Below, in pieces: positions 1-64,000 of a DNA stretch of 64,000 nt. The stretch lies in assembly GCA_022496805.1 (NCBI GenBank), contig CM040100.1, forward strand, positions 15,591,009-15,655,008, given 5' to 3'. A program made the translations under genes and the position numbers. Under the pieces are notes generated by a model that was not told the DNA's origin, did no database searches, and saw only the letters and a program-made list of their open reading frames with translations. Origin of the DNA: Pohlia nutans. Its lineage: Eukaryota; Streptophyta; Bryopsida; Bryales; Mniaceae. Numbering within the stretch: the first letter of the stretch is position 1; each line of letters begins with the position of its first letter.

Positions 1-2
1 CA

Positions 3-167
3 GCTTCGGTCGGGTACATGAACCTGCACGCGACGTGGAGGAATGATGGCCGTCCGTTGATGGAGATCGACGATGTCAGATCGTCCGTTGCAGAGAAGGG
101 CTTGCTGGACTTGACATTCGCCTATCAATTTGACCCCACTATACTGGGGTGTACTATTACCTCATAA
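3..167 (+). CDS. 3' end of a protein-coding gene (partial, unknown family)
   Basis: An open frame runs in from the left edge and ends at TAA 165-167, giving about 54 C-terminal residues (…GYMNLHATWRND… to …TILGCTITS). The stretch is clearly richer in G and C than the following spacer, and base composition drops sharply after the stop, as expected at a coding/3'-UTR boundary. I see no transmembrane segment or recognisable motif, and I do not recognise the family. The upstream exons lie outside the window, so start, length and function cannot be given. Confidence 0.5.
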   Translation, partial: ASVGYMNLHATWRNDGRPLMEIDDVRSSVAEKGLLDLTFAYQFDPTILGCTITS

Positions 168-352
168 TGCTTTCCACTCCTTGTAAGTACAGTCCCAGTG
201 ATTTGTGTGTTTCTAATTTTAGCTAAATTGCTACATAAAATTTGGGCTGGCTAATTGATACAAAGGATATTTATACAAAGGATATTTGAAAAAAGAAAAA
301 GAAAAAGAATAATAGTCAAATTTCCTACATGGAGTCGAGATGTATAGCTTCT
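168..352. other. Spacer, probably 3' UTR and flank of the left-edge gene
   Basis: AT-rich DNA following the stop codon at 167, with no other feature seen before the TTAA of the next element. Confidence 0.4.
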
Positions 353-919
353 TTAACCCCTAAACGTCCTCACCCCTGTCGAAATTGAGTAGTTTTGCAA
401 AGATGCATTATAAAATGCAACTAAGAGGGATATTTTGAACTTGATGTATGAATGAAAGTTGTACATTATGAATTTTAGATTCTATCCATACGATTAGATC
501 TGCAATTGCTATCACCAATATTTTTCTATAAAATTTGAAACTTGAAATTCAAAATTATTTTGTAATTTGATTACAAATAAGATATTAACAATTTGTGGAT
601 GAAATTTGTTGTGATGGGTTGAAATGTAGTGTAGTGATTTTTGGAGATTTTTTGGTTGCTTAATTTTATGAGTTGACTTTTTGAAGAGCACTTTTACACT
701 GAAATCTTCATAATTTTTGGTGAAACACTCCAACATGAAATGAGACATAAAGTTTCACAAATCATCAACTTTCTAATCGAATCACACATGCATGAAGCTA
801 ACTTCCCATAGAAAATTTAATAAAAAATTCACACTGCAAAAAGTGCGTGATGGATGAGAAAACGAAGTTCACTTCTGTACATCATGCAAAATATGCATGG
901 TTGGGCAGTTAAGGGTTAA
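353..919 (+). mobile_element. TTAA-flanked MITE, piggyBac-like (family copy 1)
   Basis: A 567 bp AT-rich element without coding capacity. It begins TTAA-CCCCTAAACGTCC and ends GGGCAGTTAAGGG-TTAA, so both ends have CCC/GGG next to a TTAA. That is the hallmark of piggyBac superfamily insertion (TTAA target, CCC-starting inverted repeat). Close relatives lie at 15028-15604 (inverted), 15747-16312 and 27846-28434, sharing the internal block around 480-500 (GATTCTATCCATACGATTAG) and the block CACACATGCATGAAGC near the 3' end. The family resemblance is inferred from the ends only; no transposase is present in the window. Confidence 0.75.
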
Positions 920-3900
920 ACCTAGGTATCACTCAGGTATTGTCTAAGTAGCACCTAGTTAACACTACCATGATGTTAATGGTATATTACTATAAAAAGA
1001 GCATCCAAGAAGCCTGGATTGCTCTTCAAGCCATGGAAAAGTGGTGAAAATGCTAAACTGTCTCCTAACCAAAAAAAATCATTGGAGTACATCGAAATGG
1101 TTATTTAATACAGTCTAAAAGTATTTATCATACAAACATATTATTCAAAACCACTTGTAACAATGGTGTTATAGCATTTGTGATGTGCAGTGGTGGCGTT
1201 GCTAGATTTGACATACTAATTTTCACGCCTCCAAGGCTATTAATCACCCACGCTATATAACCATTTTGGTGTAGCTTTTATTCACTTTACATTGAGTTTT
1301 CATTCGTTAAGAAGGCTCTATGAAACTACATATGGTATTTTAAAACTAAATCAAGTTGATTTTTCATCTTTACAATTAAAAAGAAGTTGATTTTTCAAAT
1401 GATGAAAAATTGTGTATGTTTACAACTTTTTATTTACCATATATATAATAATAATAATTTATAGTTTAGAACATATCAAATAAGAGATTTAGTGAACTTA
1501 TTATCTCATAATGATCCTCTCATGATTTTAGCCTATCATACCAAATTTTTACTATAAAAGATAAAGACTTTATTTTGGTGGATTTTTAAAGTTATTAAAT
1601 GTTTTAAATTAAAATTAATTTGACAAGAATTTGTGATGTTTTTTTTTAATACAATTGTATAAATAATTTCAAATCATCGTGATTAACATTTTATTTTTAA
1701 ACATTTACTTCTAAAAAACTATAAAAATTATGATATATCATTGCATATTTGAATAATGTCAAACACCCCTAGGCAATGATGGTTTAAAATTTTGGTTTAA
1801 CTAAAAGACAAGGAGTGAAAACCATAGTTTGAATATAAGAGGCTCTTCTAGACTTGTTCAATTTCCAATACGGGTTCAAAACACTAACAAATGTTTTTGA
1901 GGTGAAAAACATTGATTGACGATTTGAACCCGAGTCAAAAATATGACAAATCCAAAAGAAGCTTCCATTTTCAAGCTATAGGTTTTTCTTCTTGTATGTG
2001 ATTCAATAGAAGTTCATGTTGAGACGGTATTGGCAAAAAGATTCTACATTCATGGTGACTTGATTATTGCCAAATTGATTTTTCCAAGAGGAATTGTTAC
2101 AAAAAAACGCAAATGGCATGAATGATTTATTGGCTCTGGAATGAAGAAGAGAAGGCTTTGCATCGATAAAAGCTACATTTATAGTTAATGGGAGGAAGTT
2201 TGAGTAGTTTATTATTCAATAAATTAAGCAATTCTATAATGTATTTGTTGTATGTACATACACAACCTCTCATAACGTAGTTGCTTGTTTGTAGAAGATT
2301 CCTAACATAATTCCTAAATACTTAGGTCTTTTGGTATAATTAAAATGTATAATAAAATGATGTTCTTTTTACCATTTTGAGTTTTACTTTCAAAGAACAA
2401 TTGTGAGCCATAATAATTAGAAGACACTCACCTATGGTCAAGTTTGGAATAAAATTTGATAGAATAAATTTTTACATGAAACCACTAAATTTGATATTGA
2501 AAATTCACTTGAATTATATTTTTTATATTTAGCTCAAAATTCATTTTGATTAATCAAAATTGTAATGTTTCAAAATTGATTGATTTTTTTACTTTAATAT
2601 TATTATTGTTTGATAAAGGCATATTGAAATTTTTTGGAAGCAATAAAAAATCAAGACATTTTTTTTGAATCCTCTCGGCAATTGAAAATTGATTTTAGAT
2701 TCTTTTAACATGTATTTTTTGGACACCATATGAATAAACTATGAATTTTCAAAGTTTTGATTCTAAGTGTTACTACTATTCGAGAGCTATCTAGCGATGG
2801 CAATAATGCCATAAAAAAATTCCATATTCCATTTTTTATAATTTGATTCAATTTATAATGACACAATTTGCTCAAAACTCTATAACTTTCACACTGTAGG
2901 TCTAAACACAACAAAACAAACTTCGTGCATATATCCTCATTCAGAGCTTTCCAATGGTAGCATAAATGTAGCATGCGAGTGCACGGTCACGGAGATCTCA
3001 TCATTACATACAAACAAAACATAACAAACAAACTTCCTTAATCGTACGGTAGTTTGTATATATGTATATATATATATATATATATATACATTAAAATAAT
3101 CTAGCAAAATCTAGCACAAGAAGAGCATTTGGTCAGGTAACTTCTAACGGATCTGGTGTTATTAAAGTTTTAATCCAGTCGTAGTTTGTAAATTTAGAAG
3201 CATGAAGTTAATTCACAAATAAATTCTAAAAAGTTTGAATTCAAGTTAAGTAATATAGGAAAAAATAAAACATTGGATGCATAGCACAATAGGGCAATAC
3301 AATGGAGCACCCTCTTGAAAACTCGATCGAAAGAGAATTTCATTTAGATCCACTTTTATAAGTATTGAAGGAATGCCATTTACATTTCATGAATTTTGGG
3401 ACTACAATGTCACCTAAACTTAGTTTCTAATTGTGATTAGACTATGGTCCCATTGCAAACAGGTGTTAGCTCCCATTGCAAACAGGTGTTAGCTCCCATT
3501 GTGCAATTGCCATAATATCAATTAATTTAGTGTGCTTCAACCCCGAAGTTTTGACTCTGACACGACAAGTTTTGACTCTGACTATGTGGGTGGAACGAAG
3601 CTTAATTTGGTAAAATAATAATAATAGAAATTGTTGATATTTAAAGAATGGTACAATAAGTATTCACGGAAAAAGAGATTTTTCATATGCACCTAATTAA
3701 TGGCATCTATTTCCAACATCACATTTATGGCACATGAATTCACAGGTCCTCCAATAAAATAAATTACAGAGTATAAAAACAAATAGATTTATTTCTGCCA
3801 CTTGGGCATTGATACAGTAAATTCTCCAAATATTTCCACACTGCAGAAATGGTATACTAGAGAGTTACATGAGAGTCTGCATCTCATGTAGCAACTTCAC

Positions 3901-4103
3901 TCAGGCTGCTCTTACTCACAAATAATGTACATATAAATACACATGTCCCCAACCTTAGTAAGAGACAGTTCTAAAGAATTACTGCTATCCCGCTCCACAT
4001 TTGTGGGCCTAAATGATCAAGACAGCAGTTTCAGTGTATAATAGTAATTCTAGCCCTTGAATGGGATATGTTTCCATTTTAATTTCCTTGCAGACGATCG
4101 AAT
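920..4103. other. AT-rich spacer
   Basis: No gene seen. It holds poly-A/T runs and a TA microsatellite with one interruption near 3058-3088. A 28 bp direct repeat (reading …CCCATTGCAAACAGGTGTTAGCT…) occurs twice in tandem at about 3449-3496. A weak AATAAA-type signal for the minus-strand gene lies near 3788-3794. Confidence 0.5.
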
Positions 4104-4460
4104 TCACCATGCCTTTGCAGTCCTCGGACAATGTAGCCTTCTGTGTTGTGGAATGCGATACTTTGATGTATCTTGTGAGGATCTTTGGCATTGCCTAGAA
4201 CGCCAATTTGGCGATTCACTTGCAACGGAATTATTCTTGGGCGTCACAATAATTGCGGGTTTAGATTGCATCATTGTTGTCACCTCCGGCTCCGTAACAA
4301 AAGGATGTCGTGCTTGGTATTGAATGTTCGCATTGGCAAACTCCACCAAAGATGCTAAGAGGCATCGCAAATCTTGTGTAACTGGATTCTTCGTCGCAGT
4401 ACTACGAGCAACATCGTTGTCCATAGATTCAGATTGCTGGGAATCCACAATTGCATCCAT
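4104..4460 (-). CDS. Hypothetical protein, 118 aa
   Basis: The minus-strand frame starts at an ATG (MDAIVDSQQSESMDND…) and runs to a stop at 4104. The protein is hydrophilic with a mixed helical middle part (…DLRCLLASLVEFANANIQ…), and I find no domain I recognise. Support comes from context: a good TATA box lies about 240 bp upstream on the same strand, and the region is richer in GC than the surrounding spacer. The last 30 residues are basic and low in pattern, so the true C-terminus may differ, for instance by splicing. It could also be a gene remnant. Confidence 0.35.
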   Translation of the reverse strand: MDAIVDSQQSESMDNDVARSTATKNPVTQDLRCLLASLVEFANANIQYQARHPFVTEPEVTTMMQSKPAIIVTPKNNSVASESPNWRSRQCQRSSQDTSKYRIPQHRRLHCPRTAKAW

Positions 4461-4696
4461 TTCTCCAACTCTTTGATAATTATATTTTTACGTATAATGC
4501 ACAGCAACTTCTTCTGCTCACAAATGTACAGTACAGTGAGTGCAGCAACTCTCGCTAGCTCTCAAATAAGCTTTTTTGTTGAAGGGAGGGAGTGAGCAGC
4601 AATTAAGGGAAACCCCAGCCAGGGCCTGAAACTGCAGCAAGAGAGCCTCACTGCGAGAGAAGAAAGAATGGGAAATGGCTTGCATAGAGAGCTGCC

Positions 4697-4703
4697 ATTT
4701 ATA
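4697..4703 (-). promoter_or_regulatory. TATA box (TATAAAT) upstream of the 118 aa hypothetical gene
   Basis: TATAAAT on the minus strand in the context GAGTATAAATGG. It would place a transcription start near 4670 and leave a leader of about 210 bases before the ATG at 4460. Confidence 0.4.
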
Positions 4704-4740
4704 CTCACCCACCGCACACAATTTCAGTTCCACTCACTTT

Positions 4741-11246
<6,506 letters not shown>

Positions 11247-11819
11247 TCAAATTCCATACATACCATCTCTTTTCAACTCTACTAAATCACGAGAACAACT
11301 AGCTCTACATTTTGTACATACATCACCACCTCCAAAGCTCCAAATGAAAGTAAGGTTTACTTTTATGTCATGGCAGAAATCAATTACCTTTTTGAAGAAC
11401 TTGGTAGGTAATGAAGTGACACCTTCCCAAATACTTTTGAAATTTTTTTTGACACCTCCGAAGGCTTGAACAATCTTGTCATCGGAAACCAACCCAATGA
11501 GACTGTCATCCCTCTTGACTGAATTTTCCTTCCAACTGAGGGGGCCACTGGTGCCGTCTTTTTCGATCTTCACCTCCTTATGGTCAATAAGATCATCAGA
11601 GGTGAGTAAGACGGTGAGCCCACTCTTGGTTTCAACGCACACATATTCACGAAATGTTGCATTTTCATCGATATCTATACCATGATGTTTCCCATTCTTA
11701 ATTTGCTTCACCTCTCTGTATATGCCAGCATTCCCTTCTTTCAGAACGATGTCCTCTCCAGTACCATTAACTATTCTTACATGCTTCATAGTCCCAGTCT
11801 TTGATGACAAACCTATCAC
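11247..11819 (-). CDS. Possible C-terminal exon/domain of the membrane-protein gene, out of frame
   Basis: A 190-codon minus-strand frame encodes a compact domain (…MKHVRIVNGTGEDIVLKEG…YREVKQIKNGKHHGIDI…) followed by a linker and a tail with a Cys cluster (CTKCRASC). The text reads like a real beta-rich plant domain. It overlaps the end of exon 2 (11767-12033) in a different frame, and a TGA lies just upstream in its own frame, so the two do not join without a 1-base shift or a very short intron. A candidate GTAATTTT…ATCAAAG intron would be only 55 bases and would cut into the membrane helix. So this is either a frameshifted allele, an assembly error or an unrecognised splice. I cannot name the domain. 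Confidence 0.55.
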   Translation of the reverse strand: MIGLSSKTGTMKHVRIVNGTGEDIVLKEGNAGIYREVKQIKNGKHHGIDIDENATFREYVCVETKSGLTVLLTSDDLIDHKEVKIEKDGTSGPLSWKENSVKRDDSLIGLVSDDKIVQAFGGVKKNFKSIWEGVTSLPTKFFKKVIDFCHDIKVNLTFIWSFGGGDVCTKCRASCSRDLVELKRDGMYGI

Positions 11820-13537
11820 ACAAAATCACGAAATATGACAAAATTAAAATTACTGTGAACACAACCACCGCCCCTATCACTCCAAGTGCCTTCACAATCC
11901 AGTATGACGAAGGCGGTCTTGATATTGCATCTCTTATGTCCCTGAATTTGAATTTTTGCCCCTTTGATAGCAGCAACGTTTCTCGTTTGTCTGCTTCCTG
12001 GATCACATCATTCAGGGAACTCTTAATCATCAACTGATAGGAAAAAATTTAAGATTTCATGACCAATTCAAAAATCGACCTCTCGTGTTACAACCTCCGA
12101 AACTCAAGGAAAGTGTTAAGAGAATTTGTCTTCCTTCCTCTCTCTTATTCTAAATATGAGGGCCTTGGGTTGATTTTAGATACACCTATGTACAATCAAC
12201 ACTTTGAAAGTTCATAGTTTATTCAAAAAAGCACATGCTAAGGTTCAACATTCATGGGTGAAGTTTCTCACTAAAAAAACGAGTTTTAGGGACTTCGGGG
12301 ACCAAGTTTCACATTTCAAGTGAGTTTTTGAGATAAAAGTGGAGAAGTTGTCATAAAGTATAGAGGGTTCTCAAGCCTTTGACTTCATGGCAAGTTCTCC
12401 CTAACCAATCAAATTTGTGCATGTTTCACCTCACTTCAACTTAACCAATCGAATTTGTTCATGTTCAAGTCCATGGAAGTGTGCACCACTTCATGGTCCC
12501 GTATGAGACAAATTGTAATACCACTTTCTTGCCTACTTCCATGGGCAACTTCTCAAACCCCAATTTTGTTTCAACAAGGGGTTTGCACTAAGATAAGTGA
12601 CCTGCCTCTTACAAATTCGTGCCTGTATTTAAAAAAAATTGAGTTCTAGAACCAAAGTCCATGGAATCAAGTCAAGTTGAATTTCATATATACACCTAAC
12701 GAACATCCTAATTTAGGGTTGATTTTGGATAAAGTGTTGACAAAAAGTGAAGCCCTGGAACTGCTATAGAATGTTATGTTGTTGAGTACATAAGCAAAAG
12801 TGACAAAGCAAAGAATATTTAAGCCCTAGAACTACTATAAAACGATATGCCTTTAAATACAAAAAGAGAAGTGATCTAGCTAAGAGTATAGAATGTAATA
12901 CCGCTGAGAATAAAACCAGAAGTGATGTAACAAAAAGTGAAGTTCTAGAACTGTTATTCTGTTGAATGTAAAAGCAAAGGTGCAAAGAGTAAAGTGGTAA
13001 AAGTAGCATCGCTGAGAACAAAAGCATAGAATTCAAGAGGGTGATAGATAGATAGACAGACAGAGTGTTACTTACCCGTTGCTGAAGCTTTTCGTCGTGA
13101 ATAAGCAAGTCGATAGAATGAAGCTGACTGAACTTGAGCCCAACGCCCACGGAGGCAACGACGGAGGAAAGCAACGACAAGACAACAGGGAACCACACTT
13201 TGCCACAGAGAGGGCGATTGCTGGCAGTGGTCTGCGTGAGCTGCGTGACGGCGGTGAGGATGACGCCCTGAAACACGCTGAAGAATCCCACCACGTTGTA
13301 GATCTGGTTCGTCAGCTCCTCGCTCCGCTTCTCCCTGCGATCCAGCCGATCCCCCAGCAGCTTCTTCCGCTCCTTGCAATCGGCTAGGGCCTCCTTGTAG
13401 TAATCTTTCCCCTTGATCCACACCAGATTCTCCACGCGATTGAAGTAGTCCCCTAGCTTGGCGTCGGCTGCAGGCGTTCCCGCTGGGTACTCGAATTCCT
13501 GAATCTCCCCCGCTGTGCTTCTGTTGGACTGTGCCAT
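11767..13537 (-). CDS. Membrane protein with N-terminal charged helix and three hydrophobic segments (two exons)
   Basis: Exon 1 is 13537-13076 and starts at the second of two close ATGs (MAQSNRST…); the other, at 13552, would add five residues. It encodes 154 residues: an acidic head, a strongly charged helix (…ALADCKERKKLLGDRLDRR…) likely to be coiled coil, then two hydrophobic helices (VGFFSVFQGVILTAVTQ and VWFPVVLSLLSSVVASVGVG). It ends at a consensus donor, CGG|GTAAGT. Exon 2 starts after a pyrimidine tract and CAG at 12033, in phase 0, and adds a third hydrophobic helix (…LGVIGAVVVFTVILILSYF…). The frame stops at 11767, but the downstream open frame at 11247-11819 probably belongs to the same gene. 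The layout resembles a plant-specific membrane family that I cannot name, probably of endomembrane or plasma membrane. Confidence 0.7.
12745..13035. repeat. Degenerate tandem repeat inside the intron
   Basis: Imperfect units of roughly 70-80 bases, each with a phrase like CTAGAACTNNTAT and GAGNANAAAAGCANAAGTG, fill the exon-proximal part of the 1,042-base intron (12034-13075). A short GATA/GACA microsatellite follows at 13040-13061. Confidence 0.5.
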
Positions 13538-13690
13538 GAGTGATCGATTCAATGGTCAATATACTTGCAGGGTGGAGAATTGGTCTTTCATAGTAATCGT
13601 TCGCAGAATTCGATGTGAATGTTGTCTGTACACGCTTACAGTAATTGCTCCCCTGGTGCTGTACTGTACTGTACATTTGAATTGTCTGTA

Positions 13691-13716
13691 CACGTGAATG
13701 GGCTTTTATATATATA
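13691..13716 (-). promoter_or_regulatory. Core promoter: TATA box and G-box of the membrane-protein gene
   Basis: The minus strand reads TATATATATAAAAG at 13703-13716, about 165 bases upstream of the ATG. A palindromic CACGTG (G-box, typical bZIP/bHLH site) lies at 13691-13696 immediately downstream of it. The placement fits exon 1 starting near 13675. Confidence 0.55.
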
Positions 13717-13863
13717 CGGTACGCGGTAAAGCTAGCTAGCCAGTGGGACAGCTGTGTCTGCAGCATGCATGACTTGAATTGGAAAATGGATACCTCAATT
13801 GACGGATTTGATCCCGTTTCTCTGTACAAGCGTAAAGTAGGATGTCCTAATTAAAACCACCAA

Positions 13864-14108
13864 CTTAACCCTTAAACGACAATGCCAGCCCCACGGGCTT
13901 GGTTTTAGTTTGGGAGAATCTTGCTCATAACTTCTACATCATTGCACCAAATGGGGTTTTTTAAATTCCAAACCGAGCACCTTAGAGAGATCTATACTTC
14001 TTTAGAATAAAGCTAAAGCAAATTAAACACAGAATCATGCTTAAAATGGAATTTAAGAGGAGATTTTGGGTGTGGTATCAAGAAAGGAATTGTCGTTTAA
14101 GGGTTAAG
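13864..14108. mobile_element. Short TTAA-type MITE with perfect 20 bp inverted ends
   Basis: A 245 bp element whose ends are exact inverted copies: CTTAACCCTTAAACGACAAT at 13864-13883 and its complement at 14089-14108. Taking TTAA as the target duplication leaves inverted repeats starting CCCTTAAACGACAAT, again piggyBac-like. It shares the end pattern, but little of the interior, with the 567 bp family, so it is a separate subfamily. It has no coding capacity. Confidence 0.85.
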
Positions 14109-15027
14109 AAATATGGCTTCATTTTAACAAGGTTATTTTATGAGACATATTTTTCGGTCATTTGGAAGAAGGTTTCTCACAAAATGCATAAACTTTCGCA
14201 ATTTGATTCCCAATATTCAAATTGATACAAATTTTCAAAGTGAAAAGAACTTCGTGACCCAAATTAGACCTCTAGGTTTCCCCATGTCCACACCATGTGG
14301 TACTAATTTTCACTCATAATGATACCCAAAACCGCCAACTATTTCTTCGCAATGCTTGGCATGCCATTGGTCTACTTGAATAGTGAAATTGGTGGTTTTG
14401 AGTCTCAACTGTGGTGGCCCCAAGAAAGCTCTACATGTCATAATTGGGGGAGGTGGTGGTTTTAGGACATCCTACCTTACATCCTTGGAATTCTGTAAAT
14501 CCCCCGGTCGTCTTAATCCTTTAACTCTTAAAAGGCCCTTAGTTTCAGTGTTTTTCCTGTGTTTTTTCTTTTCTTGAAGCTTAATTGGCGACATAAAAAA
14601 TTTGGGAAAGAATATTTGGCAAAATCTTAAGCTTATAATCATATTTTGATAGAATTTCTTCATATTTTGGTAGTTCTCTTCATAAAATCTGGCTATCTTC
14701 ACAAAAAAATATAGAGAAAATTTGACAGAAAAATTCAAAATTTTCTCATTTTTCTCCTTAACAACATAGAAATGCCATATTTTGTATAGAAATCTAGAAA
14801 ATATAGCCTGAAAAAAAAACCGCTGCTTAGTTTCCTCTCTACAACCCGTATTCTGCCTTATAATTGTTCAACGGTGGTTTAATATATGAGTTATGATATA
14901 TTGATATGTACATATTATCATGGTTATTAATTTTGCTTTGTACTCAAAGTGTTTGGCCATTGTTGTTTTGATCAAATACCACTGAATACAGAATATACTA
15001 TATGGCCGCAAAGGACAGTCAGGCCAT
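14109..15027. other. AT-rich spacer
   Basis: No gene supported. Short poly-A/T runs only. Confidence 0.4.
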
Positions 15028-15604
15028 TTAACCCCTGAACGTCCAACCATCCAAAAAATGAACAATATATAGAATCAAACACAATTTTCTCATCTGTCAT
15101 TGACTTTTTGTTTCTTGGAATTTTTATTATATATTTTATGGAAAGTTTAGCTTCATGCATGTGTGATCTGATTAGAAAGGGGATGATTTGTGAAATTTTT
15201 ATACCTCGTTTCATGATGTAGTGATTCACCCAAAATTTTGAAGATTTCAGAATAAAAGTGCTCGTAAAAAAGTCAACACATAAAATCAAACAACAAAAAA
15301 ATCTCCAAATATCACTACACTAAGAGTATCACATTTCAACCAATCACAACAAATTTCATCCACAAATTGTCAATATCTTATTCGTAATCCAATTACAAAA
15401 GAATTTTGAATTTTGAGTTTCAAATTTTATACAGAAATATTGGTGATAGCAATCATAGATTTAATCGTATGGATAGAATCTAAAATTCATTATGTATGAC
15501 TTTTATTTGTACATCAAGTTCAAAATATCCCTCTTAGTTGCATTTTATAAGACATCTTTGAAATTCTCAAAATCTGGAGAGGGATGAGGACGTTTAGGGG
15601 GTAA
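15028..15604 (-). mobile_element. TTAA-flanked MITE (family copy 2, inverted)
   Basis: Starts TTAACCCCTGAACGTCC and ends GGACGTTTAGGGG followed by GTAA, a one-base-decayed TTAA. The inside is the reverse complement of the copy at 353-919, for example GTATGGATAGAATCTAAAAT near 15468. It has no coding capacity. Confidence 0.75.
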
Positions 15605-15746
15605 ATTCATCTCAATAAATTCTTTGCTTTTGATACCAATTCAAATCAAATGGTGTTAAGTTGTACAAGAAAATGTTCAAAAACAAACCACAACATGGTT
15701 CTAGCATCAGTTCTTTAAATGCTCATAACTTACTAACAATTGGGAG

Positions 15747-16312
15747 TTAACCCCTAAACGTCCTCACTCCTCTCAAATCTACCAATTTTGCAAAGATACA
15801 TTATGAAATGCAATTAAGAGGGATATTCTGAACTTGATGCATAAATAAAAGTTGTACATTATAAATTTTAGATTCTATCCATACGATTAGATTTGCAATT
15901 GCTATCACCGATATTTTGTATAAAATTTGAAACTTAAAATTCAAAACTATTTTGTAATTTGATTACGAATAAGATATTGACAATCTATGGATGAATTTTT
16001 TTGTGATGAGTTGTATTGTAAGATAGTGAGTTTTGGAGATTTTTTTGTTGCTTAATTTTATATGTTTATTTTTTCAAGAGCACATTTAGACTAAAATCTT
16101 CAATTTTTTTGGTGAATCACTACAATATGAAATGAGGCATAAAAATTTCACAAATCATCCCCTTTCTAATCAGATCACACATGCATGAAGCTATCTTGCC
16201 ATAGAATTTTGTTGTATTTTTTTTCCTTGCAAAAAGTACATGATGGATGAGAAAATGTGGATGAAATTTGTACATTGTCCAAAAAATGGAGGGTTGGGCA
16301 GTTAGGTGTCAA
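15747..16312 (+). mobile_element. TTAA-flanked MITE (family copy 3)
   Basis: Begins TTAACCCCTAAACGTCCTCAC and ends GGGCAGTTAGGTG-TCAA, so the right TTAA has one change. The interior aligns along its full length with copy 1. With copy 2, only 142 bases away and inverted, it forms a large inverted repeat. Confidence 0.75.
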
Positions 16313-16990
16313 AAGACAAGGTTAAGTTTTTTTGGAAATTCAATACAATCTTCTACAAGATTGGGTGGTTTATACTCAATTTGATAAGGAATTGAACAAA
16401 ATATTAAAGGCCAAAATTGAATCTTTTTATCATTGCAAGAAGTTGAAGTGAAAATGATTAGTTTTGGACCCTTATATAATACAAGTACCAATTGAGACTA
16501 ATTGACCAAAAAGATTGATGTAATAAATTTGAAAATTTTAGGTAGTGTAGCAACGATGTTAGAAATGATTGACTTTCATGAAGTAAAATTCAAAAAATTT
16601 AAAATTCATTGGACATTTAATTCTTAAACATACAAACAACAAATTTAAATTGATACCTTTAACCGACCTTGTGAAATGCCCAAACGTGATAAAAAAATTA
16701 AAAAAATTAAAAAAAAAAAAAAAAAAAACAAGAATTTGATTGGTTAATTAAATTGGATTTGGAATTGGAAAGAGATCTAAAAAGAACGATTTGAAAAGAA
16801 AAAAATTAGAGTTGGAAACAAAATAAGGTCCTTTTACATTATTTAAGATGATTACACCAATTCAAATAGTGTCTTTATATAGACAAAAGGAAAATTTTGA
16901 CTTTCAATATATTTTAAAACTGAGAATGTATATAACATTAACATCATAACTAATGTTCATTTATCAAAAAATAAATAAACCCTTGTAACA
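16313..16990. other. AT-rich spacer
   Basis: Contains an A-rich run near 16690-16730. No gene seen. Confidence 0.4.
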
Positions 16991-18159
16991 TCAGGAATTT
17001 CGGACCCCACTGATTTCGCACGATTTTAGTGCGTTTATCGTTAAACACTGATTCCGCACGTCATACGTGCATTTAGAAGTGTCGTTATGATACGGAAGTG
17101 ACATGCATTACTAGGATGTCGATGCAGTGTCTTTTCAATGATTATGAAAAAAGTGTTGTTTTCGCACGAAAGTCGTGCTTGACGGAATCCGTGCGTTAAT
17201 CGTGTATCTACATTACATGGCTAATAAGACACAGATAACATGCGGTTTTAGTTAATGCGGATTTAGTGTCGTATACGTATCATATTAACGCCTTTTATTA
17301 TATCCGTGCGATTTCAGTATCTATTATAATGCACATTATTGTCGTACGACATCCGTGTAGTTATCGTACAAGTTTTCAATTTGAGAATGAGTGACTTATA
17401 TTTCTCGACGTCACTCGTGTTCAACGATGTGTTTTCGCACTACAGTAGCATGTCATACTTCTCGACAAAAAAAGTTTATAGTGTTTTAAAAATATTGATT
17501 TATTGATGAAATATAATAAATAGAGAAAATACCAAAAATATTTTAATATTCTCTTTTGGAATCTTTGGAATCTTTTGGAATCTTTCAAAATATTTTATAT
17601 TATTTGGGAATATTTTGGAATATTCGAAGAATCTTTTAAAATTATCCTTACGGTCTAATTTCCCAAACATTTTTAGATCTTCATTTATAGACTTTAGAAG
17701 CAATGAACATTAAAATTTCGATGAAATAACATTTTATATTTTTAGAATTAAAATTTGGTATTATTGGTTATCATTGTACTTTTCATCATGGGAGAAAAAG
17801 AATTGTACAGAAAAGGACAACATTACTTTTTCAAAATAGTAAAATTTGTAATACGAGACAATGCAGAGGTGTTGTTTTTTTGAAAGTTTCCCTAGGCGGA
17901 GTTTAACTTGGATTGGCACGATTCAAATTGGGTTTGAAAGCATACTTGATTTCCTATTAGAAAATAATTATAATTTGATTTGATTTTTAATTTTTTTAGT
18001 CTCGGGCAGCTCATAAGGGGGCATCGACCAAAACATGATCTCTAGAAGCATTGCAAGTTAAATTGAGTTTAAAATCAGACTTTCTTTGAACTCAATTTGA
18101 GCAACTTTTGAAAAAATAAAATTGCAAGAGCTTTTAATTGCTTGCTACAACATTCAAAC

Positions 18160-18652
18160 CATTAATTTTTTTTCTAGGTATAGAAAGAAGCTTGTATAAT
18201 GGAGTGCAAAAAAAATTGGAATAGAAAAAGTTTTTACAATGCTAAAAACATTTAAAGTCTACTGAAAATTAAAAAACAGCTAACAGCCTTTAAGATTTTG
18301 GCAAAACAAAAAAACAGTTCAAAAAAAATTGAATTTTTTTTTAGATATGGAAAAATGCTTGCATGATCTATTGAAAAATAAATAAATAAATTCATAATAT
18401 TCTGGAAAAAATCCTAGATATAGAAAAAGTCCTGCATAATCTAGTGCAAAAAAAAAAATTGGAAAAAAAGTTTTTTTCACATTGTTAAAAACATTCAAAG
18501 TCCGCTAAAAAAAAAAAAAACAGCTCACAGCCATGATCTGCCATCACGATTTTGGCCAAAAAAAAAAAAAAAATCAAAATATTCTGAAAAAATTTCAAAA
18601 TATAGAAAAAGGCCTGCGTATTGTAGTGCAAAAAAAAACTTTGAAAAAAGAA
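18160..18652. repeat. Imperfect tandem repeats with poly-A tracts
   Basis: Phrases of the type ATAGAAAAAGNCCTGCATAATNTAGTGCAAAAAAA and ACAGCTNACAGCC recur about every 130-280 bases within the larger element, separated by A runs. Confidence 0.5.
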
Positions 18653-19201
18653 TTAACCCTTTAACGCGCCTGCGTCCATATAATGGACGATGAACAGATT
18701 GAAATCCTTCTCTTTACTACATCCTGTACAGTTTTTCATCCATCCAAATTTTCCATGGTTCTTGTGCTAGTTGACTACCATTTGTACGGTATGGATCTTC
18801 AAAATAAGATATTGTGATTTTTTGAAAAATAAAAATAGTGGTTGATGTCAAGTTTCATTCTTAGTTCAAAAAGCGAGACCTTCAACATGATTTTCCAAAA
18901 TAAGTAGAATCAAATAATGGAAAGCATACCATCTCGTAGTGCATGTTATTTCAAATTCATTACAACAATTTTTAATTTTTTTGTGTTACTTTGGGATTTT
19001 TAATTGAATTTCAAAAGAAAACCTTGAAAAATTAATTAAAAAAAATTACTAAAAAATATGATAAATCCAACCATACAGATGTGATCTAAACATTGACATT
19101 TACAACTTTGCTTTGTACATCAACTCCATTTTTGGTATTCATCAAACATTTTATAACGAATCTTTGAAATCAGTGATGAATTGGGACGTTAAAGGGTTAA
19201 A
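18653..19201. mobile_element. TTAA-flanked MITE nested in the 2.9 kb element
   Basis: Begins TTAA-CCCTTTAACGCGCC and ends GGGACGTTAAAGGG-TTAA (549 bp), with intact TTAA on both sides and CCC/GGG ends. It sits inside the 16991-19869 transposon, so it arrived later. The interior is distantly related to the 567 bp family at best. Confidence 0.8.
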
Positions 19202-19275
19202 TATACATGGCAAAAAAATTGCCAATGGTTACATTCCTTTATAATTATCAAAAAAATTTAATTGCTTGCATCAAG

Positions 19276-19455
19276 ACTTCTAGGTGGTTTAGGGGTTTAG
19301 AGTATGGTTTGTAATTGGGAGGTCTCAAGTTCGATTCCGGCTACCGGCGGTAGAGCTTGGGAAATCGTGGTGGGCCCCACCGTGGGTTCGGGCAGTGCAG
19401 GTTGTTGGTTCGGGCAGCCCGAAATAATGTTTGGGTAGAGAATTTTTTTTTTATA
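19276..19455 (+). mobile_element. tRNA-derived SINE-like unit
   Basis: An A-box-like TGGTTTAGGGG at 19285-19295 and a B-box-like AGTTCGATTCC at 19329-19338 are separated by 33 bases, as in the internal RNA polymerase III promoters of tRNA-derived SINEs. The unit continues into a GC-rich non-tRNA body (GGTTCGGGCAG occurs twice) and ends in a long T/A-rich tail after 19440. No cloverleaf could be completed by eye, so this is not a functional tRNA gene. Confidence 0.5.
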
Positions 19456-19869
19456 TATTTTTATATTTTTTAAAATTTAATTTTTTTTTATTTGTTTGTT
19501 TTTTTTTTTTTAATTTATTTATTTTTTTCAATAAAATTATTTTGACCAAATTTAGATATATAAAGAAAAAAATCTAGATATAGAAAAGACGATGTCGCAC
19601 GAAAAACACATTGAATCAGTGTGGCTTTAAACACGATTAAGACACGACATTTGACAACTGTACAGAGTGAAGAATTCGCACGTTTTCAATAGATGTATCA
19701 ATCGTGTCGAATCAGTACTATATCCGCTTGTACGATCATGATGTCATATCAGTGCAGTTGCGATGAATGACGCAACGATGCGGAATCAGTGCAAAAAATA
19801 CACGCACCCATGAAATATCGGAAATCGCACTGAAATCGTGCGAAATCAGTGGGGTCTGAAATTCCTGAT

Positions 19870-22257
19870 GAATTGCATACAATGTCTATATATTATATCC
19901 TTAGTTGCATTAAAATCTCCTAGATATGTCTTTTTTTCCTTTTATTTCAATTTTTTCTTTCTTTTTTTAGGTTTCTCTATCGTGCTCAATTACATTTTTG
20001 TTAAAATATGAAATGTATGTAAAGCAAGGAGAGTGTTTCTAGACATCTAACCTCATAGTAGACATCTATAAATGGCCTTATTATGGTTTGAAAATGTTTT
20101 TATGGTCATTGTGGCAAATTGAAAAGTAAAATGTTCATTTTGAAGTAAAGGAATATTGAAAATGAGATTCAATTTTGTATGAAATAGAAAATATTTAGTT
20201 GCAATTATGAATGAAGAAAAGTGGTTTAGTACAAAAATGGAAGTGAAATTAAATACAAATTAATGAAACCCAATAGAAGGTACAACACTAATTTGAAAAG
20301 ATTTATATAAAAGACTCAATTATAGGCTAAATTTAATAAAAGATTTGATGATATGGAAACTGAAATGGATTTGTATTGTATATTACACATTTTTACTTTT
20401 GACTATTAGTGGTAAATTTATTATGGTACAAATTTTTTGTAACGCTCGTGGACCCACCTAATAACATTCATTGGAATTCAAAAAGATATGCTTAATTTTA
20501 ATTTTTTATATCATTTCAATTTCAAAAAATCAATCCAATTGCAAATGACTTTGTTTCAAATTACCTATTAATGAAAATGATGATGTTTTTTTTTTTTTTA
20601 AGTACACCCAACAACAAATGAGCCTATTATAGGCCTATTCATTGGAAGATTTAAAATAAATGTGAGGATTATGAGGACTTTGATCCTACATACAATATCT
20701 CTATTTTTCCATGCTTGTTAAAAAAATATACTCAAACTTAAAGCATGTGAATAAGTTTAATTATAACAATGCCATTTTGTAAAAATCTTGATTTGTATTC
20801 ATTATCTTAATTACATCATGTAATTAATAGAGTTGTGTCAGAGCTATTTTTGTAGGCCCTTAGTCAAGAAGACACGTATAGCACCTATGCCAATGAGATG
20901 TATGTTACTTTCCAGTGTACCACTAAAGTTATAATACCTACATCGGAGGCAAGTTTTGGCATCCCTCACATTCGTAATAATAGATGATTAATTTATGCAT
21001 TAATGTTCTTTATAATTAAAAGGGATTTTTTAATTCTATTTTTGGTAACTTGTAATCCTATTATATATGGCGTTTTATTTTTAAACAATTATTTTAACAT
21101 CTCATTAAAAAAATACAACGAAAGGTTACATTTGACTATGTAAAATTTCAAAAAAAACCTTTGATTTGAATTTTGAACAGTGAATATTGTTTTTTGAAAG
21201 AATTATTTTTTAAAAGTAAAAATTGAAAACGAAAACCCAATACATTTATTTCAATTTATCTATGTATTCTATTTTAAAATTATACAAATTTAAATATCTC
21301 TCAACTGACCTTGATGTTGACATATTGAGTGTATTGTGAATCAACAATATCTTTTTCAACTATGCAACATGGAATTGTTAGGTTGACATGTTGAGTGCCT
21401 TGTTAGGTTGTTGGTATATTATTAAACATTTTTTCAACTAAACATTAACAATTTTTTAAAATAGTATTTATAATATCTTATCACAATCAAAGTATGGTAG
21501 TTATATTAATAGAAATAAATTGAACCCAAACACCATCATCCTCTACATTTGCCACATAGACTAGACTTTACTTCAATTAGTTACTCCACTATATCAATTG
21601 TTACATCCACTATATCCCTTCTACCATTCACTGCAACCTTTTAACATCATTTGCTACATACACTACAATAAAATTGAACAAAATAGAACAAAAATCCCAC
21701 TGGAGACAATTAACCTTTAAACAACATTTTAGGTCCTCAGTGGCTAGCCCGAGGATCTCTAAAAGAATATGGTTTGTATTTTTAGGCCGGGCATTGGAGC
21801 ATGACTTATCAGAACAAAAAAACAAGCACACGAGGAATCAATTGGGAACTTGGGCAAGAATCAAATGATCCTCAATACCTTTGATCTAAACATTGTGAAC
21901 AAACATGGAAAATTTTGTTATTGCAACTAAGCACATTAGATGCCTCGCCTTGTTGTGCATCCAATGATCCATATCTGGTCAGAAGGACTTGAGTAGTGCT
22001 TATGCTAAAAGCAAGATTCCTTGGGAATCAAACCCGTGGGGTTTGGAAAGACATTTAAGGGTTGATCGACAACATATAGACTTGAAACATTTAACATATG
22101 ATGGAAATATGGACCTCTATTGTCGTTTTCTAAAACCATTCCAATTGCCATTATGGTTATAGAACTATTCGTTTTGATATAACATGATTTTACTTTACAA
22201 TTGTTTGAACAAAATTGCAAATATTCAGGTGTTACTGAGAATGTGCCAAGACTTTAG
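19870..22257. other. AT-rich spacer
   Basis: No supported gene. The open frames around 21628-21868 and 22005-22220 show no coherent protein pattern. Confidence 0.4.
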
Positions 22258-22346
22258 TATCCACTTCACTTTCTATAAATTTGCTTTCATATATTTGCAA
22301 GTCATTGTAACAATAGATAGTCAAATTATAGAAAGTGAAGTGGATA
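22258..22346. repeat. Inverted repeat next to the LINE target
   Basis: Arms TATCCACTTCACTTTCTATA (from 22258) and TATAGAAAGTGAAGTGGATA (to 22346) are nearly perfect inverted copies around a loop of about 40 bases. Confidence 0.7.
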
Positions 22347-22392
22347 CATTATAGTTGTTGATATCTTTGCAAATTATTGTAGCAATATAGAA
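22295..22392. repeat. 72 bp tandem repeat that was the LINE target
   Basis: Unit 1 starts TTGCAAGTCATTGTAACAAT at 22295. Unit 2 starts TTGCAAATTATTGTAGCAAT at 22367, is interrupted by the LINE after 22392, and resumes at 60108 with TCAAATTATGGAAAGTGCAG. The match to unit 1 continues across the gap, confirming the LINE boundaries. Confidence 0.85.
22381..22392. repeat. Left target-site duplication of the LINE (AGCAATATAGAA)
   Basis: Identical to 60096-60107. The preceding T is also shared, giving 13 bases. Confidence 0.88.
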
Positions 22393-24190
22393 GGCGGGGT
22401 CGGGATGTGTTGCTGAGAGCTCCGTGTTTGGTGGTGAGAGAGCTGTGCTCCAAAATTCCAGATTTGTGTTGTGGCTATGGCGTTTTAGATCTAGATCTAC
22501 TTGCATCTAATGGGTAGAAAATAGTGGCCATTGAAGAAAGTGAGCGTGATAGTGATTCTTATCAATCCACTCTGCATAGATCTAGAGTGTGATCACTTAG
22601 CTAGAAAGAGAGCGTGATTGCGATTCTATGCAACCCCCCCCCCCCCCCCCACAAACTAGATCTATCTTTTCGTACGCCTTAGATGCATTTTAGATTTCAG
22701 ATGTGAGATTACAAGCGCATACACAGTGAAGGCAATGGAGGTAGTGGAAGCTTCTTGACCCACCAACCAAGCAAGTGACTATTGAGAAACAAGCAAAGGC
22801 GCGTTCAGCGCCACTTACACAAGCTTTTTACAGGCATCATCTTTCCCACCTTCTCTTTATTGCAATAGTTGAAACTGCAAATATCTGCTTTGCTTTAGAA
22901 ACTAGAGTTATATCGTATATAGATCTAGAATTTGGCAACCATGTCACTACTGCAAAGCTCCATAGTTATAGTGATAGTCGCATTTGCATAGTTATTAGGT
23001 TTACGAATAGAGGCATCTTCATTCTTTTGATCACTAGATCTAGAAACAGCATAAGCAGTAGTACGCCCCATCACGATCGCTTTTACAAAGCACTTTTTTA
23101 CCACACCTGCAAAGTTCAAATCACGCATATCAAACACGTAGCAGACAAAGACCAAGCAGAAGTGAAGAAGATCTACACCAAGATCGAACGTGGTAGCAGA
23201 TCCAAGCGTGCAGATAATGTGCAAACTGAAGACGATAGCAAGTTAGAAGACTGGGGAGACATTGAGGACAACGACGCATACCGGAGCAGTAACATCACCG
23301 ACCGCAACAGCAACAAAAAACTCAAATGTAGCGGCAGCTACACCACAAATTCCTGCATCAAAGACAACAACAAGGTTGAGGGTGGTAACCTAATTCGCAG
23401 CTACAACAAAAAACAGGAGAGAAGGATCGGCAGAAGTGACGGAAACTCCAGTGACTACAACGACAAAACCAAGAGCAGCACTGTGAGAAACAACAAGAGA
23501 GAATCCACCGGCTGTGGGATCTACAGCCACAACATTGTGAACAGCAGCAAGAGAGAATCCACTGGCTGTGGAGCCTACAGCCACAACATTGTGAGCAGCT
23601 GCAAGAAGGTACCCACCGGCTATGAAGGCAACAACCATAACTCAAAGGACGATACAGAAGACAACACTCAATCCAAAGAAGAATACGGAGGTTGTAAAGA
23701 AGAGCTCAATACCTGTCAAGAAAGAAGCTGCGGAAACAGATTTGGACGTTGCGGGGACAAGCTCAAAAACGGACGTGGACGCTGTGGGAGCAAAATTGGA
23801 GGCTGCGGGGCAGAACTCAAAAGCTGCGTGGGCGAATCTGTAAACACAAACAACGATCAAGGCTGCGGCAGAGGATTGACAAAGCGTAGTAGGGGCAGTG
23901 AATTGACAAAGTCCAGCAGAGGCAGTAGCGGCAGAGAATCAAGAATTTGGAGCAGAACCAACAGCGAAGATAACAACAAGAAGAAGCGTACCAGAAGTGA
24001 AGCAACCGGTTTAGGGTTTGGAAGCTGCGGAGACAGATTTGAAGGTTGCGGGGACGAGCTCAAAAACGAGAGTGAACGCTGTGGAAGCAAAATTGGAAGC
24101 TGCGGGGTGAAGCTCAGTAACTGCGTGAGCAAATCTGAAAACACCAAGAGTGTTCAAGGCCGCGGCAGAGATTCGACAGTGCACAATAGC
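22393..24190 (+). other. LINE 5' leader, part 1 (with 57 bp and 296 bp tandem repeats)
   Basis: A frame is open from 22775 to the hAT insertion, but it has no internal Met and starts only at a GTG, so I read this as an untranslated leader that happens to be open. It contains a run of 17 C (22634-22650). About two 57 bp units (GAGAGAATCCACYGGCTGTG…ACAACATTGTGA) lie at 23506-23610. A 296 bp unit (23737-24032) has a second copy that begins at 24033 and is completed only after the hAT, from 47565. The unit is Gly/Cys-codon-rich (GGCTGCGGGG phrases). Confidence 0.6.
24183..24190. repeat. Left 8 bp target-site duplication of the hAT (ACAATAGC)
   Basis: Identical to 47557-47564. An 8 bp duplication is diagnostic for hAT insertion. 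Confidence 0.93.
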
Positions 24191-24204
24191 CAGGGTTGTT
24201 CATC
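24191..24204 (+). repeat. Left terminal inverted repeat of the hAT
   Basis: CAGGGTTGTTCATC. CAGGG is a common hAT terminus. It is followed inward by ATGCCG and GTGTCGTGTCG words. Confidence 0.93.
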
Positions 24205-24489
24205 ATGCCGTTCATGCCGTGTCGTGTCGTGTCGTGCTGATCATGTCGTGTCGGACCCCTCCGGCACGACACGATAGGGTCAACCTAGACTGCAGGTAGG
24301 GTCAACCTAGAGTGCACCTAGTCTTTTCACCTGGTAGGGTTAAAACAGTTACCTTTGTGCCACCTTGCAAGCTATACGTGGCTCAAACAGCACATGTGGC
24401 ATGTCCACGTAGGACCCCTTGGAAGTTGTGTCCTACGTGGCTATGTAGTCCTGGGTAAATTTTTTACCCTCAATCCGTTTGCCTCACTC

Positions 24490-24824
24490 CCGACTGCTCC
24501 TTTCCTCCGACTGCCATGTCTCCCGACTGCCCCCATCCTGGCCGACTGCTCCAATCCGACGGTTTAGATCCATCCGCACCTGCCGACTGCCCCAATCCAA
24601 CGGTGGAGGCCCATCTGCCCGAACCCGACTGCCTCAACCCGACTGCCTCATCCCGTCTGCCCCAGCCCGTCTGCCTCATCCCTCCTGGTCTTGGCCGTCT
24701 GCCCCAACCCGACTGCCCCTCAACCCAACTGCCTCATCCCGTCTGCCCCTCACCCCGTCTGCCCTCACTCCGTCTGCCCCTCGTCCCGTCTGCCCCTCAT
24801 TCCGTCTGCCCTCTTTCCCGTCTG
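24490..24824. promoter_or_regulatory. Motif array 1 (left sub-terminal)
   Basis: Many copies of CCGACTGCC and CCGTCTGCC on the plus strand, spaced about 10-25 bases, starting 300 bases inside the left end. No gene start is attached to it, so it may be an end-recognition array. Confidence 0.8.
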
Positions 24825-25355
24825 TCATGTTCTAAATGACTCCCTTCTCCCTATCATCCCTCCAAAAGATTTTAATTAACAAAAAGATATGCAAAACTCA
24901 TTAAACTTAGAATATTACAATTTAACGAATCACTGGAAATTTTATTCAGAAATAGTCTATGGCATATTTATACTGGAAAGTTTATTCAGAAATTGTCAAT
25001 GCCATATTTATGCTGAAATTTTAATTCAGAAATTGTCAATGCCATTTTTATTCTGAAATTTCAGGGTTGGATTTTGGATTTCACTTTCAAAATTAATTCA
25101 AAAATTGTAGGGCATAGCAATTATATATATAAACGTATGCGTAGAATCAGAAATTCATAATGTACAACTTTTACTTGTACATCTAGTTCAAATGACGATT
25201 CCAAACATGGATGCAACATGCACAACACGCAAATTCAAAAAACAATATTTATTTACACATGGAAAAGTTGTCCTTGAAAAGGACTTACATTGTAAAATTC
25301 AACTAAAGGCAAACTTCTAGGATCCAATGCTGGACTAAGGGAAAAAAACAATGAC
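24825..25355. other. Spacer with a MITE remnant
   Basis: Around 25060-25200 the sequence matches the inverted inner part of the 567 bp TTAA family (CGTATGCGTAGAATCAGAAA, ACTTGTACATCTAGTTCAAA) without its ends. Three imperfect copies of TTTATTCAGAAATNGTCNATGCCAT lie at about 24940-25040. Confidence 0.5.
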
Positions 25356-27137
25356 CTATATATTGTAACGGTAACATTGTGTTGGAGTACTGAGATTGTA
25401 TGGGTTCGCTTTCATCGAGTTCACTGCATGGGCCACGGTCCAACGCTCTTTCGGGTCGTCCTTGGTGAGGCCATCCAAAACCCTATTCAACATCACACGG
25501 GTCGAATCGCATCCTTTAAAGAGCGTTGATGACGACGCATCGTTATATATATATCGTGTGAGCTTCCCCGTTGCATATGCCTGTGATTTCATAGTATTCT
25601 TTGTCTGTTTAGTGCCAGGAGAGACAACCACCCCATCAACTTCCTGGGGCAGCATATACCACATCTCCGGTGCAATCCACCATCGCGCCGTCTTTTTCGC
25701 TTGCAGGTCCGCCTCGTCTCTTGCCCAGTTCAATGAAAGAGGTTCTTCACTACTCCAAGATGCCATGCCCCAGTCGCACACTCCAATGTACACATCTTCT
25801 AGTAACTCCGGTGGAAAATGTAGGAGGATGTTGGATGGGCTCAAATCGTTGTGCAACACGCCGCTTTTGTGTAACACATCGATGATGTTCATGAAGGCCC
25901 AAGCTAGCCAAGCCTGCTGCTTACGAAATGCCGCAATCTTCCGACGGACCTCTAAATCCATCCCTTCCAACGCAAGTAACGTTGAGGGGTGTATCGTGGT
26001 GAAAGGCCGTTCAATCCGCTTCACCGACAGTAGTGAATTTCCATTCCACCATATGGTGAACGCAGACATGTTCTCCGCCGATAACGCAAAGAATTTTATC
26101 ATTCCCGGGTGGTCCACGGGATTGACTAGGGCCTCGATGGAAAGTTCCTTTCTTGCCCTGGTTTTGTCTTTGTGGGCGATCTTGCTTGTCTTCTCAGCAA
26201 AAACCATATGACTTGGAATCGGTGCAAAATTATGAATCGATACTTGCCGCACCTTGCCATACGCCCCCTGGAATTGCTCACCACTTTTGCACACAATTTC
26301 AGCTGACCTCGGAATCCACATGATTCCGGTTCTACCGTGTGAAGAAAGACGACCCACCAGCAACTTGTCGGCCCATGGAGGCATACGTGTCGCGTTCGCT
26401 TTCACCTGCCTGGCGTAATTCTTCCACCAAACCAGCTTCTCATATTCTAGGTCCATTGTAGTGGTAGTTAATAGGGATTTTTCTGCCCCGGGGTGAAGTG
26501 TTTCATAAAGCTGCGTTGGATTGTACACGCCTTGCTGCACTTGATTATGGAACCACAGTCCATAGCCCTCAGTAGTGGGAGCATCATGATGCCTTGCATC
26601 ATTTAGGACGGCGTCGGATAAATACACCTTCATGTCCTTGATTACTGCGGCGAGGCCATGCACTCCGTGGTGCAAGTACTTGGTTTCCAAATACTCCTTC
26701 GACTTCTTCTTATAGAACTGCAAGGTTGAGCGCTGAATTAGAAACAGACAGCCCTTTGAGGGGATATGGGGCCGGTTTCTCCTCTCCTCCGGTGTCATGT
26801 GCTTCCTTTTTTTCCCTGAGCCTCCAGAAGTAGAACCTGACAGCGAGGTACTCTGCGCTTGAGAACTACTCCCTCCAATGACTTCGATGCTTTGTGGTGG
26901 GTCCATGGCCCTAGTCCCAATAGAAGCACTCGCGGTGGGAGAAATCTCAAGATCTTGCACGCCTATCGATATACCTGCGACGCGTTGCGATCCCTGGCTT
27001 TGGTCCCCGCCACCCGATGTAATTGCCACGTGCTGCAACCCTTGGCTTTGGTCCCCAGACGATGGTGTAGCCATAGAGCTCTGTCCTACGGTCCTGATCC
27101 TCGTCGGTGGTTGCTTGAACCCGCTGTTCCGTTCCAT
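25356..27137 (-). CDS. Protein kinase-like protein carried by the hAT, 593 aa
   Basis: I start at ATG 27137, the first ATG after the TATA box. The frame is open a little further upstream but without an ATG. Residues 1 to about 120 are a Ser/Gly/Gln-rich disordered region ending in a basic patch (GKKRKH). The C-terminal half is a protein kinase fold: Gly-rich loop GEQFQGAYGKV, probable ATP-binding Lys316 (FAEKTSK), catalytic loop HNDLSPSN with Asp431, DWG at 455-457 in place of DFG, and APE ending at Glu491. All key residues are present, so activity is plausible, presumably on Ser/Thr. The middle region (about 130-290) is unique to this protein as far as I can tell. It is uninterrupted, unlike its neighbours. 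The role in the transposon is unknown; it may act on the transposase or on host factors. Confidence 0.8.
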   Translation of the reverse strand: MERNSGFKQPPTRIRTVGQSSMATPSSGDQSQGLQHVAITSGGGDQSQGSQRVAGISIGVQDLEISPTASASIGTRAMDPPQSIEVIGGSSSQAQSTSLSGSTSGGSGKKRKHMTPEERRNRPHIPSKGCLFLIQRSTLQFYKKKSKEYLETKYLHHGVHGLAAVIKDMKVYLSDAVLNDARHHDAPTTEGYGLWFHNQVQQGVYNPTQLYETLHPGAEKSLLTTTTMDLEYEKLVWWKNYARQVKANATRMPPWADKLLVGRLSSHGRTGIMWIPRSAEIVCKSGEQFQGAYGKVRQVSIHNFAPIPSHMVFAEKTSKIAHKDKTRARKELSIEALVNPVDHPGMIKFFALSAENMSAFTIWWNGNSLLSVKRIERPFTTIHPSTLLALEGMDLEVRRKIAAFRKQQAWLAWAFMNIIDVLHKSGVLHNDLSPSNILLHFPPELLEDVYIGVCDWGMASWSSEEPLSLNWARDEADLQAKKTARWWIAPEMWYMLPQEVDGVVVSPGTKQTKNTMKSQAYATGKLTRYIYNDASSSTLFKGCDSTRVMLNRVLDGLTKDDPKERWTVAHAVNSMKANPYNLSTPTQCYRYNI

Positions 27138-27288
27138 ATTTTTGTAGAAAAATTTGAAAACCTCCTCCCCCACAAAGGCCAGAAACTTACCGCCCCGGAA
27201 ACCCAAGCAAACTCTGCGTGCGCAGGATTGGTCACGGGTTCCTGTGGGGACCGGTGTGTTCTAGCAGCAGTAAATGAGACGGTTTCCA

Positions 27289-27296
27289 CAATATAT
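27289..27296 (-). promoter_or_regulatory. TATA box of the kinase gene
   Basis: TATATATT on the minus strand (context CTCTATATATTGTGG), about 150 bases upstream of the ATG and a few bases from motif array 2. Confidence 0.6.
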
Positions 27297-27302
27297 AGAG
27301 GC

Positions 27303-27600
27303 GGCCGTCGGGTTAGGGTTTAGGCAGTCGGGGCACGGCAGTCGGGGCAGGACAGTCGGCGCAGGTCGTCGGATACAGGCCGACGGGATTAGGCAGCCGG
27401 ATGGGGGCCGTCGGATCAGGCCGACGGGTTCAGGGCAGTCGGAGGGGGGCCGTCGGATCAGGCCGACGGGTTTAGGGCAGTCGGAGGGGGGCCGTCGGAT
27501 CCAGGCCGACGGATTTAGGGCAGTCGGGTTTAAGGCAGACGGATTTAGGGCAGTCGGGGTAGGCAGACGGGGATAGGCAGTCGGGGGTTTAGGCAGTCGG
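27303..27600. promoter_or_regulatory. Motif array 2, upstream of the kinase TATA box
   Basis: Alternating GGCAGTCGG, GGCCGTCGG and GGCAGACGG with 4-20 base spacers, beginning seven bases upstream of the TATA box in the direction of the gene. Confidence 0.85.
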
Positions 27601-27845
27601 GGGTAGGCACTTGTAACTGTCACAGTAAAACTTATATTAATATTAGTAATTTAGTACCATTCGATTATTCGTACTCGTTAGGATTAATTTCCAAATACTT
27701 TTGTAAGGTTTAGGCTGGTAAATCAATTATAAAAAAACAATTAACAGAAACCAAAAGAAAAATATTGGAGTGCAGTTGGAATATCGTGCACTACATGACG
27801 GTAGGCTTCCCATTAACTCGTTCTACTTATTTTGGAAAATCATGT

Positions 27846-28434
27846 ATAACCCCTAAACGCCTTCACCTATGTGTCATTGTGGAAGTGTTGCAAAGATGTA
27901 TTATAAAAGCCAACTAACATGAATATTTCAAACTTGGTGTATGAACAAAAGTAACACATTTTGAAGTTCAGATTCTATCCATACGGTTAGATCTATCATC
28001 TATGATTGCCATCACTAATATATTTTTTATAAATTTTGGAACATAAAATAAAAAATTATTTTTTAGTTCGATCATGAATAATACATTGATAGTATGTGGC
28101 TAAAATTTGTTGAGATGGGTCGGAACGTAGTACTGGAGGTGTTGTAATTTTAGGAGATTTTTAAGATGCTCGATTTCATGACTTATTATTTTCAACAACA
28201 ATGTCAGACTAAAATATTAAAATTTTGGGTTGAAATACTTCAACAAGAAATGAGGCATAGTTTATTTAGAAATTGTTTCATTATTGACCGGAACACTCAT
28301 ACACGAAGCTAACTTCCCATACAAATTTTAGTATAAAAATCACGAAAACTACGAAAACTGCATGATGGCTGAGAAACTACGGATTCAATCCGTACTAGAA
28401 GCCAAATTTGCATGCTCGGGCAATTAGGTGTTAA
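27846..28434 (+). mobile_element. TTAA-type MITE nested in the hAT (family copy 4)
   Basis: Starts ATAA-CCCCTAAACGCC (left TTAA decayed by one base) and ends GGGCAATTAGGTG-TTAA. The interior aligns with copies 1-3, including GATTCTATCCATACGGTTAG near 27970. It is followed at 28535-28577 by a TA-rich microsatellite. Confidence 0.75.
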
Positions 28435-28696
28435 AGTCCCACTTTGTACACTAGGAATGAAATTTGAAAAAGGAAAACTTGCAGAAATATGCCAATTAAT
28501 TATGGACAAGTATTTGCCATACAATAAATACACACTCACGCACATATATGCATATATATATATATATATATATATATTGAATGTACCGCAAAAAAAAAGT
28601 ATTTGTAATTACATGGGAAAAAGGATCTCTACTATGCATTTGTATTCAAGGAAAATGATGCAAACATGCATGTCTATTTAAATAAAGCTACATTCC

Positions 28697-30542
28697 CTAT
28701 TCCTCATCCGACTCTAAACTAATAACGGGGTTTGTTTCATCCAATGCGCGCTCCTCCCGTGTTCTACCACTTGAACCTTTGCCCTCCTGTATCACTCTTG
28801 GTGGCGCATACACAGTTGTTTCGTTTGCGGCCGCTCGATGAATCCGTTGGAGGCTGCCCCTAGTGCGGTAACAAACAGCGTCTTCTGTAATAACTTGACT
28901 TCGACGTCGGAGTCTACCCTCTTATCTGGCTTTCAAATACCGCTGTGTCTCTGGAGATACCTTGTGCAATAGTACATAGATGGCTTGCCTCTCCAATCTA
29001 GGTTTGTGGTACAACTGTTCGTTTATGACATTGTCCCCCCTGCTAAGAATATTGGCCTCTAAATCTTGCTGCGGACGTATTGTCTCGCCCATGTGATTCA
29101 ACCTTTGTCTAATGGGAAGTTCTCCTTTCACCAACTGCCCCGTTCTTGCGTCCCAATAATACCCGAACACTTGGAAAAAAGAGAGTTTCAACCCAAAGTT
29201 TGGAGCTTTGTTCGGGTACAACAAATTTGCAGCCAAAAGTACGTTCTCTTTGCTCTCGTGCCAGTTCCACTGCTGCCTCTCGATGTACAGTTGTTGAATG
29301 CTCATGTTGTACTTCCAGCTCCATTCCACCGTCTTCCCAATTTCTTGGGTAGTTACAAATCCCGCAAAATCTGTTGCGTTGTACCTCCAATGACTTGGCA
29401 TGAACGGTAGCAATCCGAATGTTTCATATAACCGGCGGTGGAAAGGGCTGTTGCAAACTGGGCACCGTCGGACGGAAATCATTCGTGGTAAAAGGCATTG
29501 CACATGGAAGCTATGTCTACAACTTTCTAATGACCAAAAACCCTCCGGTCCAAAATAATTGCTTCAAATAATGCACTGGGAACCGTCGTGAACCATTTCG
29601 TTCGGTGCAGGCCATTCCCGCTGTATTCCTAATGTGCTGCAGTTATATTCTTGGAGAGGATTCCATCGGTGTTGGATTGGTAATTTAGGCCAATCAATCC
29701 CCTGAGCCGTCGTTGGCCAGTCATCGTCATACATTGAATCAACTTCAGCCCAAGATGTTAGCATCAGATTTCGCAATCTACCGTCTCTCCCCCATTCCAG
29801 TACAACTTGCTCCATCTCCATCTCCAATGCCCTCACTCTTGCTGCTGCAAGAATGGCAACACTTGCCCAATCATCAAATTGCGTAGCAAGTGCGGCATAC
29901 TCCTTTCTAAGACTCTTATTCTGCCGCTCCAACTCCACCGAGTTATCGTGTTGGACTTCGTATACCATTACGCGGGCCCTCAAGTCTGCAAGCTCTTCGT
30001 GATTTTCAAAGTTCCTGCAACTGAGAGCACGCTCTAATTTTTTTTTTTAAATTCTCGTTTTCTTTTTCTAGAGCGAGGTTCCTTGACATGACTTCACCGG
30101 CCAAAGACTCCGTGGTCGCGATGCAATCTAGAGCAGCGTCCCGTTCATATTGCAGTTTGTCCTCGCGATTCATTGCCGCGACACGTTCCTCGTACTTCCA
30201 CAACTGCGACGAGGTCATTGCCTCCTTCATCTTCCCCATACATTCCGGTGGTGGAACACTCGAAATACTTTGATCAATAGGGACAACAAAATCGTCACTC
30301 CATACCATGGAATGAGCGTTTGAAACATCTTCCTTGAAACCCAGCTCAGCAAGTTTGCCTTCTAAAAATGTCACCCTGGCGCGCAGAGCTGCGACCTCTG
30401 TCTCATGTTTTCTAACGAGGTCTCTGATGACCGTGCTGTGAAAGTGGGTCCCATCCAATGTACTCGGTGCGTCGTGAATTATTGGAAATCCTTTCCCTCC
30501 CGGTAAAACGGGCGTACTTGGTACCACGGTCTCATCCATCAT
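28697..30542 (-). pseudogene. Coiled-coil / RING-finger gene, 3' part (decayed)
   Basis: On the minus strand the frame continues from a short 5' part beyond the copia element (36005-36073) into 30542-28697. It has a Pro/Thr-rich head, two long charged coiled-coil stretches (…VRKHETEVAALRARVTFLEG… and …NKSLRKEYAALATQF…), then a RING-H2-like finger (CII[C]…SCRHSFHVQCLL…CPVCN), then about 230 further residues. Lesions: a 1-base shift in an 11-base T run (30038-30048), TGA at 29564-29566 exactly where the second zinc-binding Cys is expected, TAA at 28922-28924, and the copia insertion. The in-frame text ends at TAG 28697-28699. The ancestral protein was probably a ubiquitin ligase; that role is inferred from the zinc ligands only. 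Confidence 0.7.
30538..30542. repeat. Left target-site duplication of the copia element (ATCAT)
   Basis: Identical to 36000-36004. On the minus strand it is part of an ATGATG in the RING gene. Confidence 0.9.
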
Positions 30543-30800
30543 TATTGAGGTAATTGATGCAACGTAGTATTGCTAGAAGCCAAAGACGTACGGGTGCTAA
30601 ATAATGGTGTGTGGGAGGAGGGGTTAGACATGGGCTGATCTCTAGAGTGTCCTTGTGATGAGTTATCCCATATGGTTTGTCCATGGTGACCTCCTAGTGT
30701 ACACTACTTAAGGTGGAAGGCCTTTGAGTAAAGATTATCTCTTTCTACGCATTCCTTGTGTTTGTGTGTGTGCCTTGTGCAATCTTCTCTACCTTCAATA
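30543..30800 (+). repeat. 5' LTR of the copia element
   Basis: 258 bp, starting TATTGAGG and ending TCAATA, so it carries the short inverted ends TATTGA/TCAATA. It differs from the 3' LTR at four positions by eye. Confidence 0.93.
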
Positions 30801-31620
30801 GGTTATGGGCCCACTCATGTGTGTTTCATGAGTATTAGATTGCATTTGTGCAAGTATTTTGAGGTCGGTGCGCAACGGGCGGTTTTGGAGCATTGTTGGA
30901 GGTTTTGGAGCTTGTTGAAGCGTTGGTGTTTCTTGGAGGTGTGCATGGGCTGAAGTTACATGTTGGAGCACTCTCTTTGGTCAATTTCTTCCCTTGATCT
31001 CCTTCTTTTCTTTCTTCTATCTCTTCGTTGCGAGTGGAACTTCGTTTGGTTCAATTGTGAGCATTTGAGTAAATGCAAGTGATTTGTGAGGTGTGAAGAC
31101 TCTCGTGGAGGGTCTACCATCTGATCCTAGTGATTAGGCACTTGCTTTGAGGTGTTGCATGTGTTTCATGCTCTTGGGGTGCTCAAATTTTCATTTGGAG
31201 CTAGTTTGTGCACAAAGGTGCGGTTTTGAGCAATTTCAATGCGATTGGGGTTTTGAGGGACTTGTGTGAGTTCATGTGCATTGAGTGAGTGCTCTTGAAG
31301 GACACAAAGGTGTCATTGACGTGCATTGAGTGTTTGGGGACACTAAGGCGTCGTATTGAAGCATTTGGAGTTGTTTTGAGCTCCATTGAGTTATTTGAGG
31401 GGTTTTGGTGAGCCTCTTTGCATTTTTGGGTGAGGGTTCTCACATTTGAGTGTTGGGAGGCGTGTGTGGAGCACAAAAGTGCTGATCTAGTGTTTGGGGT
31501 TGTTTTAAACCCATTGGGTGCACAAAGGTGCAATATCAAAAAAAAAAAATCACAAAAACAAAGTTGTGTGTTTGAGTTTGAGGTTTCATTTGTGTGGGGA
31601 GGCATACGTAAGTGAGGATC
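30801..31620 (+). other. Copia leader between 5' LTR and gag-pol
   Basis: About 820 bases, T/G-rich, starting with the primer-binding site and holding short upstream ATGs. A packaging signal would be expected here, but I cannot point to one. Confidence 0.6.
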
Positions 31621-34600
31621 ATGGCATCTTTTGAGGGTGAGGGTCCCAAGGTCGTGGACAAGTTCGATGGGGTGAATTTCCACTTGTGGAAATTCAAAAT
31701 GGAGATGGTGATGGCCGAGAAGGAGTTGTGGGAGATTGTCGAGGGTAGTGAGGAACCTCCTTTCTCTTCTACGGATCCTAGGATCATGCAAGCGTACACG
31801 AGGAGGGAGAAGAAGGCATTTGCCATTTTGGCACTCAACCTCGCGGATTCGCAACTTGCGCACATTCGTTTGTGCAAGACACCCGCGGAAGCATGGTCCA
31901 AGCTTTGCAACATTCACGAAGCGAAAACATTGGCCAACATTTTGTTTTTGAGGCGCAAGTTCTTCACCATCAAGATGGGCGAAGAAGATGACATGTTGGC
32001 GCACATCAACAAGGTCAAAGCTCTCGCGGATCAACTCAACGGTTGCGACGTGTCGGTTACGGATGGTGACATCGTGATGACACTTTTGGAGAGCCTTCCA
32101 TCATCATACGAGTACCTCATCGTGGCGATGGAGTCAAGACCCATTACGGAGCTCACATTGGACTATGTGACCTCACGGTTGTTGCACGAGCTTTCGCGGC
32201 GAAAGGAGAACGAGTCTCGAGAAGATGGAGCGGCACTCGTGGCGAAGCAATTCAAGAATGGAGGCGGTGGGAGCTCAAGCGACAAGGTGTGCTTCTATTG
32301 TGGTAAGAAGGGCCACATTGCCAAATTTTGCTTCAAACGCAAGAGGGATGAGAAAGGGGAGAGTGCAAACAACACTAAAACTCGTGACGATGATGAGTAC
32401 GCATTTACGGCTAGATATGAGGCAAGCATGAGCGATGGCATCGAGGGTGATGCAAGCATGAGTGATGGTATCGAGGGTGATGCAAGCATGAGTGATTGGA
32501 TTGAGGTTGGTGATGAGTATGCAAACATGGCAAGCAATGTATCGTGCAATGGTAGTACGAGTGATTGGATTGTTGATTCGGGGGCTACAAGCCACATGTC
32601 ACCACATAAAACTTGTTTTCATTCGTATGCTCTCATTAATCCAAGGAGAGTGATTTTGGGAGATGATACGGTGCTTGAGGCCGTTGGCAAGGGCCAAATT
32701 GTTGTAGACACCGAGGTGAGGGGTCGTGTGAAGACAATCACTATCCAAGATGTCCTCCACGTTCCCAAATTAACGGCAAATTTACTATCGGTGAGGCAAT
32801 TAGTGGCAAAGCACTTGAGGGTTGAGTTTAGTGATAAGGGGTGTTATGTGTTGTCACCGAGTCGAGATGAGGTGGCCATCATTGAAGAACACGAGGGCTT
32901 GTACCACATCAAGTTCTCCAAGGTGCATTCGAAGGAATCGGCGGCGTTGGCGCATTCAAACTTGAAGGACGACAAGTTGGCGTTGTGGCATCGTCGACTT
33001 GGCCATTTGAACATCAAGAGTGTGAAGACACTACGCGGCATGGTAAGCGGTATGGACCTTCATCAATTGAAAGTGGATGCTTCTACATTCACGTGTGAAG
33101 GTTGCATTGAAGGCAAGCAACAACGGTTGCCATTTGCGGGTGAAGGGGCGACACGGGCCACAAAAGTTTTGGAGATCGTGCATTCGGATGTGTGTGGCCC
33201 CATGAAGACCACATCGATGGGAGGTTGCAAGTACTTTGTGACCTTCATCGATGATTTTTCAAGGAAGATATGGCTCTACCCTATCAAAGCCAAGAGTGAG
33301 TGCTTTGAGAAGTTCAAGGAGTTCAAGACATTGGTGGAGAACCAATCCGAGTTGAAGATCAAGGTGTTTCGGTCGGACAATGGCGGCGAGTACATGTCCA
33401 AGAAATTTGACGAGCTTTTGAAGAATGAAGGCATCGCACGCCAAACTTCGGCCCCGTACACGCCTCAACAAAATGGAGTTGCGGAGCGCGCAAATCGCAC
33501 CATTGTAGAGATGGCGAGGAGCATGTTGCACGCTCAAAACTTGAAGTTGGACCTTTGGGCGGAAGCGGTGGTGAATGCGGTATACACACGCAATCGGTGT
33601 CCAACAAGCGCGGTTGAAGGCATGACGCCGGAGCAAGCGTGGAGTGGGAGGCAACCATGTGTTGCACACATGCGCATCTTCGGATGCATTGCATATGCGA
33701 AGGTTCCTGACGAACGAAGGACGAAACTTGAGGCTAAGGCCTTGAAATGTGTGTTTCTTGGGTATTGTGAAGGTACCAAGGCGTATAGACTCATGTCGGT
33801 GGACACGAGGAAGATCATTCGGTCACGTGATGTGACATTTTGTGAGGAGTCTACGATGGAGGCTCCTTTGGAGGTTGGTCCAAGTGGGAGTAGTGGAGAC
33901 GTTTTGGTGGACACACCCTCCAAGTCTCCTAGTGTTGTTGATGTAGGTGATGATGACGGTGATGACGAAGCTGGCGACACGGAGGTTGTTGAAGCGCCAT
34001 CGAGCTCAAAGGCCAAGAATGGCGCAAAGGGCACGCAAGAGGAGCAAGTTTCTTCAAGCGAGCGGCGGTACCCCAAGAGATCGCGCAAGCCACCTGGAGA
34101 ATGGTGGAAGAACCACATCTTCCCTCAAGTGGAGGACGAGCATGCGAATGTGGCATTATCGGATGGTCCATTGACCATTCGAGAAGCCATGCAAGGTGAG
34201 GATGCGGTCAAGTGGGAGCGCGCCATGCAAGAGGAGTACGACTCTCTAATTGCTAACGGTACGTGGCAATTAACTCCCATTCCAAAGGATCGCAACCCCA
34301 TTGGTTGCAAATGGGTGTTTCGGACAAAGAGGGATGTTTCGGGTATTGTTGTGCGTCACAAGGCAAGATTAGTAGCCAAGGGGTTCGCGCAAGTGCATGG
34401 GGTGGACTTTCACGAGACATTTGCTCCCGTGGCCAAGTTCACCACCATTCGATGCATTCTTGCCATTGGAGCGGCCTTGGACTTGGAGATGCATCAAATG
34501 GATGTGAAGACCGCATTTTTGAATGGCGATTTGGAGGAGGATATCTACATGGTGCAACCTGAGGGGTTTGTGCAACAAGGTAATGAGCACCTTGTTTGTA

Positions 34601-35799
34601 AGTTGCAAAAATCATTGTATGGGTTGAAACAATCTCCAAGAGCGTGGTACCAAAAGATTGACACGTTCTTGGTTGCACACGGGTTTACTAGGAGCATTGC
34701 GGATCATAGTCTCTACTTCATGCAAGAGGGGCAACATGTGGTGATTGTGATCATATATGTTGATGATTTGATCATTCTTGCAAGCCTCATGAGTTTAATG
34801 AATGCATTAAAAGGCATGCTTGAGAGAGAGTACGAGATGAGTGATCTTGGAGAATTGCACTTTTGTCTTGGTGTTGAGTTTGTGCGAGACAGGGCTACAC
34901 GCACTATCACCATGAGTCAAGGCAAGTATGTGATGGATGTGCTCAAGAGATTCGGGATGGAGGATTGTAAGCCCGTGGCAACACCATTGGATGCAAACTC
35001 CAAGCTCGTCAAGCTTTCGGAGGAGGAGTATGCGATGGAGGCTAAATCGATGGCGGAGGTGCCATACAAGCAAGCGGTGGGGTCATTGATGTATGCGATG
35101 ATTGCGACACGGCCCGACCTTGCGTATCCAATTAGCGTGGTGAGTCAACACATGGCGAGACCGGGCTCGATGCATTGGATGACGGTCAAGAGGATCATGC
35201 GTTATTTGAGGGGCACAAGCGATGTGAAGTTGTGTCTTGGAGGCAAAGACATTGTGTTGAGCGGCTATTGTGACGCGGACTACGCGGGAGACACGAGCGA
35301 TCGAAGATCGACAACGGGCTACATGTTCAAGGTCGGATCGGGAGCGGTGTCGTGGAATAGCAAGCGGCAACAAACCACGGCGACATCAACGGTGGAGGCC
35401 GAGTACATGGCTACGAGCCATGCCACGAAGGAGGCCATTTGGTTGAGGCAACTAATGGTGGATGTGGGTTGCACACAAGGTGAGGCTACAACGATTATGT
35501 GTGACAACCAAGGGTGCATTTCACTTGCAAAGAACCCTACACATCATTCACGCACGAAGCACATTGATGTGCAATACCACTTCATTCGGGAGAAGTTGGA
35601 ATTGGGAGTTATACATTTGGAGTATTGCCCAACGGAGCACATGGTGGCGGATGTGCTCACAAAGGGTCTTTGTAGAGACCGACACCAACGATTAGTAATA
35701 GCATTTGGACTTAGAGGCTTTGGCTCTACGCAAAGTGGGAGTATTGAGGTAATTGATGCAACGTATTATTGCTACAAGCCAAAGACGTACGGGTGCTAA
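31621..35799 (+). CDS. Copia gag-pol polyprotein, 1,392 aa
   Basis: I start at ATG 31621 (MASFEGEGPK…); the frame is open a few codons further upstream only from a GTG. Domains in order: Gag with the UBN2-type region (…NFHLWKFKMEM…) and a CCHC knuckle (CFYCGKKGHIAKFC); aspartic protease (WIVDSGATSHM); integrase with HHCC (HRRLGHLN…CEGC) and DDE core (HSDVCG, FRSDNGGEY, PQQNGVAERANR); a poorly conserved acidic linker; reverse transcriptase (WVFRTKRD… to YVDD at about 34756); and RNase H (GYCDADYAGD… VEAEYMA… DNQGCISLA). It makes the capsid and the enzymes for cDNA synthesis and integration. No stop or frameshift, so it may still be active. Confidence 0.96.
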   Translation: MASFEGEGPKVVDKFDGVNFHLWKFKMEMVMAEKELWEIVEGSEEPPFSSTDPRIMQAYTRREKKAFAILALNLADSQLAHIRLCKTPAEAWSKLCNIHEAKTLANILFLRRKFFTIKMGEEDDMLAHINKVKALADQLNGCDVSVTDGDIVMTLLESLPSSYEYLIVAMESRPITELTLDYVTSRLLHELSRRKENESREDGAALVAKQFKNGGGGSSSDKVCFYCGKKGHIAKFCFKRKRDEKGESANNTKTRDDDEYAFTARYEASMSDGIEGDASMSDGIEGDASMSDWIEVGDEYANMASNVSCNGSTSDWIVDSGATSHMSPHKTCFHSYALINPRRVILGDDTVLEAVGKGQIVVDTEVRGRVKTITIQDVLHVPKLTANLLSVRQLVAKHLRVEFSDKGCYVLSPSRDEVAIIEEHEGLYHIKFSKVHSKESAALAHSNLKDDKLALWHRRLGHLNIKSVKTLRGMVSGMDLHQLKVDASTFTCEGCIEGKQQRLPFAGEGATRATKVLEIVHSDVCGPMKTTSMGGCKYFVTFIDDFSRKIWLYPIKAKSECFEKFKEFKTLVENQSELKIKVFRSDNGGEYMSKKFDELLKNEGIARQTSAPYTPQQNGVAERANRTIVEMARSMLHAQNLKLDLWAEAVVNAVYTRNRCPTSAVEGMTPEQAWSGRQPCVAHMRIFGCIAYAKVPDERRTKLEAKALKCVFLGYCEGTKAYRLMSVDTRKIIRSRDVTFCEESTMEAPLEVGPSGSSGDVLVDTPSKSPSVVDVGDDDGDDEAGDTEVVEAPSSSKAKNGAKGTQEEQVSSSERRYPKRSRKPPGEWWKNHIFPQVEDEHANVALSDGPLTIREAMQGEDAVKWERAMQEEYDSLIANGTWQLTPIPKDRNPIGCKWVFRTKRDVSGIVVRHKARLVAKGFAQVHGVDFHETFAPVAKFTTIRCILAIGAALDLEMHQMDVKTAFLNGDLEEDIYMVQPEGFVQQGNEHLVCKLQKSLYGLKQSPRAWYQKIDTFLVAHGFTRSIADHSLYFMQEGQHVVIVIIYVDDLIILASLMSLMNALKGMLEREYEMSDLGELHFCLGVEFVRDRATRTITMSQGKYVMDVLKRFGMEDCKPVATPLDANSKLVKLSEEEYAMEAKSMAEVPYKQAVGSLMYAMIATRPDLAYPISVVSQHMARPGSMHWMTVKRIMRYLRGTSDVKLCLGGKDIVLSGYCDADYAGDTSDRRSTTGYMFKVGSGAVSWNSKRQQTTATSTVEAEYMATSHATKEAIWLRQLMVDVGCTQGEATTIMCDNQGCISLAKNPTHHSRTKHIDVQYHFIREKLELGVIHLEYCPTEHMVADVLTKGLCRDRHQRLVIAFGLRGFGSTQSGSIEVIDATYYCYKPKTYGC

Positions 35800-35999
35800 A
35801 TAATGGTGTGTGGGAGGAGGGGTTAGGCATGGGCTGATCTCTAGAGTGTCCTTGTGATGAGTTATCCCATATGGTTTGTCCATGGTGACCTCCTAGTGTA
35901 CACTCCTTAAGGTGGAAGGCCTTTGAGTAAAGATTATCTCTTTCTACGCATTCCTTGTGTTTGTGTGTGTGCCTTGTGCAATCTTCTCTACCTTCAATA
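35742..35999 (+). repeat. 3' LTR of the copia element
   Basis: 258 bp, preceded by the purine tract and followed by the ATCAT duplication. The polyprotein stop (35797-35799) lies inside it. Confidence 0.93.
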
Positions 36000-36004
36000 A
36001 TCAT
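36000..36004. repeat. Right target-site duplication of the copia element (ATCAT)
   Basis: Second copy of the 5 bp duplication. Confidence 0.9.
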
Positions 36005-36073
36005 CACATCCGTCGTTCCGGTTTCAAAATCGGGCATTGCTGCATCCGCCACTTCCGTAGGTGGGGCCCCCAT
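36005..36073 (-). pseudogene. Coiled-coil / RING-finger gene, 5' part
   Basis: ATG at 36073 begins MGAPPTEVADAAMPDF… and runs in the same frame into the part at 30542 when the copia element and one ATCAT are left out. Upstream of this ATG the frame soon meets a TGA. A different frame there (…VEVPRQTPPVQIFEG…) also looks coding, so the gene may once have been joined to the paralog gene immediately upstream (36174-36866). Confidence 0.55.
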
Positions 36074-36173
36074 TGTAACTGCCTCCGCTTGTACTGCACC
36101 TCTGTAATCGTATGTCCCTCAAAGATTTGTACGGGAGGCGTTTGTCGTGGTACTTCTACAAAGGGTGCACTGC

Positions 36174-36866
36174 CTAAATTCGCAATGACTTTACATGAAT
36201 TCTGTCCACTTGCATATCATCCTGAATTCTTGAATTCTTCGTGAATGAATTCTTCGTCCACTTGTCCATGAATTCTTCGTCCACTTGCATATCATCCTCT
36301 ATACTGGGCCCACTGTAATTCCTTGGCGGATACAGCAAATTATGGTTTTCAATAAACCATTGGGGGATTGGCACCATGGGAATTTCCTTTGGCCTCCTAA
36401 GTAAATATGCTTTGCATACGGCCGACGGAAGCGAGGACCAATCCACTTGCACCTTCAAAACACTCTCCGCATACACCATCGCAACGATACACAACGGAAT
36501 GTTGTGTTTAGCGTATTTAGGGTCATCCGAAATCGCCCTCAACACACTCAACATCCTCCATTTCATTGGAATGTTGTTCATCTGGGTCCACTTGCCAGAG
36601 GCGCTCGCACAATTCCGCTCGTGGCGATCTCGTGGCTAAAACGCACGGTCCACATGGACCCAATTCACATAACGGCTCGCTATCAAAGCAGTCCACGGAG
36701 TTGTTTGTTCTTCCCATCCCGGTTTCGCAAGAATGTTGGGGTTATTATAAATTTCCCACTGGACGTCCTGAGGTGTGCCTTTGGGTTTACTTTTCCGTGG
36801 TTCGTTTACCTCAACCCCTTCACCAAATTCGGATCTAGACCGTCGTCGATTAACACCCTCCGCCAT
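36174..36866 (-). pseudogene. Paralog 2 of the hAT-borne unknown gene, with a nonsense codon
   Basis: It starts at ATG 36866 (MAEGVNRRRSRSEF…) and shares with the gene at 38787-39404 a domain running from WEIYNNPNI through TPWTALIASRYV…WVHVDRAF…PRDRHERNC…GKWTQ…IPMKWRML…LRAISDD to VDWSSLP and PQWF. A TAG at 36636-36638 stands where the paralog has Trp (…AFWPRERH…), one base from TGG; the frame is open on both sides of it. The C-terminus has a duplicated segment (EDDMQVD… / QDDMQVD…). The function is unknown; the domain has conserved Trp/His/Cys positions but no motif I recognise. Confidence 0.7.
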
Positions 36867-37226
36867 CGTCAAATTTGATTACAGTACCAACTTCTTGTTC
36901 CTTCTAAAGTCTCCAATACTCTAAAACGTACTTAAAGAACCTCGCACTTCAAAATAGTGCGACTAGTATTAAAAAACGTTAAATTGCACTTCAAAATAGT
37001 GCTGAATTTAACGTTCAGTTCAAGGTTTACGATCCACACACAAGTAACAAGTCACAAGTAACATAAATATAATTTTGAACCCCTGAGGTAAAGTTTTCAA
37101 TGAAATACTCCGCCTCAGAGGCCACCTATTCACCCACGAGCACGTGGCGGCGGTTGCTTAAAGCACACCCAGTCAATGTGCTCAAGAAGGTGAACAAGCA
37201 TGTGAAAATGAGCCACGTTGACCACC

Positions 37227-37234
37227 TTATATAT
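37227..37234 (-). promoter_or_regulatory. TATA box of paralog 2
   Basis: ATATATAA on the minus strand, 17 bases from motif array 3. The leader between it and the ATG resembles that of paralog 1. Confidence 0.6.
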
Positions 37235-37250
37235 CATGTGGCCCCCCCCC

Positions 37251-37630
37251 CCGACTGCCCTCATCCGACTGCCCCCTCACCGACTGCCCCATCCGACTGC
37301 CCTTACCCGACGGCCCGGATGCGACGGCCGCGTCCCGACTGCCCTCATCCGACGGCCGACGATGCGACTGCCGAACCCTGATTGCCCCCCTCCGACCGCC
37401 CCCTCCCGACTGCCCTTACCCGACGGCCCAGATCATCCGGCCGCATCCCGACTGCCCTCATCCGACGGCCCACGATCCGACTGCCCTCGATCCCGACTGC
37501 CCTTACCCGACGGTGCACGATCCCGACTGTCCTTAACCGACGGCCCAGATGCGACTGCCGCATCCCGACTGCCCTCATCCAACGGCCCACGATTCGACTG
37601 CCCCTCTCCGACTGCCCCTCTCCGACTGCC
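37251..37630. promoter_or_regulatory. Motif array 3, upstream of the paralog 2 TATA box
   Basis: Dense CCGACTGCC with CCGACGGCC variants on the plus strand, preceded by a run of C. Confidence 0.87.
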
Positions 37631-38786
37631 TCCCACCAAAGTTTACCCCTTAACGTACTAGGGTGTCCCTGGAATTGAGAGATTGAGAAAAATAGTCATA
37701 CAATACTATTTAGAAGAATATTTTGGAATTGATATACAAATGAAAGTTTTAGATTGAGAATTTTAGATTCCATCCGTACGGTTCGATTCACTAATATTAT
37801 CACCAATATTTAATTATAAAATTTGAAGGTTAAAATTAAAAATTCCTTCTAAATTCGATTACAAACAAAATTTTAATAATTTTTGAGTTAAATTTGTTGG
37901 AATGAATTTGAATTGAGATAATCTGAAACGTGGTGATTCTTTGAAATTTTTGTGTTTCTTAAATGTATGACCTCATTTTTGGAAGGCCACTTTTGAACTA
38001 CAATCAATGCAATTTTGGCTTGGTCAACGACTTGACATACTTCTACATTTGTAATTTTAGAAAAATATGTAATCAAGTATGACTAAATCCAACCGTTAGA
38101 TAAGAGAACAACTTGGTGAAGAATCTCCAAAAATTTGGATGACTTTCATCCAAGCATTGATGAGAACATGATAAGGGTTTGCATCTGTTAATCATCTAGT
38201 TTCTGGACTCTCTGAAGTTTAGCCCTTAAAGAACATACAGTTTGTAAAATCCCAATAACATATGGAAAATTATATTTCATAAATAAAATAAAAATTTGAA
38301 GGTGTCTCCGAGGTAGGCTCATGTAAATTAGGGACTTGGTCCCTAATTTAGAAAATGCAAATCCTAGTCAAAGAACATAGAGTTAGCAAAATCCCGATAA
38401 CATATGGAAAATGATTTTTCGTAAATATTGAAAAAGTTTGGGGGTATTCCTAATGATGTTAGGCACTCGTCTGTGTAAAAAAGTTCCAAAATGGAGTCCT
38501 GGGACTCATGGCTGCATTTTCCACATATTGCAAATCCTTGTCAAAAGACATAAAGTTACCAAAATACCAATAACAATGGCAAATGATAATAGTGTGAGTG
38601 AGACTCCATCCCATAAAAACTTATAATGGCTAATCAAAATTGAGATCTATTTTCTAAAACCGTTGATCCTAATTTGCCATTGTATAAGAACACGTATAAA
38701 ACTAAGCCGTACAATACACTACACAAAATGTCCAAAAAAACTATAATACTATAATTATATACATCTATACATTATGCACACAACAT
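37631..38786. other. Spacer with a diverged MITE and imperfect direct repeats
   Basis: From 37644 (CCCCTTAACGTACTAGG) a diverged member of the TTAA family is recognisable by GATTCCATCCGTACGGTTCG near 37768, without a clear right end. Three imperfect repeats of ACATAGAGTTAGCAAAATCC type lie at about 38228, 38371 and 38540. Confidence 0.45.
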
Positions 38787-39404
38787 TTATAATGGCCTCG
38801 GGTACCCCAGTATTGCATCTTGAACCTCTTCCAAGAGCTCCTCATCATCGAAACCATCAGAGTCGTCATCATCATCACCGTCATCTGGGGCTGGTTTCTC
38901 CAGTAGCTCTGGGTTGTCACTAAACCATTGCGGCATAGGTATCATGGGAATGTCTATGGGCCTCCTAACCAAGTACGATTCCCGAAGACGCGATGGGAGG
39001 GAGGACCAATCCACCTCCACGTTCAACACACTCTCCGCGTACACCATCGCAGCTATCGCCAACGGAACGTTGTGCTTCGCGTACGCACGATCATCGGAAA
39101 TTGCCCTCAGCACGCACAACATCCTCCATTTCATAGGGATATTGCTTACTTGAGTCCACTTGCCGGCTGCGTTGTGACAATTCCGCTCGTGCCTCTCTCT
39201 GGGCCAAAAAGCATGGTCTACGTGGACCCACCCTACGTAACGGGTGGCTATCAAAACTGTCCATGGAGTTGGTTCTGTTTCCCATCCACGTCTAGCTTGA
39301 ATGTTGGGATTGTTGTATATATCCCATTCTGGCTTTTGAGGTTGACCTTTGGGCTTTGTCTGCTTGGAATTACTGCTTTGACCATGATAATATCCCTTTG
39401 ACAT
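38787..39404 (-). CDS. Paralog 1 of the hAT-borne unknown gene, 205 aa, intact
   Basis: I start at ATG 39404 (MSKGYYHGQSSNSKQ…), just after an acceptor-like TTTTTATTGCAG, so a non-coding first exon is possible. It carries the same domain as paralog 2 without interruption (WDIYNNPNI … GWVHVDHAFWPRERHERNC … IPMKWRML…LRAISDD … VDWSSLP … PQWF), followed by a strongly acidic tail (DDGDDDDDSDGFDDEE). I do not recognise the family. The conserved Trp, His and Cys residues suggest a small folded domain, and the acidic tail suggests a nuclear or chromatin-associated protein, but that is a guess. Confidence 0.72.
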   Translation of the reverse strand: MSKGYYHGQSSNSKQTKPKGQPQKPEWDIYNNPNIQARRGWETEPTPWTVLIATRYVGWVHVDHAFWPRERHERNCHNAAGKWTQVSNIPMKWRMLCVLRAISDDRAYAKHNVPLAIAAMVYAESVLNVEVDWSSLPSRLRESYLVRRPIDIPMIPMPQWFSDNPELLEKPAPDDGDDDDDSDGFDDEELLEEVQDAILGYPRPL

Positions 39405-39740
39405 CTTTATAATACACTGCAATAAAAAGTCATTTGCACTAGTAAGAGGATTTTCTAGTCATCTAGATATAATTCTAAATCCAACACTTTCAAAAAGTCC
39501 AATTATGATGGCCAAGAATACTAGTGCATTCAATATACTACACAATTCAAAGTCCAGTGAGAGGTTTTATAGTAAGTAATGTTTTGTAAAACCTGCGAAT
39601 GACAGTTCCAATGAAAGAACTTCCCGCACTACAGGCCACTTCTTCGGACCCCCAAGCACTTCGCAATGGTTGCTATACAGCAAGCCTATCGATGTGCTCG
39701 AAGGACGTCAGAAATGTGATAAATGAGGCAACTTGTCCCC

Positions 39741-39748
39741 TATATATA
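39741..39748 (-). promoter_or_regulatory. TATA box of paralog 1
   Basis: TATATATA, about 340 bases upstream of the ATG and about 80 bases from motif array 4. Confidence 0.55.
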
Positions 39749-39825
39749 CCCTAAACCACTGAACCCTAAACCAACTGTCTCTGCATTGACAGCCCCCATC
39801 CAACGACCACAGCTCGTCAGCTGAC

Positions 39826-40053
39826 CCGACTGCCTCAATCCGACGGTTCTTGATTATCACTGTGGCCCGACTGCCCCTGCACCGACTGCCCCCCCCCCCC
39901 CTGACTGCCCCATCCGTCTGCCACCTCCGACTGCCCCATCCGTCTGCCACCTCCGACGGCTCCCTCCGTCTGCCACGTCCGACTGCTCCGTCCGACTGCC
40001 CAACCCGACTGCTGCATCCATCTGCCTGTACTTTACTGTCCCACCCGACTGCC
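39826..40053. promoter_or_regulatory. Motif array 4, upstream of the paralog 1 TATA box
   Basis: CCGACTGCC, CCGTCTGCC and CCGACGGCT variants on the plus strand, with a C run in the middle. Confidence 0.85.
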
Positions 40054-40428
40054 CTCGCCTGCATAGCACTTGGAAAAGTTCAGAACCCAGTACACTTCAG
40101 GAAGAAGTCAACACAATAAGAAACTTAATCCCAAAATCCGGTTGGCTACTATCTAAACTCAATTTACATTGTTTAAAGAAAATTAAATACTTCATCATGA
40201 CATCTCATACAACTTCAAAGTCTATATCGTCAAATCTATAGCACTTCCTCCTTCCTCTCCCATAGATAATTTCAAGATGTTCATGAATTAATTCTTACAT
40301 AGTAACGAACATATGATTTTCAGATATGCATAAAACACACATGCCTAATGTAGGATGTGCTTTTTCCCAAGTAACATAAATAATAGTACGTAACATGAAG
40401 GTGGAAGTCATGCATCCGAAGAGCTTAT

Positions 40429-40885
40429 ATTACCAATGGGCGCGTATTAATATTGTGGGCTCATTGGACATGATAATATGCCTTCCACGATGTTCTACCA
40501 TCATCCAAAAGCCATGCCACATGTGTTTTATATTACCAATGGGCGTATATTAATATTGTGGACTCACTAGAGATGATAATATGCCTTCCACGATGTTCTA
40601 CCATCATCCAAATGCCATGCCACATGTGTTTTATATTACCAATGGGCGTATATTAATATTGTGGACTCACTAGAGATGATAATATGCCTTCCACGATGTT
40701 CTACCATCATCCAAATGCCATGCCACATGTGTTTTATATTACCAATGGGCGTATATTAATATAATGGGCTTACTGGACATGATAATATGCCTTCCATGAT
40801 GTTCTATCATCATCCAAATGCCATGCCACATGTGTTTTATATTACCAATGGTCGTGTATTAATATTGTGGGCTCACTACTCCAAA
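40429..40885. repeat. 103 bp tandem repeat, about 4.4 copies
   Basis: Units start ATTACCAATGGGCG at 40429, 40532, 40635, 40738 and 40841, exactly 103 bases apart, with few differences. Each contains ATGCCATGCCACATGTG. Confidence 0.95.
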
Positions 40886-41285
40886 GTTTTGATAGTGTTT
40901 CGTTGGTGTGGTTCCGGATGGTTATGTCCCTTAACAAGAAAAAAGAAAAAATTAATTCATCTTTAATCCAATTTGAAAAAATCATTAAAAGCTTCTAGTA
41001 TATCTTTTGTACATGCAAGATGATTATGGATATTAAAGCCTTCAATTTTCATCTCCTATTCTGTTCTAACAAGGTTTAGGAGAATCTTGTGTAGGAGAAT
41101 CTTGTGTCGGAGAATCTTGTATAGAGAGGGAATTCATGGATTCAATTCATGGTGTTGAAAGGATAGGCCGCCGGCGATCTACTGGAGAGGGACAGCTGGA
41201 GCAGTCGAAAATCTGGGGCAGTTGGAAGTATGGACCAATGAGGAGGGGTTTACAAAGAGTATAGAAAAAAGTCAAAGGCAAACGG

Positions 41286-41443
41286 GGCAGTCGGATGGGG
41301 GCAGTCGGATGGGGGCAGTCGGGAGAGGGCAGTCGGGTGATGCAGCTCCAGATTAGAGATGAGAAGAAAGAGGGCAGATGAGGTAGTCGGAGGGGGCAGT
41401 CGGGAGAGGCAGTCGGAGGGGGCAGACGGGAGAGGCAGGCGGG
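41286..41443. promoter_or_regulatory. Motif array 5
   Basis: GGCAGTCGG with GGCAGACGG and GGCAGGCGG, inside the first clear 578 bp unit. No gene start attached. Confidence 0.8.
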
Positions 41444-41759
41444 TGGGCGGTGGGTGACTTGTTGGGCTCAAATTTCAGAATCCACCTTTGTATGAGCAAT
41501 GTTGCCCTCCGCGTGCCTCCGGATGTGGGTGTGATGGAAGTAACAAAAAACATAATTTAAGTCAATCCATCATTAATTCGGTCTGACAAAAACATTAAAA
41601 TCTCGAGGGATTAAGTTTCCTTGTGCAACGTGCCTATGGATATAAAAGTTTTAATTGTACACTTGTTATTCTCACCTGTCACTTGAGCAAGGTGTGGAGG
41701 GAGAGGGTTTGTATGGAAAAGAATTTCTGATTTTCGAATTCATGATGTTTGGAAACTCG

Positions 41760-42020
41760 GCCGTCGGAGAAATGGGACAGTCGGAAATATGGGGCAGTCG
41801 GAAATATGGGCCAATTTAGGAAGACTGGAAGAAGAGTGAAGGGCAGATGGAACAGTCGGAGTGGGGCAGACGGAGGGGAGCAGACGGAGGGGGGCAGACG
41901 AAGGGGGCAAACGGAGGGGGGCAGTCGGGATAGGGCAGTCGGGTGAGGCAGCTGAGGATTAGAGAAGAAGAGAGGGGGCAGATCAGGCAGTCGGAGGGGG
42001 CAGACGGGAGAGGCAGGCGG
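41760..42020. promoter_or_regulatory. Motif array 6
   Basis: Same motif set as array 5, inside the second 578 bp unit. Confidence 0.8.
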
Positions 42021-42235
42021 GTGGGCTGTGGGCGACATGTTGGGCTCAAATTTGAGAATCCAGCTTTGTATGTGCAATGTTTCCCTCCGCCTACCTTCGG
42101 ATGTGGGTGTGATGGAAGTAATAAAAAACATAATTTAAGTCAATCCATCATTAATTCGGTCTGACAGAAACATTAAAATCTCAAGGGATTAAGATTCCTC
42201 GTGCAACGTGCCTGTGGATACAAACAAATTTCAAA

Positions 42236-43088
42236 ATGGAGTCCCAAGACTCAACGGTTAAAGTAGTTGATTTCTGAACTCTTCATATGTGATACTTTTT
42301 AGAGAAAGGTTTCAACCAAAGCCACAATTTTTGTCCCTTCTAACCAATTTTTGTCTCTTCCAAAAGTCCCTATAAAAGTCAGAACCGTCCTTCAGCAGTT
42401 TCATGTAAGCCACAGTTTTTGTTCCTTTTAACTGGTTTGAGTCCAATGATCACAATTGTATTTTATCACTTCCATCCAAGATTAAGGATTTAAAAATTCA
42501 CAATCAAATTTAACTGTTACAACAAAAGAATGAATTCAAAAGCCATATAGGAAAGCCAATATTATTTACATCTAATTCTAAAATCCCTAAATATTGAAAT
42601 GTCATGACATTTCCTCTTAAAGCTAAAAATCAAAATTAAATATTGAATATTACTAAACCAATTAACCAAAATATCACAAGTACTTAAAAGCAATATTGTA
42701 AAATTTTATGGAATGAAATAAATTAATTGTAAAGAAATACTAAATTGGAAATGTTCAATTACAAATTGCATCCTATGTGATGAAATTTAAATAGTTGAAC
42801 GTCCTTGTGAAGTAGTAATACACTTGCAATGTCCCCAAAAAATAAATAAAAAAATAAAAAAATAAAAATAAAAATAAAATAAAATATATATATATATATA
42901 TATATTCCCTTGATTACAAAAGAAAAAAAAAGGCGCCACTAACACTGCTGGTGCAAATGGCCATCTGAAACTAGAATTAATATTTGTCGTCCATGATGTC
43001 TCCCACTTTGAAAATGGGTCATCTGAAACTAGAATTAATATTTTTCCTCCATGAGGTTTTCAACTTTGAGAAAGGGCAGCTGAAGGAG
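42236..43088. other. AT-rich spacer inside the hAT
   Basis: Contains an A/T-only stretch with (AATAAA)n and (TA)n at 42837-42905 and a duplicated phrase CATCTGAAACTAGAATTAAT (about 42962 and 43020). No gene. Confidence 0.5.
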
Positions 43089-43096
43089 ATCATGAT

Positions 43097-43155
43097 GGCA
43101 GTCGGGGCAGTCGGGGCAGACGAGGCAGTCGGATTTGGAGCACAAGGGGCAGTCA
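43097..43155. promoter_or_regulatory. Motif array 7 (short), at the 3' end of the transposase gene
   Basis: About five GGCAGTCGG/GGCAGACGA-type units just downstream of the transposase stop. Confidence 0.65.
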
Positions 43156-43188
43156 GAATGTGGACAGCAGGGGATGGCTGTGAAGATG

Positions 43189-46175
43189 TTAACCTTGAAA
43201 ATCATCATCGTTAGGTGCCTCTGCTCTTGAAGGACTACTGCCGTTTGAACTGATGTCGTCATCTGGTCCGGGTGAAACGGCACGTAAAATTAAAGCACCG
43301 TGGTTGAAAGTGACCAATTTTTTGGTAGGCCGTGACCCTGACGCGTCTCTAATTCCATTGGCATCTAACACCGGTCGCGTGTCATCATTAAGCCCCACAA
43401 AAGGCCTTGGCGCCCTACAAGAATGCCGCTTTTGGCCTCGTGCTCTAGTGTTGATGGTACCAATACCTTGGGTGGTAAGGGAATTTGGATCATCTATTGG
43501 ACTAGGGGGTTGTGTATTTTCAGCACGCAACCGTAATCTCGTATTCGGTCGTGCAATTGGAGGTCCAGTCGTTCTAGCTTGTCCGGTACGCCTAGATTGA
43601 CTGAGACTAAGAAGTGTGGCTCCAATTCCAGTAGTATGAGTCGATGATGTGTTGACAGTAAAGGGAGTATCTATTTCCATTGGTAACGGTTCACATGGTA
43701 TCTGAAGAGATGTTCCGTCGTGGGTAATGTCTTCCAAAGGTTGGATATTTTCCGTACGAGTTGAACATCCTTCGCCATGTGGCACAGTGGGTGGATGGGC
43801 TGGTACAGTAATTTCTAATGGTACAAAAACTACATTATCGCCCGTGGTAGGAGGAGAAGGAAGTGTTGCACCTATGTTGTCGTCGTTGGCGTCGTTGAAA
43901 TTATAGACATTCATCCAATCAAGCCCACCATCCAAATTGTGGCCGTCGGAGTCACCAGAGTCAGTGCTACTATTCCTAGAGGAATCGGAATTACGATCAT
44001 CGAACTGATCAAAGTCCGCCCAGTCAGGTTGTGCACCGAGGGGGTCATCGGGGTCATCGTTTGCGTCGTCATCATCAGGACCTAAACCATCGTCATTGTC
44101 ATCGGGGTTGAATTCTGGATCATCCTCAAAATCTTCATTTGCTGATTCGTCGTCAGAGTACATGTGCCGTGCGTACCATTGTGCAGGGGTTGCACCTCTT
44201 CTCCGCCGCATGAGCCTCGTGTTTGTGTATATGTAAACCAAATCTTCGGCTCTCGAATGTGTTAAACGATTTCTAACTTTGTTATGAACGAAGGAGTACA
44301 TACTCCAATTGCGTTCGCATGATGAGGCTGAGCATACTTGGGCTAATATTTGTCGTGCTATATTAGAGAGTGTCGGCGCCCCATGTCCAAAGGCATCCCA
44401 CCATTCGTGAGGAGGCAAATCGGCCCTTGCTGCTGGAGGTACTCCTTCAAATGCACCCCTACTTTCAATGAAGTCTTGGTACTCCGTTATAGCCACTAGG
44501 TAAGAGGCTTCATCGGGAGTCAAATTCCGTAATACCCGGTTCAATGCCGGCCGTGCACGGGGGTTCTCGTGAAGGGGAATTTTGCCTATCAAAAAAGGAT
44601 TGAGGAGGCCACCAGCCCAGTGGAGGTCAGTCAACATCAAACCCCAACGTGCTTCGAATGAGTCTAAAGCACGCTCTGCAAGTTCACCGTCTAAATTGAA
44701 AGGAGGGTCCGCAAATTTTTGAACGTGTTTCTGTAATTTATGCATGACTAGCCACGCCTTTTCCATCGCAGGTTGTTTTCCATCAAAAACACGTAGAACC
44801 TCCAATACAGGCGTAACCATGAACATGAAATTCTCGCAAGAATTCCAGAACCCATCCGAACGAATTGAACGCCGCACGTTTCCCACTGCTTCGTGAGCAT
44901 TGCCTCCTCTTCCACGCAATTCTATTAAATATGCACCCCATCGATCATCTATGATCATCCTCTCTAAAGCCCCCCTAACTTGAAGAAGTCTTTCAATCAT
45001 GATGAAATTGGTTGCAAAACGGGTGTCTGCTGGCATACGTAGAATGTGGTTGGGCGAGTACACTCGAAACAGAGCTTGTGGAGCATGGTGACGTCTGACA
45101 AAAACGCAAGCTTTCGAGCCTTTTTCACCAAGCTTTTAACCCATCTTTCCGAACCCCAATCTTGCAAAAGTAAGTCCATGATGTGAGCACAACATCCTTG
45201 AAAATAAAGATAAGGATGTCTTTGGGTCAATATGCGGCCCGCTGCCACCATACTGCTAGCATTGTCGGTGCAGACTTGAACCACGTTGGTGGGACCTACT
45301 CTATTGATATGTGCAAACATTTCTTCAGCAACGTAGGGTACATCTTTTTTATTGCCCGTTGTATCAATAGATCCGAGGAACGTATCACCAACGGGGCAAC
45401 ACATCAGTACATTCAAGAGGGGCCGATTCTGAACATTGTCCCATCCATCGGAACAAACCGTTACACCGTACTTGCGGATGGAATCTTTTGTTTTAGCGTT
45501 CACCTCAACCTCTATTTGTGCCCGTCTAGTCTTCAATAGAGAGGTTCGCATGGCGTAGTATGAAGGAGGTTTGTATGTCAACTTCATTGCTGCAGTTTGT
45601 TTAACAGCATTGATAAAAGACGGATGTCTCACCACGTTGAAAGGGATGTTGGCTTCATAGAACGCCGTTGACCAAATTCTATCCAATGTCAACTTTGCAG
45701 ATGACTGTAGCCCCTCTTGCATTGATAATTGACGAAGACCCCTTCCCGCAGAACTAGCTCGAACTTGTGCACTCGGAAGGAAAATTCCACCATGGGTAGA
45801 ATTTTGCGACGAAATCAATGGAGGGTTCTCATTTGCTACTTCAGTACCCTCTGCCGAACAATGATCAATCTCAGGGGGTACTAGTTCTCCAATCCGACGC
45901 TCCTCGTTACCAACATTATCAATGATCTCGAGAGGCTCGGGAAGCACTCTTCCACACCTCGCAAAGAGTGCCCTGATATTTGGTGGAACTTTGGAGCATG
46001 CTCCAACATCCGCAGAGTTTTGTCCGTCTCTATACCCCAAATGAGTAAACATCCTTTCAGCTCTGTATTGAATCTGCTTCTGGCAATACACGCATTCAAC
46101 TCTCCTAATCTTTGTACCCGGACGCACACCTAAATCCCTGAACCACTTATCCCATTCCTCTGTACGCCTCTGCAT
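43189..46175 (-). pseudogene. hAT transposase, one frameshift
   Basis: It starts at ATG 46175 (MQRRTEEWDKWFRDLG…). Order: BED-type zinc finger (CVYCQ…FTHL…GACSKVP), linker, DUF659-like RNase H core with CSDGW (first Asp) and VCTDNASSM (second Asp), a helical insertion, the hAT C-terminal dimerisation region with CERNWS (catalytic Glu) and RNRLTHSRAEDLVYIYTN, then a very acidic tail of about 250 residues. The frame changes at a run of five A (plus strand 45100-45104); the family pattern continues without loss on the other side (…RRHHAPQALF…PADTRFATNFI), so a single base is missing. This would end the protein early unless it is a sequencing error. Its product would cut and join the CAGGG ends. 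Confidence 0.9.
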
Positions 46176-46215
46176 TGCTGTCGTGAATCACCTAAACCTC
46201 TTCCAAGAAATTGAG

Positions 46216-46411
46216 CCCAACTCAATCAATGGGTCTCATGCAATAGTTCAAACAGAACTACAGTCTCAAGACAACACTATGATGAGTTGGGCAGTGAATG
46301 CTCGAAAATAAAATGTGGACCCAACTCAATCAATGGGTCTTATGCAATAGTTCAAATAGAACTACAGTCTCAAGACAACACTATGATGAGTTGGGCAGTG
46401 AATGGTGCAAA
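46216..46411. repeat. 104 bp direct duplication in the transposase leader
   Basis: CCCAACTCAATCAATGGGTC begins at 46216 and again at 46320, with the rest of the unit (…ACACTATGATGAGTTGGGCA…) nearly identical. Confidence 0.85.
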
Positions 46412-46420
46412 ATTCCTGAC

Positions 46421-46427
46421 ATTTATA
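46421..46427 (-). promoter_or_regulatory. TATA box of the transposase gene
   Basis: TATAAAT on the minus strand (context ATGTATAAATGTC), 246 bases upstream of the ATG and about 40 bases from motif array 8. Confidence 0.6.
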
Positions 46428-46468
46428 CATTTCACACGAATGGGTTAGAGGGAGGACAGTCCCGGCCT

Positions 46469-46576
46469 GGCAGACGGAAAAGGGCAGTCGGGGCAGTCGG
46501 GGCAGTCGGGACAGTCGGGGCAGTCGGGGCAGTCGGGGCAGACGGGGCAGTCGGGGCAGTCGACAAAGGCCGTCGG
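46469..46576. promoter_or_regulatory. Motif array 8, divergent promoter between transposase and small ORF
   Basis: Ten or so GGCAGTCGG units, some directly abutting (GGCAGTCGG-GGCAGTCGG), flanked by TATA boxes pointing outward on both strands. Confidence 0.87.
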
Positions 46577-46598
46577 GAAATTGGGGCTGAGAAGCTAA

Positions 46599-46605
46599 TA
46601 TAAAT
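46599..46605 (+). promoter_or_regulatory. TATA box of the small plus-strand ORF
   Basis: TATAAAT on the plus strand, 23 bases from array 8. It would start transcription near 46630. Confidence 0.55.
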
Positions 46606-46638
46606 GCATTGCAAGAGATTTTTCTTTTCATTTTTGCA

Positions 46639-46689
46639 ATGGGGAGTCGTGGGAAGTTGGAGGAGGAGGTGCAAGAGGGAGGGCTCTGA
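46639..46689 (+). CDS. Upstream ORF, 16 aa
   Basis: ATG GGG AGT … to TGA in the leader of the small ORF, 18 bases before its ATG. It may reduce or gate translation of the downstream frame. It is the first ATG after the TATA box. Confidence 0.3.
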   Translation: MGSRGKLEEEVQEGGL

Positions 46690-46707
46690 TCCTCAACGAG
46701 GAACGTG

Positions 46708-47016
46708 ATGAATGTTGAGTCTAAGGTTTCATATCGGAAACCATGGCAGCCATCTGTTAAACTACAGCATGGGAAGTTTGGACCCAAGCCACATCAATTC
46801 AAACTAGTTCCTTTCCCAATGAAGGCGTACGGTGAAAATTTCACCAGCAGTAGTACGTACAAGTCATTGCTGAAGCGACCTGTTTTGAAGAGAACAACAT
46901 TACCACCCAAGGAAAAACCCTTGAAATTTCAAGTGAACTTGAAATGCAATTGTAGTACAGAGGTGTCATGCAATCATGAGTTTGAAGAATGCAAGAACCC
47001 TGAAGAAGAAACATGA
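46708..47016 (+). CDS. Small basic protein of the hAT, 102 aa
   Basis: This is the only plus-strand cargo gene, transcribed away from the transposase. I start at ATG 46708 (MNVESKVSYRKPWQPS…). The protein is basic in its first 80 residues (…KLQHGKFGPKPHQFK…, …LLKRPVLKRTTLPPKEK…) and ends with four Cys and a His (KCNCSTEVSCNHEFEEC), a possible zinc site. I recognise no family. The TATA box, the shared array and the clean start support it as a gene; an accessory DNA-binding protein is one possibility. Confidence 0.5.
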   Translation: MNVESKVSYRKPWQPSVKLQHGKFGPKPHQFKLVPFPMKAYGENFTSSSTYKSLLKRPVLKRTTLPPKEKPLKFQVNLKCNCSTEVSCNHEFEECKNPEEET

Positions 47017-47057
47017 CAGTGAGACGTACAGAGAGAGGAGAATTTTGGACGGGGATG

Positions 47058-47290
47058 GGCAGTCGGGTGGGGGCAGATGGGACGGGGGCAGTCGGGATAG
47101 GGCAGTCGATGGGGGCAGTCGGGGCGGGCAGACGGGGAGGGGGCCGTCAGCGAGGGCAGACGGGCACTGGGCAGTCGGGTGGGGCAGATGGGGCGGGGGC
47201 AGTCGGGATGGGGCAGTCGGATGGGGGCAGTCGGGGCGGGTAGACGGGGAGGGGGCCGACGGCCTGGGCAGACGGGAAGGAGGCAGTCGG
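47058..47290. promoter_or_regulatory. Motif array 9 (right sub-terminal)
   Basis: GGCAGTCGG, GGCAGACGG and GGCCGTC variants on the plus strand, that is, the same inward-reading orientation from the right end as array 1 from the left end. Confidence 0.83.
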
Positions 47291-47542
47291 GGAGGGCAAA
47301 TGGGCAGTTCAAAGGTAAAACCATTTCACTTTACTGAAGGACCTTAATTTCACTAGAAGTCCACATCATCAAGTAGTCCACGTCAGATACTGACGTGTCG
47401 ACGTGCGGGGTAAAAGTCAAAAAAAAAATTTCCCGGTAAAAAATCGGGCCGGCATGATCCCGACACGATCCGGCATAATGCCGGCATGACATCATGTCGG
47501 CATGACACGACATTGTGCCGGGATTTCTCTCCGACACGACAC

Positions 47543-47556
47543 GATGAACAACCCTG
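47543..47556 (-). repeat. Right terminal inverted repeat of the hAT
   Basis: GATGAACAACCCTG, the exact complement of the left end. Confidence 0.93.
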
Positions 47557-47564
47557 ACAATAGC
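47557..47564. repeat. Right 8 bp target-site duplication of the hAT (ACAATAGC)
   Basis: Second copy; after it the LINE leader resumes in the same frame and the same phase of its 296 bp repeat. Confidence 0.93.
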
Positions 47565-48542
47565 GGCAGAAAAATCACAAAATTCAGTAGCGGCAGAGAA
47601 TCAAGAAATCGGAAAAATACAAACAGCGGAGGTAACAACAAGAGGAAGAGTACCCGAAGTGAAGCAGCCGGAGGATACGAAGCAAAATGCAGGAGATGCA
47701 GCAAGGGCAATAGCAGACGCGGCGGCAACAACTGCGACGACTGCGACGGAGACTGCGGGGCCGACAGCAAGCGGAGCAAACGGAGCAAGCGATCACGGCA
47801 AGTCGACAGCAAGCGGAGTCGACAGCAAGCGAGCAAGTCGACAGCAAGCGAGCAAGTCGACAGCAAGTCGACAGCAAGGAGTCGACAGCGAGCGAGTCGA
47901 CAGCAAGGAGTCGGAGCAAGCGAGTCGACAGCAAGCGGAGCAAGCGATCACGGCAGGCAGGCATGCAGGCATCATCACCAAAAAACGAGGGCAGGCAGCA
48001 TTGACACCAAAAAACGCCAGGCCAACAACGGAAATCGTAATAACAACAGAGATGCACCAAGTCGCCGAGGCTGCAGCAACGTGTTTGGAGAACTGAAGAC
48101 CAAAGGCAGAGACCACGAGAGCAAGACAAGACACCGTGAAGGTAAGGGTGAAGGCCACAGGCGCAACGTAGAAGACGTAGAAGATGGTCGCAGCAGAAGT
48201 AGAAGAAACCACGGCAAAACGGGGAGATGCGAAGGTGAGGTAAGCAACGGCAATAAGAGCAGAGGTCGCAGGGAGCAACAAGATCGAAGGACACAAGGGC
48301 AACAAGAGCAGAAGACTGAAGGCTGTGATGGAGACCGCCAGACCAGAAGCCTTGTTGTGGAGGACAACTGCGGCAACGAAGGAGCTGAAGAACGCAAAGA
48401 AGAGAGCAACAGGAGGCCTTACGAGAGAGCAGGCAACACAAGAGTGAAGAAGTGTAGAGAGTACGAAGAGCCCCAGCACCTTATAGGAGCAAGGAGAGGA
48501 GGAACGGCCAACCAAATCAGGAGAAACCCAAGGCTTCAAGCC
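47565..48542 (+). other. LINE 5' leader, part 2
   Basis: It completes the second 296 bp unit (AGCGGCAGAGAATCAAG…, GAAGTGAAGCAGCCGG at about 47657), then has GTCGACAGCAAGCGAG-type short repeats (about 47800-47950) and a purine-rich stretch. It is open in the ORF1 frame but without a Met before 48543, so I treat it as leader. Confidence 0.55.
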
Positions 48543-50390
48543 ATGGCCTCAAGGAAAGGGGCTAGGACTAGTGAGGATGGGGCAGCGGGCATGGACATGG
48601 AGTGTGACACCTCCATGACCACTAGCCTAAAACGCATATTGAAGAAGGCGGCTAACAAGGAGAGCACGACGGGGGACAATGGAAACAAAAAAACCAAAGG
48701 TACTCCTACACATGCCAATGACTCCCTCTCCATTCTTCCCACCCCTCCTACTCTTCCCTCAACCTCTCATGAGCATAACACGGATGGCATGGTTAAGGAT
48801 ACCAACATGGATGGCATTACTAACGATAGCCCGGTTAAGGTGATTATTGAGCCACGCAAGCCTAACTTTTGGTTAGGCTTTAATTTCATGGAATTGTTAG
48901 GCCATGAAAATGGTGATGAGGTCATTTTCATGGACGAATCCTTAGATGACATGGCCACTAAAGGCATGCTTCCGGTAGAGGCCGAAGAAGCACGCCATGC
49001 TATAGTTGCATTCCCTCGAACACCCCAAATCCTCTATCCTATGGAAAGAGAAGATGAGATTTTGGGGCAGCACTATAATTTAACCCAAATCCCATTTGAA
49101 ATCCCGGTTAATCCCACCACGGGATTAGCCCTTGATTTCTACGTAGAAATCCACTTTGAAGTGGATATTAACAACCCCTTCCTCCATGATGACATTAGGG
49201 CTAAGGTCACACAAAGATTGATTGATATGGACATCCCCCTTGGCATGGATATTATCGATTCAATAGCGGTGCTTTGTTTTAGCACCAAGAGGGGTGGCCA
49301 AAGAGGGGTTTGGAACAGTGTAATCAAATTACACCTTCTAAACCCTGAAATTGATGACATTAACATGCTTAAAGGGCTGCGCCCTTTTATCCTCAAATTG
49401 GACATGATAGATGGTTACTCAAAGACACCTTGCCCAAAAATGTTTTTGGACAAAGTGTGTATGAGTTTCCACAGTGTTGCTAGGAACACTAACTTATCCG
49501 TGAAGATTAAAAGTGACAACCTCGTTGATATGACCGCTAGTTCCCTTTTCTACGATGTCTTAAGGAATAGTTTCCTTAAGAAGCAAGACTTTGAGATAAT
49601 TGATGTCCAAAAAAGCACGATTGATAGTCATGCCTTCATCATGGCACCTACTCCAAAGCAAGCGGAGAAGATTAGGCTTCATCACGTAGCGGCTAACCAA
49701 GAGATCATTATGCCTCATAAGAAAACTAGCCAAGCTCCCCGTATTACGCTCGAGGCTAAGGCTAAAAAGGATGCTTTATCTTTGACGCTCTCTCACTTAC
49801 CCATCTTGATGTCGGTGGTTGATACCACGGAAGCTATTTACAAAACCATGGAAAGCAAAAATGTGGCTTCCATATGGTTTCATAGGGAAGTAGGAACTAA
49901 ACACAATGGGAGTGCTAATGTTCAATGCACAAACCCCATTGTGTATAGATCATTTGTGAACAAAACTCATGTGATTGGGGGGCACTATGTGAACTTTGCT
50001 CCGCATAGAAGAAGTTTAGATGGATAAGACCCACCCACCAAGGAGCAAGTAGAGAAATGGGGCTTCAACGACATTAATGCGGCACTTGTCAACACCGTGG
50101 CCACATTGGTGACAACAACACCCACTATCACAAAGGAGGATGTGCTAACAATTATGGAGGAGAGCAACAAAACCATTAGAGAAGAAAACAAGAAGATGAA
50201 AGAAGAAATTGAGAAGACAATGGAGAAGAAGATGAATGAAGAAAGACTCATCAACAACGCGAAACATGATGAACTACAAGAGAAGATTGACAACATCCAT
50301 GATATACTCATGCTAGCGGTCAAAGGTATCCAAGAAATCAAGAGTAGTACTTCAAGACCTACCTTAGAATACCAAAAAAACGTAGATTGA
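48543..50390 (+). pseudogene. LINE ORF1 protein with one in-frame stop
   Basis: ATG 48543 (MASRKGARTSEDG…) is the first Met in the frame. Residues 1 to about 125 are disordered and charged. A folded region follows (…NFWLGFNFMELLGHENGDEV… to …VNFAPHRRSLDG). A TAA at 50025-50027 is followed in the same frame by about 120 codons ending at TGA 50388-50390, including a clear coiled coil (…EESNKTIREENKKMKEEIEK…). Total about 615 codons. ORF1 proteins of LINEs bind RNA and assemble into trimers or larger particles, and the coiled coil fits that. No CCHC knuckle is seen. The stop looks like decay, one base from a sense codon, but readthrough cannot be excluded. Confidence 0.7.
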
Positions 50391-52005
50391 TCAAAGACTA
50401 CAAGGTAGAATACATAGTATATATATTTTACTTATACTATACCAATACATTACTAGATACTAGCTACATGTACTGTATTAGGTACATGTATAGTATACAA
50501 GTAGTATACATTTTAGAACACATACGCGTATATATACGATGGAACATAGAGTATGGTATATTGCATACCAAAAAAATACCAAAAAATACTTATACGAATA
50601 GAGTATATATATACAAATACTATACTATATTATTATATCCCAAAAAATACAATAAAATGGTATATACCAATACCAAATACAAAATATAGATTTGTACAAA
50701 ATACAAATACAACAATATACTTATACCAAAAAACTCATACAATACCAAAATACAAATACCTCTCTACAACACACAAAGAACATACTACAAATACTCCAAT
50801 ATATACACAAAATTTTACAAAAAGAAAAACAACAAAACTAAACTAAATACCAAAAGAAACAACATTATAATCAAAAAACACAACAAATTACTCTCAAATA
50901 CCACATATAAAACCCCACACACAAAAACACACAAAGATATCACAACAAAAAATCACATAAATAAAACCTCAAAAATCAATTCCAAAATTCAAACCAACAC
51001 TAATACCAATACAAATACCAATACCAATACAAATACCAAGACACACAAAAAGGAAAACAAAAACACACAACCAAAAATCATAGTGAAAAACAAAGAAAAA
51101 ATGCCCAAAAAATACAACAAATTACTAACAAAATTCAATATCAACAAAACAAAACTAAATACCAAAATAAACATAAAAAAAACCAAAAAACACAACAAAA
51201 AACCCTCAAACATCACACAAAAAATTCGAACACAAAAGTAAAAGAAAACAACATACCAAAAAAACATATAAACAAAACCTCAAAAGTCAATCCCAAAATA
51301 CAAACCCACATACCAAAAACATCAACAAAAAAATATACACCAAAACATTCATCAAAAAACTTGACACAACTAATTATTCATACTAGCAATACAACACATA
51401 ATTCCACTAAATATTTTACAATTACACCCCAAGAAAAAATCAAACAAAATATCACAATAAACATAGAACATACAAAATTCCCAAAAAACCATATAATACA
51501 TAAAACTAAAAGAAATGCCAAAAATCCCAAACTTGAGCTACTTAGGAACCCCATGTTCAAACTTGAGATACCTATGAACCCCAAGTTCAAACTTGGGCTA
51601 CTTGAGAACCCCAAGTTCAAACTTGGGCTACTTGGGTACCCCAAGTTCAAACTTGAACTACTAGAGAACCCCAAATTCAAACTTGGACTACTCGAGAACC
51701 CCAAGTTTGAATTTGGGGTTCTCTAGTAGTTCAAGTTCAAACTTGGGCTACTTGAGTACCCCAAGTTCAAACTTGAACTACTAGAGAACCCCAAATTCAA
51801 ACTTGGGCTACTCGAGAACCCCAAGTTCAAACTTGAGCTACTTGAGAACCCCAAGTTCAAACTTGGAATACTTGGGAACCCCAAGTTCAAACTTGGGCTA
51901 CTTGGGAACCCCAAGAACCCCAAGTTCGAAACAAAAAAACACCACCAAACTTACACAAGACAAACAAATCACAATATAAAAATAAAACCCAATATTAATA
52001 ACACA
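50391..52005 (+). other. LINE inter-ORF spacer, A/C-rich
   Basis: About 1.6 kb, almost free of G on the plus strand, made of ATACCAAAAAATAC and AATACCAATACAAA phrases. The short open frames here follow the composition and show no protein pattern. It ends in the 30 bp repeat block. Confidence 0.7.
51524..51922. repeat. 30 bp palindromic tandem repeat, about 13 units
   Basis: Consensus GAACCCCAAGTTCAAACTTGGGCTACTTGA. Each unit contains the inverted repeat CCAAGTTCAAACTTGG. The period is exactly 30 bases. One unit around 51701-51731 is inverted, producing a larger hairpin (CTACTCGAGAACCCCAA…TTTGGGGTTCTCTAGTAG). Confidence 0.92.
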
Positions 52006-52425
52006 ATGTACAAAGTAAAAACCCATCCTTTTAAAAATAAAATATTTCCTCAACACCTTTTACTTTCACATAATGAAGAAAATACTACAAATACCACTAC
52101 AAATACCAATACAAATATCAATTTAAAAACCAATAAAAATATACACACAAATACCAATACAAATATCAACACCACTACAAATGCCAATACAAACACCAAA
52201 TTAAATATCAATATAAACACCAACATAAAAACCAATACCAATACCAAACTCAAAACAAATAAAAGTGACATAATATCTTTTCACAAATACAAACAACATA
52301 CAAAAATAATAATAATAATACACAACACAAAAAATATCAAAAACCCCAAAAATAAATACCCCAACAAAAATAAAAAAACCAACAAACAAAATAAATGGAC
52401 TCGACCTAACGGCCTCATCCAAAAA

Positions 52426-52463
<38 letters not shown>

Positions 52464-55400
52464 GACTCGGCCTACCGGCCTCGTCCAAAATAAAAAAATA
52501 AAAATGGCCCAAAAAACACCTCTAAAAAGGAACTTTTTTCACCTAATATTAATATTATGCGGGGACATCGAAATAAACCCCGGGCCCATGCCCGACTTAC
52601 TAAAAACACACCCACACACACACAAAAGAAGATCCAGAACATACTTTATGCCAAGCACGATTATACTTCAACCAGAGTACCAACATTTAGCAAAACAATT
52701 CTCACCTATCCTAAACATAACACATCCAAATCACGCAGAAGCTAGTAATGACTATTCACACATATCAAATTACATATACCGAAACCAACATCATCCACCC
52801 CCAAGAATACTATACGCACTCATCATCACAATCAGTCCATCAAAAGAAACATGTGACCAACTCCTAATACAAATTTCAAATCCTGATTGGACAACACTAT
52901 TACTAGAAAAAATGTCAATATTACAAAACCCGCCTGAAAGACACATCTCAACTAAACATCCATACACAGAATTCATAGAAAATAACCAAAATTTAATAAA
53001 CCCACCAAATACCATCCACAAAGAAATCTACAATTTTATCCATCAACACAACGATACTATAACCCTCCAAAACATGACTGATAAATTCTCTTTTCTCCCT
53101 ATCAATTTATTAGAAGAAACCTTAAAAATATATGAACCATTACATGAATATACTCATCCTCCACCACTTCCGAACATACCCACACTTCAACCACAAGAAA
53201 TACATACAACAAATTATAATACGAGATTTATTACATGGAATGCCTCATCACTGAATACGGCTCTTCCAAACCTACATGAACTAATTGCCAACACACTTGA
53301 TGAACCCGCTATCATCACAATACAAGAAACTAAATTAACCGCTACAAAATCCACCAAATACATACAAAACCTATTCCCAAAATACAAATTAATTTTTAAC
53401 AACACACACGCCCTAACAAGATGTATGCAACAAAGAATGCCATACATTCCTGCAAGAAGAGGTCTCCTCACACTAATACACCAAAAATACGCATATCCCG
53501 GAAATATCACCAAAATCCCAACCCCCAAAGAAATATCACCCTATCTACAAATAATAAAAATAGACAACAAACCACTACAAACTTGGCTAATTCTTCACAT
53601 ATATATGCTATCACATGCAGAGGACATACAATATATGCCACTGATTCAACAAAACATAACTCAACAAATCAATGCACATCCAAATACCATACACATACTG
53701 TGCGGTGACTTTAACAGAGACATAGCACTTATTGGACGCCAAAACGGAAGAGACACGACCCCACCACAAACAGAAGACATCGAATGGAGAGCATTTACAA
53801 ACAATCTCCAATTAGAATACATCCCAACAGATTGCCCATACTCCAAACAAGGGGGACAAAACTATAATCAAACCAGCCTAATAGATGGATACTACATTAA
53901 AACACCAGATAATACTCTATACATATCAACCATAAACAATGACCACAACCTTAATTCTGACCACTCACCAGTAACATTATACATACCACCAAACACCTTA
54001 CTAGCAAGACCTATACCAATAGCAAATAAAACAATGAAAATTCTTAACCCCATACTACAAGAAAATATAGAAAAATTCAAAATAGAATATTTCGAAGAAA
54101 ATTCACTACAAATAAATGAACTTATCACAATACTATCAAATGATCAACTAACAAACGACCAATGGCAAACATCATGCTCAAAACTAGATCACATGATACA
54201 AAAAATATCAGATAAAATTCAAGAAACTTGTAGTGCATCTCCATTTCCGACATTAACAAATCGTGCCACACAACAAGGAGGCTTTTTACCAAGAAAACTA
54301 CAAAAGGCATAGAAAAAACACCTATCTACCTACCATCTAATTAGAAAAACAATTTATATAACAAAAAATATACAAAATTGACAAACACACCCAATAATCG
54401 AAGAACTAAAAACCCATACAAACGTAACCATCCCACCACTCCCAACACAAGAACATGATCAACAAGATTGGATCCAATCATTAGTAGAAATAGCCAAAAC
54501 AGCAAAAATACAAGCTCGTAAAATCACCACAAAATATACCCAAAATTGTATTAAAAAGGCAATACTAAAATACAGACAATTATACGACAAAAGCCCGAAG
54601 AAAATAAACAAAAAAGTTTTCAAAAATCAAGAAACACCACCATTAGACTGCATTTTGGATAGAAACAACAACATACTAACCAGCCCAGAAGACATAGCAA
54701 ACGAAATACACATACAACAATCAATTAGTAATAGACCTACAGTACCAACATGTTACTACCAACCCGAACACCCAGCACAATGCACTTGCGGAGTAAGACA
54801 ATACCCATGGCACGACCTTGATGGCTTTGTAATAGAAAAAAGAGGAAATCCACAAATACCACTGCATAAACACTTTGATCAAGAATCATATGAAATGTGT
54901 CTAAAACACCTATCTAACAACAAAACACCAGGCCCAGACAAAATCCCCAACTCAATACTAAAAAACATGCCCGAAAGCTTCCATAAATTACTCTTTTTAT
55001 TTTTCTCTCATTGCTACAAACAAAAACAAATCCCAGCCTCATGGAAAATAAGTCTAACCATACTACTGTATAAAAAAGGAAATCCCGCACAACTGCCAAA
55101 CCACAGACCAATAGCACTTGCAAATACAATATACAAATTCTTCACCAGTACACTAACACACATATTATCAACATACGGTGAAAAATTCCAAATTCTACAC
55201 GATAGTCAAGAAGGATTCAGAGCAGAAAGAAGTACAGCAAGACAATTACAACTCCTCATAGCAGCACTAGAGGACGCAAAATTTACAAATCAAGACATAT
55301 ACCTATTATATATAGACTTTAAAAATGCATTTGGCTCATTAGACCACACCAGACTCTTAGCTATAATGAAAGACTTTGGATACCCAGAAGATGCAATAAT

Positions 55401-58400
55401 GCTAGTTGGAAACATCTACTCCCATTCAAACACCATATTTACTGGTGAACACTTTGGCAAAACAAAACCAATACCAATTCAAAGAGGCACCATACAAGGA
55501 GACACACTTAGCCCATATCTCTTCATAATTTTTCTCGAACCACTCTTGAGATGGCTACAAAGAGGAGGAAACGGATACATATTTGGTACATCAAAAATAA
55601 AAATCAGCTCTGCCGCATACGCAGATGACTTGGCAGCCATATCAAATAATATAAAATCACTACAAATACAAATAAATAAAATTGACAAATTCTGTGAATG
55701 GGCAGGCATGGACTTGGGAGTTACAAAATGTGCTGTCACTGGCTGCCCAAACAAAACCAAAATGCAACCAAACAAATTTAAAACCCACATGACAAACCAA
55801 AAAATCAGTTACAGAGACCAAACACTACCAGTACTTCATCAAAATGAACCCTATGTATACTTGGGCATACAATTAGTTCCATCACTAAAATGGAAACTCC
55901 AAACACATATCACCACAACTAAAATAATAGACCAATGTAAACAACTATCAAAATGCCCTGCCACTATTAAACAAAGAATCAGTATGGTGGACACAGTAAT
56001 CAGAGCAGGCATAGCCTACAGCTTCTTTGCAATCCCATACTCACTACCAACCATTAAAAAACTTGACAAGAAAATTATTGCAATCCAAAAAACAATATGC
56101 GAACTACCTAAAAGCACCGCAAACATAATAACTCAACTTCCTCATGACTTATTTGGACTAGAAGCCTTCTCTCTAAAAAATGCCTACCTTAGATGCATTG
56201 GTGAACAACTTCGAAATGCACTTAACGACAAAGGAAGACTAGGAATAATATATAAAGGACTAATACAACACATACTTGCTAAAGCCGGTGGTGCCGAAGA
56301 CATCCCAAGAATTAAACGCCAAGATTGCATTACATCACCAACAACACGAACATTATTCCTTCTGAAAACAGCAGGTGGTATACACCTAAAAAGCACAGAA
56401 GAAAACTTCCAACTCCACATGACCGAACTAGAAAAAGAATGGCGATCTACAGTCATAAACGAACTTCCACACTTAGACCCAAAACTCTCCATCAAACTAT
56501 TATATAAATTAATGGCACACAAAATTTACAATATAAATCAAATCACCCTTCCCAACGGCACAAAATTAATGTCACTAGAAGAATTCAAAATATACTACCA
56601 AAATCCAACTAAACTAGACAAAAGTGCACTAAACTTAGCAGAACAACTCTTCTGTGAACCAAAATGTACCCAAGATTGCCCAAATACATGCCAAATACAC
56701 TTACCACCCCGTACACTAAAAGAAAAATATAAAATATATAACCACATAATAATATCAAAAACACCAATAATCCCCGTACAACTCCCTCAACCCCCACAAC
56801 CACAACAACCAGCCCCACCACAAAACATAAAAAACGATCCCATAAGATTCCCCATTAGCACAATATTAAACCACAAAACAATTACAAGAAAAGACAATTA
56901 TAAAATATCAAAAAAATACAACACCTACCTATGTCAATGGATAGACTCAAACCACATAACATACACTAAATGGATACAACAACGCGAACTATTCCCACTA
57001 AATCTACCAACAGTAATAGACCATAATCTAAACCTACTTACAAAATATTACACAGATTATAAAAACAAACACTATCAAAATATCATAAATACACAATTTA
57101 CACTCGTACAAAATAGAGACACAAGATACATCCCACCTCCAACAATAATCCCCTACATTAAAACATCCACAATTGAATGTAACCCAGAAAGAGACATAGA
57201 CACAAACAAATGCACCATTCAAACACAAAATGATAAAACTCACATATATAACAACACCGGTAAATATATCACCACCATTCCGACTACAAGAATAAAATGG
57301 TTATGGCAACAATATAACAACAACAAATACAACATCCACAGATTAATACCTGCTATACAAACATTTGAAACAGAAGTAGTATGGTTATACCAAAGATACG
57401 AACACAAAAACCACAAAAAGAATACAATAAAAACACCACACCATACCATTCCATCCAACATTCTAGACACACTAATAACAACATTTAATATAACACACTC
57501 ATACTTTTCCTCACCAATTACATGTTCCATGAAATCTACCCAATTCTACTCAACATTCGCTAGAGACAAGATTTTTGGCTCACTAGGGACAGCCTTTCAA
57601 TACAAATGGAAAGGCATCGGATATGCACACCCAAATGACGCCAAAACAGCACAACAAGCAATACATTGGGCAAGACTAGCAGCAAAACAAGACCTAGAAA
57701 CTATCACCATCTTAGCAATCCCAGACACCAATTGGTACCAAAATCTATCACCATACAACGGACCCTTTCCAGATACGCACGCCCTCATACATTTTGCCGC
57801 GGACATCATTACATATGACGAACCAACAATACCACTAGAACCCAACAAAACCCGAAACGAACCACTTGCAATGCACATATGGTGTATTCACCATCAAAAC
57901 AATAACATTAGCACAATAAACCAAATACACACTATAAACACAACAATTAAAAAACTACAAATTTCGCAATATCATACACAAACAACACCACCCACACCAC
58001 CAAACACAAAAGTTAACAAAAGCACAAAATGGAACAAACTCATATACCCACCCTATGACAACCTACAAAACATGTGGGTAAATCCCCTTCCAAATTTCGA
58101 AATAAACACCACACTAAAATTTCTACCACAATACAGCTATTACACAGATGGATCCTTTTTACCACCTAAAGAAGCTGATGATGGCCATTGGAAAAAAGAA
58201 AAAGCTGGATATGGAATCTACAACTCATTTAAACCAGATGTACAAATATCAAAAAGACTGCCTGGACTATAAACATGCTTCAGAGCAGAATTAATGGCCA
58301 TACATGAAACACTTTCACTAATCACCACTAAATACATAAACGAACCTGCACATATTTTTACTGATTGTCTCAATTGTATACATGTTCTAAACACACAACT

Positions 58401-59604
58401 AAAACACCCAACCCAACAAAATAACCACGCCGATAAAACTATATTAGAAGAAATGGTAAAAATACTAAAAGAACGAACACAACCAACCACAATATACAAA
58501 GTTAAAGCACACGCTAAAATTAACGGGAATGAACACGCAGATCAACTCGCAAAAGAAGGAACTATGAAAAGAGGTTATCAATTTGCAACAAATCCACACG
58601 AATTTGCACATACCACACCTTACTACTTCCAAAAAGACACATGGCCCGGTCGTATCAAAAGACCAGACAAAGGACCAATTAGATGTTTGGAAGAATACAT
58701 AAAGAAACATGACCGAGAAAATAACCTAGAAATACTGGCAGAAGACTTTCCCAACATTAACAAATGGACAACAAACTCCATCATAGATAACGAAATGTCC
58801 AATGACTTTTGGAATAATCCAGAAATAACAGACTCACAAAAAACAAGCATACTAAAATTTAGAACCGGTCAATACATGGGTAATGCCAGAAAGCAATTAA
58901 TTTTCGGCATACAAAGATTCCCCTCAAAAACTTGTCCCATTTGTAATTCACAAGATGCAGATACATGGCTACATGTACTTTTACTATGCAAACAACACCA
59001 TATACACGCACTAAGAACCAAAAGACACAATAAAGCGGTATGGGAATTAAGAAAATTAATACTATCCTCAAATAAATCAAGATGCTACACTCTCATGAAT
59101 GCGGGCACATTCAACAATAACCCACAAGAAAACACAGTTCCTCCATGGTTATTACCATGTACTTGTAATCAACAAAAATGCCAATGTAATGCCAGATTCA
59201 AACCAGATATATTATGCATTAAAGGCCTCCCATACCAAAGCCCACCTCCTCTAAACCCCGACAATAACCTAACCATACAATTCATAGAATTCACATACAC
59301 AAATGATAGATTTTCACCAGAAACAATTGGCAGAATTTTTTTTAAATACCAACCTCTAATTAATAACATCTTACAACAAGGTTGGAAAGTAGATCCTATC
59401 ATAGTCATTACAGCTGGAGCTAGAGGAACCACACACGTCCCCTCAATGAAACAACTAGAAACAAAATTCAACATTTGCGAAACCTCCATAAAACACACAT
59501 TCAAAGCAATAAATACCATTGCCATACAATATGCCGGATCTATCCTTTTACATAAACGACGTATAGAGAATAATCAAACAATACCAACAGACGTAGTGCA
59601 TTAA
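52006..59604 (+). pseudogene. LINE ORF2: endonuclease, reverse transcriptase, RNase H (2,532 codons, three in-frame stops)
   Basis: One frame runs from ATG 52006 to TAA 59602-59604, broken by TAG 54310-54312, TGA 54379-54381 and TAA 58270-58272. Order: Asn/Thr/Lys-rich leader with a poly-Gln run (about 142-152); 2A-like motif ending at Pro194; AP-type endonuclease (from about 405; Glu441 in QETK, GDFN at 567-570, SDHSP with Asp652/His653); reverse transcriptase (GPDKIPN, RPIALAN, YIDFKNAFGSLDH, YADD at 1205-1208); a long region with a Cys cluster (CEPKCTQDCPNTC) and Pro-rich spacer; RNase H (YYTDGSF, RAELMAI, FTDCLN, NEHADQLAKEG); and a zinc knuckle (CPICN…WLHVLLLCKQHH). It nicks target DNA and copies the RNA there. 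It is about twice the usual plant L1 ORF2 length. Confidence 0.9.
52531..52587 (+). other. 2A-like peptide in ORF2 (GDIEINPGP)
   Basis: Residues about 176-194 read HLILILCGDIEINPGP, matching the 2A consensus D(V/I)ExNPGP with a hydrophobic run before it. 2A peptides make the ribosome skip the Gly-Pro bond; such motifs are known near the N-terminus of ORF2 in some animal and trypanosome LINEs. Here it would separate the low-complexity leader from the endonuclease. Confidence 0.75.
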
Positions 59605-59775
59605 AAGAGGAAGGGTAGTGGTGAAAACCACTGCTAGCCACTCTTCTCAAACAACTAGCTCAACTTGTCTCAAGGGATAGGAAGGGCCGGTTGGTTGGTA
59701 CAAACTTTCCTGCCATGATAACTCACTAGCAGCACCAAGCCATGTGTATCACACCACTGCTCAACGAGCCCAACT

Positions 59776-59821
59776 GGTTTCGAACCCGGACCACATAATC
59801 GTAATACAACGCCCCTCACCA
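59776..59821 (-). other. tRNA-like A/B-box module, antisense in the LINE 3' UTR
   Basis: On the minus strand TGGTGAGGGGC (A-box-like, 59811-59821) is followed after 24 bases by GGTTCGAAACC (59776-59786), a perfect RNA polymerase III B box. It could be an old SINE or a tRNA-derived promoter. Confidence 0.45.
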
Positions 59822-60047
59822 ACCAACCAAAGAACTCATGACTTGGTGATAAAACTTTACACTAAGCATACCTTTATACTAACCACCTCCCACCCAATAG
59901 TACTTCGCTTTTTTCCTTTGTTACTGTCACTGTTACTTTGTTTGGTTACTATAGTGTCCATCCTCGAAAGGGGAGAGTAGTTTTGTTCCAATGTCCCTTT
60001 GTCCGGTGGGCATCGAGTCATTGACATTACGAACGGACACTTTATTC

Positions 60048-60074
60048 ACGCCGGCCCTTTTTTAGGGTTGGTGT
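60048..60074 (+). other. 3'-terminal stem-loop of the LINE
   Basis: ACGCCGGCCCT and AGGGTTGGTGT pair over 11 positions (four of them G-U in RNA) around a loop of five T, four bases before the ATT tail. Stringent LINEs use such hairpins as the reverse-transcriptase recognition site. Confidence 0.6.
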
Positions 60075-60095
60075 TTCTATTATTATTATATTATT

Positions 60096-60107
60096 AGCAA
60101 TATAGAA
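60096..60107. repeat. Right target-site duplication of the LINE (AGCAATATAGAA)
   Basis: Second copy; the 72 bp target repeat resumes directly after it. Confidence 0.88.
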
Positions 60108-63100
60108 TCAAATTATGGAAAGTGCAGTGGATAATCTCAATTTATTCAAACCATGCTATTTAGAAAATAGACCTTGACCAATATTATATTGGATTTTAAA
60201 TAGAATTTGGCCTTACAAAGTCAAGTTCTTCAACGTTCAATCAAACCGTCATTTGTATCACATAATATTCTTTTCAAAAAATTAGCAGTGAAAGACAAAT
60301 TAACTTCTCAATTATTTTATTTCATATTTAAAATCTAAGAATGAATAAATTTTTAATTTAATTGTTTTACTAATCTTGTGTAAAATTATGGTAGAATGTT
60401 GTTAATTCATTTGAGATTCATGTAAGATTCATGTGTGATTCTTGTCATGATATTTTCATAATAAAACAAATATAATGTACTTTTGTACGTTGAATTTATA
60501 AAAAAAAATGTGTACTACAATTTTTTTCTATCTCTTTTTTAGTTTATTTGTCTACCTTTTTTCCTCATCAATTCCATTTCTATATAAAATAAACTAAATT
60601 GATATATAATTCATTTATAACGTTTTTTACAACTAATGAAAATGTACCCTTGGGTGAAAGCATGGTACATCTTGTCCTGGTATGTAATAGCACGCATATC
60701 TTCTTTAATCACCCAAAAACATTATAATAAAAATTAGAAACAATTTTCTATAGATATTTATGAATTTTTGATAATGTTTTCAAGATGACTATACCTTGCA
60801 TTTCAGTCCCTTGACTTTAATATGAGCAGCCATTTATGTTTACAATATTATGATATAGTTTCGTATAAATAGACAAATCAATAGTTTGTTATACATCACT
60901 AAAAGTAAAAAGATCGTGTAGTATAAGTTTGTTCCTTTGGGCTTCTATATACTTTATTTGTTGTACAAGATATGTATAAAAGACTAGAATTGATTGATAT
61001 TGTTATTGAGCTTTGAAATGATAATTTCAAGCAACTTATAAAAGACATATTCATGTAGTATCATGTTCTATGCAACACATCCATCTTGAATCGATATACT
61101 TTTATTATACAAGAACAATTCCTCATGTCAAAACTACAAGCATCACTTCAACTATACGTTTTAGAGCAAAAAGTTTACATAAGGGTGTTTTCACGGTAGG
61201 GCGTTAAAAATGTGTAGTGTGACATCGCATAACAAGCCAAATGTGGCGGTAAATATTTTCTATTGGTCACTGAAATTAGTTTTTTGGCAAAAGTTTAACA
61301 ACTGTGAAAAAATATTTTAGGATTGTATGTATATTAATAATTTAAAAAATAATAAAAAATAATATTTGGACCAAAATGTAATACATTACATTCAATGACG
61401 TTGTAGTATAAACACTTTATTGCCTTGATTGGTACGTTTCATTGAAGATATAATGATGGCAATAATTTTCCTCAATTCCTATAACATAAAGGTATCGTAT
61501 TCAAAAAAGATTCCAAAAGATTCTTTGAGCCAAGTAGATATTAGAGGTTTATGGCAACGAATTTTGTTCCTTTACATTAAATGCTCCTAAAAATGGCAAA
61601 TTCCCCAAAAAAATCTTGCGAGTTTAATTGGTTAATTAAAACGGAGCCTGTGGTGTGGGTGGAATATGCATTCAACGTGGTTTGCGAGCAGATTAAATGA
61701 CATAAGTAGGAATATTCTAAAAGATTCCATATTTACTATATTCAAATGTTTACAGTATTTTCCCTATTTATTATATTACGTCATTAATGCAAATGCTTTA
61801 CAACATTAAAAACTTTTTTTGTTGAGAACTATGACACCCCAGCGTGAAAACATCCATAAGGTAGTGCATTCTATTTGTGCCAAGAATTTAGTTGTGCACT
61901 CTTGAAGATGTAACAAAGGTTCAAAACATTCTAAATGTGGAAAATTACAATACAAACTCGCAACAAGTGGAATCAAAATTTTCTCCAATATTATATGCAA
62001 TAAAAGACCATTTGGACATGACATAGACTTAGTGTACACGACAAAAGAAGGAAAAGTGGTGAAAGATAGTTAAACATTTTTTGCTAAAAGAACATGATGG
62101 GCTTATTTTTGTAACTTTTATAGTTGAGGTGTATCATAGATTACACACTAGTGTAATTCATTAGATAGTTGTCATGTGGTTTAAAACTTTAATTGTTTTT
62201 CACGCATGATAAGTCCCTTGGTTAGGGGTATACCTCCAATTTGCCCTGACCACTCACCTCGTGGTGAGGCCTCATTTTTGGTAACTCCCTCATTCAAGGG
62301 CTTAGCCTACACATGATATAAGATAAGAATGTACATTTTCATTAGTTGTAAAAAAAATCATGTAAGGATTAAATATCAATTTAATTTTTATATATTTGAA
62401 AATCTTGAGTGGAAAAATGAGTGAGGAAAAATAATTGGAAAAAAGACATAAGAGATAGAAGTAAAAATTACTATAGGAAAAAATCAGAGTAAAAAAGCAC
62501 ATCTTAAACATTAAGTGTCAAAACGTCAAGACAAAAATTACACATCTATTTAACATTAATCTAATGTCCCAAACAATAATGTGAACGTGCATGACACATA
62601 GGTATCTTTGTATGTCTATGTTTATGTCATAACATAGACATATAAACATTCTCTATAGACATATAGATTTTAATCCTCTATAAACATATAGTGGCAAAAT
62701 GGAGACTACATGGTAAAAGATATTACGGTTGAATACATGCATGGTGTAAAGCCCATGTATCCAAGGGTTAAAATGTTGGGGATTATTTCTCCCATGCAAT
62801 TGAAATAATTGAAATATTATGATCATCCAATCGTTAATGTTGCCATGGCCATGGTATAATAGTTTTGAGAAGTTTGTCTCTATGAGGCTAGAAATTCTTA
62901 AATTGTTAGTTGGGCATCCATGTTGTGTAAATTTTTTGGTTGTTTAGTTATACCATAATTTGTAAACAAATAATCATATCCATTATTTTGACATGGTATT
63001 AATAATCCTTTTGAAAGAGACTTGCATTGTTGTTTGCATTATTGTTTGTTTCATGTATTGTCTTTTATAACTTTCTTTGTGTTCGGTAAGACGTTGAAGT

Positions 63101-64000
63101 AGCAAGAGTTTTCTTCTAAATTTACGTTACGATGAATTGCTGAATGAGTGAATGTTACATTGCTTAAAATCATGGCATGCTTGCAAAAAATTTAGTAGTC
63201 CTCTTGGGAGATGCCTTTTGGCAACTAGCTTCATCTTAAACATGTTAAAATGTTGGTTCTTGATTCTAATTATGTTGGATTATTAGTTGATGTTTGACTT
63301 CAATTTGTGATTGGCCGGGTACGAATCTATTTTGGGGTCAAATGCGTATTTAAGGAGAATCCTTTTAGGATGTATCACAATGCATCAAAGTAGTCACTAC
63401 AAGAGTCACCACATGTGTTAGTCACTTTTGGTGGTAAAGGGGCCATTTTGTCAAAAATTGAGACATGTGTCGGTTGTAGTTGGAGTGGCAATTATTGCTC
63501 TCTTAGCTATTGATGGAGCGATTTTCCACACGTCCCCTTCTTTACTGATGGGACATATCATGAAGGATGAATTGATGAAGAATATTCTTTATCATTTCAT
63601 TGGGATGGAATAGTCCCTATGTTCACTATTGAATGTTATGTATAAAATTTGATAGCTCTCCTAGGGGCTCCCTTGGGGCTTCATCCAATCCATGTCACAT
63701 GATTGTCCTCTTCACTATATCATACTAATTGGACTCATAGGATGATGAGGGATATTCCTCATCATTCTATTCGGACTGGATAGTCCCAATGGAGGCTACT
63801 AAATTATGTTATGTTAACAAAAACATTCAAACCACATGGCTTTAACATCCCAGGAATTATATCAACATGATCTAAAGGCCAAATACACCAGCTCAAAAGA
63901 ACTTTCATATTTCCATCCATTAGTATAAGCAAATTGTCTGATGACTCAAATTGTATAAGCATTGATTTGGTTTGCATCAGTGATTTAATTCGCTTGAACC
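60108..64000. other. AT-rich right arm without recognisable genes
   Basis: No frame with a convincing protein. A short hairpin CTCACCTCGTGGTGAG lies at about 62251. Repeated phrases such as ATATCATGAAGGATGAATTG / GGATGATGAGGGATATTCCTC near 63545 and 63740 point to an old local duplication of about 190 bases. Confidence 0.4.

Follow-up and report, generated by a model that had tools for sequence, protein, structure and literature searches.

A large multi-gene hAT transposon family of Pohlia nutans with a shared gene module and motif arrays upstream of its genes

Introduction

hAT elements are usually viewed as small, one-gene transposons. A locus on CM040100.1 of Pohlia nutans, analyzed here as a stretch of 64,000 nt (the window, whose positions give all element coordinates below), raises the question whether a hAT element can possess several genes, and whether such genes are cargo or belong to the element itself. 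The original prediction for this DNA had described a hAT element of 23,366 bases with several genes and had seen in it a possible plant counterpart of giant cargo carriers.

Results

Borders and structure of the element

The hAT element extends from position 24191 to 47556, with ends that are perfect over 14 bp (CAGGGTTGTTCATC) and a perfect 8-bp target-site duplication (ACAATAGC) (Table 1). When the joined flanks were compared with a related uninserted copy at C5:45432430-45432729, 300 of 300 bases aligned without gaps at 95% identity. Ends, duplications and this related empty site show cut-and-paste mobility. The CAGGGTTGTTCATC 14-mer has 222 matches in the genome and its reversed control 2, which together with the duplication counts of the family (42/46 as opposed to 2/1190, see below) excludes a chance origin of the ends. 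Three features of hAT membership, the 8-bp duplication, short terminal inverted repeats and a transposase with a C-terminal dimerisation domain, are present. With these ends, the duplication, the hAT domains and the related empty site, a genuine giant multi-gene hAT is confirmed. The predicted borders are likewise correct, but approximately 5.46 kb of the predicted length are a nested copia retrotransposon, and the hAT element proper therefore measures about 17.9 kb. In the window copy the transposase is frameshifted, and open frames remain in the kinase and paralog 1 alone, as expected for these two; the small ORF, also expected to be open, is interrupted by the TGA given in Table 1. An Rfam scan of the window at gathering thresholds returned no matches.

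Table 1. Features of the hAT element and its insertion site in the 64,000-nt window.
Feature	Position	Strand	Basis or remark
Left target-site duplication ACAATAGC	24183..24190	.	sequence read
Left 14-bp terminal inverted repeat CAGGGTTGTTCATC	24191..24204	+	left-type end, then ATG
Left subterminal CCGACTGCC/CCGTCTGCC array	24490..24811	-	motif scan
Protein kinase gene	25356..27137	-	open, 593 aa; Pfam Pkinase 8.3e-10
Motif array directly upstream of kinase TATA-like box	27303..27601	+	motif scan
3' part (coiled coil and RING) of paralog2-coiled-coil-RING gene	28700..30542	-	low boundary approximate
Nested copia LTR retrotransposon	30543..36001	+	258-bp LTRs, 98.45% alike; later insertion, outside hAT element proper
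5' part (paralog 2 domain) of paralog2-coiled-coil-RING gene	36002..36866	-	in-frame stop in window copy
Motif array upstream of paralog2-RING TATA-like box	37251..37631	-	motif scan
Paralog 1	38787..39404	-	open, 205 aa; without Pfam match, as are homologues P0001 and P0002
Motif array upstream of paralog 1 TATA-like box	39826..40054	-	motif scan
103-bp tandem repeat	40425..40878	.	relatives in non-coding class, both orientations
Two motif arrays, no gene directly attached	41286..42009	+	motif scan
hAT transposase gene (DUF659, Dimer_Tnp_hAT, acidic C-terminal tail)	43189..46175	-	Pfam; frameshifted around 45000-45135 in window copy
Motif array between divergent transposase and small gene	46469..46577	+	motif scan
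Small gene	46639..47013	+	encodes 125 aa in E04 and E07; codon 17 is TGA in window copy
Right subterminal motif array	47058..47291	+	motif scan
Right 14-bp terminal inverted repeat, reverse complement of CAGGGTTGTTCATC	47543..47556	-	right-type end, then GTG
Right target-site duplication ACAATAGC	47557..47564	.	sequence read

The family in the genome

Ends of the family are spread over at least 21 scaffolds, and at least 46 inward-facing pairs of them span less than 31 kb. The duplication was perfect in 35 of these 46 and had at most one mismatch in 42, failing in four, while mismatched combinations of 35 of the pairs, serving as control, reached at most one mismatch in 2 of 1190 cases. When exact 17-bp ends were paired, taking all 91 of the right type and the first 100 of the 121 left-type ends, a single pair below 6 kb was obtained, with a length of 1,005 bp and three mismatches in its duplication; small relatives with changed ends would escape this pairing. 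The ends are thus hardly seen as separate small elements, which speaks against one-off cargo.

Among 45 pairs of 1.5-31 kb, 25 show matches, in one orientation, to the kinase and to both paralogs, one matches the paralogs only and 19 match neither. Eleven elements were read inside, namely the window copy and ten fetched copies, five of which carry the full gene set. The expected recurrence of ends, duplications and gene set elsewhere in the genome was therefore found, and a one-off assemblage is ruled out by the same gene set in many copies. All six coding copies read have the same genes in the same order and orientation and measure 17.9-19.7 kb, the window copy being counted without copia. 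The non-coding class, of about 13 kb, has only ends, repeats and arrays in common with the coding class. Two loci whose transposases are 100% alike after rounding carry different perfect duplications and are therefore separate insertions. The cargo genes of many copies contain stops, and a large share of the family is therefore probably no longer active. Open genes do occur, for example in the copy at C5:46543609-46562434.

The genes of the element

In the open transposase copy P0026, Pfam identified PF05699 (1.3e-10) and PF04937 (3.3e-37), and hAT domains were found in the window as well. The open homologue has 995 aa, a Cys/His-rich N-terminus and an acidic, serine-rich tail. The small gene is divergent from the transposase, with an array between them; neither the small protein nor the paralog proteins gave a Pfam match.

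The kinase is predicted to be an atypical protein kinase, with HND and DWG invariant and APE nearly invariant in an alignment of 11 sequences. A PDB sequence search with it returned two sequences, both FUS3, with weak E-values. In the genome it has at least 76 matches (the best 74 of 632 candidates were scored), and paralog 1 lies upstream within 25 kb on the same strand in 58 of the 76 listed matches and on the opposite strand in none. The expected partner or end was not nearby for 18 of the 76 kinase matches and 22 of the 78 paralog-1 matches. A kinase homologue (P0010, 36%) and a transposase homologue (P0031, 49%) both list one 15,563-bp ENA contig, and an old linkage of kinase and transposase in a distant element appears from this coincidence.

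The RING gene had been regarded as separate from the two paralogs. This view had to be abandoned: besides the window copy, five coding copies were read, and four of them (E05, E06, E07, and E09) show paralog 2 and the coiled-coil/RING part joined in a single open frame; in the fifth, E02, a stop stands at this passage, in the same frame. Judged by these frames, paralog 2 and the RING part are one gene, which copia splits in the window copy. Open frames around paralog-2 matches reach 914 aa, and the RING domain is partial, with a score below the Pfam cut-offs. The RING part of the window copy is disrupted by a TGA private to this copy, by an early stop and by a +1 shift. Recoding of UGA was ruled out, as among six aligned copies only that of the window has TGA and the others have TGC or TGT. 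Paralog 1 is by its sequence a free-standing relative of the first domain of the paralog2-coiled-coil-RING protein, and its structure prediction is poor (pLDDT 52). With this pLDDT and no Pfam match, a DNA-binding role for the paralog domain would be a guess.

Selection on the genes

When the window copy was compared with the third clade, dN/dS was 0.34 for the kinase, 0.21-0.32 for the RING pieces and 0.23 for paralog 1, and the transposase gave 0.22 in the comparison of E09 with the same clade; bootstrap upper limits on these third-clade values were at most 0.51, and the cargo comparisons stand at dS 0.5-0.8. Paralogs 1 and 2 differ from each other at a dS of 2.4 with a dN/dS of 0.11. The kinase, the RING gene, paralog 1 and the transposase are under purifying selection. 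Within the close subclade, pairwise values scatter and in some cases approach or exceed 1 (paralog 1, 2.40 against E02 and 1.06 against E07; N part of the transposase, 1.06 against E02).

Motif arrays

The 9-bp motif CCGACTGCC is arrayed upstream of all four main genes. In six of six coding copies read, an array starts at most 460 bp upstream of the kinase, paralog 2 and paralog 1, and in five of the six at most 308 bp upstream of the transposase, the nearest array in E06 being at 757 bp. Arrays and TATA-like boxes precede the genes, in agreement with the original prediction. The window holds 99 motif matches within the element as compared with none in the 40.6 kb outside, and genome-wide there are 424 spaced motif pairs as compared with none for the reversed control. 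An exact family end lies within 20 kb of 80 of the first 100 listed motif pairs, and 88 are within 20 kb of a family end or of any of 14 places with element genes, where the whole zone makes up 1.2% of those chromosomes; for the other 12 no listed family end or gene lies within 20 kb. All 11 elements read have arrays at both ends, the non-coding copies included. Orientation is nearly always uniform within an array in coding copies, across clades about 16% apart, and mixed in the right-end arrays of the non-coding class.

Discussion

The best explanation of these results, and in our view quite a probable one, is a large multi-gene hAT family of Pohlia nutans with its own gene module and with putative anti-silencing arrays. 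The fixed set and order of the genes, their shared divergence and the apparent distant linkage lead us to infer that the accessory genes are the element's own module, neither variable nor recently captured. The shared selected genes and the signals before them suggest that the element comes with a control kit of its own. The idea of a plant counterpart of giant cargo carriers is not supported: the gene set is fixed in the six coding copies read and has diverged together with the transposase under purifying selection.

The arrays resemble the targets of the VANC anti-silencing proteins of VANDAL elements in Arabidopsis, whose motif, in the available excerpt, forms dense arrays of uniform orientation in upstream as well as non-coding DNA (PMC5735166). 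Both are multi-gene DNA transposons with array lengths that vary from copy to copy and a motif concentrated in the family (PMC5735166, in excerpt). Dense arrays of one orientation, concentrated in the family, are found in Pohlia nutans too, apart from the mixed right ends of the non-coding class. VANDAL elements have a Mutator-like transposase, whereas the present element is a hAT with the motif CCGACTGCC and, in addition, a kinase and a RING gene. By analogy the arrays would serve against silencing: an element-encoded DNA-binding protein (the transposase by its Cys/His-rich N-terminus, or a paralog protein) might bind the CCGACTGCC arrays and, as VANC does on VANDAL elements, keep the promoters active against the host. 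The RING protein could tag a silencing factor of the host for removal, the kinase could tune the transposase through its acidic, serine-rich tail or act on a chromatin protein, and the non-coding class would be carried along in trans.

Alternatively, the arrays could be subterminal binding sites of the transposase or satellite-like expansions spread by slippage, with accessory genes that aid transposition directly and no anti-silencing at all. hAT transposases bind subterminal repeats, the transposase has a Cys/His-rich N-terminus, and the arrays at both ends of 11/11 elements, with non-coding copies, fit equally well. Plain binding sites, however, would need no arrays just upstream of four main genes, nearly always in a single orientation per array in the coding copies, in clades about 16% apart. 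We consider this explanation possible but short of probable.

A Starship-like carrier of variable, host-useful cargo would account for the size, for the array and TATA-like box that individual genes have upstream and for the presence of a kinase and a ligase-like gene. This reading is very unlikely and largely refuted by the single layout of kinase, paralog 1 and paralog 2 matches that 25 of the 26 paired elements with paralogs show, 11 elements having been read inside, and by the mover, a hAT transposase, which that of Starships is not. Pfam found no tyrosine-recombinase captain domain of the Starship type in ten window frames or in the family proteins scanned, and no recombinase in the ten frames save the integrase of the nested copia. 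Excerpts describe the Starships of fungi as giant eukaryotic transposons with own genes and diverse cargo (PMC12289983, PMC11623301), whereas the gene set is fixed in the elements read here.

Still less credible is a chance capture of host genes of the Pack-TIR type by one ancestral element, with neutral passengers today. Stops in the cargo genes of many copies would agree with it, and a host donor is possible, as the best candidates alone were scored, but the dN/dS values of the kinase, RING gene and paralog 1 are well below 1 at the dS given above and similar to that of the transposase, the two paralogs are old and constrained (dS 2.4, ratio 0.11), and the kinase and transposase appear linked in a distant element. 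Pack-TIR elements hold host fragments without promoter or selection, in contrast to the long frames, arrays, TATA-like boxes and dN/dS of 0.21-0.34 of the Pohlia nutans cargo. An origin of the copies by segmental or whole-genome duplication, as a recent event of the latter kind reported in the published genome (in excerpt) and LFY matches on chromosome pairs might suggest, is refuted wherever the two target-site duplications match, which is the case in 42 of 46 pairs, and has a negligible probability overall, given own 8-bp duplications that differ between sites and the related empty site of the window copy.

Returning to the module with putative anti-silencing arrays, we tentatively propose a broader form that is plausible, if not quite probable: a 'self-governing' hAT class of mosses and possibly other lineages, with an old host-manipulation kit and a private DNA code at its promoters. 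The kit would consist of a kinase, a RING ligase whose recognition domain is specific to the family and a free-standing decoy or adaptor, and one element-encoded factor might switch on the whole kit and the non-coding relatives in trans. If so, a hAT anti-silencing system would have arisen independently of VANC; and if the arrays act as VANC targets do, a sequence-specific escape from silencing would have had at least two evolutionary origins, in transposon superfamilies that are unrelated. As gene targeting is routine in Physcomitrium, a moss is a suitable place for testing the function of the arrays.

Ac/Ds-type hAT transposons have short inverted ends, 8-bp duplications, a Dimer_Tnp_hAT transposase and autonomous as well as non-autonomous members, features that recur in the Pohlia nutans family. 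A search of open-licence papers found no description of a multi-gene giant hAT in plants. Ac measures 4.6 kb (PMC3260210, in excerpt), whereas the Pohlia nutans coding members have 17.9-19.7 kb with accessory genes, next to 13-kb non-coding relatives. In the available part of a review, the efficacy of DNA transposition falls significantly once the cargo exceeds 6 kb (PMC6431247); coding members of this size with several selected accessory genes challenge both this limit and the view of hAT elements as small. Fungal TET+ hAT7 and IS3EU with an alpha-kinase gene carry an accessory demethylase or kinase, with gene order conserved in some families; hAT7 differs in its 7-bp duplications and other accessory families, and the available excerpt mentions no promoter arrays (PMC12730594). 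ToxhAT, 14 kb long, moves an effector gene in fungal wheat pathogens (PMC12506042) and is likewise large, hAT-like by name and the mover of another gene, but a conserved kinase/RING module is not mentioned in the excerpt of that source. A plant DNA transposon of similar size, from a different superfamily, is the soybean CACTA element of 20.5 kb (PMC2613891, in excerpt).

A Mobile Family with Common Ends and Target-Site Duplications

The hAT element (focal copy) has exactly the 14-bp ends, 8-bp duplication and coordinates originally predicted. Its 23.4-kb span includes a nested copia element (see table). Copies ~99% alike to this copia sit within E01 and E04, two of the ten other family elements fetched whole (E01–E10). 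The focal copy is inserted inside an open frame, adjoining LINE-like reverse-transcriptase frames. An uninserted relative on host scaffold C5 (C5:45432430-45432729) shows 95% identity to the joined 300-base flank over its full length without gaps and holds a single ACAATAGC, and a second relative, on C4, is 83% alike. In the neighbourhood, the reverse-transcriptase frame also contains a match to a PCIF1-type domain, that of a cap m6Am methyltransferase, which is unusual in a LINE-like frame.

Window positions of the focal copy, its nested copia and features outside the element
Feature	Position	Strand	Remarks
hAT element (focal copy)	24191-47556		
Nested copia	30543-36001		LTRs 98.45% alike
LINE-like frames around the insertion	22745-59604	+	outside the element
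Exo_endo_phos	51730-54312	+	weak match; LINE-like frame
RVT_1 and PCIF1_WW	54382-58272	+	same frame; PCIF1_WW 3.2e-11
RNase H	58273-59604	+	after RVT_1/PCIF1_WW frame
DUF7748	11247-11825	-	1.4e-23; possible host gene

The element belongs to a mobile family. Its 14-mer end occurs 110 and 112 times in the genome, compared with 0 and 2 for the reversed control, and 121 left-type ends (followed by ATG) and 91 right-type ends (followed by GTG) were found. Pairing of the first 100 left-type and all 91 right-type ends (191 in total) yielded 57 inward pairs below 75 kb, 49 below 40 kb and 46 below 31 kb; as controls, two same-side combinations and one everted combination fell within 40 kb. The 8-bp duplications were perfect in 35 of the 46 pairs below 31 kb and had at most one mismatch in 42 (a set of 35 pairs contributes 26 perfect and 5 single-mismatch duplications, a set of 10 contributes 8 and 2, and that of the focal copy is perfect). 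Of 1190 mismatched combinations of the 35 pairs, 2 had one mismatch or none. The four failing pairs, with 2, 3, 5 and 6 mismatches, include the sole pair below 6 kb (1,005 bp), and perfect duplications occur in pairs down to 6.4 kb. Of the 11 pairs above 31 kb, the one tested spans 61 kb on C5 and has a perfect duplication. Its transposase matches that of the C5:46543609 element at 100% after rounding, but their duplications differ, so the two are separate insertions. The hAT and DNA-transposon passages of the published Pohlia nutans genome paper describe no such element.

A Shared Gene Module and Non-coding Derivatives

The gene content of the ten fetched elements defines a coding and a non-coding class. 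E02, E05, E06, E07 and E09 carry the full gene set of the focal copy in the same order, with aligned blocks of ~77-97% identity. E01, E03, E08 and E10 have only ends and repeats in common with the focal copy, copia sequence in E01 and E08 aside, and are mutually alike over 9.3-11.8 kb at 88-94%; tblastn with the focal-copy proteins gave no match to them at 1e-6. The longer frames in E01 and E08 are mainly copia, those in E10 fall in a region that E03 lacks, and E03 (13.4 kb) has no frame of 130 aa beyond its right array. In E04 the ends and the small gene remain, along with a fragment of the kinase. Giant derivatives of ~13 kb without focal-copy genes (E03, E10 and the end pairs of 12.2-13.8 kb) bear inverted pairs of 103-bp-type repeats and are unusually long for non-autonomous elements.

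Paralog 2 and the RING gene had been predicted as separate genes; they are one gene, which the copia has split in the focal copy. In E05, E06, E07 and E09 paralog 2 and the coiled coil share a single open frame, which a stop interrupts in E02; the RING starts with CIIC or CSIC in these four and with YIIC in E02. Six other elements hold versions of the 125-aa small protein of E04, 89-93% identical to it; those of the focal copy and E09 contain a stop, and that of E06 a frameshift plus stop.

Genome-wide, paralog 1 has at least 150 matches (150 scored of 770 candidates), 78 of them paralog-1-like (45 stop-free) and 72 paralog-2-like (40 stop-free), with open frames around the latter reaching 914 aa. 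Of the 78 paralog-1 matches, 63 are followed by paralog 2 on their own strand within 5 kb and one has an opposite-strand neighbour; for 56 an exact family end lies no more than 20 kb away. The kinase has at least 76 matches (74 of 632 candidates scored), 58 of them preceded by a same-strand paralog 1 at no more than 25 kb, and the transposase at least 47 (46 of 857 scored), leaving out the frameshifted transposase of the focal copy. Kinase positions were compared with 70 of the 78 paralog-1 places. Among 45 paired elements of 1.5-31 kb, 25 contain matches to the kinase and both paralogs, one to the paralogs only and 19 neither, five of which were read inside (E01, E03, E04, E08, E10); 17 of the 45 contain a transposase match among those listed. 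Gene orientation is identical in all 26 paralog-bearing elements, and in plus-oriented pairs with kinase (16) the distance from the left end to the start of the kinase match is 1.06-2.15 kb. We are highly confident that this is a family with a common gene module.

The four main genes are under selection. Nei-Gojobori dN/dS ratios (bootstrap intervals in parentheses) between the focal copy and a third-clade member (C4:9765917 element) were 0.34 (0.27-0.44) for the kinase, 0.32 (0.21-0.51), 0.24 (0.13-0.42) and 0.21 (0.13-0.30) for the RING pieces and 0.23 (0.14-0.37) for paralog 1, at dS of 0.52-0.80; the transposase of E09 gave 0.22 (0.18-0.27) against the same member. Between the focal copy and E05 the ratios were 0.26-0.49, with all intervals below 1 and the widest up to 0.96. 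Paralog 1 and paralog 2 compare at 0.11 with dS 2.4. Comparisons within the close subclade were noisy, with some ratios near or above 1.

Motif Arrays Upstream of the Four Main Genes

Arrays of a 9-bp motif precede all four main genes. CCGACTGCC is the top 9-mer after (AT)n in the five fetched coding copies, and four motif variants with their complements match 99 times in the focal copy, against 0 times in the 40.6 kb that make up the rest of the window. Across the six coding copies, the upstream distance from gene start to array is 166-186 bp for the kinase, 385-460 bp for paralog 2, 348-422 bp for paralog 1 and, in five copies, 271-308 bp for the transposase (757 bp in E06). Candidate TATA-like boxes lie between array and start in five of six copies for the kinase and for paralog 2, and in all six for paralog 1 and the transposase. 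Each array of the coding copies has one orientation, save lone reversed motifs in three right-end arrays, while right-end arrays of the non-coding class are of mixed orientation; the four non-coding copies contain 69-121 motifs each and E04 contains 11.

The spaced pair CCGACTGCC-N5-CCGACTGCC occurs 424 times in the genome (reversed control 0). Among the first 100 listed (C1-C4), 80 have an exact family end no more than 20 kb away. The number rises to 88 when 14 element-gene places, added from the paralog, kinase and transposase match lists, are counted along with the ends, the 20-kb zone then covering 1.2% of C1-C4; the other 12 fall outside it. Arrays at C1:8981765-8992221, C1:9081330-9084004 and C1:17045279-17045351, with none of the listed ends or genes in a 20-kb radius, are possibly diverged elements or host sites.

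The arrays agree with the VANC21 motif as reported in PMC5735166: nine bases long, densely repeated in one orientation across non-coding and upstream DNA, with gains and losses through tandem repeats. By this likeness, an element-encoded protein might read the arrays and keep the element expressed, and the RING protein and kinase could act on host or transposase proteins. We give such an anti-silencing step somewhat below even chances.

Relatives Beyond This Genome

Three database sequences match paralog 1. A 15,061-bp ENA contig, probably from Pohlia nutans or a close species, is listed both for one of them, P0002 (paralog 2), and for P0004 (98%), a match to the kinase. Twenty further kinase matches (P0006-P0025, 26-38% identity) form a family with HNDLSPxN/CDWG-type motifs, aligned for ten of 22 database matches, and an N-terminal extension; further members may also be transposon-borne. 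A 15,563-bp ENA contig is listed for kinase P0010 and also for transposase P0031 (49%); if they share it, the kinase-transposase linkage is old.

An LFY piece of the host genome agrees with PDB chain 4bhk, from a moss, in 61 of 63 positions. LFY loci with strong matches are on C11 and C12 (two in all), and twelve weaker SAM_LFY matches (30-44 bits), duplicated and partly clustered, are on the chromosome pairs C7/C8, C9/C10 and C5/C6.
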